NCBI GenBank assembly: GCA_015143295.1 | Contig: CM026551.1 | Span: 9,196,499-9,260,498, forward strand | Length of the DNA stretch: 64,000 bases | From: Tetracentron sinense | Lineage: Eukaryota; Streptophyta; Magnoliopsida; Trochodendrales; Trochodendraceae | Reading direction: 5' to 3' | In this document: one piece after another, positions 1-64,000 of the stretch | Layout: each line of letters starts with the position of its first letter | Numbering within the stretch: the stretch's first letter is position 1 | Notes under the pieces: model-generated | What the model saw: only the letters and a program-made list of their open reading frames with translations | Databases searched by the model: none | Told to the model about the DNA's origin: nothing | Program-made: the position numbers and the translations under genes

Positions 1-506
1 AATGTGATTATCAATATATACGTACAACCACCACATTTTGATTATAATAGAGAGGTGTTGTGCCATTACTCTTGATACGGCTCAACTCTTCTCACTGTTT
101 TTCCTACATCTATTTCCCTCTCTACTTCTATTTCCTACATCGCTACCCATTTGAAACTTCCTAGAAAAAGTACCCTCACACGATACATTTTATTCAACCT
201 TAAATGTAGGAGTATAGTTTTATAATTTCTCTCGTATGCTTCTACAGTTTTAACCATCTCCATTTCTTTCTGTTGATCAAACAATTTTTTTGAATGGTAG
301 AATTGGTTTGTATCTTTACCAACACACACAAATTGGATATGTGGCAAATGTTGTTTGAGGCACACAAAATTATTTTATTATCATCCTTCATATATCTACA
401 ATTTTTACTGTATTTACAGTTAATCAATTCAAAATTACTATATCATGTTAAAATTAAATTATATTGTTTCATTGTAATGTTTTTGTGCAGCGCACGGGTC
501 TCTTAG
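1..506 (+). mobile_element. Possible short non-autonomous Helitron; 3' end near 485-506
   Basis: AT-rich sequence with no supportable gene. At 485-495 there is a short palindrome (GTGCaGCGCAC), followed about ten bases later by TTAG and then T at 507. This resembles the plant Helitron 3' end (hairpin, then CTRR, then host T), but the terminal C is replaced. A stretch near 38-60 reading TTGATTATAATAGAGAGGTG resembles the 5' end of the Helitron at 62012, so a ~470-bp element is possible. Both termini are imperfect, hence the low confidence. Confidence 0.3.
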
Positions 507-1229
507 TAGTTTCCATGAAAACAAGCCAATAAATTACCAATAGCAAAGGTTGAAATGTAGAGGAAAAAATAAATTAACTCCAGAATAGTGCAAAACACAG
601 ATATCTGATTGTTGGGATTTCCATTTTATCAGGTAAAAATCAGAGCGAGCCAATGAAAATTCATTAGCAGGACATGAATGTAGCTGGGATGAATGCTATT
701 AATCTACGACCATCCAGGTAGTTTCTTCAAGAAGAAGAAGAAAAACGATTGATATTATGGAAGTCTATAAATAAAATAAAATTACAAGGGCAAGATGGTG
801 AAATTTGAAAGAAAATGAATACCTGGTCACCCTCGCCATTAGTTGAATTGAGAGACGCTATGATTTTCAGGTCAAGTAATACTTGCAATACTTGGAAATG
901 AAAAGGAGTTTGATACTGATACACGCGTGGGCCTCCTCTTTTTCTTTTCTTCTCTTCTCTAAAACAAACCACAAAAACCAGTCAAAACAAAAACCCTAGA
1001 ATTCAGCATTAGACCAACTCCCATTAAACGGGAAAAAAAAAAAAGACGAGAATTGCAGACTAATAAAGGGAGAATCGATTAAATTTGAATTTCAGGTTAG
1101 GGTTTCTCAAAAAATGAGATGTGTTTGAGGTTAGAGTTTCTCCACGAACGAACGAGATGTGCAAAGAAAACTACCAAGCGCCGAGAGGAGAAAAGGGCAC
1201 AGAAGGAGAAGAAGAAGAATGGGACTTAC
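507..1229. other. No gene recognised; possible intron of importin-like gene
   Basis: If the importin-like first exon at 1230-1289 belongs to a gene continuing leftward on the minus strand, this stretch would be its first intron. No second importin exon (the rest of the IBB domain) is recognisable here. The region contains purine-rich runs, and no open frame in it shows a known family. Confidence 0.3.
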
Positions 1230-1289
1230 CAGCAAGAGCTTGTAACGTTTCCGACGAACCTCCGTTCTAGGGTTCGGTCTCAGAGACAT
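1230..1289 (-). CDS. Importin-alpha-like first exon (start of IBB domain), partial
   Basis: On the minus strand an ATG at 1289 opens a 20-codon exon starting MSLRPNPRTEVRRKRYK, which matches the conserved N-terminus of plant importin alpha. That is the start of the importin-beta-binding domain of the nuclear import adaptor that carries NLS cargo with importin beta. Directly after codon 20 comes a consensus donor (GTAAGT, minus strand from 1229). The exon is preceded by a pyrimidine-rich leader typical of plant 5' UTRs. Residues after RYK (LLL) do not continue the usual family sequence, and no later exon, armadillo repeat or remaining IBB part is visible between 1 and 1229. It is therefore either a gene whose body lies left of the window or an isolated first-exon duplicate. 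The N-terminal match is seen directly; function is not claimed. Confidence 0.55.
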
Positions 1290-1460
1290 GGCCACGAAAG
1301 AAACGAAATCAGACAGAATCAATACAGAGAAAAACCTCTAAGTGTGTTCGTTTCAAGTTTCAACCGAGAGTGTGTGAGAGAAGAGAAAAGAAAAGGCAAG
1401 AAAAAAAAGAAGAAAGTCTGTTTTTGTGAAGACGAAAATGACCTTGAGCGGTAAGGATGA
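1290..1460 (-). promoter_or_regulatory. Candidate 5' leader of importin-like exon
   Basis: Read on the minus strand, this stretch is rich in TTCTTTTCTCTTC-type pyrimidine tracts that run down to the ATG at 1289, with no upstream ATG immediately in front of it. This is what plant 5' UTRs commonly look like. No TATA box can be placed with certainty. Confidence 0.3.
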
Positions 1461-2008
1461 GAGTACCGTCGAAAGGGTATAATTGGAATGTTCTCCCAAG
1501 GTCCAGGTTCCTGAGAGACAATGCGGACGGTCCAGATGCTCCGAAAATTAAGGAGGAGTGAAATGAAAGAAGAAAAGCCAAACTCTGCAACTGCTCTGAT
1601 TCTCCAACCCTGTAAGAAGAAATAAATAAAACTTCGAATATTGAAAGATCTTTAAGAAGAAAGAAGAAATCACCATTAATCATAGAAGAACTCCAAAAAA
1701 ATTCCTCAGAACTCGGTCAAATCCCCAATTTCTGAGAATGTTCTCATTTTTTTTTTAAAGAATTCTAATAGAAACAGAAAATCAAAAACACATATAATGT
1801 AAGAAAATTTCTCAAACTCGACCTGGAAAAATCAATAAAAAACTCGAAATCTAGTGGAAAAATCACAAACACCATCGCTTGAAATCAACAAAAGTACTCA
1901 TGGAGAAGAATAATATTGGGGGATTTCTGAAGAATTTAAAGATCTTGGTTTCTCTGAAAGCGATCTGGTAATCGTGAATCTCTTTCAGATAAACGATGAG
2001 ATCGTCAC

Positions 2009-2145
2009 CTCTGTAAACGTCGGAGAATTTCATATTGCGGCTGTAGATTCTCCAGCTTCGAGTGGGAGGATCCATGGATATCCTTTCGTATTTCGAAGAG
2101 ATATGCAGACAATCTAGGGTTTCTGGTTGCAGAGCTCAGAGACAT
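2009..2145 (-). CDS. Possible first exon of an unidentified gene
   Basis: On the minus strand an ATG at 2145 opens 45 codons beginning MSLSSATRNPRLSAYLFEIR and ending near LRRLQ at a donor-like AG|GTGACG (GT at 2008-2007). The leader upstream (2150-2290) is CT-rich and contains the AAACCCTAGA motif common near plant gene starts. A second frame from ATG 2075 (MDPPTRSWRIYSRNMKFSDV) is open for 70 codons over the same DNA, so the frame is not certain. I do not recognise the product. It lies only ~0.7 kb upstream of the importin-like exon on the same strand. That is too tight for two complete intron-containing genes, so one or both may be displaced exon fragments. Confidence 0.3.
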
Positions 2146-2318
2146 TAGATGATCGATCTTCTTTTCCTCCGTTGTTGGTAGCCCTCTGTAAATTTGAAAG
2201 GAGGAGAGGGAGAGAGACGTTATGAGCTGATCGTGACCGACTGACCGTGAGAGTGAAGAGAGCGTCGAATATACGTAGAGGATACGCGTCTTTTACCGTT
2301 ACAAATGAGCAGAGATCA

Positions 2319-2653
2319 AATCACAGCCAAGAGTTCAATCGCACCCACATCAACACGTGTCCCTATTACTGTGGTTAAGATCTACAACCTTACCTTCGTT
2401 TTTAGATGAAAAAATTATTAACCGGGGTTAAAAGTTCTTAACCAGTGTTAAATATTTTTGAATATTTTTCTTAAAAACCAAGGTTAACCAGTGTTAAATA
2501 TTTTTGAATAATTTTCTTAAAAACCAAGGTTGGATTATTGAACCTAAGGGTTTAGTGAATCTTAGTCATAGATAATAGGGATTAACAGGGACATGTGTTG
2601 ACCTGTGGGTACGATTGAACTCTCCCCGACTTAAATCGCGGTTGGCTGTGATT
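2319..2653. mobile_element. Foldback MITE, copy 1
   Basis: Long imperfect inverted repeat. The left arm, from about 2319 (ATCACAGCCAAGAGTTCAAT onward), is matched in reverse complement by the right arm ending near 2653, including AGTTCAATCG, CACCCAC and CAACACGTGTCCCT-like blocks. The centre is AT-rich and carries an AAAACCAAGG motif in direct orientation several times. It has no coding capacity. The central arm sequences are shared with the element at 15907-16250, which supports one MITE family. Confidence 0.6.
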
Positions 2654-2654
2654 C

Positions 2655-2880
2655 CAGCAGACCGCGAATTTGGTTAATGCCGGTCCACTTGTCCCTTTTA
2701 ACATCCCTTTTAACTATGATTAAGCTTAACTAAACTAAGTTTAATATTTTTTTATTTTTTAAAAACCAAGAATTGATGGATGAACCCTAAGGGTGAGCGA
2801 ATCTTAACCCTAGTTAGTATGTGTTAAAAAGAATGGTATGAACCAATGAGGACCGGTAGCCGAATGTGTGATCACTATCG
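2655..2880. mobile_element. Foldback MITE, copy 2 (degraded)
   Basis: This is a second, shorter inverted repeat immediately beside copy 1. ATGCCGGTCC ... TCCCTTTTAAC on the left pairs imperfectly with GTTAAAAAGAATGG ... GGACCGGTAG on the right. Its middle has the same AAAAACCAAG ... GAACCCTAAGGGTG pattern as the other family copies. Confidence 0.45.
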
Positions 2881-2897
2881 ATTTCCCTTTAAAAAAA

Positions 2898-2935
2898 CTA
2901 GTGGCCGGCACGTGCGATGCACGTGAGAGAGAGGA
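2898..2935 (-). mobile_element. Helitron 3' end (minus strand)
   Basis: In reverse complement this reads CACGTGCATCGCACGTG (hairpin), then about ten bases, then CTAG at 2901-2898 followed by T. That is the standard layout of a plant Helitron 3' terminus. The element would extend rightward from 2898, but its 5' TC end could not be identified. Confidence 0.45.
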
Positions 2936-3002
2936 AGGGAGAGAGATCAGGAAGAGGGTCGACCCTAGTGAGGGCATTTCTAAATATATATATATATATA
3001 TT

Positions 3003-3101
3003 GGGTATAAAAACTTAAGAAACGTTTTGGATAAAAAAAAATATTATAAGATGGGTATAAAAACTTAAGGAACGTTTTGGATAAAAAAAAATATTATAAG
3101 A
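3003..3101. repeat. Tandem duplication of ~50 bp
   Basis: Two nearly identical ~50-bp copies start GGGTATAAAAACTTAAG and end ATATTATAAG. They follow a short (TA)n tract. Confidence 0.7.
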
Positions 3102-3449
3102 GACACGTTGCTTATAGAAATATGATGAATTTTTGTTCTTTTGTTTAGGAGTTTTGTTTTAGAGGCCCCTCACTTTCTCGTACAATGATGAATTATTGTT
3201 CATTTGTTTTTGTATGTAAAATAGTTAAAATTTAAGAAGGTTTTTTTTAAAAGAGTACGAGTTGAAAACTGGACCTATTGAGTTTGCTATGGGATTCAAT
3301 GCCCACCATCTGTTGTTGTTGGATGTCTTTGCCAACTGATTCATCATGTTTAGCATTCAAGAAATGAGGCGGGTATTTTTTCTATGTAAAGATTTTCATT
3401 TATACTCAGTCACCTGGATTCAAGAACTGAGTTTTTGCCGTTCTAAATA

Positions 3450-3546
3450 GGACTTTGCTATTGAGACCCCTTTAGGGCTGAATCCTGTGCTCTTAGAGCA
3501 TGATCTCGGTAGTCTCGGCCCTAAAGGGGTCTCAGTAGCATTTCCC
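3450..3546. mobile_element. 97-bp Mutator-type MITE with 9-bp target duplication
   Basis: The 97-bp element has terminal inverted repeats of roughly 28 bp (GCTAYTGAGACCCCTTTAGG core in both arms) and a short loop. It is flanked on both sides by the same nine bases, TTCTAAATA (3441-3449 and 3547-3555). A 9-bp duplication is characteristic of Mutator-like transposition. It is non-coding. Confidence 0.7.
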
Positions 3547-3702
3547 TTCTAAATAATATACATTGTGATGAGTATTAATCCGCACTAAATGCTTTTTAGT
3601 AGTCCAATTCCAAATAAGAACTAGAACAAGAAACCCATAAAATTTCAAGCTCACCGGAAAATAGAAGCACAACAACAAGAATACTTGTGGTATTGTCACT
3701 CA

Positions 3703-3793
3703 CAGGCAATGGGGACAAAGACGGTTGCGCCGGAGTCAGGGCTTGGAGTGGGAGCTTCGAAAACTGCTACATTTTGGATGGCTAAGATGACCA
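3703..3793 (-). pseudogene. Short secreted/AGP-like peptide fragment (tentative)
   Basis: The minus strand encodes a ~30-codon open stretch containing VFEAPTPSPDSGATVFVP. It resembles the proline/serine-rich C-terminal region of small arabinogalactan-type plant peptides. There is no start codon, signal peptide or complete reading frame, and the match is short. It could equally be chance. Confidence 0.18.
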
Positions 3794-3799
3794 CAATCA

Positions 3800-4467
3800 T
3801 TTAATCGATCGGCTCTGGATTGGACTGGACTACGAGCCATCCGGCACACTGATACTACTAAATCCACCAAATAGCATTGGGGTCCATGTGTCACAGTCAA
3901 CTTTTTGATTTTGCAGAACAACTGTGTGGCGCCTCGATCATCTCATGATCTCGGACAGCCTTACACCATTACACCATCCATCCACTCAACCGACCCAAAG
4001 TCTCGTGCTACAATGCTACGACAAAGTACGACCTACTACCTAGTTTTATCCGCTAAGCTCTGCTCAACTGGCTTACGCATTACTCATGATGCTAAGGTCC
4101 CCCCGATCAAGCTGAACATCCAACACGGCTCGATACTATCAAACACGACAATCGATCATCCCCATGCAACGCTGTAGCTTAGGAGCATCACTGCCCTGTT
4201 CACCGAGCATTGAGGGCATAATGCCCACAACGCAATCCTCGGTCTTTTGACCGAGTATCCCAACCATACCTATCACTCCTAGATGACCATGATGCATACT
4301 GCACGTTTAAAGGCCGAACTAGGGTAAAACTCTTGCCTGAAGTCTCCGCGCAGTGCTAGGATATCCGTCTCCTTTGCACCATCCTTAGATGCTCCAAGGA
4401 GACTCCAAGATCCCCTTTAGGATCCTAGAGCCCGCCCCCAACTACTTTGGAGTTGCTCATTAGGATC
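3800..4467. other. No gene recognised
   Basis: This stretch is less AT-rich than its surroundings and contains phrases such as CTCGATCATCTCATGATCTC and CGATCATCCCCATGCAACGC, which look like decayed LTR or retroelement sequence. No domain, terminal repeat or target duplication could be identified. The 90-codon open frame at 3905-4177 (+) has no recognisable family. Confidence 0.3.
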
Positions 4468-4805
4468 CTAGACTCTCAAGTGCATTGCTTTGCAAATCTC
4501 ATCATTTGACAGTAAATGTGTTCTTTGGACATTTACTTAAAGTAAAGACGGCACGGACAGTCACGGGATATTATCGATAGACGAAATAGTATATACTCTC
4601 CGACAATCTGCCCGTATCCACGTGATGTACAATGTCGCCACCAAGACGGTATATGAGTGGAGGGGAGGAGAACAGATAGACAAGAGAAAGAAATGAAGTT
4701 AAAGGGAGCCGGAATCATTTTTTATCGAGGTCTTCTCCTAAAAAAAATTCTCATGCATCTGAATTGAAGTCCTATCCTTTTAGGTGAGAATTGAAAACCC
4801 ACAAT
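4468..4805. repeat. Dispersed repeat, copy 1 (related to 20762-21490)
   Basis: This shares long similar blocks in the same order with 20762-21490: CTCAAGTGCATTGCTTTGCAA, CGATGTACAATGTC-like, a purine-rich GAGGAGAACAGATAGA-type block, GGAGCC..ATCATTTTTTATC, and TTGAAGTCCTATCC followed by GAGAATTGAAAACCC. The second copy carries ~400 extra bases near its left end. It is probably a non-autonomous transposon or captured non-coding sequence; the type is unknown. Confidence 0.55.
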
Positions 4806-4807
4806 AG

Positions 4808-5381
4808 GGTTCCAAGATTCTAGTCTTCCTTCTAGTGCATCAACTTCGAACGATACTCCTTCCAGGATAAATGAAGCTTAGCAATGATAGTATTGACATG
4901 GAAGGTTTCATCTAGAACCATTCCAGTAGAGGTGACCGCATTTGCTATCTTCTGTAGCTCTTGAATCTGCTCCATGATGGTCTTTCTATCAACCATCTTA
5001 AATTCCAAATAGTTGGCAACATGGAATTTCTTTGTTCCAGACTCCTCTGCTAGGTAGACTAGCCTGAATACCTCCCACAAATCGCTTGGTCTTCTTTGAG
5101 TGTTGTTCATACAGCTGGTCTCACAATAAGTTGATGATGTGATTCCGGGTTGTATCATCATCATCGATCCACCTTTGTACTTAACAGTTTGCATAATCTA
5201 CATCCAACTCAGAAACATCGAGACCTTCTGGAATTTTCGGACATTCCTCCCTAAGGACATATTCAACTTTGGATTACTTCAAGAAAAACTTCATCCTCTG
5301 CTCCCATCGGTAGAAGTTCTTTCCATCAAATCGAGGCATCGGCTCCGCTTGGTTCAGTCCACGCATTTGTAAAGCAGCCAT
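4808..5381 (-). pseudogene. Copia-type gag (UBN2) fragment, frameshifted
   Basis: The minus strand from ATG 5381 reads MAALQMRGLNQAEPMPRFDG, continues through RWEQRMKFFL and then hits a stop. A second frame from 5194 carries FHVANYLEFKMVDRKTIMEQ and later HLSWKEYRSKLMH, which are typical of the UBN2-type gag polyprotein of plant Copia elements (the capsid that packages element RNA). After LMH a stop replaces a lysine codon and the similarity ends near 4808. The gag start lies 23 bases from the inner end of the adjacent LTR, so both belong to one element. At least one frameshift and several stops make it non-functional. No protease, integrase or reverse transcriptase follows. Confidence 0.75.
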
Positions 5382-5404
5382 GGAGATAGACTGTATCTTC
5401 AAAT

Positions 5405-8400
5405 TGTTGGTGTCATGGGGCTAAATCCCTACACGCATAGCCACTTAGCAAATATAGACGGATAATAAAGCAATTAATTATTTAGTTAATTAAGGTAGAG
5501 AATCGCTTCACTGAAAGGTACTACAATTGAATCTTTTTTGAAGATAGTCGAAGCCTCCAATGTGCAAGGGATGTGACACATCTATCTTCGGGATACAACT
5601 CAGCTCGGATTCTCTCTGGTCTTCCCAACGAGTTTGCACTACTCGGTAGAAGACGAGATATTAATCTTTCTTTAGGATGCCCTTTAAAATTATATATATA
5701 TATCATTCTACTAATAAAAGTACAAGGAGTAACCTAAACTTTATGTTGACAAAAATACCCTTTAATTTAATTTTATCATTCTATTAACTTAGGTTAAAAG
5801 AAGTTTAAATCGGTTTTACATTAAGAAACAAAAAAAACTAAGAGGTATAGGTAGGAAAGAAGTACAGTTAGCTTATAATTCCGTAGCACTCCTCCTTCCT
5901 ATTCACGTTTGAATTCTCCTCCTATTAGAAGTTTCGTTTATTTATATTTTATGTTGAAGTAGATTATCATTAAATTGTTGAAGTGGATTACAATTGCTTT
6001 TCCCTCACGTACATCACTCCCCTCTCCAAATCTAGAGATTTCTCTTCTTTGCTCTCAGACTTGCTGAGTCTGCTATTACTGGGGCACGAAAATCCAATCT
6101 CGGATTCTCCCCTTTCTTCCAAATCTACCATTATTTTGGGGAATCTCGCTTCCCCTCTACAATATTCCCACCACAAAATATATATGATTTCACGCTTTCT
6201 ATTCTGTTTATGAAAAGTTGTCTTCTTCAAGATCAACCCCAAGAAAACTCAAGCTTTTAGTGTTCTTCTATTTTGAGGAAAAAGATTGCTTCTGAATCCG
6301 CAGAGCAGCTTCAAGGAGAATAGCAGTTGTCCTCACAGGGATAGGAACGAAAAGGGTGTTGGAGTTTCTACATGGGCTTTTAGTTGGAGAAGACAAATTG
6401 AAAAGAGTGGATTTTCTAACGCCGGGAGAGTTGTGAAAAGAGAAAAAGCAAACATTTTTCAGAAACTACCGGGAAAACTTGAATTTTCAAAAACGGGGTT
6501 TTCGTCTTTAAACTCTATTAAAAGTATGGATCCTTATTGATACAGATTTATATAAATTATTTTTTATGAGGGACTTAGCAGTTCTTGTTACGCCCCTTGG
6601 CGCATTAAGCATTATCCTTATGTAATTTCCTTTCATGTGTATTTTAATTTTTCAGGGTTAAAACAATATTTTCCTCTAAAGTCATGAAATGTGATTGATT
6701 TTTCTAATGATGGTTTGGATTGTATGGAGTAGTGTTGTGTTGGCCTACTTTATCTTGAAGGAGAGGGGTTACACAAATTTGGGATTTTGGGCTGTGTGAT
6801 GTGCATCTCTGGTTCTGTTGTTATTGTTATCCATGCGCCACAGGAGCGTCCGATTTCTTATGTTCAGGAAATATGGAGTATGGCAACTCAAACAAGTTAT
6901 AATTCTTAAGTTTATTAACTCCCGATATTTAGGTTTTCAAATTTAAATAGGTTAGTAAAAGTGTTTATGGGTGTTAAATCATCCTAACTTGTTAGGTATC
7001 TTATTAAAACGTAATATTCAAAAAAAAAAAAAGATTACCTTTATTAAAATCAAATAATTTTCAAGTGTCTTAATAATTAGGTATTTTTGTTTAAATAGGT
7101 TAGTAAAAGTTTGGGAAATAGTCTTCCCTCCAAACTGCTGTTTAAGCTCCCCTACCCTCCACTCTGTAAGAATGCGTCCAACCAATGGAGCATTATTTTG
7201 GGTCAACCTTGAGGATGGTCATTTTATTACTTTTACCCAAAATAAAAATAGTAAAATGGAATACTCATGAAATGCAGTAGTCAAGTCATGAAACTGTCAT
7301 TAGATATCCTTTTACTCTAAATTATGCTCATATCTTGATTAGGAATAGTATATGATTGCAACCCTACAAATATTCTCATATTATACTTTTTGATAAGTAA
7401 ATGTATCACGGATTGGTAACGAGAAGTTTCAAATTTTGCGGGACTAGGTTCCGGCATAAGCTGTGAAATGGATCCAAGTTGTTGAGGAAGTTAACAAGCA
7501 ATACATAACAATCAAATATGATTTCACCAGTCATTTTGGTTTGTTTGGAGGAGTTTTTTCAATGATTAATGGAAGGAATTCTTTGGTTTCCTACTATCTT
7601 TGATACTTCTTTGAAGTCCTCTCGTCAACTATCTGCTACTCTCTTTTAATCCATCTTTTTTTGTCCCTCCCCATATCAATTTTGGACCTAATTCAGGTTA
7701 CCCCCCCGCCCCCCTCCCCCCCCAAAAATATAATAATAATAATAATTGGGATGGAAAATTCCCCAAACTATTTTCTGACAATGCAAAACCAGAAAGAAGG
7801 CAACAACTCAAAAGCATGATGGGGCTCAAACATAAGAAATGCTCAATCATGGGCCTTAATTTATTGAATTTTTTTCCTGTTTGCTTATAGGACTATTGTT
7901 GCAAACTTTCAATGGATTAACTTTGAAAAGGTTCCTCCACCAGGCTAGGCTTTCACGAACACCATTGCCTAAGTTAGTTAATTCTTTGGTATTTCTTTGA
8001 TATTTTTTTCCCTTTGGTTGCATCTATTTTGGAGTGTATTCATAGTAGTATTTATATAAGTCTTAAAGTTTACAACACAAAATTATAATTATAAAAGAAA
8101 AAAAATTATTTGTCCACTTCCGCCTTGTCAAGCTTATATAAAGAGAATGAATCTCTCAACTGCCTTAAAGATTCACTGGACCATCAATGCTTTGCAATTC
8201 CTATGGAAGTCATGTGGGTAATAGTAAAATAATTGAAACAATGAAAAGTAAGAACTATATAAAGCTGAAACAATTTTTTTGCTCTATTAGTACTAATATG
8301 CGATTATATGCTCACAAAATCACACACATCTACATAACAAAAACACCATACAACAGGGACACAAGTAGGGATCCTGCAGCAAGAAAGATCTTATTTATCA

Positions 8401-10148
8401 ATTATATATATTTTATTTCTGCAAGTACATATTCTTATTTTGTTATGTGCTTGCCGTATATCTTCTGACTGGAAGGCCCCTTTTATGGTTATCCATTATG
8501 GAGTTTATCCATGTGATTATATTCAGCATGAAGTAATGAGATGATTGGTCTATGGTTTAAATTCAGAATGGGGGAGGACTTTAAGGTATGCTCCTTACTA
8601 CTCTCTTTAAAACATACAAAGTTGCAATTAAAGATAAAAGTTGCAATTAAAGATAAAAGTATAACATTAGAATGGAATCTATCTATTGTATTACCATTTT
8701 CTGTCAAAATGATGAAATATTGAACTGACCAAAAGCATGAGCTACAATGTTCTATGATATAATATTATAGTTACTAAAAATTAATAATTATTATAATAAT
8801 ATACTTAGAAAAGTAATACGTGCAAAGCACGTGGACCTTTACTAGTATATATATATATATATCCTATTTAATTAGAGTTTACCATTAATCCAAATGTCCT
8901 AAAGTCCCATCGGATTTGTAGAAAGAGATTATCTCATTAATTAGACAAATTTATGAAATTACCAATTTATCCCTTGGGGTATAAGGGTCAGTTTGGTTAC
9001 GGGGTTAGGTCCACTCTGGTTTTGGTCTAATCCTGTTTTAACCTATTCCATAATAGGTGTGTACATATTCTGTTTGATTACAGATTCTGGTTCTGTCCAG
9101 AATCAATTTTGCACATAATCTGATTCTGGTTTGGCTAGAATCAATTCTGTTCTAGGTCTTGTTTGGTTACAACTTTTTTAGTTAATCTATTTTAACTTAT
9201 TCCTAATCTGTTTGGTCACAAGCCTTTAGTTAATCTGATTTTATCATTTCCAGATTCTGTTTGGGTACAAGTTTAGGCTTGTCCAGATTAACCCATTCCA
9301 CAAGATACCCCTATTTGGGTTTGATGGTCCTCATAGGATCCATCAAGTGGATATGGTAGGTTCACACCCAAAATTGAATGGTCACCAAGATGGTTCTATC
9401 CTTATAGGATAGATCCATTGCTCTACCTAATCTGGTTTCCCAGATCGGGCAATCGAACGGTCCGCATGTGGACTGTTCTGTGATGGACGGTTGAGAAGTC
9501 CGAAGGCATTCTGGAACCTCATCAAGAGCTGGACAGCAATCCATTTCCTGGTATCCATGGATCTGGATCAATCTTGACAGCCTATTGGTTGTGGTTCTGG
9601 GTTATGGGCCTCTGGATCATCTTTCTTAAGCTCCAAGGTCCATCATTAATGGAGATCTCCAACTCATGGTCCTCCTAAGAGGTCCCTGGTTCGGAGTCCA
9701 CCTGATGGACCATGGCTCAACTTGACTGGACCAGAGTGCAATTGCTCTGGTCTAGGTCTTCTCTTTGGGTGCACCTCATAGCGCTCTAAGCCCGCACCCG
9801 CACCCGAGCCAGTGCCCGTGCGTGTGCGCTCGAGCTTGTTGCGAGCACAGCTCGTGCACCCTAGTTAAGGTCTAAGTGAATTTGTGGGAAATAGTCTATA
9901 CCTCATGCTTGGTTGTTGACAACTAAGCAACTAAGGGGACAATTAAACCCTTTAGATTTTCTCTTCCTTTCCGATGTGTGACTAAAGAAACAAGGGAAAA
10001 TCACTAAAAATGTGTTTTCTCTCTTTCAAGAGATTAAACACCCAACTTAAACAAAGATTAAATTAATGGGGGCTTTTAGTCCATGATTAAAATCAGAACC
10101 CCAGATCCTAATGATCCAATTTTTATTAATTTTAAATCAAAATCAACA
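5405..10148 (-). mobile_element. Copia LTR (~1.6 kb), split by a Helitron
   Basis: On the minus strand the LTR begins TGTTG at 10148 and ends CAACA at 5405, a matched inverted terminus. A polypurine tract (CAAGTGGGAGAT) lies just outside at 10149-10160, and the gag start lies just inside at 5381. The Helitron at 5703-8845 interrupts it; removing it leaves about 1601 bp. It therefore has element-internal sequence on both sides (3' end with PPT, then LTR, then gag). This suggests two elements sharing one LTR after recombination, both truncated outward. A usual tRNA-Met primer site is not evident beside CAACA. Confidence 0.6.
5703..8845 (+). mobile_element. Non-autonomous Helitron B, 3.14 kb
   Basis: The 5' end TCATTCTACTAATAAAAG starts at 5703 after an A. 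The 3' end carries a hairpin (ACGTGCAAAGCACGT, 8818-8832), then CTAG at 8842-8845, followed by T. The insertion site is a (TA)n microsatellite present on both sides, as expected for A|T target choice without duplication. The first ~350 bases are clearly related to the 5' part of the minus-strand Helitron at 10893-14513 (GAAGTGGATTACAATT followed by CTCACGTACATCACTCC-like sequence). No RepHel helicase is present. Open frames at 5983-6213 and 6286-6540 (+) have no recognisable family. A 20-bp direct duplication (AGTTGCAATTAAAGATAAAA) lies at 8621-8660 and a C-rich tract at ~7700-7722. Confidence 0.75.
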
Positions 10149-10290
10149 ATCTCCCACTTGATTTAAAATTAGTAAAGTAATTAAGAATTAAGTAAAACAA
10201 ATTTGGGCATCCAAGAATATCCTAGATGTAGGTGTCTTTCGACTTGAACCTACACTTAGTGCAAGCAAATCAAGAAAGGCCAGAGAAGGA
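10149..10290 (-). mobile_element. Copia 3' internal end with polypurine tract
   Basis: On the minus strand this reads CTTGCACTAAGTGTAGGTTC and later AAATCAAGTGGGAGAT, directly before the TGTTG of the LTR at 10148. A G-rich polypurine tract immediately upstream of an LTR marks the 3' end of an LTR element's internal region. No pol coding sequence remains upstream; the similarity ends at the eIF4G fragment. Confidence 0.55.
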
Positions 10291-10291
10291 A

Positions 10292-10570
10292 TTACTTAAA
10301 AAGATTTGAGTAATTGTCAATGTTAACCTCTTTGACTTGCTCAAAAAGATTGTCAAAGTTTTGAGGAGTTAGCTTATTGAGGATAGCTCTCAATTGCCTT
10401 TGTTTGGCCTCTTCCATGTTGGACACTTTACCCACTTCATACTTCTTCTCAACTTTGTGCATTATCTGTGACAATTCAAGAGAAGGAATTACTCCCTTCT
10501 CAATACCAGTAGCACACTGCCACTGGTCAGCATCATGGATAATTGAAAGCTTGGTAAGGTTATGAATCAT
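10292..10570 (-). pseudogene. eIF4G fragment (start of MIF4G domain)
   Basis: The minus strand from ATG 10570 is open for 92 codons. Its second half, MHKVEKKYEVGKV then AKQRQLRAILNKLTPQNFDN and LFEQVKEVNIDN, matches the beginning of the MIF4G domain of plant eIF4G, the scaffold that binds eIF4A and eIF3 in cap-dependent translation. The similarity stops right after VNIDN, where the frame continues YSNLFK and then a stop. The missing continuation (ISQI..) is found in the separate fragment at 22325-22440, so the break probably falls at an exon boundary. No flanking exons are present. It lies directly against Copia sequence and close to the Helitron end at 10893, pointing to capture or duplication rather than a resident gene. 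Confidence 0.75.
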
Positions 10571-10892
10571 AAGGGCATAATAATCATTTTCCTAACAATA
10601 ACAAATGAAAGCATAACAAAATTGGGGATTGAGGTTGTTTGTCTAATGGTTGCAAAACCATGAGTTAATTTTTAAAATTATAACTCACAACACTGTATTT
10701 GCAAAGCTGGTAGAATGCAACAACTGATATGCAAAAATTCCTTTTAAAAAAAGACAGGAATAGTTTCAACTTTCAATTGCAAATTTATTATCAGTTTTAC
10801 CCAAAATGTCCCCATCCCATCAATTTAAGCTTGAATTTTAATCTTTTGTGGCTTTCTTGTACATCGAACCAAACTTTATATATATATATATA
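10571..10892. other. AT-rich spacer, no gene
   Basis: On the minus strand this may be intron attached to the eIF4G exon, since TTGTTATTGTTAG just upstream of 10570 looks like a splice acceptor. It ends in the (TA)n tract at about 10876-10892 that borders the next Helitron. Confidence 0.3.
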
Positions 10893-11446
10893 TAAGTCAA
10901 AATTCACGTGCATTGCACGAATTGATTTTTTATTACAAATATAAAATTATATTTATAATAAATTACAAAATATTCCTAGAAATTGCTTCTAGTTAGTAGT
11001 GGGTTTCACTAATTGCAAAAAAAAAAACAAAAAAACAGCAGGACTATAGATTAAATATAAATTGTGTATTGTTAAGATTTTCTTTCAATATGAATAGTTA
11101 TATTTAAATTAAATTTATTTAAAAAAACATCTAATAAAATTATTAAAGAAAATACGAAATTTGCAATTTCTCCGACTTTAACCGAGGAGAGAGTGTCTAA
11201 GGTGAGTTGGGTAGAGCTAGGTAGGCTAGATGGCATTGCATGTTGATGCATCACTATAGCAAACAAAACCAAGTTAAAATTTTAAACGAAATAAATTGCA
11301 GCATAAAAAATAGGAAGTTTCTCAACAAAACCTTATGAATCAGACTCATCCTCAAATTCTATGAATATTGTAGTAGAAGTTGGTCTACCTTCTTCACCAC
11401 ATGTGACAAAGTCATACAAGCAACCGGTATAATGAGCCTTCCATAT

Positions 11447-13822
11447 TGTAAGCACATAAATTTACCGCCTTTCCTCCCCTCTCAACTCTAAGTGTCGAGA
11501 TAAGGTCCGAGAGTAGAGGAATAACGCTAAATTTATTTTAAGAGTCGCCACCTACTTAGGGGAAGTAGGATCCCGAGATAATCCAAATAAGGGGGTCTAC
11601 GGTCCATAGTAGTCTAGGTAAGAGATCCCTTTAGGTCCTAGGGAAGGGGTTAGGCACCCCAGGACCTCCATCCAATGATGGTAACCTACTCATTAGGTCC
11701 AAATCAAACATTTAAAAATCACTTATCATTTCCTAAATAATTATTAATTTTGCTAATCGAATACAAATCAAAATGGGGTGTAAAAAAGTTTATTTTTGGT
11801 TGGGGTCGAACCCTGATTGGGCTGCCTACTTATCCGGTTAGTCGGAATCAGACCCTTATAGTAGTTCGGGGTCCGTGACTGTTTTTATACTCGTTTCGGA
11901 GTGTGGTCACTTCCAACTCGTGTTTGAGTTGGGGAGGGGATGTGGAATTGAGATTTATGAATCTCATTCCGGGAGATAGTCGCGTGGCTAGGTGCTCGTG
12001 GTGGAGCTCTAGGGGGCGTTCATTTATTAGGGTAGATTTCTTTTAGATTTTTTTTTTAAATGTTTTCGTTATTTTGTATTTTTTGATTTTTTTGTATTTT
12101 TTAATTTTGGCAAGTTTACCTAGTCAAGAACTAACCTAAGTGCCTAAGATAGGCAAAATAGGAAAAGAAAACTACATCCTAACCTTATTGCACATACACA
12201 CATGGACAATTCACAATTTGTACAGACTTGCTAGGCCTAGATCAATAGGCCTACAAAACTACAGACGAACTAACCATACACAGCCCGGGAATCTGCAATA
12301 TATAGCTATTGGACTAAAGCTAGTCAACCATGTTTGGTCGACCCACTTGAGTTCAACGACTATCCAAGCAAATTACCCACGGATTACAAAAGGAGAGAGT
12401 CACCAACCACAGCCTCACTGGTTTTGAGTTCAACCGGGTCATATGCTAGTCTAGATTCTGGCCGAAAACCTCACTGATCTAGGCTTTTACTAAATGAAGC
12501 AAATCTGCCCTTAGAAACTTCAGCCATCCTAGATCTCAATTTAAGCCAGAATCCAGATCACTAGAACTTGAACAAACCAAAATAAATCTGCTCTCATATG
12601 CTTTACACAACAAAATATACACAGAAATGGAGAGGTAAAGGATCATACCTGCCCGCTGTTGGAGAAGAAACGGGATTGACCATGGAGAAGAGACCGTGAC
12701 TCTCTCAAGCTCTCAGATCCAGAGGATCAAAATATACATATTTAAAATTAAATTAAAAATAAAAGAAAAAGGAATGGAACCACTGGTGTGGCTATAGCTC
12801 TGGCCGGAATTAGATTGAAGCTCACGGGACGACGACCGGAGCTTGGATTGGAGACCATTTCTGAGATTCGATGCCAGGGTGAGAAAGATGTGCTGCTAGC
12901 CGGAGCTCTACGATGTTGAATGCCGCCGAGAAGGGATGAAGAGATGAAACCGATTCATCGATCAGAGATTGTGAGAGCAACTAAACAAAGAGTGAAGAAA
13001 TAATTTGGATCAATAGATCTAGATCTAGAAACCTAGATCTAGATCTAGATCTAGAAAATTCTAGATCAAATGAACTGAAAGTTGAGCAGAGAAAGAAGGC
13101 TACCCGATCGGAGATTGTGAGAGGATTCTCTAGATCTGAGGAAACGGGGGGAACTGGAGCTAGCCGGAGCTAAAAACCGGAGAGAATGGTCCCAGTTGCT
13201 GTCGGACTGATATGAATAGATGGTAGTGCCGCCGGTTGATGCTGCTACAGACTGAAACAAGAGGAAATAAATAGAGGAGAAGAAAGGAAGAACGAGAAGG
13301 GAGGGGTGCCGGCCGGACTGGTGAAGCTACTGTCGCCGGAGAAGAGCATGCTCGTCGGAGAAGATGGCTGTTGTAATCCAGATGCGACCAAACTGATCGA
13401 GCTCGCCGGAGACCATGGTGATCGGAGCTTGGGCGTGAATCACAGCTCGCCGTTCGCCGGGGAATGGAAGAGTTTGCTGGTGAGATCCAAGAGGAATAGG
13501 AGAAAGGGAGAGAAATCGAGAGGGAATGAGAACTATCTGTTCTCCACCGAATCAGAATGAGGTTTTTTTCCTTCTTTTTTTTTTTGTAAAAAAAAAACCT
13601 CCCTCTTGGTTTTTATGGAGCTGGGCATGGGCTCTGGGCCTTAGAGGTTAGGTCTTGGATAGGGTTTGGCCTTGGACCTCTCTCTCTCTCTTTTGAGGCC
13701 TTAAAAATAAAATAAGAATAAATCAAATTAAAGGGACAAATTTAACTAAAATAACACTAAAATTAAAGTTACAAATTAAAAAAAAATATGGGATAAAAGG
13801 GTGTAAAAATGGGGTGTTCACA
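11447..13822 (-). mobile_element. Solo LTR of Tat-like Gypsy type, 2.38 kb, TSD CATAT
   Basis: The block starts TG and ends CA, and is flanked by the same five bases CATAT (11442-11446 and 13823-13827). On the minus strand it starts TGTGAACACCCCATTTTTAC and contains GGTGGCGACTCTTAAAA near its far end, features I associate with plant Tat/Ogre-type LTRs. No gag or pol lies inside. The open frames at 12140-12427, 13066-13260 and 13306-13560 have no known family. The LTR family name is from memory; the ends and TSD are read directly. Confidence 0.7.
13014..13062. repeat. (CTAGAT)n microsatellite
   Basis: A short run of CTAGAT units with a few interruptions, inside the solo LTR. Confidence 0.8.
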
Positions 13823-14505
13823 CATATGTAAGAGATACATGTTATGGTCGGGTGAAAAATAGAGTACAAGTTTCATATTGAAGTTCAGTATTCACAACCT
13901 TCCCCAGGAAAATCACATTATCATCACTCTTTCCTCACATATCTCCCCACAAAAGCCTTGACTTTATCCCAACGACCCTCCTGTTACTCTCCAAACCCTC
14001 CAGCCGATCAACTCCTACACTGCAAACATCCTTCTTTCTTTTCTTTCTTGCCCGATCATTCATTCTAATTTCCTCAATCTTCATGCACAAGTCAAAAGCA
14101 AAAGAAACTCAATCCAAATCCGTTCATCGGCAGCCCTAATAATTCCAAGCAGCTTTTCTTCAGGAAAAAATCTTCTATTTTGTCCCACGAATTACTTGCA
14201 AATAGAAACGACATATATAATTAGAAGGTGGATCATCTCAAATTAAATAATTAATGGACAAAGAAAGAGTCCTAAGTCTCTACTAATCAAGAGTCCAAAC
14301 AAATAATAACAATAAAAGAGGAAATTCTTGTAAAGAGTGGAGTGATATACGTGAGAAACACTTATAATTGTAATCCACTTCAAGATATGAAATATAAACA
14401 AACTAAACTTCTATTAATATTTTTAATAGATATCATATGTTATAAGTTAATATTTTGATTAAAGGGTATTTACATCCAAATAAAGTTTAGTATACTCCTT
14501 GCACT

Positions 14506-14535
<30 letters not shown>

Positions 14536-14536
<1 letters not shown>

Positions 14537-14694
14537 CGTGTAGACATCATTTATCCACGTTAATACGGTCAATACGTTAGATGTTAGCTTGGGCATTGAA
14601 GCTCTTGCAACTCATACCCTTGGGGGGATTGGTTCCCGACATCCCTTCATTGAAGGCCACACCCCTACCACTCACGCAAGAGGTGGGGGTGTGA
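14536..14694 (-). mobile_element. SINE copy 1 (minus, 3' end damaged)
   Basis: In reverse complement this matches the SINE at 17731-17910 almost throughout: CACCTCTTGCGTGAGTGGTA, GGGGTGTGGCCTTC, GTTGCAAGAGC.TCAATGCCC, then ATAAATGAT.TCT. Its 3' tail is lost where it meets the (TA)n tract beside Helitron C. Confidence 0.65.
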
Positions 14695-14699
14695 CTTTA

Positions 14700-15125
14700 C
14701 ATATTCAATAGGAAATTTTACGACTCCAAAAAAAAATAAAAAATTAGAGTCAAGTGAAGTCTAAACTTATAAAATGACCAGCATATCCCTCAATTCATAT
14801 CAGGTATTTAGAGAGTATGCAATAGATTTCTAAGGGTTTAGTTTTCGTCTTGAAGCCTCGGAAGAAGAGATTGTAGTGCCTACGAATACTTGACCATGCA
14901 AAATAGGATTTCTACATCTGATTTCTGAAGGTGGCAATATTAAGATAGTTATGATGCAACTATTATCTATCCCTCACGACATATTATTAGTGCTTTTATT
15001 TTTGACAAGACAAGGAATATTACTTAGTTGGTCCGTGAATTTTCTTTCCTTGTGCCACATTTTGCTTAAAGGGTTAAAGGAAGATGGTGTGATCTTTATC
15101 ACCCGTGTATGGATCCCCAAACTCT
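14700..15125. other. No gene recognised
   Basis: AT-rich sequence. The open frame at 14951-15211 (+) has no recognisable domain and runs into the following MITE. Confidence 0.3.
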
Positions 15126-15422
15126 ATAACACTGTTTTCATAACCAGATGGGGCATCGAACCAGAACCAGCAGAATGGGCGGTTCCCGGTTTGATTGTTT
15201 ACTTTTTGTAAAAAAGAATTTTTTTTTCCATTTGGCCCGGTTCCCAACCGGTTTTATCAGCGGTTCTGGCCGATTCTTAAAGAGTTTCAATTTTGGAGGT
15301 TTTGGGAACGACAAGGGGACTGGTTCCCAATTTTTCCAGTTCGACCGGCTGGTCCGGTCTGGTTCCTGATTTTTCCGATTCGACCGGCTGGTCCGGTCCG
15401 ATTTTGATAACAGTTTTTCAGA
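15126..15422. mobile_element. MITE with GGTCCGG-rich interior
   Basis: The ends carry inverted repeats around ACTGTTTTCATAACC (left) and GATTTTGATAACAGTTTTTC (right, reverse complement ACTGTTATCAAAATC). The interior is made of CGACCGGCTGGTCCGGT-type repeats, with a ~44-bp block duplicated near the right end. It is non-coding; open frames across it on both strands are composition artefacts. Confidence 0.5.
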
Positions 15423-15906
15423 ACATAAGCAAACATTTTGCAATGAGCTTCGTCAAATAGCCAATAATATGGAAAATGCTTGGCTAGTGACGGGAGACAA
15501 GAATGGCCTCATTCTCCCTCTTAGAAGTCTAGTGGTCGCCGACAATGTCACTCATGGATTGTTTTTTGGGAAATAGTTAACGTGCCTATGAATTCTATTT
15601 AGAAATCTAAGGTTGGACCTCATTGGTCCCACTCCCCCCTCTCCCTCTTAAATACTCACGACAGTATTATTGTGAATTATAATATTTTGGTTTTTTTTGA
15701 AGGATAAAGCTAACAGGTCACCTTAGGGCATAAAAAAAATTGCAGGGTTTTGGAATTATGCGACCCATTTAATTTAAGGAATCACATCTATTATTACCTT
15801 ACGGTATGATAAAAGAGAAAGAAGCTGGTGTGAACCAACATTCTTCTCCCCTTAATACCCTATCAAATATGTAAAATTAGGCTCAGGATCCTCTCGAGTT
15901 CAACTC
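15423..15906. other. No gene recognised
   Basis: AT-rich intergenic sequence without a clear repeat or domain. Confidence 0.3.
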
Positions 15907-16250
15907 AAGAGAATCTCTCGAGTTTGAACCCCTAGAGGTCGCCACGTGTCTCCTTTGACACCCCTTAACCATGGGTAAGGTTCACCCACCCCTAGGGTTC
16001 ACCCATCCATCCTTGGTTTTTTTTTAAAAATATTAATTATTATTTTTAAATTAAAAACTGTTTTTAATATTAAAAAAACTCTAAAAACAGTTTTTTTAAA
16101 AATTTAAAAACTAATAATTAATATATATATATATATATAAAACCAAGGATGGGTGAGTGAACCCTTGTGGTGGGTGAACCTTACCCATGGTTAAGGGGTG
16201 CCAAAGGAGACAAGTGGCGACCTCTAGGGGTTCAAACCGTAGAGATTCTC
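15907..16250. mobile_element. Foldback MITE, copy 3 (well preserved)
   Basis: The two arms of ~112 bp (15907-16020 and 16139-16250) are close reverse complements: AGAGAATCTCT, TTGAACCCCTAGAGGTCGCC, CCCTTAACCATGGGTAAGG and ATCCTTGGTTTT pair with their counterparts. The AT-rich loop contains its own AAAAACAG inverted repeats and a (TA)n tract. It is the best-preserved member of the family at 2319-2880. RNA from it would fold into one long hairpin. Confidence 0.7.
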
Positions 16251-17714
16251 TGGGCCGTAAAATTATGCATGGCCTTTTGAGTCTCTATTCTCCACGCGTT
16301 GCAAAAAACATGTCCTTGGGAATCCTCTCCACTGCTTCTTCTCTTCTTCTGCAGACCATTCCCTGTCAAACCTAATGCAGTTTTCAACTGCTATATATAT
16401 ATATATGTACCGTCACTTTCCATATATGTTTCATTTCTACACAGTTGTATCATCTATGAGCATCTATAATCACTTGTCCCCAGCTCAATCGCACTTTCTA
16501 CACAGATGGGTACACGATTTTCAACAAGTTGATAACTACTCGAGGAGGAACCCCTCACAAGTGGGCTTTTATTTTCTGTTTTGGTCTGAATTCCAGTGAA
16601 ATCGATATATCTGTTTCAATCTCCATTGCTTCTTCAGGGATGAACTTTCTTTCTCAGCCCTATCTCTACGGGATTGCATTTGGGTTGATCCCAAACCGAG
16701 TTCGGGATCGGTGTATGCTGCTTTCTTGGTTTTTTTTTTTTTGGATTGATTGTTTAAATGATAAGATATGTTTGATTCTGGGCCTGAACAGGGTATTGTG
16801 GTTTTGGTCAGTTTGGTTTACAACATGTTTAATTATATTGTTCTTTGCTCAATGGTTTGAAATGGGACATCTCCATTCTTTAATTCTTTCTTCTTTTAAG
16901 GCCTATATATTAAGCAACTCGTGAATTGGGTTTTTGTTGTGATTCAGTTTTAATTATATTTAAAAGTGAAACACATAAATCCAAATAATTTATATGAAGT
17001 TTAAAACAAGCAATCACTCAAAAAATATCAAGTGGTTTTTGAGCTATAATTCACGTCTTTAGCATTGATTCGCCATAACTATGATGTAGTTCACTTAACA
17101 CACCTATAATGTTGGGACTTAAAAGTTTCATATTGGGTTCCATGTGATACATGTCAACAAAAAAGGAGGTAAAGTTTTCTTTTTCTTTCATCTTTAAAAA
17201 AAAAAATAATATTTTTTGGCACAAAATCTTGAAAATATAATAGTTACATGCCAATATAAAACATACTTATAGAACCTCTAAATTCTGTGTGCAGAAAATA
17301 TATGATACGCAAGAATTAGATTCATATCAATCGCAAAATATTAACACCTAAAAAAATTAATTGAACGGTAAAATTCTAAATAATTACTTTTTAGGATTTT
17401 GTTATTAATAAGCTTAAATGCAAACTTTGAAACAGATTATTTTAAAACACATGTCATGAAAGGTTAAGAGAAATCAGTTTTGATTTTATATTCACTGTGG
17501 CTCTACCTTCAAACTCATCAGGAGACATTCATTGCAAGTTCATGAAATCCATAAAATTAGGGATCAACCATCCTGTGAGGTTGAGTGCCAAAATTGTTCA
17601 TGTCTTTCTTTTCCAGACGTTACTGGAAGAGACATGCAGTTGTGTCGAAAACATGAATTAAGTTCCCTACACTACTACAACTTACCCAAACAAATCATTT
17701 TACCTGATTAAAAG
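16251..17714. other. No gene recognised; weak exon-like stretch
   Basis: This holds two overlapping open frames (16375-16599 and 16529-16924, +) without a recognisable family. The part around 16340-16720 has mixed composition and CT-rich lines ending in TTCCAG, as a promoter or leader would, but it cannot be assigned. The rest is AT-rich. Confidence 0.25.
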
Positions 17715-17730
17715 CTTATATTAGTTTTAC

Positions 17731-17910
17731 ACCCCCGCCTCTTGCGTGAGTGGTAGGGGTGTGGCCTTCCAAGGGTGGAGGTCTAAGGATCTAATCCCCC
17801 AGGGGTAAAGGTTGCAAGAGCCTCAATGCCCCAGCTAACTATTGACCGGCTGACTCTACTGATGTAGGTAAATGATATCTGCCCCTGTGGGGTCCTCCCC
17901 CAAAAAAAAT
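17731..17910 (+). mobile_element. tRNA-related SINE with 16-bp target duplication
   Basis: The ~180-bp body contains an A-box-like GCGTGAGTGGTAGG and a B-box-like GGATCTAATCC (internal RNA polymerase III promoter elements) and ends in A8. It is flanked by an exact 16-bp duplication CTTATATTAGTTTTAC (17715-17730 and 17911-17926), the signature of LINE-assisted retroposition. No coding capacity, as expected. The intact duplication implies a fairly recent insertion. Confidence 0.85.
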
Positions 17911-18071
17911 CTTATATTAGTTTTACTGTGTTGAGAAACACTATAACAACGCTTATTAGCATAATCGCTTATAACTACCATAATCCGAACCAAACAGGCC
18001 CTAATTTGGTTCAATGTAGAGTAAATGTGAAAAAGAACATAAGGAGGCTTGCACAAAGGACCAAAGGGCAT

Positions 18072-18102
18072 GCACGTGCATTGCACATGCAAAGTAGACT
18101 AA
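18072..18102 (+). mobile_element. Helitron 3' end
   Basis: The hairpin GCACGTGCATTGCACATGC is followed by ~10 bases and CTAA (18099-18102), then T. The layout fits a plant Helitron 3' terminus. The matching 5' TC end upstream was not found. If it lies far upstream, the SINE at 17731 is nested inside. Confidence 0.5.
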
Positions 18103-19390
18103 TAAATGTAAAAACTGTATCATTACTACCTATGAAACCCAAGCAGGTTGGGTGGACAGGTGGCAGTCTTAGAGAAGATTTTGGACACATGTCATTTCTA
18201 GAATGAGTCTTCTTAAACTCCTCTTCTTCTCTCTCTCTAAAACCCTCTCTCCAATTTATGAAATGTTTCATTCTCTTGAATTTATTACGTCTTGAATCTA
18301 CCATTTCAGATCGTTTACTCTCAATAAAAGCGTTTCCAAATATGAGGGGATCTTCGGAGTTATGGAGGATTTCAATTTTCAAACGTTTCAAATAGTTATA
18401 AAGCTTTTGTAACACCTAGCTAATTGATTAATGTTTAAAACAGTTACTTTAGTGAGAGGGAAGAGATGAAACGTATCACAATTGTTACATAAACCAACCG
18501 TTTGAGAAAGAGACGTTTAAAACCAAATGGTGTAACTGTTGAGATGTGGCAATGGCTATTATATAAACAGGAGGAGTAAGACGTCGTCTGCAACGGACAT
18601 AATATGGACAGTAGAGTTCATTTGCCGGCACAATGTAAGCACAAACTGGGTATTGCTCCGTTTCAGCTATCACCACTTCTACCTTTCAGCTCTTTACCGA
18701 CAATCCTTCCTTTATTTTCCACAAGTTTTATTTTGAGGAATGTAATCGTTTGACATTTTTTTTCCTACTTTTAGGAGGTTCAGCTTCAGGCTCTTTGTTT
18801 GGGAAGAGTTCTCCTATATATAGTATATGTGGGAATATAATGGGAAGATCTGTACTAGCTCTACTCTCATGCATTCCTTACTCTCAGCTATAAATCATCA
18901 CATGTCATTGCTTTCAATAACAAGGGACATGTGGTGACTCAGAGGGTGATAACCGGATTTGCCCAATCCGGTTATCACCGTTAGAGGATTTTGGCTTCTT
19001 CAATAAAATACCAACACCTATGTGTTAACAAGGTGCTGGCTTTTGGGCCTTTGGCTGACACTAGGGCTAGCACGCCCTATAATGGGATTGCTGCATCATC
19101 TCTGTTTTTTCTCTGACTCCCCATGTCTCTTATATTAATTATTTTATTTTAATAATGTTATTTTTGTTCCAATAACTCTCTGGTTGGCTCGGTTGTGATT
19201 ACCATTGCATCTGATAAGCTATTATTACATTAAGTTCATATTTGTTTACATAATTACCTCATCTTTGTTTACATAATTACCAAACTACCACATCCTAAGG
19301 TAATTTATGGGTTGCTCCGGTTGACTGTTCAACCAGAGCTCCTGTTCATAGTTAATCTCTTATATCATATTTATCGCACATTCTTTCTTT
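18103..19390. other. No gene recognised
   Basis: The 134-codon minus frame at 18011-18415 crosses the Helitron terminus and has no family. A stretch near 18558-18580 (TATTATATAAACAGGAGG) resembles Helitron 5' ends but lacks a clear TC. Confidence 0.3.
18945..18979. repeat. Perfect 15-bp inverted repeat
   Basis: GGTGATAACCGGATT, a 5-base loop (TGCCC), then its exact reverse complement. No associated gene or element was identified. Confidence 0.75.
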
Positions 19391-19399
19391 TGACATTTC

Positions 19400-19425
19400 T
19401 GTGCATTGCACGGGTTTCTTACTAA
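19400..19425 (+). mobile_element. Helitron 3' end
   Basis: GTGCATTGCACGGG forms a hairpin, followed by TTTCTTA and CTAA (19422-19425), then T. This is the consensus arrangement for a plant Helitron 3' end. The 5' end may be near 18550 but is not certain. Confidence 0.5.
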
Positions 19426-19904
19426 TTTTATTAGAATCATATAAAATTAAAGGATTCTTATAATTTTAAAAGGATTCCTCTCAAAAATTAAAATCGGCCT
19501 ACAATTTTATGTTAATCGTTTTAATGTCATGTAATTCTTTATAAAATCATCATATTCTTATTATTTAAAGAAAAAATGAAAATTTGTTTTTGGGCAAGGT
19601 CTTAGTTAAACCTAGGACTCCCAATGACCATGCGGTCCTAAAATTCCTCGCATTACATTTTTTTTTGTTCTTTTTGCAAACACCCTCTTGTGGCTGCTAA
19701 AGTTACCATAAGGATTAATTCTTCCAAATTGTCCTAAAACCTCGTGCCTTTTCTTTGCAAATGTCACACTTGAGCGAATTTAATTGCTCATCAATCTCAT
19801 AAATCCCTTAGAAGATATATATTATTTTGCCTTTGGGGGACATATCAACTCAAATAAATCTGTTATGTTCTCCAAAAATGTCTCAAATTTATTGAGCTTC
19901 TGAG
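19426..19904. other. No gene recognised
   Basis: AT-rich sequence without a recognisable gene or repeat boundary. Confidence 0.3.
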
Positions 19905-20760
19905 TCTAGTAACGGTCCGTCCAGCGCTTTACAAGTTTTGTCATTGCACAATATGCATTTTCTTTTGAAAACTAGATGTATTGTGCTTTTCATCTCAGGG
20001 GTTGCAATTCTCATAAGACTTCAAATACAACAAAATGAATGATTTCAAATCTTATAAAAATGATAAGATTTGAAATTCCATAATTATAAGAATTAATCTT
20101 GTTAGAAACCTTGACAAAGTGACTCAAAATTTCAAACATCTACCATGACAAAGTGTGAAGTGGCAAACTTTATAAGTCTCAACAAAAGAATGAGCCCTAA
20201 TGGGCATTTATCTCTGCTTACGCTTGGGCATATACAAGGGCGTTCACCATTGACTGGTTAGAAAACAACATTTTAAGAATTCGTGGACTGTATGAAAAGG
20301 AAAGTAACCACCCTTTTCAATAGCATTAGCTCAAGCGTATCACAACATAACACAGTTTTTCATGATTCTAGCTTGGTGTCGAGATTATATGAATTCCCTC
20401 TAATGGCACTTTTTTTTAGATACTTCAAATCATAGGAAACTGTTACCTAAGGTCCGTTCTTTCGCGGAGAAGTCCGGCACTTTGCAAGTTGTCATTAGAC
20501 AATATGCATTTTCTTTTGAGAACTAGATGTATTAATGTTTTTCATCACTCCAGTTGCAATTCTATTGAGACTTCAAATGGAACAAAATGAATGATTTCAA
20601 ATCTCATATATAATTATAAGACTTAAAATCTAATGATGACAGGAATCGATGTTGTTAAGAAATCTGGACAAAAGTGACTCAAATTTCCTAACTAACCTCA
20701 TAAGCCTTTTTAAGTTTTTTTTTTGGTTTTGTTTTTTTTGTTTCTTTTACTGAGACCACG
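19905..20760. repeat. Direct repeat, two copies ~550 bp apart
   Basis: A ~150-bp block appears near 19915 and again near 20460: TGTCATTgCACAATATGCAT, TTTTCTTTTGaAAACTAGAT, GTTGCAATTCT..TGAGACTTC, AAAATGAATGATTTCAAATC. Each is headed by a CTTTrCAAGT motif, which recurs in looser form near 20775, 20860 and 21120. This may be an old tandem arrangement or the inside of one non-autonomous element. Confidence 0.5.
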
Positions 20761-20761
20761 A

Positions 20762-21490
20762 CCTCAAGTGCCTTGCTTTGCAAGTCTCATCACTTTGACA
20801 GTATCTGCGTTCTTTTGCTTTGAGTAAATATGTAAGAATTCACTTCAGTGTCAGGCTTTGCAAGCCATTATCAATGGCTTTTTTTTTGGTTGAAGAGGTA
20901 ATCTAAACACATACACCCATCAGACCGAAGGTAACTGTTAGGGTGTCATAAGGGTAAACCTACACAACCACTCCAAAAGGACCCGACTTAAGGAGGGTTT
21001 GTGGTCCCTTATACACCCTGGCGAATGCTACAACCCAACCGAGGTGGGACTGTAAGTGGGAGAGTAAAACCTATGTTAATAATGTATAGAATTTGTAAGA
21101 ATTTACTTCAAGTGTCAGGCTTTCAAGCATCATCAAGGGCTTCAATGGAACTAAAACCTCATGTTAATAATGTATAGAGAAGAAAGAGAGGTGGACATTT
21201 GCTTACAAAAAAAGACAACGAACTAAAACCTCTGCTCGTAAGTGTATTATCACCGATAAAACGAAATGGTATCTAATCTCTGCCAGTCTGAACTGTATCC
21301 ACTCGATGTACAATGTCACCAGACGTATATGAGCAGAGGAGAGGAAAACAAGAACAAAGAGACTGGAGGAAGAAATGAAGTTGAGGGAGCCCTAAATCGT
21401 TTTTTATTAGGGTCTTTTCCTAAATATAATCCCATGCTTCAAAATTGAAGTCCTATCCCTTTGGGCGAGAATTGAAAACCCGCATTTTGC
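20762..21490. repeat. Dispersed repeat, copy 2 (related to 4468-4805)
   Basis: Same order of blocks as copy 1, from CTCAAGTGCCTTGCTTTGCAA to GAGAATTGAAAACCC, with an extra segment (about 20835-21245). That segment contains two further CTTCAAGTGTCAGGCTTT-like motifs ~260 bp apart. No coding sequence recognised. Confidence 0.5.
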
Positions 21491-21894
21491 ATGGTTTTTT
21501 ATGACGAGAACTGAAATTTCAAGAATCCTTTACAAAAGAACATCAAATCAAAATGGTCAATTCCCACCTCCAATTCTCGCGATAAGAACAAGGCCTTATC
21601 ACTTGGAAGTCGATTTGCAAAACTAAAAATGAAGGAAGAGTTGATATTCAAGACATTTCATACATTAATTTGCTTACAAAGAAACTTTCTGTTCAATATC
21701 ATGAGAGCCAAATACCTAACATACAATTTTTTTAAAACTTCACTCAAAACAATCATCTAACCCAGAATATCATAGCTTGTTGCACTAGTCCTTTACCTAA
21801 TGTAAATATCTTTTTGAACTTAATATACAACTCTACTTTACAAAAAAGAAAACAAAAACAAATAAAATAAATAAATAGCACCTAAAAAAAATGC
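21491..21894. other. No gene recognised (possibly 3' flank of captured eIF4G)
   Basis: AT-rich sequence lying downstream of the eIF4G fragment on the minus strand. It could be intron or 3' flank carried along with it. Confidence 0.25.
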
Positions 21895-22312
21895 CAACTC
21901 AGACATAGAACTGTACCCGTTTGGAACAGCTGCTGTTCTTCCTGCGTCACCAGGGCTCAGAGAAATATCAGCAACGGGAACACTTGACACCTGCGGCTGT
22001 CCTCCAATAGACATCCTCCTAGCAAGACCACCTTGGGGGGCAAGTGCAACAGAATCGTCCTCTATAGGCCTCTGCAGCAAGGGAACTGACAGTGTCCTAC
22101 TTTTGTAAGAATGTCTATCCTCCAATCCAACATCCTGAGCAGACCCACTAACCTGTGATGGCACTTCCGAGAAACCACCCAGCTGGGCATTTGGAGAAGA
22201 CAACAAAGTGGACCCACGCAGATCAAACCTAACAACTGAACCACGACCCAGCCTACTAGCTTGTTCTCGAGCTGCATCTCTGTGAACTTGCTCAATTTTT
22301 TTCGGCTGCTGC
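21895..22312 (-). pseudogene. eIF4G fragment (region after MIF4G domain)
   Basis: The minus strand encodes KKIEQVHRDAAREQ, then SSPNAQLGGFSEVPSQV, ESRTLSVPL-like (KSRTLSVPLLQRPI) and QGGLARRMSIGG...VADISLSPGDAGR. These match, in order, the serine/glycine-rich linker that follows the MIF4G domain in plant eIF4G. The frame shifts once between the HRDAA part and the SSPNAQ part. After NGYSSMSE the similarity stops (an exon end is likely). It joins directly to the MIF4G piece at 22325-22440, with the rest of the MIF4G domain (over 100 residues expected) missing. The fragment cannot encode a working initiation factor. Confidence 0.8.
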
Positions 22313-22324
22313 CATTTATTTTTT

Positions 22325-22440
22325 CTCTGAAATCAGGCAACACAACAACAAGATAATAACAGAAGTCTGCAAAAATTTCACAGAAAATTGGTTCTATAAG
22401 AGCTCTATCATAGATTTGTGAAATGAAACCGAGAGTGATG
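22325..22440 (-). pseudogene. eIF4G MIF4G-domain exon fragment
   Basis: The minus strand reads ISQIYDRALIEPIFCEIFAD then FCYYLVVVLPDF, a clear match to the MIF4G helical region that follows VNIDN in plant eIF4G. It starts where the fragment at 10292-10570 stops. It is fused upstream, in frame, to residues from an unrelated protein (FVGEWRPALPHH) and downstream to the later eIF4G linker. The composite is therefore a chimera of exons. Confidence 0.8.
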
Positions 22441-22800
22441 ACATGATGAGGAAGCGCTGGTCTCCATTCTCCCACAAAGAGGCCAATATTGCGACCACGA
22501 TCCAAATGGTTGAACCCTTCATCAGCACAATCTTACATGAATCATCCGAGCCTTCACCTAGGAGGACACACAGAGCTACTGCCTCAGCTATTGCAGCACC
22601 CTCTTCATTGAGCCGCTGCTGCTCTTCTATCTTTTTCTGTTTCTTCTTTTCAAGCTCAGAAATGATGGCAGCGGAAGTAGTGAGAGCTATTTCCAGGGGC
22701 CTCTTTTTCTTCTCAGCTTGTTTTTGACGATTTAGCACATCCTTCGCCTGTTTCTTCTTCTCTTTCCTAACAACAGGTGGCACTTGAGCACATGCCATAT
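22441..22800 (-). pseudogene. Fragment of a conserved plant protein of unknown function
   Basis: The minus strand encodes a lysine-rich start (KEKKKQAKDVLNRQKQ), then KKQKKIEEQQRLNEEGAAIA and VALCVLLGEGSDDSCKIVL, and after a frameshift RGRNIGLFVGEWRPALPHH. I associate this pattern (basic coiled-coil-like helix, then EAVAL.VLLGE.SDDS) with an uncharacterised plant protein, from memory only. It is joined to eIF4G sequence at 22440 with no intron between. The opposite-strand frame at 22443-22727 is a shadow. Confidence 0.5.
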
Positions 22801-22829
22801 CATCCATTAACACTACCAAGCTCTCTAAC

Positions 22830-23490
22830 TAATGTGGAGGGAAGCAATGATAGAAGAGATGACTGCACTAGATAAAAATAATACTTGGGAGATGGTTGAT
22901 GGAAGCTCAAGGAAAAACACTTGCGGGGTGTAAATGGGTGTTCACAGTTAAGTACAAGACAGATGGATCCGTTGAGAGATATAAGGCAAGGTTGGTAGCA
23001 GAGGGCTACATTCAGACATATGGAATCGACTACCAGGAGACGTTTGCTTGCTCCTGTAGAAAAGATGAATTCAATCGGTGTAATCTTATCATTGGCAGCT
23101 AATCAATCTTGGCCACTATACCAACTTGATGTAAAAAATGCTTTCCTTGATGGTACTTTGAAGGAAGAAGTTTATATGGTTCCTCCTCCAGGATTTCACC
23201 TTGAAGGGGGTGAAAAGAAGGTCTGCGAACTGAAGAAGGCGTCGTATGGCTTAAAGCAGTCTCCTAGATCCTGGTTTGAAAGGTTCAGTGCGGCAGTAAA
23301 AAAGAGGGGATACTCACAAAGTCAGGGTAATCATTCCTTATTCATTAGGCGTACCAAGAATGATATTACAATCCTTATTGTGTATGTAGATGATAAGGAT
23401 GTGACAGGGAGCAACATGACAAAGATTGAACAGCTGAAGAAGTATCTAGCAAGTGAGTTTGAGATTAAAAATCTGAGTCTTCTTAAATAA
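22830..23490 (+). pseudogene. Copia reverse transcriptase, frameshifted
   Basis: The match starts [20 protein letters not shown] near 22832, shifts frame to [20 protein letters not shown], shifts again near 23060, then runs open through LYQLDVKNAFLDGTLKEEVY, YGLKQSPRSW and the catalytic YVDD box (about 23379-23390). It ends at a TAA after KNLSLLK. This is the RVT_2 domain of a plant Ty1/Copia polyprotein, which copies element RNA into DNA. At least two frameshifts and stops make it inactive. Everything 5' of the reverse transcriptase is missing, replaced at ~22830 by the eIF4G chimera. Confidence 0.85.
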
Positions 23491-24337
23491 TTTTTGGGAA
23501 TAGAGGTTGTTAAATCTCGTGATGGCAACTTTATATTTCAAAGAAATTATATCCTAGATCTCTTACGTGAAACTGGAAAGCTTGGGGCTAAACCGACTGA
23601 CACCCCAATTTAACAAATTCACAAAGTGGATGAGATGGATAGTATTCGTCTGCAAGATGTTGGTAGTTTTCAACGATTAATGGGGCGGCAAATCTCTCTC
23701 TCACACAAGGCAGGATATTGCTTATGCTGTGAGCATAGTGAGCAGGTTTATGCATGCTCCCAAGTCTACACACTTGGAGGCAGCATACAAGATTTTAAGG
23801 TATTTTAAATCATCCCCAGGTAGGGGAATCTTATTCAAAAAATATGGTCATATGTGGATTGAGGCCTATATAGATGTAGACTGGGCAGGTGCTAAAGATG
23901 ACCGAAAGTCTACAGCCGGTTATTGTTCATTCGTTGGATGCTATTTGGTCACATGGCGAAGTAAAAAACAAGCGGTGGTTGCTCGCTCGAGTGCAGAAGC
24001 AAAATTTCGATCGATGACGCATGGTATATGTGAGTTGTTGTGGTTAAAGATCCTCATTCAGGAATTGGGATTTCCTGTTGAAGGACCTATGAGTTTGTAC
24101 TGTGACAATAAGGCAACAATTAATATTGCTCACAATCCGGTTTTACACGACATAACCAAATACATTGAGATAAATCGTCACTTTATTAGAGAACGAATCA
24201 TCAAAGACGAAGTGTGCACTCTGTATATTAAGACTAATGATCAACTAGTTGATATTCCTACGAAAGTAGTTAGTAGTGCTCAGCTACTTGAAATGTTAGG
24301 CAAGATGGGCATGATAGATTTATATGCATCATCTTGA
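23491..24337 (+). pseudogene. Copia RNase H region
   Basis: This continues the same element. FLGIEVVKSRDGNF and KLGAKPTDTPI lie in interrupted frames. An open frame at 23729-24337 then covers VSRFMHAPKSTHLEAAYKIL, DWAGAKDDRKSTAGYCSFVG, RSSAEAKFRSM and SLYCDNKATINIAHNPVLH, ending at a TGA just before the polypurine tract. These are the RNase H domain landmarks of Copia elements, including the acidic D, E and D positions. The last frame is intact although the upstream part is broken. Confidence 0.85.
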
Positions 24338-24344
24338 GGGGGAG

Positions 24345-24596
24345 TGTTGACAGGGGTATTTATGATATATCATGTTAATTATATTGTGTGTATTACGTGT
24401 AAAGTCATGCCCATTACACGTAATACACATAAGGGTAAATGTGTAATTCTCCTTTAGTAATAATATATAAAGGATATGAGAGATGTGAATCATTATCACA
24501 ATCTCTCTAATCCCTTTTTTCTCTTCTTCCTCTTTATATTCTTTTTCTTCTTCCTCCTCTTTCTACTGGATGTTAGATTATGGTCTAGAGGCAACA
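24345..24596 (+). mobile_element. Copia 3' LTR, 252 bp
   Basis: It follows the polypurine tract GAGGGGGAG, starts TGTTG at 24345 and ends CAACA at 24596, a matched inverted terminus. It contains a TATA-like ATATATAAAGG near 24463. No 5' LTR is in the window. The next base to the right is LINE sequence, so this Copia element had inserted into the LINE. Confidence 0.7.
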
Positions 24597-25240
24597 AGGT
24601 CGCTTTTCAGTGACATCTCTAGTTCAGATGCTTGGGTCCAGTCCATCAGCCCCATTTCCTAACAGGACTGTGTGGAATCCTAACATTCCATCTAAAGTAT
24701 CTTTCTTTCTATGGAATGCAGCTTTGAATAAAATACTCACATGGGATCACTTGAAATCTAGAGGGTGGAGGATGGTTAATCATTGTTTCATGTGCCTCCA
24801 AGAGGAAGAGTCCGTCAATCACCTATTGTTGCATTGTCAAATAGCAAGTGAGGTTTGGAGTTTCTTTCTATCTCGTTTGGTCATGAATTGGTTATTTCCC
24901 TCTTCCCTTCACAACTTATTATCCTGTTGGAGGGACCTGGTGGGGACGACTCATGGAGGGGTATTTGGCGAGACTTGTCGTGGTCCATTTGGAAGGAAAG
25001 GAACAAGAGAGTATTTGAAAACTATTCCTCATCCCTCAAACAGATTTGCACTCATACTTGGGAATACTACATGCCTAATTTTGTATGGGGTTTGAGGGGT
25101 TGATATTAGGAACTTATACGGCTCATAAGCCTTCCGCTTGTTATCTTCTAGCATTGGCTCATAACCTCGTGAGCCATGCTTTGTCCTTATCTTAGTAGGT
25201 TTGATTTACTTTTTTTAATATTATTGCATGGATTACCGAA
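24597..25240 (+). pseudogene. LINE 3' end: zf-RVT region and poly(A)
   Basis: The open frame at 24610-25095 contains WNPNIPSKVSFFLWNAALNK, WDHLKSRGW and the Cys/His zinc-finger pattern HCFMCLQEEESVNHLLLHC, typical of the zf-RVT domain at the C-terminus of plant LINE ORF2. A 3' UTR follows, with CTTATACGGCTCATAAGC-like sequence, and it ends in A10 near 25240. The endonuclease and reverse transcriptase domains are absent (5' truncated, then cut by the Copia LTR). The poly(A) abuts the first unit of the tandem array. Confidence 0.8.
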
Positions 25241-26371
25241 AAAAAAAACTATATTACGATACAATTAACTAACAAAAAATAGCACTGCAATATTCTAATT
25301 ACGATAATTTACCGAGATTAAAGCAGAGACCGAAAGGATGTCATCGACAGCAGCACATACGAAAGTTGAAAGGTAGCAGACTGCTACAAGCAACCTAGGG
25401 TAATAGGCCCATAAGCAGAAGTGGCGAGTCCCAACTGTTCCATATAGCACACATGTTTGTCGTTGTAAATTAAGGAGTGCATAAAAAATATTTCATAATC
25501 AGTTTCTAACATAGAAAATTTTATACAAAAAATGACATAAAAATATAAGACTTAAAAGTACAAGAACTAAGAAGAGTACTATATTCAGATCGAGACAATA
25601 GAAGAGAATTTCCCTTAAGCAAGATATTTACTCATCATTGATTTACTCACTAAGCTAATACTAACAATAAATAAATGATAATAAAAAAAAGTATTCATAA
25701 TAAAACTAATGGGATGGCTAGCCATATACACCCCCCCCCAATAGCATGGAACATGGACAAAAACTTTAGGTTGGGGCCAAACCCAAATGTCTGTCAGACT
25801 GGAAACAATGCGACGTCTACGGACCCGTAAGTCTACCACAACAAAACCTTAAACTGCAGCAAAGACGATAGCTATATTACGATAAGATTAACTAACAAAA
25901 TTAGCACTCCAATATTCTACTTACAATAAATTTACCAGGAGTGAAGCCGAGAGGAAAAAGCAGTCATCAACTGCAGCAAAGACGATAGCTGAAGGGCAAC
26001 TGAGAACAACATGCAACATAAGTTTGATGGACCATTTGTAGAAGTCGTGGTTCCCACTCCGTTCCAAATAGCTCGCACGGTGTAGTTGTATAAAGGAGTA
26101 CTTGAAAAAAAAATTCAAAAAATTAGTTTCCTAAATTGAAAATTTTGAAGAAGAAAGAATATAAAAAATTCAGACTTACTATTAGAACTAATACGATGTA
26201 GTTTTAGAATTGAGTCACTAGAATTGAATTTCCCATAAGAAGAAAATCTACTCACCATTGTTTAACTCGCTATGGTAAATATTACCACTAGATAAATGAC
26301 AAAATAAAACTATGGCATAATAAAACTACGCGGATTACTAGCCATATAAGCCCCACAATCTCGACACAAGG

Positions 26372-26410
26372 ACAAACACTTTGGGGTGGGGCCCACACCC
26401 CAATGTTTAT
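26372..26410. promoter_or_regulatory. Palindrome with TCP-like core, recurring in old array units
   Basis: ACAAACACTTTGGGGTGGGG is followed by CCCACACCCCAATGTTTATC, forming a near-perfect ~39-bp palindrome with GTGGGGCCCAC at its centre. That resembles the binding consensus of plant TCP transcription factors (GTGGGNCC/GGNCCCAC). Related copies lie near 29290, 31820, 33773, 34507 and 35133, and weaker ones near 32740, 33408 and 61027. No transcription evidence is available, so regulatory use is inference. Confidence 0.35.
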
Positions 26411-27626
26411 CAACTAGAAACAGTGGGACTTGTACGGCCCCATGAGTCTACAACCAACAAAATCTTAAAATTAATGTTTTGACTCTAAAGTAAGACTATC
26501 TTAACTTAGGCTTTGGCTCTTTCAGCATTGGGGGACTGGTTTGGAGCCTTTTCTTTCTTTCTTGTTCAAGTTTACACTATTGTAAACTCTTTTTTTTGTA
26601 CTTCTACAATACATCTTGTAGTTATCTGCTCTTTTATTAATATATGAGCTTGTATATCGATCATAAAAAGTAAGACAAAACTTTAAATATTTTGACTACC
26701 AACTGTATTACAATAGAATTAACTAATATAAAACAACGCTGTGATTATTATAATTACGATAAACTTAATGTGTATGAAATTGAGAGTGAAAGGCAGTCAT
26801 CGATAGCAGCACAGAAGAAAGTTGAAGGGTAGCCGAGAGCAACGTTCAACCTAGGGTAATAGGCCAATAACCACACAAGCGGTGAGTCTCAACCGTTCCA
26901 TATAGCTCACATGGTGTAGTTGTAAATGAAGGAGTACATAAAAAGAAGTTCCAAAACCAGCTTCTTACATAGAAAATTTAGAAGAAAAAATGAATATAAA
27001 AATATATGACTTAAAAGTACAAGAATTAAGAAGAGGAATGCATTCAAATCGAGACACAAGAAGGGAATTTCCCTTTAGCAAGATATCTACTCATAATTGA
27101 TTTACTCACTAAGCTAAATACTAACACTAGATAAATGATAATAAAAAAAAGTATTCACAATAAAACTAATTGGGATGGCTAGCATAGAACTGGATAAAAA
27201 CTTTAGGTTGGGGCCAAACCTAAATGTTTGTCATATTGGAAACAATTCGACATCTACGGACCCGTGAGTCTACCGCAACAAAATCCTAAACTAATATTTT
27301 ATTCCTACATAAGATTAAATTTTTAAGATATTTAGATTACAAACTATATTACGATAAGATTAACTAACAAAAATAGCACTCCAATATTCTAATTACAATA
27401 AATTTACTGGGAGTGAAGCCGAGAGGAAAAAGCAGTCATCAACAGTTGAAGGACAACTGAGAGCAACATGCAGCTTAGGTTTGATTGACCATTTGCAGAT
27501 GTCGCGGTTCCCACTCCGTTCCAAATAGCTCACATGGTGTAGTTGTATTAAGGAGTACATGACAAAAAATTAGTTTCCTAAATAGAAAATTTTTAAGAAA
27601 GAAAATAAAAAAATCAGAATTAAAAT

Positions 27627-28867
27627 TGTGCAATAGCCGGCCCGGGTCGATCTCCTCCCCACATCCGTGATTTTCAACTGATGAGAAGCCGAGATCGTTA
27701 GAGTCGCCACCAATCAAAAATCCGGGTGTGATTGGTCACCCACAAATAGAAACCTCGATTTAAAAGAAAACCGAGATTGGGCCCGGGGATTCTCTTATGA
27801 GTTGGGGGAAGGTATTAGGCACCCCACCTCATTCGTCGAACGACGGTTACCTCTTAATTTTCTCCATTAAATTAATTTAAAAATTATATTCCCTTTCTTT
27901 GTTTGTCATTTTTTTATTATTTTGAGATTGGAAAGCCACCCCTCCTCAACCGAGTTAGGGTGATTTTCTCTCTACTTGCGCAGCAAAACCCCTTTCCCCT
28001 AAATCGGCGAACAGTCACGCTCTCTTCTCGACTGAGTTAAGAGGGACCCCGCCTACGTTTGGGTGGAAAAGAGACAAAAAACTACTAATAATAACAAAGA
28101 AGACTGAAATAAAGAAGTCGAAGATCTGGTCTTCCGGCCCTTTCCTTTACCCGGATTTTCTCTTCCGCACAACCGTGTAGAGGGAAATCCCTGAGCTACT
28201 AAGAGAAAGTGAGGGAAGAAGAGACTTGGACAGGTAGAAGTAGAAGATGGGAATGTAGCATACCTTTTCCCTTTTAGATCTCCAAGTGTTTTAAGAGAAG
28301 AGAATGATTCCGCGAGATCCGAACTCCGAAGGTTTTTCCCCAATGTTGGTAAAGATTACTCCTAGGTTGATAGCTTAGATGGCTGGAACTTCTGGGTTTT
28401 TTGAAGGCTCCCCCCACCCCGAAATTAGAGGTTTCTCAAAGTTATGAGTTGGCAAAGCTTGGCCTTTTCAAAGTTGAGGAATGGGTTGGGGTGAGGCTCA
28501 TTTTATAAGGTGAAAAATAAGGATTTCGCTCTTTCCGGGCGATGTGGGACTAAAAAAAATACCCCAAAACACATTGGCACGCAAAACGAGGTCGAAATTA
28601 GGATTTTCCGTAATCGCGCATTTCTAAAAGCTGCGGGGAGGGTTTTAGGCCAAACGTGGACCCGCGCCCTTTAGAAAGGCGCTGGTTAATTTTATGTTTA
28701 AAAAAAGGCCAGCCCCCTCTTGGGCTTAGTTGGTTTGGGCTTGGCCTGGGTTTTTTGGCTTTGAACTTCGATATTCTGGAGTCCGAATCTCATCGTTGCT
28801 CTCTTTCAATACTTGGCACCAATGGGCTTTTCGGGCCCATGAAATCATGCAAAATAGGGTGTCTACA
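27627..28867 (-). mobile_element. Solo LTR (Tat-like Gypsy), 1.24 kb, inside the array
   Basis: The block starts TG (27627) and ends CA (28867), flanked by AAAAT (27622-27626) and AAAAC (28868-28872), a 5-bp duplication with one mismatch. On the minus strand it begins TGTAGACACCCTATTTTGCA and contains GGTGGCGACTCTAACG near its far end, like the LTR at 11447-13822. The array sequence resumes in register on both sides. No coding region; the open frames at 28053-28343 (-) and 28656-28889 (+) have no known family. Confidence 0.7.
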
Positions 28868-29953
28868 AAAACTACTAGAACTAATATGATGTATTAGTAG
28901 AATTGAGTCACTAAAATGGAATTTCCGATAAGAAGAACATATACTTACCATTGTTTAACTCGCAACGCTTAATACTACCACTAGATAAATGACAAATAAA
29001 AGTATGGCATAACAAAAGTACGGGGATTGCTAGCTATATATAAAATCGAGAGCGAAAGACAATCATCGACAACAACACAGACAAAACTAGATGGGCATCC
29101 GAGAGCAACGAGCAGCCTAGGGTTAATGGCCCATCAACAGAAGTGGTGATTCCAAATCGTTCCAGATAGCTCATATGATGTAGTTCACATACAAAAAGAA
29201 TTCAAAGTCTGTTTCTTGCATAACAAAAGTATGGGGATTGCTACTAGCTATATACGCCCACAATCATGACACAAGGACAAACACTTTGGGGTGTGGCTCA
29301 CACCCCAATGTTTGTGAAGTGTACGACCCATGAGTCTACAAGCAACAAAATCCCAAAATTAATATTTTGATTCTAAAGTAAGACTAAACTTTAAAATTTT
29401 AGATTATCGACTGTATTACACTACAATTAACTAACATAAAACAGTAATGTAATTATTATAATTACGATAAGCTTACCATGTATGAAATCGAGAGTGAAAG
29501 ACAGTTATCATCAGCTGCACAGACGAAAGTAGAAGGGAAGCCAAGAGCAACGTGCAGCCTAGGGTTAACGGCCCATCAGTAGAAATGGTGATTCTAAACC
29601 GTTCCATATAGCTCACATGATGTAGTTAACATACAAAAAGAATTCAAAATCTATTTCTTGCATAGAAAAAATTCAAAAACAGAAGGAATATAAAAAATAA
29701 GACATAGAAGTACCAGAACTAAGAAGAGGATTGTATTCAGATCGAGTCACTAAAAGGGAATTTCCCTTAAGCAAAAAATCAACTCACCATTGATTTATTC
29801 CCTTAACTAAATACTAACAGTAGATAAATGACTAAAAAAAACATATTTCACAATATAATTTAAGGGAATGGCTACCTATATATGCTCCCCTTAGCATGGA
29901 ATAGATAAAAATTTGGGGTGGGGCCGAAACCCAATTGTTTGTCATACTGGAAA

Positions 29954-30443
29954 TAAGGGTGTCAATGAGCCGAGCCGAGCCTTAAAAGTGAGCTTGAAAA
30001 ATAAACAAGCCGAGCCTGAACAAGTGGCTCAACTCAGCTCGGCTCGATTAATCTTATAATAATACCTTTAAAAATTATATTATATATTTAGTATACCTTT
30101 TTTTGGTAAAATTTGTATAGTATACATTAACATAATTATTTTTGTTTAAGTTTTAACTCAGGCTTTCATGTGAGTCACATGACATCCCAAAGAAAAAAAA
30201 ATGTCCTTTTAATTTTTATTTTTTTTTGAATTTAGTGCTTATCAATGTATTTAAAAAAAAGAAAAAAATTATCGAGCCGAGCCGAGCCAAGCCGAGCTCA
30301 AGCTCAATGATCTATGGACGAGCCGAGCCGAGCCGAGCTCGAGCCTCTGTAAAATTCCAACGAGCCGAGCCAAGCTCGAGCCTCTGTAAAATTCCAATGA
30401 GCCGAGCTTGAGCAGTGCCCAGCTCGGCTTGTTGACACCCCTA
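29954..30443. mobile_element. hAT-type MITE with 8-bp target duplication
   Basis: The termini TAAGGGTGTCAATGAGCCGA and (reverse complement) TAGGGGTGTCAACAAGCCGA form inverted repeats. The flanks are ACTGGAAA (29946-29953) and TCTGGAAA (30444-30451), an 8-bp duplication with one mismatch, as made by hAT transposases. The interior is AT-rich in the left half and has GAGCCGAGCC-type repeats in the right half. Short open frames across it are compositional. Confidence 0.75.
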
Positions 30444-30905
30444 TCTGGAAACAATGGGACGTCTACGGCCCCGCGACTCTACAACAACAAAATCTTAAAA
30501 CTAATATTTTGATTCCAAAATAAGAATCAACGATAAGAAATTTAGATTGCAAACTCTATTACGATAAGATTAACAAACAAAAATAGCACTGTAGAATTCT
30601 AATTACAATAAATTTACCGGGAGTAAAGCCGAGAGCAAAACGTAGTCATCGACAACAACAAAGACAATAGCTGAAGGGCAGTTGAGAGCAACGTGCAACT
30701 TAGGATTGATGGACCATTTGCAGAAGTCGCGGTTCCCGCCCAGTTCCAAATAGCTCACGTGGTGTATTTGTATATTGATGGGGTACATGAAAAAAGAATT
30801 CAAAAATTACTTTCTTAAAAACCAAAATTTTGATGAAAGAAAGAACATAAAAAAATCAGACATAAAACTACAAGAAATAAGACAATGTAGTATTCAGATT
30901 GAGTC

Positions 30906-31651
30906 GTACACACTGAGTGTTTTGTACACACTGAGTGTTTCAATACTCAGTCGTACATTTGATGTCGGCAGATGCTAATTTTGATATATGTGCTCCCTGT
31001 CCATGGGTTGAGGAAGACTATGGTGAGAAGGAGACTACGGTGGAGGCTAGAGATTTGGACAAATGGCCTTACGAGGCTTATTTCTGAGTGTCAGAAGAGA
31101 GAGAATGTGTATACTTTTGAAGAGTGGGCCGGACCACTCTTACTTTTGGTTTTGCTGTAAATAAACTCTTGGAATACTGTTTATTGTATAAAGTTTTAGC
31201 TTCCGCTGTAGTATGCCTTGTATTCTTTTACGGGATGATTTAATTTAATAGGACAAGTCATGAGTCAAAGTATCTTAACTCCTAAGGGGTATTTTGGGTC
31301 GTGACATGCCCAATTAGAATCTGAATCTGATTATATTTTTAAGATCCGAGTCTGATCCGGATTCAATCCGATTAATGTTAATTTTAAAAAAAAACTCTAT
31401 TTAATAATATAAAATTTTAATAGGACCTTATTTAACTCCAATTAATGTTACTTTTTTCAATATTAATATTTTAGCATAGAAAATCTATGTAATATATTTA
31501 AAATGATTTTAAAAAGTTATTATAATCGGATCGGGTCACCATATATCCGGATCCGTTCCGATTATAATCGGATTTCATCTTAGTAATCTGATCCGGCGGA
31601 TCACTAATAGGGTCCAGAATCCGGATCCGATCCATTGAGTATTGATAGCCC
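30906..31651. mobile_element. Composite insertion: LTR-end fragment plus GGATCCGATCC-rich MITE
   Basis: The array is interrupted between GAGTC (30901-30905) and TAGTC (31652-31656). The left half ends GGGTATTTTGGGTCGTGACA (about 31287-31306), like the LTR end at 34405. The right half (to ~31651) contains CGGATCCGATCC-type inverted motifs and ends ATTGATAGCCCTA, like a hAT-type MITE terminus, but no matching left terminus was found. Two tandem TACACACTGAGTGTTT copies lie at its left edge. Confidence 0.45.
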
Positions 31652-34149
31652 TAGTCACTATAATGGAATTTCTCTTCAGAAGAACATCTACTCACCATTG
31701 TTTAACTCATTACGCTAAATACGAACACTAGATAAAAGATAAAAAAAAGTATGGCATAATAAAACTAAAGGATTGCTAGCCATATACGCCCACAATATCG
31801 GCACAAGGATAAACACTTTGGGGTTGGGCCCACACCCCAATGTTGGTCGTACTGAGAAATAGTGGAACGTGTACAGCCCCACGAGTCTACAAGCAACAAA
31901 TTCCTCAAGTTAATATCTTGATTGTAAAGTAAGACTAAACTTTATATTTTTAGATTATCAACTGTATTACGATACAATTAACGAACATAAAATAACACTG
32001 TAATAATATAATTACGATAAGCTTACCGGGTATTAAACTGAGAGCAAAAGGCAGTCATCAACAACAACATAAACGAAAGTTAAAGGACAGCCGAGAGCAA
32101 TGTGCAGCATAGGGTTAATGGCCCATCAACAGAATTGACGATTCGAGACCATTCCATATAGCTGGCATGGTGTGCTTCTAATGAAGGAATACATATAAAA
32201 AAAATATTAAAATCAGTTTCTTAACTATAAATTTTGAAGAAATAAGGAATCTAAAAAATATAAAACTTAAAAGTACAAGAACTAAGAAGAGGCTTGCATT
32301 TAGACCGAGTAACTAGAAGGGAATTCCCATTACAATAAATTAACTCACCATTGATTTACTCACTAAGCTAAATACTCACCTTGATGGACAATTTGTAGAA
32401 GTCGCGGTTCCCGCCCCGTTCCAAATAGCTCACACGGTGTAGTTGTATAATGAAGGAGTACATGAAAAATAATTCAAAAAATTAATTTCTTAAATAGAAA
32501 ATCTTGAAGAAACAAAGAATAAAAAAATCAGACTTAAAACAAGAACTAAAACGATTATTCAGATTGAGTCACTAAATGGAATTTCCCATAAAAAGAACAT
32601 CTATTCACCATTGTTTAACTCACTACGCTAAATATTAACACTAGATAAATGATAAAAAAAAAGTATAGCATAATAAAACCAAGGGGATTGCTAGCCATAT
32701 ACGCCCCCACAATCACAACACAGGGACAAAAACTTTAGGGTGGGGTCCACACCGCAATATTTGTCGTACTAGAAATAGTGGGACGCGTATAGCTCTACGA
32801 GTCTACATGCAACCAAAATCCTAAAATTTCAATTTTGATTCCTAAGTAAGACTAAACTTTTAAATTTTAGATTATCAACAGTATTACGATACAATTAACT
32901 AACATAAAAGAGCACAACAATATTACAATTACGATAAACTTACCGGGTACGAAACCGAGAGTGAAGACATTCATTAAAGGCAGCACATGCGAAAGTTGAA
33001 GGGCGGCCGAGAGCAATGTGCAACCTAGGGTTAATAGCCCATCAGCAGACGTGGCGATTCCAGACCGTTGCATATAGCTCACATGGTGTAGTTCTAAATG
33101 AAGGAATACGAATAACAAAAATATTCAAAATCAATTTCTTACATAGAAAATTTTGAAGAAAGAGAATATAAAATATAATACTTAAAAGTACGATAACTAA
33201 AAAGAGGATTGTATTCAGATCGAGTCACTAAAAGGGAATTTCCCTTAGGCAAGACATCTATTCACCATTGATTTACTCACTTAGCTAAATACTAACACTA
33301 GATAAATGATTTAAAAAAAAAAAAACATATTTCACAATATAATTTAAAGGAATGGCTAGCAATATACACCCCCCCCCCCACTAGCATGGAATAGACAAAA
33401 ACTTTCGGGTGGGGACCAAACACAATTGTTTGGAATAGATAAAGACAGTGGGACGTCTACGACCCCACGAGTCTACAGGTACAAAATCGTAAACTAATAT
33501 TTTTATTCCAAAATAAGATTTAACTTTAAGAAATTTAGATTACAAACATTATTATGATAAGATTAATTAACAAAACTAGCACTACGGTATTCTAATTACA
33601 ATAAATTTACTGAGAGTGTGTCAAGAGCAAAACATAGTCATCGACAGCAACAAAGACGACAACAAAATACTAACACTGGAAAAGGATAAAAAAAAAGTAT
33701 GTCATAATAAAAGTAAGATGATTGCTAGCCATATACACCCCCCACAATCTCGGCACAAGGACAAACACTTTGGGGTGGGGCCCACTTCCTAATGTTTGTT
33801 GTACTAGAAACAGTGGGACGTGTACGGCCCCGAGTCTAGAAGCAACAAAATTCAAAAATTAATATTTTTAATCTAGAGTAAGAATAAACATTAAATTTTT
33901 AGATTATCAACTGTAATGCAATACAATTAACTAACAGAAAACAACTTTGCAATATTCTAATTACGATAAACTTACCAAGATTGAAGTAGAGAGCAACGTG
34001 CAGCCTAAGGTAACAGGCCCATAAGCAGAAGTGGCGAGTCTCGACCGTTCCATATAGTTCATGTAGTGTAGTTGTAAATGAAGGAATACATAAAAAAAAT
34101 CCAAAATCAATTTCTTACATAGAAAATTTTGAAGATAGAACACTAGATA

Positions 34150-34405
34150 GGTGGCCCTATTCTGATTACTGGTGAGCGTGGTGAGAGAGAGATACATGTA
34201 TTTTGATAAGCGGGGAATATCCGCTTTAAACTTTTATGCTGTATACATTCTATTAGTTCAGACAGGGCTATATGTACATGTTATGTTTTAGAAATTTTAG
34301 TTCCGCAATTTGGATGCCTTGTATGTTTTATGCAGGTTGGTATTATATGATTTAGGTCACGTGCAAAAAGTCTCCTATCTTCTCGGGGTATTTTGGGTCG
34401 CGACA
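34150..34405. mobile_element. LTR-end fragment inside the array
   Basis: A foreign block starting GGTGGCCCTATTCTG interrupts the unit and ends GGGTATTTTGGGTCGCGACA, nearly the same ending as the block at ~31306. This suggests two copies of one Gypsy-type LTR end. No clear target duplication; the array also lost sequence on the left side. Confidence 0.45.
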
Positions 34406-35300
34406 AAACACAAGATAAATGATTAAAAAAAAAGTATAGCATAATAAAACTAAGGGGATTGCTAGCCATATACGCCCCACAAACTCGGTACAAGGACAAA
34501 CACTTTGGGGTTGGGCCCACACCCCAATGTTTTTCGTACTAGAAATAATGGGACGTGTACGGGCCCACGAGTCTACACGCAACAAAATCCTAAAATTAAT
34601 ATTTGATTCTAAAGTAAGACTAAACTTTATACTTTGAGATTATCAATTGCATTACGATACAATTAACAAACATAAAATAACATTGGAATATTATGATTAC
34701 GATAAACTTACAGAGTATGAAACCAAGTACGAAACATAGTTATCAATAGCTGCACAGACGAAAGTTAAAAGGAAGCCGAGAGCAACGTGCAGCATAGGGT
34801 TAATGGCTCATCAGCAGAATTAGCGATTCTAGACCGTTCCATATAGCTCACATGGTGTAGTTCAAAATGAAGGAATACATAACAAAAAAAATTCAAAATC
34901 AGTTTCTCAAATGGAAAATTTTGAAGAAATAAGGACTATAAAACATAAAACTACGAGAAGAGGACTACATTTAGATTGAGTCACTATAAGAGAATTTCAC
35001 CTACTCACCATTGATTGACTCCCTAACAAAAATAATCACTAGATAAATGATAAAAAAGTTGGTCATAATAAAACTAAGAGGATTGGTAGCCATATACACC
35101 GCCACAATCTCAGCACAAGGACAAACACTTTGCGGTGGGGCCCACATCCTAATGTTTTTCGTACTAGAAACCATGGGATAGGTACGGCCCCATGAGTCTA
35201 CAAACAACAAAATCCAAAAATTAATATATTTAATCTAGAAAAAGGCTAAACTTTAAATTTTTAGATTATAAACTGTATTGCAAAACAATTAACAAACATA

Positions 35301-38300
35301 AAATAGCATTGCTATATTATAATTACGATAAACATACCAAGATCGAAGCAGAAAGGAACGTGCAACCTAAGGCAATAGGCATGCAAAAGTGGTGAGTCTC
35401 GACTGTTCCATATAGTTCACATAGTGTAGCTATAAATGAAGGAGTAAAAAAAAAATCAAAATCAGTTTCTAGCATAGAAAATTTTGAAGAAAGAATGTAC
35501 ATAAACATAGAAGACTCAAAAGTACAAGAACTAAAAACGGAATTGTTTTCAGATCGTGTCACTATTGTTTTCAGATCGTGTCACTAGAAGGGAATTTCCC
35601 TAAAGCAAGAAATCTACTTACCATTGATTTACTCACTAACCTAAAAATCACCTTGATGAACCATTTGCAGAAGTCGTGGTTCGCGCCCCGTTATAATGAA
35701 AGAGTGCATGAAAAGTAATTCAAAAACTAAGTTTCTTACATTGAACAACAAAATCCTAAAATTAATATTATTAATCTAGAATAAAACTACACTTTAAATT
35801 TTTAGATTATCAACTGTATTGCAATATTATATTTACAATAAACTTACCAAGATCGAAGCAGAGAAGAACGTGCAACCTAAGGTAATAGGCATGCAGAAGT
35901 GGCAAGTCTCGATTGTTCCATATAGGTCACATAGTGTAGATGTAAATGAAAGAGAAAAAAAATCAAAATCAATTTCTTACATAGAAAATTTCGAAGAAAG
36001 TAGGTATATAAACATAAAAGACTTCAGAGTACAAGAACTAAAAACAGAATCGTATTCAGATCGAGTCACTAGAAGAGAATTTCACTTAAGCAAGACATGG
36101 ACTTACCATTGATTTACTCACTAACCTAAAAATCACCTGGATGAACCATTTGCAGAAGTCGCGGTTCACACCCCGTTCCAAGTAGCTCACACGGTGTGGT
36201 TGTATAATGAAAGAGTGCATGAAAAGTAATTCAAAAAATTAGTTTCTTAAATAGAACAACAAAATCCTAAAATTAATTGTTTAAATCTAGAATAAGACTA
36301 AACTTTAAATTTTTAGATTATCAACTGTATTGCAATACAAATAACTAAAATAAAATAGCACTGCAATATCACAATTACGATAAACTTACCAAGATCGAAG
36401 CTGAGAGGAACGTGCAACATAAGGTAATAGGCATGCAGAAATGGCGAGTCTCGACTGTTCCTTATAGTTCACACAGTATAACTGTAAATGAAGGAGTAAA
36501 AAAAAAATCAAAATCAATTTCTTATGTAAAAAATTTTGAAGAAAGAAGGTATACAAACCTAAAAGACTTAAGAGTACAAGAACTAAGCACAGAATCGTAT
36601 TCAGATCGAGTCACTAGAAGGGAAATCTACTTAGCATTTATTTACTCACTAAGTTAAAAATCACCTTGATGACACCAATGATTTACTCACTAACCTAAAA
36701 ATCACCTTGATGAACCATTTGTAACAGACGCGGTACACGCCCTGCTCCAAGTAGCTCAAACGATGTAGTTGTATAATGAAAGCGTGCATGAAAAGTAATT
36801 CAAAACACTGGTTTCTTAAATAGCACAAAAAAATCCTAAAATTAATATTTTTAATCTAGAATAAGACTAAACTTTAGATTTTTGGAATGTCAAATGTATT
36901 GCAATACAATTAACTAACATAAAATAGAAGTGCGGTATTATAATTACAATAAAATTACCAAGATCGGAGCAGAGAGGAACGTGCAACCTAAGGTAATAAG
37001 CATGCAAAAGTGTTGAGTCTCGACGGTTCCATATAGTTCACATAGTGTAGCTGTAAATAAAGGAGTAAAAAAAAAATCAAAATCAGTTTCTTACATTGAA
37101 AATTTTGAAGAAAGAACGTATATCAACATAAAAGACTTAAAAGTACAAGAAATCAAAACAGAATCGTATTCAGATCGAGGCACTAGAAAGGAATTTCCCT
37201 TAAGCAAGACATCTACTTATTATTGATTTACTCACTAAGCTAAAAATCACCTTGATGAAATTTGCAGAGGTCGCGGTTTGCGCCCCATTCCAAGTAGCTC
37301 ACACGGTCTAGTTGTATAATGAAAGAGTGCATGAAAAGTAATTCCAAAAATTAGTTTCTTAAATAGAACAACAAAACCCTAAAATTAATATTTTTAATCT
37401 ATTATAAGACTAAACTTTAAAATTTTAAATTATAAACTGTATTGCAATACAAATAACTAACATAAAATAGCACTGCAATATTATAATTACAACAAACTTA
37501 CCAGGATCGAAGCAGAGAGGAACGTGCAACCTAACGTAATAGGCATGCAAAAGTGGCGAGTCTCGACTGTTCCATATAGGTCACAGTGTAGCTATAGATG
37601 GAGTAAAAAAAAAATCAAAATCAGGTTCTTACATAGAAAATTTTGAGGAAAGAAAGTATATAAACAAAAGCAGAGCGGAACGTGCAACCTAAGGTAATAG
37701 GCATGCAAAAGTGGCGAGTCTCGACTGTTCCATATAGGTCACAGTGTAGCTGTAAATGAAAGAGAAAAAAAAAATCAAAATCAGTTTCTTACATAGAAAA
37801 TTTTGAGGAAAGAAGGTATATAAAAAAAAAAGACTTAAAAGTACAAGAACTAAAAACAGAATCGTATTCAGATCGAGTCACGAGAAGGGAATTTCCCTTA
37901 AGGAAGACATGTACTTACCATTGATTTACTCACAAGGCAAAAAATCACCTCGATGAACCATTTAAAGAGGTCGCGGTTCGCGCCCCGTTCCAAGTAGCTC
38001 ACACGGTGTAGTTGTATAATGAAAGAGTGCATGAAAAGTAATTCAAAAAATTAGTTTCTCAAATAGAACAACAAAACCCTAAAATTAATATTTTTAATCT
38101 AGAATAAGACTAAACATTAAATTTTTAGATTACAAACTTTATTGCAATAGAAATAACTAACATAAAATTGCACTACAATATTATAATTACAATGAACTTA
38201 CCAAGATCGAAGCAGAGAGGAATGTGAAAGCTAAGTTAATAGCCAGGCAGAAGTGGCAAGTCTCGATTGCTCCATATAGGTCACAGTGGAGCCGTAAATG

Positions 38301-41300
38301 AAAGAGTAAAAAAAAAAGTCAAAATCAGTTTCTTACATGGAAAATTTTGAAGCAAGACGGTATATAAAAAAAAGACTTAAAAATACAAGAACTAAATACA
38401 GAATCGTATTCAGATCGAGTCACGAGAAGGGAATTTCCTTTAAGCAAGACATGTACTTACCATTGATTTACTCACTAAGCTAAAAATCAACTCGACGAAC
38501 CATTTCCAGAGGTCGCGGTTCGCGCCCTATTCCGAGTAGCTCACACGGGGTAGTTGTATATGAAAGAGGGCATGAAAAGTAATTCAAAAAATCAGTTTCT
38601 TAAATAGAAAAAAAAAATCCTAACATTAATATTTTTAATCCAGAATAAGACTAAAACTTAAATTTTTAGAATATGAACTCTATTGCAATACAAATAACTA
38701 ACATAAAATAGCAGTACAATATTATAATTCTAATAAACTTACGAAGATCGAAGCAGAGCGGAACGAGCAACCTAAGGTAATAGGCATGCAGAAGTGGCGA
38801 GTCTCGACTATTCCATACAGGTCACAGTGTAGCTGTAAATAAAGGAGAGAAAAAAAAATCGAAATCAGTTTCTTACATAGAAAATTTTGAGAAAAGAAGG
38901 TATATAAACAAAAAAGACTTAAAAGTACAAGAACTAAAAACAGAATCGTATTCAGATCGAGTCACGAGAAGGGAATTTCCCTTAAGCAAGACATGTACTT
39001 ACCATTGATTTACTCACTAAGTTAAAAATCACCTTGATGAACCATTTGCAGAAGTCGCAGTTCGCGCCCCGTTCAAAGTAGCTCACACGTTGTAGTTGTA
39101 TAATGAAAGAGTGAGTGAAAAGTAATTCAAAAAATTAGTTTCTTAAATAGAACAAAATCCTAAAATTAATATTTTAATCTAGAATAAGACAAAACTTTAA
39201 ATTTTTAGATTTTCAACTGTATTGCAATACACATAACTAACATAAAATAGCACTGAAATATTATAATTACAATAAACTTACCAAGATCGAAGTAGGGAGG
39301 AACGTGCAACCGAAGGTAATAGGCGTGCAGAAGTGGCATGTCTCGACTGTTCCATATAGGTCATAGTGTAGCTGTAAATGAAAGAGTAAAAAAAAAGTCG
39401 AAATCAGTTTCTTACATAGAAAATTTTGAAGAAAAATGGTATATAAACATAAAAGACTTCAAAGTACAAGAACTAAAAACAGAATCGTATTCAGATGGAG
39501 TCACTAGAAGGGAATTTGCCTTAAGCAAGACATGTACTTACCATTGATATACTCACTAAGCTAAAAATCACCTTGATGAACCATTTACAGAGGTCGTGGT
39601 TCGCGCCCCGTTCCAAGAAGCTCACACGGTGTAGTTGTACAATGAAAGAGTGCATGAAAAGTAATTCAAAAAATTAGTTTCTTAAATAGAGCAACAAAAG
39701 CCTAAAATTAATATTTTTAATCTAGTATAAGATTAAACTTTAATTTTTAAAATTATAAACTATATTACAATATAAATAACTAACATAAAATAGCACTGCA
39801 ATATTATAATTACAATAAACTTACAAGGATCGAAGCAGAGAGGAACGTGGAACATAAGGTAATAGGCATCCAGAAGTGGCGAGTCTCGACTGTTCCATAT
39901 AGGTCACAGTATAGCTGTAAATGAAAGAGTAAAAAAACAATCAAATCAGTTTCTTACGTAGAAATTTTTCAAGAAAGAAGGTATATCAACATAAGAGACT
40001 TAAAAGTACAAGAACTAAAAACAGAATTGTATTTAGATCGAGTTACTAGGAGGGAATTTCCCTTAGGCAAGAAATTTATTTACCATTGATTTATTCACTA
40101 AGCTAAAAATCACCTTGATGAGACCATTGAGTTACTCACTAAGCTAAAAATCACCTTGATGAACCATTTGCAGAGGTCGCAGTTCGCGCCCCGTTCGAAG
40201 TAGCTCACACGGGGTAGTTGTATACTGAAAGAGGGCATGAAAAGTAATTCAAAAAATCAGTTTCTTAAATAGAACAAAAAACTCCTAAAATTAATCTTTT
40301 TAATCTAAAATAATACTAAACTTTAAATTGAGTTTATGAACTGTATTGCAATACAAATAACTAACATAAAATAGCAGTACAATATTATAATTACCATAAA
40401 CTTACCAAGATCGAAGCAGAGAGAAACGTGCAACCTAAGGTTATCGGCATGCAGAAGTGGCGAGTCTCGACTGTTCCATATAGTTCACATGGGGTAGCTG
40501 TAAATAGAAAAGAGTAAAAAAAAAATCAAAATCAGTTTCTTACATAGAAAATTTTGAAGAAAAATGGTATATAAACATTAAAGACTTCAAAGTACAAGAA
40601 CTAAAAACAGAATCGTATTCAGATCGAGTCACAAGAAGGGAATTTCCCCTAGGCAAGACATGTACTTACCATTGATTTACTCACTAAGCTAAAAATCACC
40701 TTGATGAACCATTTGCAGAAGTCGCGGTTCGCACCCCGTTCAAAGTAGCTCACACGTTGTAGTTGTATAATGAAAGAGTGAGTGAAAAGTGATTGAAAAA
40801 ATTAGTTTCTTAAATAGAACAACAAAATCCTAAAATTCATATTTTTAATCTAGAATAAGACTAAAGTTTAAATTTTTAGATTATCAATTGTATTGCAATA
40901 CACATAACTAACATAAAATAGCACTGAAATATTATCAGTACAATAAACTTACCAATATCGAAGCAGGGAGGAACATGCAACCTAAGGTAATAGGCATGCA
41001 GAAGTGGCAAGTCTCGACTGTTCCATATAGGTTATAGTGTAGCTGTAAATGAAAGAGTAAAAAAAAATCGAAATCAGTTTCTTACATAGAAAATTTTGAA
41101 GAAAAATGGTATATAAACATAAAAGACTTCAAAGTACAAGAACTAAAAACAGAATAGTATTCAGATCGAGTCACTAGAAGGGAATTTCCCTTAAGCAAGA
41201 CATGTACTTACCATTGATTTACTCACTAAGCTAAAAATCACCTTGATGAACCATTTGCAGAGGTCGCGGTTCGCGCCCCGTTCCAAGAAGCTCACACGTT

Positions 41301-44300
41301 GTAGTTGTATAATGAAAGAGTGAGTTAAAAGTGATTGAAAAAAATAGTTTCTAAAATAGAACAACAAAACCCTAAAATTAATATTTTTAACCTAGAATAA
41401 GACTAAACTTCAAACTTTTAGATTATAAACTGAATTTTGATACAAATAACTAACACAAAATAGGACTGCAATATTATAATTACAATAAACTTACCAAGAT
41501 CGAAGCAGAGATGAACGTGCAACCTAAGGTAATAGGCATGCAAAAGTGGTGAGTCTCGACTGTTCCATATAGGTCACAGTGTAGCTGTAAATGAAAGAGT
41601 AAAAAAAAAAAATCATTTTCTTACAAAGAAAATTTTGAAGAAGGAAGGTACATAAGCATAAGAGACTAAAAAGTACAAGAACTATAACCATAATTTTATT
41701 TAGATCGAGTCACTAGAAGGAATTTCCGTTAGGCAAGAAATCAACTTCCCATTGATTTACTCACTAAGCTAAAAATCAGCTTGATGAGACCATTGATTTA
41801 CTTAATAAGAAAAAACTCACCGTGACGAACCAATTGCAGAAGTCGGTTCGTGCCGTGTTCAAAGTAGCTCACACAGGGTAGTTGTATACTGAAAGAGGGC
41901 ATGAAAAGTAATTCAAAAAATCAGTTTCTTAAATAGAAAAAGAAAATCCTAAAATTAACCTTTTTCATCTAGAATAATACTAAACTTTGAATTTAGATTA
42001 TGAACTGTATTGCAATACAAATAACTAACATAAAATAGCAATACAATATTATAATTACCATAAACTTACCAAGATCGAAGCAGTGAGAAACGTGCAACCT
42101 AAGGTACTCGGCATGCACAAGTGGCGAGTCTCGACTGTTCCATATAGTTCACATAGTGTCGCTATAAATAAAAAAGAGTAAAATAAAAATCAATATCAGT
42201 TTCTTACACAGAAAATTTTCAAGAAAAGTGGGATATAAACATAAAAGACTTCAAAGTACAAGAACTAAAAACAGAATCGTATTCAGATCGAGTCACTAGA
42301 AGGGAATTTCCTTTAATCAAGACATGTACTTACCATTGATTTGCTCACTAAGCTAAAAATCACCTTGATGAACCATTTGCAGAAGTCGCGGTTCGCGCCC
42401 AGTTCAAAGTAGCTCACACGTTGTAGTTGTATAATGAAAGAGTGACTGACAAGTAATTCAAAATATTAATTTCCTTAAATAGAACAACAAAATCATAAAA
42501 GTAATATTTTTGATCTATAATAAGGGTAAACTTTAAATTTTTACATTATCAACTGTATTGCAATACACATAACTAACATAAAATAGCACTTAAATATTAT
42601 AATTACAATAAACTTACCAAGATCAAAGCAGAGAGGAACGTGCAACCAAAGGTAATAGGCATGCAGAAGTGGCACGTCTCGATTGTTCCATATAAGTCAT
42701 AGTGTAGCTGTAAATGAAAGAGAAAAAAAAATCAAAATCAGTTTGTTACATAGAAAATTTTGAAGAAAGAAGGTATATAAATATAAAAGACTTAAAAGTA
42801 CAAGAAATAGAAACAGAATCGTATTCAGATCTAGTCACTAGAAAGGAATTTCCCTTAAGCAAGACATCTACTTATTATTGATGTACTTACTAAGCTAAAA
42901 ATCACCTTGATGACCAATTTGCAGAGGACGTGGTCCGCGCCCTCTGCAGAAGTGGCACGTCTCAATTGTTCCATATAAGTCACAGTGTAGTTGTAAATGA
43001 AAGAGTAAAAAAAAAATCAAAATCAGTTTGTTACATAGAAAATTTTGAAGAAAGAAGGTATATAAATATAAAAGACTTAAAAGTACAAGAAATAAAAACA
43101 GAATCGTATACAGATCTAGTCACTAGAAAGGAATTTCTCTTAAGCAAGACATCTACTTATTATTGATGTACTTACTACGCTAAAAATCACCTTGATGAAC
43201 AATTTGCAGAGGTCGCGGTTCGCGCCCCGTTCCAAGTAGCTCACACGGTGTAGTTGTATAATGAAAGAGTGTATGAAAACTAATTCAAAAAATTAGTTTC
43301 TTAAATACAACAATAAAACCCTAAAATAAATATTTTTAATCTAGAAAAAGACTAAACTTTAATTTTTTAAATTATAAACTGTATTGCAATACAAATAACT
43401 AACATAAAATAGCACTGCAATATTATAATTACAATAAACTTACCAAGATCGAAGCAGAGAGGAACGTGCAACCTAAGGTAATAGGCATCTAGAAGTGGCG
43501 AGTCTCGACTGTTCCATATAGGTCACAGTGTAGCTGTAAATGAAAGAGTAAAAAAAAAATGATATCAATTTCTTACGTAGAAAATTTTGAAGAAAGAAGG
43601 TATATAAACATAAGAGACTTAAAAGTACAAGAACTAAAAACAGAATTGTATATAGATGGAGTTACTAGAAGGAAATTTCCCTTGGGCAAGAAATCTACTT
43701 ACCATTGATTTATTCACTAAGCTAAAAATCACCTTGATGAGACCATTGATTTACTCACTAAGAAAAACTCACCTTGACGAACCATTCGCAGAAGTCGCGG
43801 TTCGCACCCCGTTCCAAGTAGCTCACACGTTGTAGTTGTATAATGAAAGAGTGCATGAAAAGTAATTCAAAAAAGTAGTTTCTGAAATAGAGCAACAAAA
43901 CCCTTAAATTAATATTTTTAATCTAGAATAAGAATAAACTTTAAATTTTTAGACTATAAACTCTATTGCAATACAAATAACTACCATAAAATAGCACTGC
44001 AAAATTATAATTACAATAAACTTTCCAAGATCGAAGCAGAGAGGAACGTGCAACCTAAGGCAATAGGCATGCAGAAGTGGCGAGTCTCGACTGTTCCATA
44101 TAGGTCACAGTATAGCTGTAAATGAAAGAGAAAAAAAAATCAACATCAGTTTCTTACATAGAAAATTTTGAAGAAAGAAGGTATATAAACAAAAAAACTT
44201 AAAAGTACAAGAACTAAAAACAGAATCGTATTCCGATCGAGTCACGAGAAGGGAATTTCCCTTAAGCAAGACATGTACTTACCATTGATTTACTCACTAA

Positions 44301-45603
44301 GCTAAATATCACCGTGATGAACCTTTTGCAGAGGTCGCGGTTCGCGCCTCGTTCCAAGTAGCTATCACGGGGTAGTTGTATACTGAAACAGGGCATGAAA
44401 AGTAATTCAAAAAATCAGTTTCTTAAATAGAACAAAAAAATCCTAAAATTAATATTTTTAATCTAGAATAATACTAAACTTTAAATGTAGATTATGAACT
44501 GTATTGCAATACAAATAACTAACATAAAATAGTAGTACAATATTATAATTACAATAAACTTACCAAGATCGAAGCAGAGAGAAACGTGCAACCTAAGGTA
44601 ATCGGCATGCAGAAGTGGCGAGTCTCGACTGTTCCATATAGGTCACAATGTCACATAGTGTAGCTGTAAATGAAAGAGTAAAAAAAAATTAAAATCTGTT
44701 TCTTACATAAAAAAATTTGAAGAAAAAAGGTATATAAACATAAAGGAATTAAAAGTACAAGAACTAAAAACATAATCGTCGTAAGATCGAGTCACTAGAA
44801 GGGAATTTCCCTTAAGCAAGACAAGTACTTACCATTGATTTACTCACTAAGCTAAAAATCACCGTGATGAACCATTTGCCGAAGTCGCGGTTCGCACCCC
44901 GTTCCATGTAGCTCACACGGTGTAGTTGTATAATGAAAGAGTGCATGAAAAGTAATTCAAAAAATTAGTTTCATAAATAGAAGAAAAAAATCCTAAGATT
45001 AATATTTTTAATCTAGAATAAGACTAAAGTTTAAATTTTTTGATTATCAGTTGTATTGCAATACAAATAACTAACATAAAATAGCACTGCAATATTATAA
45101 TTACGATAAACTTACCCAGATCAAAGCAGAGAGGAACGTGCAACCTAAGGTAATAGGCATGCAGAAATGGCGAGTCTAGACAATTCCATATAGTTCACAT
45201 AGTGTAGCTGTAAATAAAGGAGAGAAAAAAAATCAAAATAAGTTTCTTACGTAGAAAATTTTGAAGAAAGAAGGTACATAAACATAAGAGACTTAAAAGT
45301 AAAAGAACTACAAACAGAATTGAATTCAGATCGAGTCACTAGAAGGGAATTTCCCTTAAGCAAGAAATCTATTTACCATTGATTTACTCATGAAGCTAAA
45401 AATCACCTTGATGAGACCATTGATTTACTCACTAGGCAAAAACTCACCTAGACGAACCATTTGTAGAAGTCGCTGTTCGCACCCTGTTCCAAGTGGCTCA
45501 CACGGTGTAGTTGTATAATGAAAGAGGGTATGAAAAGTAATTCAAAAAATCAGTTTCTTAAATAGAACAAAAAAATCCTAAAAGTAATATTTTTAATCTA
45601 GAA
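35301..45603. repeat. Tandem array, central homogenised part 1 (~19 units of ~542 bp)
   Basis: The marker GACTGTTCCATATAG recurs near 35403, 35911, 36452, 37022, 37567, 37727, 38266, 38806, 39346, 39888, 40468, 41018, 41561, 42137, 42683, 42966, 43508, 44092, 44628 and 45180. Most steps are 536-552 or 576-584 bp, plus two short duplications (160 and 283 bp). The longer units contain an extra TGATGAGACCATTGA-type segment of ~40 bp (near 40117, 41786, 43738 and 45413), placed every ~1,670 bp once the 283-bp duplication is allowed for, so the monomers form a trimeric higher-order repeat. Each monomer contains both A-type and B-type half blocks in compressed form. Confidence 0.9.
45116..45207 (-). 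repeat. Exon-like 92-bp block of the array monomer (representative)
   Basis: On the minus strand the block is preceded by a T-rich tract and an acceptor-like ACAG (plus CTGT at 45208-45211) and followed by GGTAAGTTTATCG (donor from 45115). The same pairing recurs in many monomers with few changes. In one frame these blocks encode TLCELYGTVETRHFCMPITL and neighbours, open in several copies (35323-35562, 56500-56760, 58083-58307, 59655-59873). The length of 92 is not a multiple of three, and both strands carry open frames, so coding is not shown. Family unknown. Confidence 0.4.
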
Positions 45604-45611
45604 CTAGTGAG

Positions 45612-47977
45612 GCCCTTCACATGCAAGGCACGTACATGTTTTGCATTGCAATTGGCATCATAAAAAATAAATAAATCCTAAAAAGCATATTATAGTTTCT
45701 AGTTTGCTCACCGCCATGAGTAACAAGACCTAAAAAACCTGTTCGGCATCTCATGTATCCTGTATTCATTTCTCTATTGTTCTCACATTTCTGTAATGTT
45801 CTCACAATTTGGAACATTTCTGCATTGTTCTCACAATTTGAAATGAAAGAAACCCAAAGATTTAAAGGTGAGAACAGGATAGAAGAAATTATTAGGACGA
45901 CTGAAAAAATAGCCTAACATCCACCAAATGTATCACAAAGAAAGTACACACACTGATAACCAAATCTCTCAATCAAAGTAAATAATACAATAAAAAAAAT
46001 TCATTATTATTGGTGTCCTCTTCATGTCTGAATTCATACAAATCTCCACAGATTTGAAGGTTGAAATCAAAACCATCATCCGGAAACGTAAATTAGCTAA
46101 AAAGAAAGTAAGAAGACAGACATATAGTATGTTTCAAACATAAAAGAATGCACTGCCCACCTGCCCTAGACCCACTGAAAGAAGCGTCATCAAAAATAAA
46201 GTTATTGTGCAATCTTTAATGGTATCGCTAAGTCTCAGGCTCAACAAAACAATAAAATATATGTTACTCGACCATCAGCCAAAGTGTTATACCTTTGCAA
46301 GCTCCGTAGCAGTAACATCAGTTGGAGCAACACCACTGGTGGTCGAACATATGCAACCAACCCCAATGCCAATTAATGAATTCTTAGCAGTAAATGAAAC
46401 TTGCTAGGAATAAAAGCCTTCAACAATCACAAGAAAATGGGAAAAATGAGTAATTGCAATAAGGGAATTAACTTAGTAAATGCAGGGAGATGAAACTTAT
46501 AGCCCAACGAAAACTTGGAAAGTGTCATAGATTCCCCCACTGAGAGCATCAGTATTCAACTTCTCCAACCAGAGAGCAGCACTATTCAACTTCTCCAATC
46601 AGAGAGCATCAGAAGATACTACATGAAGTCTCTTAACAAAACATTTGTCTAGTAAAAGCTCCTTTTAATACAAAATCAGATCATAGGTAGTAGCATTGGG
46701 CTTAACTATAATTCCACCTATCTTCCATATTACAAAGGCAGATCAAAGTGCTACTCGACTTCGTGAATTCCTGCAAGATGTAATTTCAAAACCAACACAT
46801 AAATCAACTGAATTCAAGACGAGGAATGTATGTAATAGAAAAGAAACATACCATACTAAAGACATAAAGCACACTGAAGCGACACTTTTGATTGAGAACT
46901 TCAAATGGGCTTCAACACTTATAACAAGAGATCCTATCATCCTATGTACAATATTCCCCAATGTTTCATAGTGTAAATATAATATTCTCCAATAATCATG
47001 CTTGTAATGTTGCATAATGTATCACTTATTGGATGTTATGGCAATACTCAATTGGGTGTGATCCAGAGGTTCGGGTGTTTGAGGAATGAGAATAGATGCA
47101 TGTCTTGCCTGCTATAGTAGAGAGATGAGCTTATATAGCATGATTCTACCCTTATCACCCTGATAAATGGAGCTCCTATCCCTTATTGGGATTGCTAAGG
47201 CTCTCACCATCGCTGCTTTGAGTTTGAGCAATATTGTCTAAAAAGAATACAAACTCAAGGTATGGCCATATTCTCCAGATATCAAGTTTATGTTTTGAAA
47301 AGCTAGTGGATAATTCTAAAATATGCAAAGAAACACATCATGTTAATCTTTTAACATTCCCTTTTTTCCTTCTTAGGTGATCAAAACCACTCAATTAAGC
47401 AAACCCATTAAGAATATGAACCACTACTATTTTTCAAAGGTTTTCTTAAATAACAGTACGTAATTCAAGACAATCCCACAAAAACAAACATAACATGCAG
47501 TCTGCAAAGAAAGTTTTCATCCAACCCAAATCAAATCTTTAGCTCTTCTTCCATTCTTCCTTAAATCCTTTAGTTAAACCCATCAAACAATATGCAGTAT
47601 ATCATCCAATTACGCAAAAACCATGCAAAATAATGAAATGTTCTATTACCTTTGAGGATAATTCAACCAACATTATGAAGTTTACCAAGAGTTCTCTAAA
47701 CCACACGAACCCTATTATATATAGATGAGAAGGAAAAAAAATGGATCAACCAAGGGACGGGAGCAGCGGGGCGAGCAAGGGATGAGAATAAACAACAATC
47801 TTCCCAGAATAGCATCAAGTTAGAAATCTGTAGTACTCATCTCTTATAGAGGTATTAAAGACAGCAACAACCACCTGATCTGCTCCTTGAGTGATCACAG
47901 TAATCTTCTTGTGTTCCCGACACCTTGGGTCATTGTGAAAATTTTAAAGTAATCTCCTCGACTTTCTCATTCTAATC
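45612..47977. other. Helitron D interior, 3' side: no gene identified
   Basis: AT-rich, with a short duplication of CAACTTCTCCAAyCAGAGAGCA near 46559-46610. Minus-strand pieces such as LEKLNTDALSGGIYDTF (about 46500-46570) and TTSGVAPTDVTATELAK before a GTATAA donor-like site (about 46295-46350) look exon-like, but I do not recognise them. Open frames at 46696-46971 (+) and 46743-47015 (-) overlap on opposite strands without a known family. Confidence 0.3.
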
Positions 47978-47982
47978 ATTAA

Positions 47983-50460
47983 TGTAACGCCCGAGTCTAG
48001 GAACCAAGGTAATTCTATTATTTTATGCATTTTAGTCATTTTTAAGGATATCATGATATGAGTTCATGGGCATGATATGCATAACATATGATACGAATGA
48101 CATTCAAATATTTCCCAATGGTTGTCATGTACTTTTTTGTCTTTTTGTTAAATTTCTATCAGAGCATTTTATTGGTTAGAGGTTTCTTTTTTTTTTAAAA
48201 AAATAATAATAAAATAAAATAATAATAATAGTAATAATAATAAATTGGGAGGTTATTTCTTGTATTTTGGCCTTGATTCCTTTATTTTCCAATAATGCCC
48301 TTAGACCATTAAAGCCCTAAGAAGAACACTTAAGGGTAAAATTGACTTTTTACCATTTAAGGGGGAGGAGATAAGAAGAGAACGTGAGTTCTCTTCTCTT
48401 TCTCTTCTTCCCTTCTTTTTTCTCTCATTTCTTTTCTCTTCCTCCCATTTTCCTCTTCTTCCTCAAAGACCCAAGACCCACCACCATCGGCACCACCGCC
48501 GGTTGACGCCGGCCGCCGACCAAGCACCGTCGCCGCCGGCCAGCCACAGCCCTGTCGTCAGCCAGCCCTAGTTGGGCCAAAACCCCACTCCAAAACCTCT
48601 TTAAAACCCCAAAAAAAAATTTTAGCAAAGCTTGAGATTTATAATGTGTGCATGAAATTATTGCATTTCTCGTAATTAAACCTTTCCTTGGAGTGTGCTA
48701 ATGTTGGAAAAATTGTAAACTTTGAAATGTAGTAGTGTAAAATGAAAATGGGTAAAAATGAGGGTTTATGTTAAGGTCATAAATTGGGGCTTTTATTGTT
48801 AATCATATGGTTTGGCAAAATTGTTTCGATAAATGTCTAATTGAGTATATCATAGGGTGAGGAATAATTTTTGTTGATTTTACAAGTTGATTTTGGTAGA
48901 TTAATATTATCGAGGGGTTTATGTAATATTTGATTTCTTACCCAAATTTCATATTTTAAAGTTAGTTATTTGATGTATTTAAATTATTAAGACGGTGCTT
49001 TTAACGAAAGTTATGAATTTTCCGAGAGAGAGAGAGAGTGATAATGCATATCATGAATTAGCATGAGTTTTTAGTTTGGTCCCTAGCTAATACATTACTG
49101 TATGCATGCTTGTTATTATGTACTAGGCGGGGTTTTGCTTCCGGAAGTTGATCCAGGGAGCTTCGGTACCAGCTAAACTTATTTTGGGACTCAGACCAGG
49201 TGAATGAATACCTACTATAGGAATTTTATTTAAATGAATTGAACTCGTGAATATGCTTATGGGAACATTAGTAGTGTGAATTTATGATTATGGAATCATG
49301 GGTATTACGAATACGAAGAAAGTGAGTATGAAAATGAAATGTTTGGTAGTATGAATACATGTATGTAAGTACTTCTACGAAGTAAGAATTATTTAAAGAC
49401 AGTTATGATAAAAGCCAGATATTTTGATAAATACTCAAGTCACTGGGAATAGGGCTACCTATAAGGCAAGCGCCCAGATGGAAGAGTATGTACTGGGAAT
49501 AGGGCTACCTATAAGGCAAGCGCTCAGATGGAAAGAGTATGTACTGGGAATAGGGCTACCTATCAGGTGAGCGCCCAGGTTAGAGATATTATATACTGGG
49601 GATAGGGCTGCCCATGGGGTAAGCACCCAGGAAGGAAAATCAGGTATTGGGAATAGGGCTACCCATGGGGTAAGCGCCCAGGCAAGCAGACAAGTAAGCA
49701 GGTAGTCATGCAAACAGTATGAATATATATGAAATGTGTTAAGGGAATTCTACTTAATGATCTTGTAGAATCTTTAAACTCACTATGAAGTGTGGGGAAA
49801 AGTATTGATGATTGTAAGTATTGTAAATGAGAAATTTGAAAGTATGAGGATTATATTATGATTTATTCAAATGAATTCTCTTATGAACAGGTCTTACAGG
49901 TAATGTATAAGATTTTTGAACCCTCTATTTTTAGAGGAGACTCTGCCGAAATTTTTAGAAAACTATTATGTCTAAATATCCATGTTTTATGAACCTGTAG
50001 TGGTTATTCATTCATTGAGCCATGTCTCACCCTGTTAATTTTATCCATTTCAGATTAGCCGCAGTTTTGTTAGGGATATAGTCCCTTCTCCCGAGGTAGG
50101 AGAGATCGTGCCGCAAAGTCATCATTTTGTCATCTTCAACTAGGTCTCATTTTCCTTCCAGACCTAGCATTGTAATTAAACTCTTGGTTTTTTTTTTTGG
50201 ACTTATATGTACATAGATTCCAGACACTTAACCTTTTTGAGATGTCCACATGTGAACATGTGTATAAAAGTAGTTTAGCCGAAATATCTGGGCTTTTGGG
50301 GATTCTACTTGTCCATGTTTTAGGAAATCGAATGAATGCATATGTTTTAGTTGGTTCATAAGCAGTATTATGTTGTCCACTTGGTAGGTTCCTAACCGTG
50401 CCTCGCCTTGTGGGGTCCACCCAGTCCGGTGGGGTATACCTTGCTGGTAGGGGTGTGACA
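47983..50460 (+). mobile_element. Solo LTR (Gypsy-type), 2.48 kb, TSD ATTAA
   Basis: It starts TGTAACGCCCGAGTC and ends GGTAGGGGTGTGACA, flanked on both sides by ATTAA (47978-47982 and 50461-50465). The TG..CA ends and exact 5-bp duplication define a solo LTR left after recombination between the two LTRs. It contains a (AAT)n tract near 48200, a CT-rich leader-like region at 48380-48440, a GA run near 49022, and a ~57-bp minisatellite (49436-49690). No protein-coding domain. Orientation follows the TGTAACGCCC start and is tentative. Confidence 0.8.
49436..49690. repeat. Minisatellite, about five ~57-bp units, in the solo LTR
   Basis: Units start ACTGGGAATAGGGCTACC and contain AAGCGCCCAG-like sequence. 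Five copies are visible, the last two more diverged (CCCATGGGGTAAGC). The 84-codon minus frame across it is a by-product of the repeat. Confidence 0.8.
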
Positions 50461-50465
50461 ATTAA

Positions 50466-52913
50466 AGAGAACAAAATCAGGTAAACTGGTAAAACACAAG
50501 TGGAGTCATGGAGTCTCATGAAGTGGTAGATATATCCGAAAGGTATGACCCACTTCAATTTATTTTTTAAACTGACACCACAAATAAGGAGGAAGATGAA
50601 AAGTTTATGACAAAACTTTCTCCTGTGCGTCTTTAAGGAACCAAAGGAACCCAAAGTTCTGCTCAATGCAGCCCCAAACAATCTGAAATAATGGGGTTTA
50701 ATGTCCCCAAGTCTAATCGACCTTCAACCACAAAACAACCATAGAATCAAGGTATTTTAAAGAATAAGGATCTGCTGAGTCTGCGACCCATAGAACAACC
50801 CAAAACTACGACTATAAATCTAGATAACAGTAACCTAATGACCCTCGAATCGTAATAAAATCTGAGTTTGTCTAACTCTAGACAACAGACCATTAATAAA
50901 GAAACATAAACTTCGGGTTCATGACAATACCAGTATAAAAACCGTAAAAAAAATAGAGCATAGAGCTCCCCATTTTCAAAATCAGACTTCCAAGAAATCA
51001 TAACATGAAAGAGGTGGGAACCATTGCTAACATGAAATATGTTAAGAGACATAAACGTGACTCTTTCTACATTGGACTCTTAAGACATGAATGGTAGACA
51101 AGATTCGTTAGTGAGTATTTTTTTCCTTTTTGGGTAAGAAATTTACCTGGTCTAAGTGTTGAAATAGGAGCTCTCATCCAATATGAGATAAATGGGAAGA
51201 ATTTCTTGTTCAGTGACCTGAAAGAAGTGGAACAATCTCAATTTCTTCACAAATGCAAACTCAACCATGAGTTTATAAGAGCATGACAAGTTACCTATAA
51301 CTTACAATTTCTTCAAGATTTTCACAAAAGCAAGCATGTGAAAATTCCTCCAGATTAACATATAAGAATCTCTCAAGTATCCATCAATATTTCTCTCTTC
51401 CCTTTTCTTTTTTCCCTCTATATTTGTATGAAAGTGAAGTTCAAGGAAGCTGTAAGTTAAAAGAGAAAACAAAAACCATTAACACTTCATTTTGTTATGT
51501 ACGGAAAATTGAAAAAGATAACAGTCAAGTCACCAAGTTATTTCAATAAACAAGAGAACTGAGACCACATATTTAGCAACATCTCCCACAAATGCGACCA
51601 TATTTAGTGATATTTTTACTTGAGGAATACTCAAGCAGTTTAGCTTATGTAGTGTCTACAGATACTCATCAATTGGGTAAATTGTTGCTTACCAAATACC
51701 GATTCCATGACATAAGGAAATCGTCAACACATGAGCAAATCATGTGTAGTACATCGCAACAACCTTTGCTTGAGACCAGATTCATATATTAAGCTGCACG
51801 AGCAAAAATATATAAGACTAATCAAAGGTATTAAAACTATCAACTTTAAACAATAAGAAAAAGAAAAGTTGTAAATAAACCTCTCATAAACACAAATCCT
51901 TTGTACATTTTATAGGAGAAATGGATCATCAAAAGGCACTGTAACTGTAACTGGACCATCAATATGGCTTAAGCTCCTCTTTTCAAGCATTCTAACCATG
52001 AGTAAAATAATAAAATTTATAAGTACCACAAGAAACAAAGGTTGATGTAATGCTTGATATAGATATTTAGCATTCCACAAATGTAGAAGCACAAATGTAG
52101 AAGCCCCTGAAATCTATGTATATAAAAATTCACAATCAAAAATTGATCTGAAAATACCTAAATATATAGGACACCACATGAAAAGTATAAATACTTCCCC
52201 CATTTTTCTCATCTGGATAAAACAATAACCCTCATAAAAAATGGTAGGACATTGAATAAGAGAATGCACCAAACTTCTCAACTGCTATCCGGACATCTTC
52301 AAGACTTCAATCCGTGTCGTGCTTGTGAAGGGGGCACCCCAACGACACTAAAAAAAAAAAAATTAAATAGAGACAGTGAAGAAGATAAACAAAAAGAAAG
52401 GGGAGTTGGCCGTTGGAGAGTAGAGAGAAGGGACACAACATCGATGGCGTGCTCTAAAACAATGGTAGGCAAAAATGGGGCGTAGGCAATGGGAACTCAA
52501 TGAGAAGCAAGTGGAAGGAATGAACTCCTTAGATGTGGAAGCATCCGGAAAAGAACGGAGGAAGAATCTAGAAATGGGATATAAATGGAATTTAGACCAA
52601 AGATGTTAGACGAAGAATATAATGGAGGGGCATTTTAAGCCTCTTTTATAATGGTTATTGGCATATAGACTACAAATACCAAAAGTGAAATATCAAACAC
52701 TAATAAAGGTCATACTGAATCCAATAAAAGTTTTTTATACGGAATAAGAATTCTTACTCAGTATTTTGGAATAAGAATTCTCACAGATAAAAGTATTCGA
52801 AACAAGAGTCTTCTTGATATTTGAATCAAAAGGACAGTTTGCTTTCAACAATATTGTGCGGCATTATCATATTATAATGTGCAAGCAATGGAACAAAAGG
52901 TAAGCTAACTTAC
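50466..52913. other. Helitron D interior: no gene identified
   Basis: AT-rich. A minus-strand piece MVRMLEKRSLSHIDGPVTVT (from about 52000) and one near 51590-51780 containing DDFLMSWNRYL look exon-like, but neither is recognised. Confidence 0.3.
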
Positions 52914-52969
52914 ATCTACTGCATCAGTACCCTTATCCATAAGGTCAATCTTTGTCAAGATCCTCTCTC
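52914..52969 (-). pseudogene. Captured exon of a dynamin-related protein (GTPase G4 motif)
   Basis: On the minus strand a 56-bp exon is bordered by an acceptor (TTCTCAG) and a consensus donor (GTAAGT from 52913). It reads ILTKIDLMDKGTDAVD, the G4 region of the dynamin GTPase domain, in which TKxD contacts the guanine base. Plant DRP1-type dynamins, which act in membrane scission and cell-plate formation, carry nearly this sequence. The acceptor region is duplicated just upstream (CTCTCTCCTGAGAAGTAAAA twice, 52962-53008). I found no neighbouring dynamin exons, so this is a lone captured exon inside Helitron D. The short length limits certainty, but exact splice borders support it. Confidence 0.6.
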
Positions 52970-53009
52970 CTGAGAAGTAAAATCTTTGAACTCTCTCCTG
53001 AGAAGTAAA

Positions 53010-54216
53010 ATCATTGAAATTGAAATTTCAAACACATAAAAGGCCAAAGTTGACTATAATTATGCAATCATAATCTTAATAGGTAAAAATCTATTAGAAC
53101 ATAGAGAGTCAATATTCTCAAATGGAAAGTCTCAAACTTTCATACTTGTAATGATATGATTTTGAAGCATTTGAACATATCTCTTATAGTTTTTCTAGCC
53201 GGAATGCAGCCGAGCTTGAGGTGAAAGTAATTCTGAGGTGGAGTAATAAAACAAGGTCTACTTGACCAGAAGGACAAAGTTATATAAGCTTAACTTTGGA
53301 GTCTACTTCACATGTGATTTTAATTGAATCAGAGGTTGGCAGGTAAAATTGATAAAATTATACAGTTGGGCTGCAAAGCAAAGGATAGAATTGAGCAGAC
53401 AAAAGAAAGTCCCTGTAAAACTTGCTTCTAAAATATGAGTGAATATGAGAATTACAAAACGAAACAGGAATCTAACGAGGAAAATTAAAACAGGGATTTG
53501 TCATTTTGCTCAAGGATTAAAGACCCTGTTTTGGTAAGCAAATCACCAAATAAATCTTACTCAATTAGAATCACATATCCGAAGTATAGAAAAATATATA
53601 GAAACATTACCCCCTAAAAATATCTTTTATCCAATTAATATCCTTATTTTTTCCCTCTATAGCAAATCCTTAAGGCTCTATTCTTTTAGTGGAACTTTTA
53701 AAGTCCAGAATTTTCATTGTTTCATTCCTTTAATGTTTAGAACTATATTATTCAAAAGAGTGCAAAAGTTCTGCAAATATGGAACTTTAAACTTCCAATA
53801 ATTTTTATTTTATTTTTTTAAGTTCCATAGATGTGGAACTTCTATTTAAATTGAACTTGATAAATCTGACATACCATCTAGTAAAAGGGTTAGAAACTCT
53901 CTCCCCTCTCTTACCATACTCTTACCTCTTGTTCCAAAACATTAATATTCCTAACTTTTAAAAGTTCCACCAAAAGAACGGAGCCTAATGGTTATTCGAC
54001 TATTTTTTTTTCTGTTCTTTTCTCCAATGGAGCTATTCTTCTGCTTCTTCTTCAAGACAAAGTGGTCTTCTTGAATACCAGGAAGAAAAATCAATAACCC
54101 AAAATTTTTTAAAAATGATCAGCAATACCCACATTGGCAGAGAACTCAAATCTAATTAACATAAATATGCATAAATCTAAACAAAACCCTAATGCAAAAG
54201 AAAATCCATAAATAGC
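53010..54216. other. Helitron D interior: no gene identified
   Basis: AT-rich, with a stretch at about 53680-53990 rich in GGAACTTTTAAAG/AAAAGTTCCA motifs. These form loose inverted repeats and may represent a small MITE (GTGGAACTTTTAAAG near 53690 and CTTTTAAAAGTTCCAC near 53956). Confidence 0.3.
53677..53990. mobile_element. Possible MITE (inverted GGAACTTTTAAA ends)
   Basis: The left end reads GGCTCTATTCTTTTAGTGGA then ACTTTTAAAG. The right end reads CTTTTAAAAGTTCCACCAAA then AGAACGGAGCC, which is close to the reverse complement. The inverted ends are ~30 bp and the interior is AT-rich with more TTCCA/TGGAA motifs. A target duplication was not resolved (TAAGG..TAATGG on the flanks). Confidence 0.5.
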
Positions 54217-54400
54217 TTACTTAGTCTTTCTATCATCTGTGGTAGTCACAAAGCGAGGGAGGAAAACACCCGTCCCTCCAGATCCCCTCACAAAACCGTC
54301 CATCCCATTTACCTGAAAGGGATTAAAATAGATTTGAAACCGGTTTTGCTGCCATGGTAAAACCCTAGCTCTTGTTTGCACAAAGTTCTCAACCTGCAAA
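54217..54400 (-). pseudogene. Exon-like fragment with GTGVFLPR motif
   Basis: The minus strand reads VENFVQTRARVLPWQQNRFQ then FVRGSGGTGVFLPRFVTTTD. The GTGVFLPR motif occurs, from memory, in uncharacterised plant proteins with short conserved tails. The frame is open for 70 codons, but start and end are not convincing. It lies near the 5' end of Helitron D, where captured leaders are common. Tentative. Confidence 0.3.
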
Positions 54401-54826
54401 CAACAATAGCAAGGAAAAGATAAACCCAAACCCTAATAAAAAAAAATACGAAAAGAGAAAATCAAACAAGAACCCATTCCCGGTTTCTTCAGGCTTCTCG
54501 CTCTTCACCCGAGTTTGAGCAGATTTGATCGTATGATAATGGTATAAACGAACACCGGAAGGATGAGGAAAAAAAGAATAATACCATTTTTTCACTGGAG
54601 CGCATCAAGAAGGGATCAATGTTGCTGGAGCGCATGAAAAGGGGTTGATGTTGTGGGCGAAGGAGAGGAGGGAGCAAGGGACTCAACTCATTTGGAAGCA
54701 TCTGGAAGAATGGAAGGACCGAAAGAAACTTAATTATGGGTGGGATATGAATGGAATTTTGAAAAAAGAGTTGAGACGAAATTTATAAATTGAGGGCAAA
54801 ACAAGCCTCTGTTCAAGGGTTATAGA

Positions 54827-57800
54827 TACGACTCAACTTTAAATTTTTAGATTATCAAATGTATTGCAATACAATTAACTAACATAAAATAGCACTGCGA
54901 TATTCAAATTACGATAAACTTACCAAGATCGAAGCAGAGAGGAACATGCAACCTAAGGTAATAGGCATGCAAAAATGGCGAGTCTCGACAATTCCATATA
55001 GTTCACATAGTGTAGCTATAAAGGAAAGAGTAAAAAAAAATCAAAATCAATTTCTTACATAGAAAATTTTGAAGAAAAAAGGTATATAAACATAAGAGAC
55101 TTAAAAGTACAAGAACTAAAAACAGAATCATATTCAAATCGAGTCACTAGAAGGGAATTTCCCTTAAGCAATAAATCAACTTACCAATTATTTAGTCACT
55201 AAGCTAAAAATCACCTTGATGAGACCAATGATTTACTCACTAAGCTAAAACTCACTGTGATGAACCATTTGCAGAAGTTGCAGTTCGTGCCCTGTTCCAA
55301 GTAGCTCACACAGTGTAGTTGTATACTGAAAGAGTGCATGAAAAGTAATTCTAAAAATTTGTTTCTTAAAAATAGTACAACAAAATCCTAAAATTAATAT
55401 TTTTATACTATAAAAATACTAAAGTTAAAATTTTAAATTATCCAATGTATCGCAATACAATTAACTAACAAAAAATAGCACTCCGATATAATAATTACGA
55501 CAAACTTACCGAGATCGAAGCAGAGAGGAACGTGCAACCTAAGGTAATAGGTATGCAGAAATGGCGAGTTTCGACTGTTCCATATAATTCACATAGTTTA
55601 GCTTTCAATAAAGGAGTGAAAACAGAATCGTATTCAGATCATGTCACTAGAAGAGAATTTCCCTTAAGCAAGACATCTACTTTCTACTGATTTACTCACT
55701 AAGCTAAAAATCACCTTGATGAACCATTTGCATAAGTCGTGGTCCATGCCCCGTTCCAAGTAGGTCATACGGTCTAGTTGTATAATGAAAGAGTGCATGA
55801 AAAGTGATTCAAAAAATTAGTTTCTTAAATAGCAAAACAAAATCCTAAAATTAATATTTTTAATCTAGAATAAGACTAAACTTCAAATTTTTAGACTATC
55901 AAATGTATTGCAATACAATTAACTAACATTAAATAGAAGTGTGTTATTATAATTACGAAAAACTTAACAAGATCGAAGCAGAGAGGAACGTGCAACCAAA
56001 GTTAATAGGCATGCGAAGTGTTGAGTCTCAACGGTTCCATAGAGTTCACATACTGTAGCTGTAAATGAAGGAGTAAAAAAAAAATCAACATCAATTTCTT
56101 ACAAAGAAAATTTTGAAGAAAGAAGGTATATAAACATAAAATACTTAAAAGTACAAGAAATAAAAATAGAATCGTATTCAGATCGAGTCACTAGAAGGGA
56201 ATTTCCCTTAAGCAAGACATGTACTTATTATTGATTTACTCAACAAGCTAAAAATCACCTTGATGAACCATTTGCAAAGGTCGCGGTTCGCGACCCATTC
56301 CAAGTAGCTCACACGGTGTAGTTGTATATTGAAAGAGTGCATGAAAAGTAATTCAAAAAATTAGTTTCATAAATAGAACAACAAAATCCTAAAATTAATA
56401 TTTTTATTTTAGAATAAGACTATACTTTAAGTTTTTAGATTATCAATTGTATTCCAATACAAATAACAAACCTAAAATAGCATTACAACAATATTATAAT
56501 TACAATAAACTTACCAAGATCGAAGCAGAGAGGAACGTGCAACCTAAGGTAATAGCCATGCAGAAGCGGCGAGTCTCGACTGGTCCATGTAGTTCACATG
56601 GTGTCGCAGTAAATGGAGTAAAAGAAAAATACAAATCAGTTTCTTCTGTAGAAAATTTTGTAGAAAGAAGGTATATTAACATAACAAACTTGAAAATACA
56701 AGAACTAAAAACAGAATCGTATTCAGATCGAGTCACTAGAAGGGAATTTCCCGTCAGCAAGAAATCTACTTACCATTGACTTACTCACTAAGCTAAAAAT
56801 CACCTTGATGAGACCATTGATTTACTCACTAAGCTAAAAATCACCTTGATGAACCATTTGCAGAAGATACGGTTCGCGCCCTGTTCCAAGTAGCTGACAT
56901 GGTGTATTTGAAGAATCAAAGAGTGCATGAAAAGTAATTCAAAAAATTAGTTTCTTAAATAGAACAACAAAATCCTAAAATTAATATTTTTAATCTAGCA
57001 TCAGACTAAACTTTAAATTTTTAGATTATCAAATGCATTGCAAGACAATTAACTAACATATAATAGAAGTGTGATATTATAATTACGATAAACTTACGAA
57101 GATCGAAGCAGAGAGGAACGTGCAACCTAAGGTAATTGGCATGCAGAAGTGTTCAGTCTCGACGGTTCCATATAGTTCACATAGTGTAGCTGTAAATGAA
57201 GGAGAAAAAAAAAATCAAAATCAGTTTCTTACATAGAAAAGTTTGAAGGAAGAAGGTATATAAACATAAAAGACTTAAAAGTACAAGAAATAAAAACAGA
57301 ATCGTATTCAGATCGAGTCACCAGAAGGGAATTCCCTTAAGCAAGACAACTACTTATTATTGATTTACTCACAAAGCTAAAAATGACTTTGATGAACCAT
57401 TTGCAGAGGTCGCGGTTCGCGCCCCGTTCCAAGTAGCTCCCATGGTGTAGTTGTATAATGAAAGAGTGCATGAAAAGTAATTCAAACAATCAGTTTCTTA
57501 ATTAGAACAAAAAAATCCTAAAATTAATATTTTAAATCTAGAATAAGACTAAATTTTAAATTTTTAGATTATCAAATGTATTGCAATACAATTAAGTAAC
57601 ATAAAATAGTACTACGATATTATAATTGCGATAAACTTAACGAGATCGAAGCAGAGAGGAACATGCAACCTAATGTAATAGGCATGCAGAAATGGCGAGT
57701 CTCGACTGTTCCATATAGTTCACATAGTGTACTTGTAAATGAAGGAGTAAAAACAAAATCAAAATCAATTTCTTACATAGAAAATTTTGAAGAAAAAAGG

Positions 57801-60480
57801 TATAAAAACATAAAACACTTAAAAGTACAAAGAACTAAAAACATAATCGTATTCAGATTGAGTCACTAGAAGGGAATTTCCCTTAAGCAAGAAATCTACT
57901 CACCATTGATTTACTCACTAAGCTAAAAATCACCGTGATGAATCATTTGCAAAAGTTGCGTTTCGCGTCCCGTTCCAAGTAGCTCACACGGTGTATTTGT
58001 ATAACGAAAGAGTGAATGAAAAGTAATTCAAATTGTATTGCAACACAATTCACTAACATAAAATAGCACTGCAATATTATAATTACGATAAACAAACCAA
58101 GATCGAAGCAGAGAGGAACGTGCAACCTAAGTTAATAGGCATGCAGAAGTAGCGAGTCTCAACCGTTCCATATAGTTCACATAGTGTAGCAGTAAATGAA
58201 AATTCTGAAGAAAAAAGGTATATAAAAATTAAAGACCTCAAAGTATAAGAACTAAAAACAGAATCATATTTAGATCGAGGCACTAGAAGGGAATTACCCG
58301 TAAGCAAGACATCTACTTACCATTGATTTACTCACTAAGGTAAAAATCACCTTCATGAACCATTTGCAGAATTCGCAGTTTGCGCCCCGTTCCAAGTAGC
58401 TCACACGGAGTAGTTGTAAATGAAAGAGTGCATGAAAAGAAATTCAAAAAATTAGTTTCTTAAATAGAACAACAAAATTCTAAAATTAATATTTTTAATC
58501 TAGAATAAGACTAAACTTTAAATTTTTAGATTATCAATTGCATTGCAATACAATTCACTAACATAAAATAGCACTGCAATATTATAATTACGATAAACAT
58601 ACCAAGATCGAAGCAGAGAGGAACGTGCAACCTAAGGTAATAGGCATGCAGAAGTAGCGAGTCTCGACTGCTCCATATAGTTCACATAGTGTAGCAGTAA
58701 ATGAAAGAGAAAAAAAAATGAAAATCAGTTTTACATAGAAAATTCTGAAGAAAGAAGGTATATAAACATAAAAGACCTCAAAGTATAAGAACTAAAAACA
58801 GAATCATATTCAGATCGAGGCACTAGAAGGGAATTACCCGTAAGCAAGACATCTACTTACCATTGATTTACTCACTAAGGTAAAAATCACCTTCATGAAC
58901 CATTTGCAGAATTCGCGGTTTGCGCCCCGTTCCAAGTAGCTCACACGGAGTAGTTGTAAATGAAAGAGTGCATGAAAAGAAATTCAAAAAATTAGTTTCT
59001 TAAATAGAACAAAATCCTAAAATTAATATTTTTAATCTAGAATAATACTAAACTTTAAATTTTTAGATTATCAACTGTATTTCAATACAATTAACTAACA
59101 AAAATTAGCACTGCAATATTATAATTACAATAAATTTACCAAGGCCGAAATAGAGAGGAACGTGCAACCCAAGGAAATAGGCATGTAGAAGTGGTGAGTC
59201 TCGATTGTTACATATAGTTCACATAGTGTAGTAGTAAATGGAGTAAAAAAAAAATTAAAATTAGCTTACATAGAAATATTTGAAGAAAGAAGGTATAAAA
59301 ATAAAAGACTAAAAAGTACAAGAACTAAAAATAGAATCGTATTCAGATCGAGTCACTAAAAGGGAATTTACCTTAACATCTACTTACCAATGATTTACTC
59401 ACTACGCTAAAAATCACCATGATGAACCATATGCAGAAGTCGTGGTTCGCACCCCATTCCAAGTAGCTCACACGGTGTAGTTGTATAACGAAAGAGTGCA
59501 TGAAAAGTAGTACAAAAAATTATTTCTCAAATAGAAGAACAAAATCCTAAAATTAATATTTTTAATCTAGAATAAGACTAAACTTTAAATTTTTAGATTA
59601 TCAACTATATTGGAATACAAATAACTAACAGAAAATAGCACTGCAATATTATAATTACGATAAACTTACCAAGATCGAAGCAGAGAGGAACGTGCAACCT
59701 AAGGTAATAGGCATGCAGAAGTGGCGAGTCTCAACTGGTCCATGTAGTTCACATAGTGTAGCAGTAAATGAAGGAGTAAAAAAAAAAATCAAAATCAGTT
59801 TCTTCTGTAGAAAATTTTGAACAAAAAATGTATATAAACATAAAAGACATAAAAGTACAAGAACTAAAAACAAAATCGTATTCAGATCGAGTCACTAGAA
59901 GGGAATTTCCCGTAAGCAAGAAATCTACTTACTATTGATTTACTCACTAAGCTAAAAATCACCATGATGAGACCATTGATTTACTCACTAAGCTAAAAAT
60001 CATCTTAATAAACCATTTGCAGAAGACGCGGTTTGTGCCCTGTTCCAAGTACCTCACACGGTGTATTTATATAATAAAAGAGCATGAAAAGTAATTCCAA
60101 AAATTAGTTTCTTAAATAGAACAACAAAATCCTAAAATTAGTATTTTTAATCTTGAATAAGACTAAACTTTAATTTTTTAGATTAACAAATGTATTGCAA
60201 TACAATTAACTAACATAAAATAGAAGTGTGGTATTATAATTAAGATGAACTGACCAAGGTCGAAGCAGAGAGGAATGTGCAACCTAAGGTAATGGGCATG
60301 CAGAAGTGTTGAGTCTCGACGGTTCCATATAGTTCACATAGTGTAGCTGTAAATGAAGGAGGAAAAAAAAAATCAAAATCAGTTTCTTACATAGAAAATT
60401 TTGAAGAAAGAAGGAATATAAACATAAAAGAGTTAAAAGTACAAGAAATAAAAACATAATCGTATTCAGATCGAGTCACT
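54827..60480. repeat. Tandem array, central homogenised part 2 (~11 units)
   Basis: This continues the 35.3-45.6 kb array beyond Helitron D. Marker sites lie near 54987, 55577, 56033, 56577, 57167, 57706, 58164, 58667, 59207, 59732 and 60319 (steps 456-590 bp). The extra ~40-bp segment reappears near 55217, 56807 and 59967. Units around 58164 and 58667 share unit-specific variants (CCTCAAAGTATAAGAAC, AATTACCCGTAAGC), showing local duplication of one monomer. Confidence 0.9.
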
Positions 60481-60481
60481 A

Positions 60482-60553
60482 GATAAGCAAAGAAATAAAT
60501 AATGGATAAGCAAAGAAATAAATAATGGATAAGCAAAGAAATAAATAATAATA
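60482..60553. repeat. Minisatellite, 24 bp x3
   Basis: GATAAGCAAAGAAATAAATA plus ATG is repeated three times at the junction between the homogenised array and the old right-edge units. Confidence 0.85.
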
Positions 60554-61690
60554 ATGAATCTTACCGTGAGTGAAGCCAAGAGTAAAAAGCAATCATCGGT
60601 AGCAGCTCTAACAAAAGCCAAAGAAAAGCTTCAGGTAAGTCGAGAGCAATCGTCAACATAGGGTAAATAGCCCTTTTGTAGAAGTCGTCGGTCATGCCCC
60701 GTTCTATATTGCTCGCATGGTGTAGTTGTATAATGTAGGAGTACATAAAAATTTTCAAAAAATCAGTATTTTATCAAAATTTTGAAGAAAGAGAGAATAC
60801 AAAAGTATAAGACATATGTACAAGGACTAAGAAGAGGATTGTAGTTGGACTGAGTCACACTAGAAGAGATTTTTCCTTAAGCAAGACATCCACTCACCAT
60901 TCATTAACTTGCTAAGCTAAATACTAACTCTTGATAAATGATAAAAAAAAAGTAACCTCAATAAAACTAACCAGAGTGCTTGCAATAGACGCCTCTCTTT
61001 CTTTCCACAAGGACAAACACTTTGTGATGGGGCCCGCACCCAAAGTGTTTGTCGAACTGGTAAGATTGAGACGTCTATGGCCTTGTGAATCTACAAGTAG
61101 CTGAATCCAAAGAGTAATATTTTTTCTAAAATAATATTCAACTATAAAAAATTTATATTATCTAAAGAAAGATTAAACATACATTTCTATTACGATAACA
61201 AATTAAATACTAATGTAACTAACAAATTAATTAACTAAATTATATACTAACAACACTAACACTGAAGAAGAATTAGATTATTAACAAAAAATAATGAAAG
61301 AAAAAAGAAAAAACCGTTACTGAAGCTGATTGTAAGGTGCCGCCTAGAAGTAGTAATAGTCCTTTTTCAAAAGTCAATGATTCTGCATCGTAGTTTCTAG
61401 ATATTTCCAAATGTGTAATAAACTATTTTAGCAAATTAATCAAATTTATAAAATAAATAAATCAAATTATTAACTACACAAGATTAGAAAAGAAATAAAA
61501 CAAAATAATGAATCTTACCGTGAGTTAAGTCCAGAGCGAAAGGCAGTCATCGACAGCAGCTCAAGCAAAAGCTTTAGGGAAGTCGAGAGCAAGGCGCATC
61601 CTAGGGTAAATGGCCATTTGGCAACGGTCATGCCCCGTTCCATATAAGCTCGTATGGTGTAGTTGTAAAAAGGAGTACAATTTCTCCAGA
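60554..61690. repeat. Tandem array, right (old) edge, two diverged units
   Basis: Two units (about 60554-61140 and 61505-61690) resemble the old left-edge units. They have CTTACCGTGAGTgAAG, GGCAGTCATCGACAGCAGC, CATGCCCCGTTC.ATAT and GTAGTTGTA, plus a palindrome variant near 61027. The minus frame at 60561-60758 (HHASNIERGMTDDFYKRAIY) is the longest version of the array's recurring minus-strand frame and ends at a donor-like CACG|GTAAGATT. I do not recognise it. The ~360 bp between the two units is AT-rich. Confidence 0.75.
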
Positions 61691-62011
61691 TATCCTATTC
61701 AATCACCACCAGATGTTATCATAATTCTAAAACAACAAGAGGAAGGGAACCTAGAAAAAGAATCATTATCATCTATACTATGAAATGGGGGTTGTATATC
61801 GGCATCGTTTTGTACAGTATTGAGCAGCAGCAGCTTTGACTCAGAATTTGCACTTGTAGCGCTCACCCTTGATTGCTATCATTGTCCATTAGACTTCTTT
61901 TTACAACATGAAAAAATGTTTATGGAAGCTGAATTGTGAAAGTAAAGGAAAATAATACAAAACAATTTTTTTAAAAAAATGAAACAAAAGGAAATAAAAA
62001 ATTACAATAAA
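61691..62011. other. No gene recognised
   Basis: AT-rich spacer between the array edge and the Helitron at 62012. Confidence 0.3.
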
Positions 62012-63301
62012 TCTCTACACTATTATAAAGAGAATGGTAGGGATAAATAACGTTGATTGATCTTTCTTTTATTGGTGACCCCATATTTATGTTATCCTAT
62101 TAACACAAGATAATATTTATTACAGGGTAGTTTAGTAATTTACCATAACTATCCAACCCAATACCTCCACAAAGAGGCACACCTTTATGTAACTACCATT
62201 TTAAAGAGAAAATGTAGGGGACATGACTCTTCTTTTTTTTCTTTTCTTTGCTAAAAGGGACATGACTCTTCAATCGCATTTAAAGAGTTAGTGCTCCTCT
62301 TCTTCCATTCTACAAATTTGTTTCTGTGTGGGAGTTTTGTTGGTGGCATAACTGAGATTCCACTTTTTTTCCCTCAAAATTAATGCATATGTGGTTTATA
62401 AAAGACTGAAGTTGGATTTCATATGAACAGGTCACTCTTGGTCTTGGTACATTAAGCAAGCTGTTTGAGAGTCTTGGTGGTTTCATGCAAAATTGCATGT
62501 TTGGTGTTCTATATATGGGTCTCATTCCCAATCACATTGCCTTCATAATGGATGGAAACCGTAGGTATATGCTAAGAAGTTGATTCTGAAAGAAGGGGAA
62601 GGCCACAGGGTTGGGTTCTCGGCTCTCATGTTACTACTTAAGTATTGCTATGAGATGGGGTGAAATATATAACAATCTATGCCTTTAGCATTGGCAATTT
62701 CAACCGACGAACTGATGATGTTTAGTACGTGATGGATCTGATACAAGAGAAGATTGAGTGATTGCTCAAGGAAAAGACCATCGCGGACTTTTATGGGACT
62801 AGGGTATGTTTTGTAGGGAACCTGAAACTCTTGAACAAGCCTGTCAAGCTAGCAGCCGAGAAGGCGATGGCAGCAACTGCCAATAACACCAAGGTTGTGC
62901 TCTAAATTTGCATGGCTTATACTTCCACAGATGAGATCATGCATGTTGTTCAAGAATCTTACGAAGAGGAAATTCGAGATTTGAATTCAAGTGGACCTGG
63001 CAATAGAGTGAATATTGGAGGAGTTGGAGGCAAAAACAATGGACTACATAGTCTGTTTTCTAATCCTTCTATTTGTATTTTTTTGTTTTCATGAATTTTA
63101 AAAAAAATAAAAATAAGGAATTAATGGCTGTAAATAGATTATAGTTTTAATGTATTGCAGATATTTTGTTTCTTTTTGAGGAATAGGATTTTAGAATTGT
63201 ATTTATTCTCTTTTCGTCTTTCAAATCACTTGGAATTGTATTTATCCACCAGTGGATGATAAGACTGTACACTCACGTGCATAGGACGTGCGTTCCACTA
63301 G
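62012..63301 (+). mobile_element. Helitron A, 1,290 bp, carrying a captured gene fragment
   Basis: The 5' end TCTCTACACTATTATAAAGA starts at 62012 after an A (62011). The 3' end has the hairpin CACGTGCATAGGACGTG (63274-63290), then CTAG (63298-63301), followed by T (63302). There is no target duplication, as expected. It encodes no helicase, so it must have been moved by an autonomous relative. Between the ends lies the cis-prenyltransferase fragment, in the same orientation as the element. Confidence 0.8.
62431..63060 (+). pseudogene. Captured cis-prenyltransferase (dehydrodolichyl diphosphate synthase) fragment
   Basis: The frame from 62431 reads TLGLGTLSKLFESLGGFMQN then NHIAFIMDGNRR, the catalytic region I of cis-prenyltransferases, whose Asp binds the allylic substrate. 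After a ~2-bp insertion near 62565 another frame gives LKEGEGHRVGFSALM. A 1-bp deletion near 62670 leads to YAFSIGNFNRR-like sequence (phase AFSIGNFNRRTDDV), then YVMDLIQEKIE, FYGTRVCFVGNLKLLNKPVK, MAATANNTK and MAYTSTDEIMHVVQES. Stops (TAG 62724, TGA 62759, TAA near 62903) interrupt it. The family makes long-chain cis-polyprenyl diphosphates for dolichol in the ER. The N-terminus and last C-terminal part are missing, and no introns are seen. It is clearly non-functional as a protein. Confidence 0.85.
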
Positions 63302-63331
63302 TAATAAATAATGTTCATGCTTTTAAGAAAA

Positions 63332-64000
63332 CTAGTGGGGCCTGCACGTGCAAGGCAAATGCAAGGCTTTCAAATAATCAAAAGCAAAGTCCTATACTAA
63401 AGACTAGGACTTACCCAGCGTATTAAAGTTTCTCTCTCTAGGTGGATTCTTAAGAAACACTGAAGCTACCATCCCAAACACTACAGTTTACAGAGTTTCA
63501 GGAAAAATTGTACACCTGCAACCTTGATTATCCGAAAAAGGTCTAAACTAAGTTCGAACACTTGAGGATCTTATCTGAAATTTTCATCGTATCCAGAGAC
63601 ATAGAGCTAGTTCTATCACGAATGGATTAAGATGTTCACTCAAACAATAAGGGAACGCAATGCTTGGAATTTGAAATTAAAAAAACAATTGATGATACAA
63701 ATTAAGCAGCAAGAAACACAATCAAATTGGAACTATCAATAATAAAGTAATATTCACTGTTCATCAAATAATTTATCTAGGGCTATGAGGTCAATAAAAG
63801 AGGGGACGGAAAGGAGGTTACAGCACAAGGTGCTTCCAACTCCAAAAGGGCCAGTGAGACAAAACGTCGAGCAGATGTTGGAGCACTCACAATCGGGGAT
63901 TGATGCCCCCAAAGCAGCGGATTGGACCAATTCCTTCCGAGTAGGACCACTTGGTTGCTAAGGAACATTTAGTTGAACAGGTAATGCACACACCCAACTT
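63332..64000 (-). mobile_element. Helitron E (minus), 3' end in window, rest beyond edge
   Basis: In reverse complement the sequence reads TTTGCCTTGCACGTGCAGGC (hairpin region), then CTAG (63335-63332), then T. It is the same design as the 3' end of Helitron D (GGCCTCACTAG versus GGCCCCACTAG), so the two are related. The element continues past 64000. The minus open frame at 63783-63968 and the plus frame over the same DNA (RSIKEGTERRLQHKVLPTPK) are unassigned; one of them may be a captured exon. Confidence 0.55.

Follow-up and report, generated by a model that had tools for sequence, protein, structure and literature searches.

A stretch of 64,000 nucleotides from contig CM026551.1 of Tetracentron sinense (the window) carries a tandem array of 36 kb, extending from 25247 to about 61680, with a core of ~543-bp units at 35346-60483. 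Its units follow one another head to tail over a long distance, as those of satellites do, and we consider it very likely that this is an old, layered array of satellite type, shaped by two deletions, amplification and decay, whose family is known here from one locus. Each core unit represents a dimer from which two deletions have removed sequence, and one copy at the left edge (32028-32944) has the first fusion and not the second deletion.

Layout of the array and anatomy of its units

When the window was compared with itself by BLAST (E<=1e-10), 764 off-diagonal matches were found, each pair counted once; among the matches listed of at least 150 bp, three lay outside the array. Thus, the large tandem array described in an earlier note on this DNA is real and well beyond chance. 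The self-match offsets of the core that were closest to one unit amounted to 541-544 bp, which agrees with the step of ~542 bp reported there for the central units, and the core units used were 505-586 bp each where not cut short. When one monomer was aligned to the window, ~543-bp units were located at 35346-60483, broken by 45604-54826, and further monomer pieces at 25246-35345 and 60672-60938. The left block of the core (35346-45603) comprises monomers m01-m19, with a trimeric higher-order repeat, and the right block (54827-60483) comprises the remainder of m19, monomers m20-m29 and one partial monomer. Part-monomers are joined abruptly at about 37669, 42944, 55611-55637 and 58030. Our alignment of 28 monomers omitted the part-monomers at 37510-37669, 42626-42942, 55518-55637, 58030-58105 and 60263-60483 as well as the right remainder of m19; m01, m15, m19, m21, m25 and m26 were kept in spite of being shortened.

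Both edges (25.2-35.2 and 60.5-61.7 kb) were more diverged than the core, and self-BLAST, monomer alignment and module BLAST all bore out the diverged edge units previously placed at 25.2-35 and 60.5-61.7 kb. On the basis of module BLAST, alignment and a tree of 71 E modules, the left edge (25247-35345) consists of ancestral-type units with several insertions, in the order A B A B A A B A B A (partial) A A. At the right edge (60484-61680), a 23-bp sequence repeated three times (60482-60549) precedes a single diverged copy of the ancestral type and a fragment of another; 13 of the 14 edge copies that were aligned came from the left edge. An A/B dimer step of ~1,457 bp had been proposed for the edges. 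It was recovered between the B copies at 26022 and 27479, in the outermost dimer on the left, but not near the core, where the copies run A, partial, A, A without alternation.

Edge copies have the order E-A2-x-T and occur in A and B types; the fuller ones are about 610-670 bp long, and one B copy reaches 827 bp. In the core unit, A (E plus A2; consensus positions 1-283) is followed by the E part of B (284-401) and then by T (402-543). A2 continues as CTAAATACTAACAC in the two edge A copies inspected at this point, and E starts with TTGATGGACC in the two B copies inspected. The core has instead a fused A2-to-E junction, TCACCTTGATG, which is identical in the copy at 32028-32944, where A2 of an A copy is joined to E of a B copy. 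Behind B, this transitional copy still possesses A2 and x, both of which the core lacks. The idea that the central monomer is a compressed dimer is thus supported by module order and by the shared fusion junction.

The position of the B part of the transitional copy in the tree was also informative. The rows in the tree of 71 E modules were short (130 columns kept) and its bootstrap had not settled. One branch set apart the 30 rows of core A (97/93) and another the 28 rows of core B (99/97), and edge A and edge B rows fell next to their own type. All 28 core B parts together had as their sister the B module of the transitional copy, at 32379 (98/85); for core A, the sister was the A module at 34024, weakly supported (82/41). 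The median end branch was 0.075 in 13 edge rows and 0.047 in all 71, and two core rows were also long-branched (0.25 and 0.16). The expectation that a monomer phylogeny would give longer branches at the edges was therefore borne out, the edge units being older with longer ends, these two core rows aside.

Segment x of the ancestral units (for example, 26313-26451 and 34440-34576) forms an imperfect palindrome of ~130 nt around GTGGGCCCCAC, which was not found in the core. As RNA, its consensus formed a good fold (-58 kcal/mol), and 12 single copies gave -26 to -58 kcal/mol; folded as DNA, three copies had z-scores of -2.23, -1.14 and -0.89. We regard it as the relic of an inverted repeat, possibly of a MITE.

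The array appears to be non-coding, judging from its reading frames: one of the 12 window frames of at least 120 aa lies in it (56399-56779, 126 aa). No reading frame was common to all copies among the 14 edge stretches translated. A coding origin of the unit was rejected: in these 14 edge stretches, the open parts of the minus strand are in differing frames, and open runs of ~46 codons are not unusual in random sequence. An RNA gene was also rejected, with no Rfam match at gathering score over the window; one match, to isrF, somewhere within 25000-45700, was far under the cut-off (E=0.1, 19.5 of 40 bits). A ribosomal spacer or telomere repeat could be discarded as well, since the window contained neither an rRNA gene (Rfam) nor a run of at least two telomere units (TTTAGGG). 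Both window strands lacked an exact match to the CENP-B box. Exact searches with core-unit stretches returned nothing from viral contigs or prokaryote genomes, from which records of the source genome were possibly omitted. No report of such a satellite was recognized among the papers listed by literature searches, which is not proof of absence.

Trimeric periodicity, divergence and age

Eight of the 28 aligned monomers carry a ~41-bp tandem duplication, the first at 36640-36717 and the other seven at about 40082, 41750, 43701, 45375, 55183, 56772 and 59930. A tandem repeat scan detected six of them and a junction search of the window, with three mismatches allowed, detected all eight, with junctions at 36669, 40118, 41784, 43737, 45411, 55219, 56808 and 59967, all in core units. 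The carriers have common variants at six further columns. Successive junctions are 3449, 1666, 1953, 1674, 9808, 1589 and 3159 bp apart. The spacing of 1953 still represents three monomers, owing to a partial duplication of one unit at about 42.6-43.2 kb. The spacing of 9808 crosses a 9.2-kb insertion and connects the neighboring carriers m19 and m20, so the three-monomer phase slips at the insertion. In addition, m07 and m26 lack the duplication, though the period predicts carriers there. Thus, an extra segment of ~40 bp in every third monomer, as suggested earlier, describes the eight junctions mostly, but not at the insertion, m07 or m26.

We also examined 95 informative variants in the 28 monomers (5000 permutations, 29 lag tests, mostly-gap columns excluded); this test replaced a first one with 139 features, which was inflated by the 41-bp columns. 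Monomers three apart shared variants in excess, both among all 28 (p=0.0006) and in m06-m19 (p=0.0002, the floor of 5000 permutations), so that third monomers are more alike than neighbors. At lag 6 the sharing had p=0.02 in either set, and at lag 1 there was no excess. Within the right block (m20-m29), lag-3 sharing was not significant (p=0.39). BLAST of 37668-42942 gave 89.6% identity at an offset of 1622, compared with 84.5% at 542 and 85.8% at 1083, the last two values being depressed by gaps at the 41-bp piece. The trimeric higher-order repeat is therefore real but weak: the proposal holds for m06-m19 and for the whole set, but the signal is not significant in the right block.

The mean pairwise identity of the 28 core units was 0.873-0.887 at every lag, and each unit was 89.7-95.4% identical to the consensus, making a nearly star-like set. 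Since core units are ~88% alike and neighbors are no closer than distant copies, the array is a relic that is no longer freshly homogenized, and the homogenized centre claimed for it was overstated. Two near-copy pairs show that some duplication continued later, namely m26/m27 (95.6% identical) and the part-monomer at 42662-43227 with its near copy (95%).

Core monomers depart from the consensus at 6.8% per site. Transition rates were 11.4% at CG, 9.3% at CHG, 3.6% at CHH, 2.1% at A and 1.9% at T, and transversion rates were 1.4%, 5.8%, 5.2%, 2.6% and 4.1%, respectively. The excess of CG and CHG transitions would fit long cytosine methylation. Methylation is only part of the decay, because transversions are numerous (535, more than the 452 transitions). 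Plant substitution rates are about 0.7-1.5e-8 per site and year; at such rates, 6.8% would place the amplification, very roughly, several million years back. When the unit was divided into 28 bins of 20 bp, the changes as a whole were unevenly distributed (p=4e-5), with a slight unevenness also at A/T sites (p=0.037); no constrained block was seen in the unit, as singletons at A/T sites were evenly spread over these bins (p=0.81).

We favor the following course of events. An ancestral tandem repeat of ~0.62 kb would have given rise to A and B types arranged as dimers. A first deletion would have joined A2 of an A copy to E of the B copy that followed it, and a second would have removed A2 and x behind the fused B copy. 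The ~543-bp product was presumably then amplified and passed through a trimer stage, with the 41-bp tandem duplication in one of the three monomers; exchange between copies out of register would be expected to produce this, as would amplification based on replication. Later, amplification would have nearly stopped and the copies drifted, with the CG and CHG transition excess that cytosine methylation would give; mobile elements inserted as well, including the 9.2-kb Helitron-like element in one monomer. Of these points, the analysis shows the anatomy, the order in which the forms arose, the trimer in the left block, the insertion and the mutation bias; the exchange mechanism, a position in heterochromatin and the lack of a selected function are inferred.

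Insertions and surroundings

The 9.2-kb region at 45604-54826 is one insertion into one monomer (m19), not array sequence. Monomer positions in the one-monomer alignment continue from 436 to 438 across it, its flanks are AATCTAGAA and TACGACTC where the consensus reads AATCTAGAATAAGACT, and the flanks joined side by side match the monomer consensus. Nothing else in the window matched the insertion at E<=1e-4, so the gap left at 45.6-54.8 kb in the earlier account of the array centre is not array. Helitrons insert between A and T without target duplication, start with TC at the 5' end and end with CTRR at the 3' end. The insertion, which lies on the minus strand, has all of these features: placed between A and T without target duplication, it starts with TC (TCTATAACCC, ending at 54826) and its 3' end (CTCACTAG) has CTAG at 45604 before a T, the boundary being slidable by one base. 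A 3' hairpin that convinces was not seen, nor a helicase domain in the frames scanned. Of its 19 frames of at least 70 aa, 10 were scanned and no Rep-helicase or anything else above the Pfam cut-off was found, the one weak match being to DUF1659 (E=0.013); two stretches folded for the hairpin had z-scores of -0.63 and +0.34, no better than shuffles. Non-autonomous Helitrons are without a Rep-helicase gene. A 71-aa minus-strand frame of the insertion (54217-54432) with NGMDGFVRGSGGTGVFLPR looks like an exon piece and may be a captured gene fragment, with no Pfam match. The insertion also holds a 51-bp tandem repeat of 4.7 copies (49442-49682).

Three smaller insertions were recognized in the left edge. 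One of 1.24 kb (27628-28867), whose junctions were inspected, has TG...CA-like ends with no exact target duplication and is perhaps a solo LTR. Another of 488 bp (29957-30444), flanked on each side by CTGGAAA, has GGGTGTCAA...TTGACACCC as its inverted ends, and we take it to be a hAT-like MITE. The third, of 747 bp (30906-31652), has AGTC on both sides.

Frames near the array include RVT_2 (copia-type) and copia-type gag fragments and a zf-RVT frame, which stops about 150 bp left of the array; zf-RVT is a mobile-element family characteristic of plants. After this LINE-type frame, an A-run (25236-25246) is found at the left end of the array; no target duplication was found in 15000-25230. A 39-bp tandem repeat of two copies, containing CGACCGGCTGGTCCGGT, is located at 15320-15398. 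No clear array unit could be identified outside 25.2-61.7 kb, the best flank matches being 67% over about 100 bp. The best left-flank match had E=1e-4, compared with 1e-3 in a single reversed copy of that flank, a control that preceded one of 40 random sequences per flank. Just past the right end, an A-rich 67% match to segment A2 (61949-62039) was equalled by none of 40 random sequences and may be the last decayed remnant of the array. A similar A-rich 67% match at 14394-14483 was reached by one of 40, and its status as a remnant is doubtful. Within the 9.2-kb insertion, nothing stood out as an array unit (the best match was reached by at least 4 of 40 random sequences).

Alternative origins and comparison with known systems

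An origin inside a mobile element, in which a short tandem repeat of a retrotransposon or other element expanded into the array and the units are element parts, appears unlikely. The left end of the array adjoins the LINE-type zf-RVT frame and A-run, and in Lathyrus sativus, tandem arrays within LTR retrotransposons were the source of nine of the 11 major satellites (PMC7004042). Our array resembles the satellites described there in lying beside retroelement sequence, but differs in that no retroelement containing the unit was found in the window. Moreover, no reverse transcriptase or transposase frame of at least 120 aa lies between the units, and the flanks offer nothing beyond the 67% matches mentioned above.

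It is considerably less probable that the ancestral unit was the duplicated 5' end of a minus-strand gene (promoter, first exon and splice donor) and the array a decayed gene array. At five places in edge copies (u01, u05, u06, u08 and u10), TGGGCC/T is followed on the minus strand by AACCCTA or ACCCTA, motifs that to us resemble site II and the telo box, and a donor-like GGTAAG stands directly after E in the consensus unit. However, these motifs were picked after the sequence was seen, the promoter-like ones occur in 5 of the 14 edge copies and in no core unit (whole window scanned), and the 14 translated stretches have no frame in common. An array or trimer produced by collapsed or mis-joined repeats in the assembly is very unlikely: the abrupt part-monomer joins might point to it, but core monomers differ by ~12%, far above copies of one read, there are no N runs and the sequence of the 9.2-kb insertion is absent from the rest of the window.

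The layered satellite array that we favor belongs to a known kind, and the surviving intermediate is its appealing feature. Its combination of traits had been thought unusual; an old monomer layer at the edges with a younger higher-order repeat inside has been published for human centromere 8, for which the models discussed are unequal exchange or break-induced replication (PMC8997354). The likeness lies in this arrangement, with the oldest monomers at the edges. Compared with centromeric arrays of this type, ours has only 36 kb, a ~543-bp unit and ~88% identity, and shows neither fresh homogenization nor a CENP-B box.

Usually, the origin of a satellite unit has to be reconstructed from dispersed copies. 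In this array, the order of the two deletions and of the trimer that followed them is readable within 36 kb, which makes the array a tidy worked example and not a new principle. It is conceivable, though we lean against it, that the locus is the birthplace of its satellite and that every copy found elsewhere in the genome would go back to this core. If so, the A/B dimer, the single-deletion intermediate and the final compressed unit would still be together at the place of origin.
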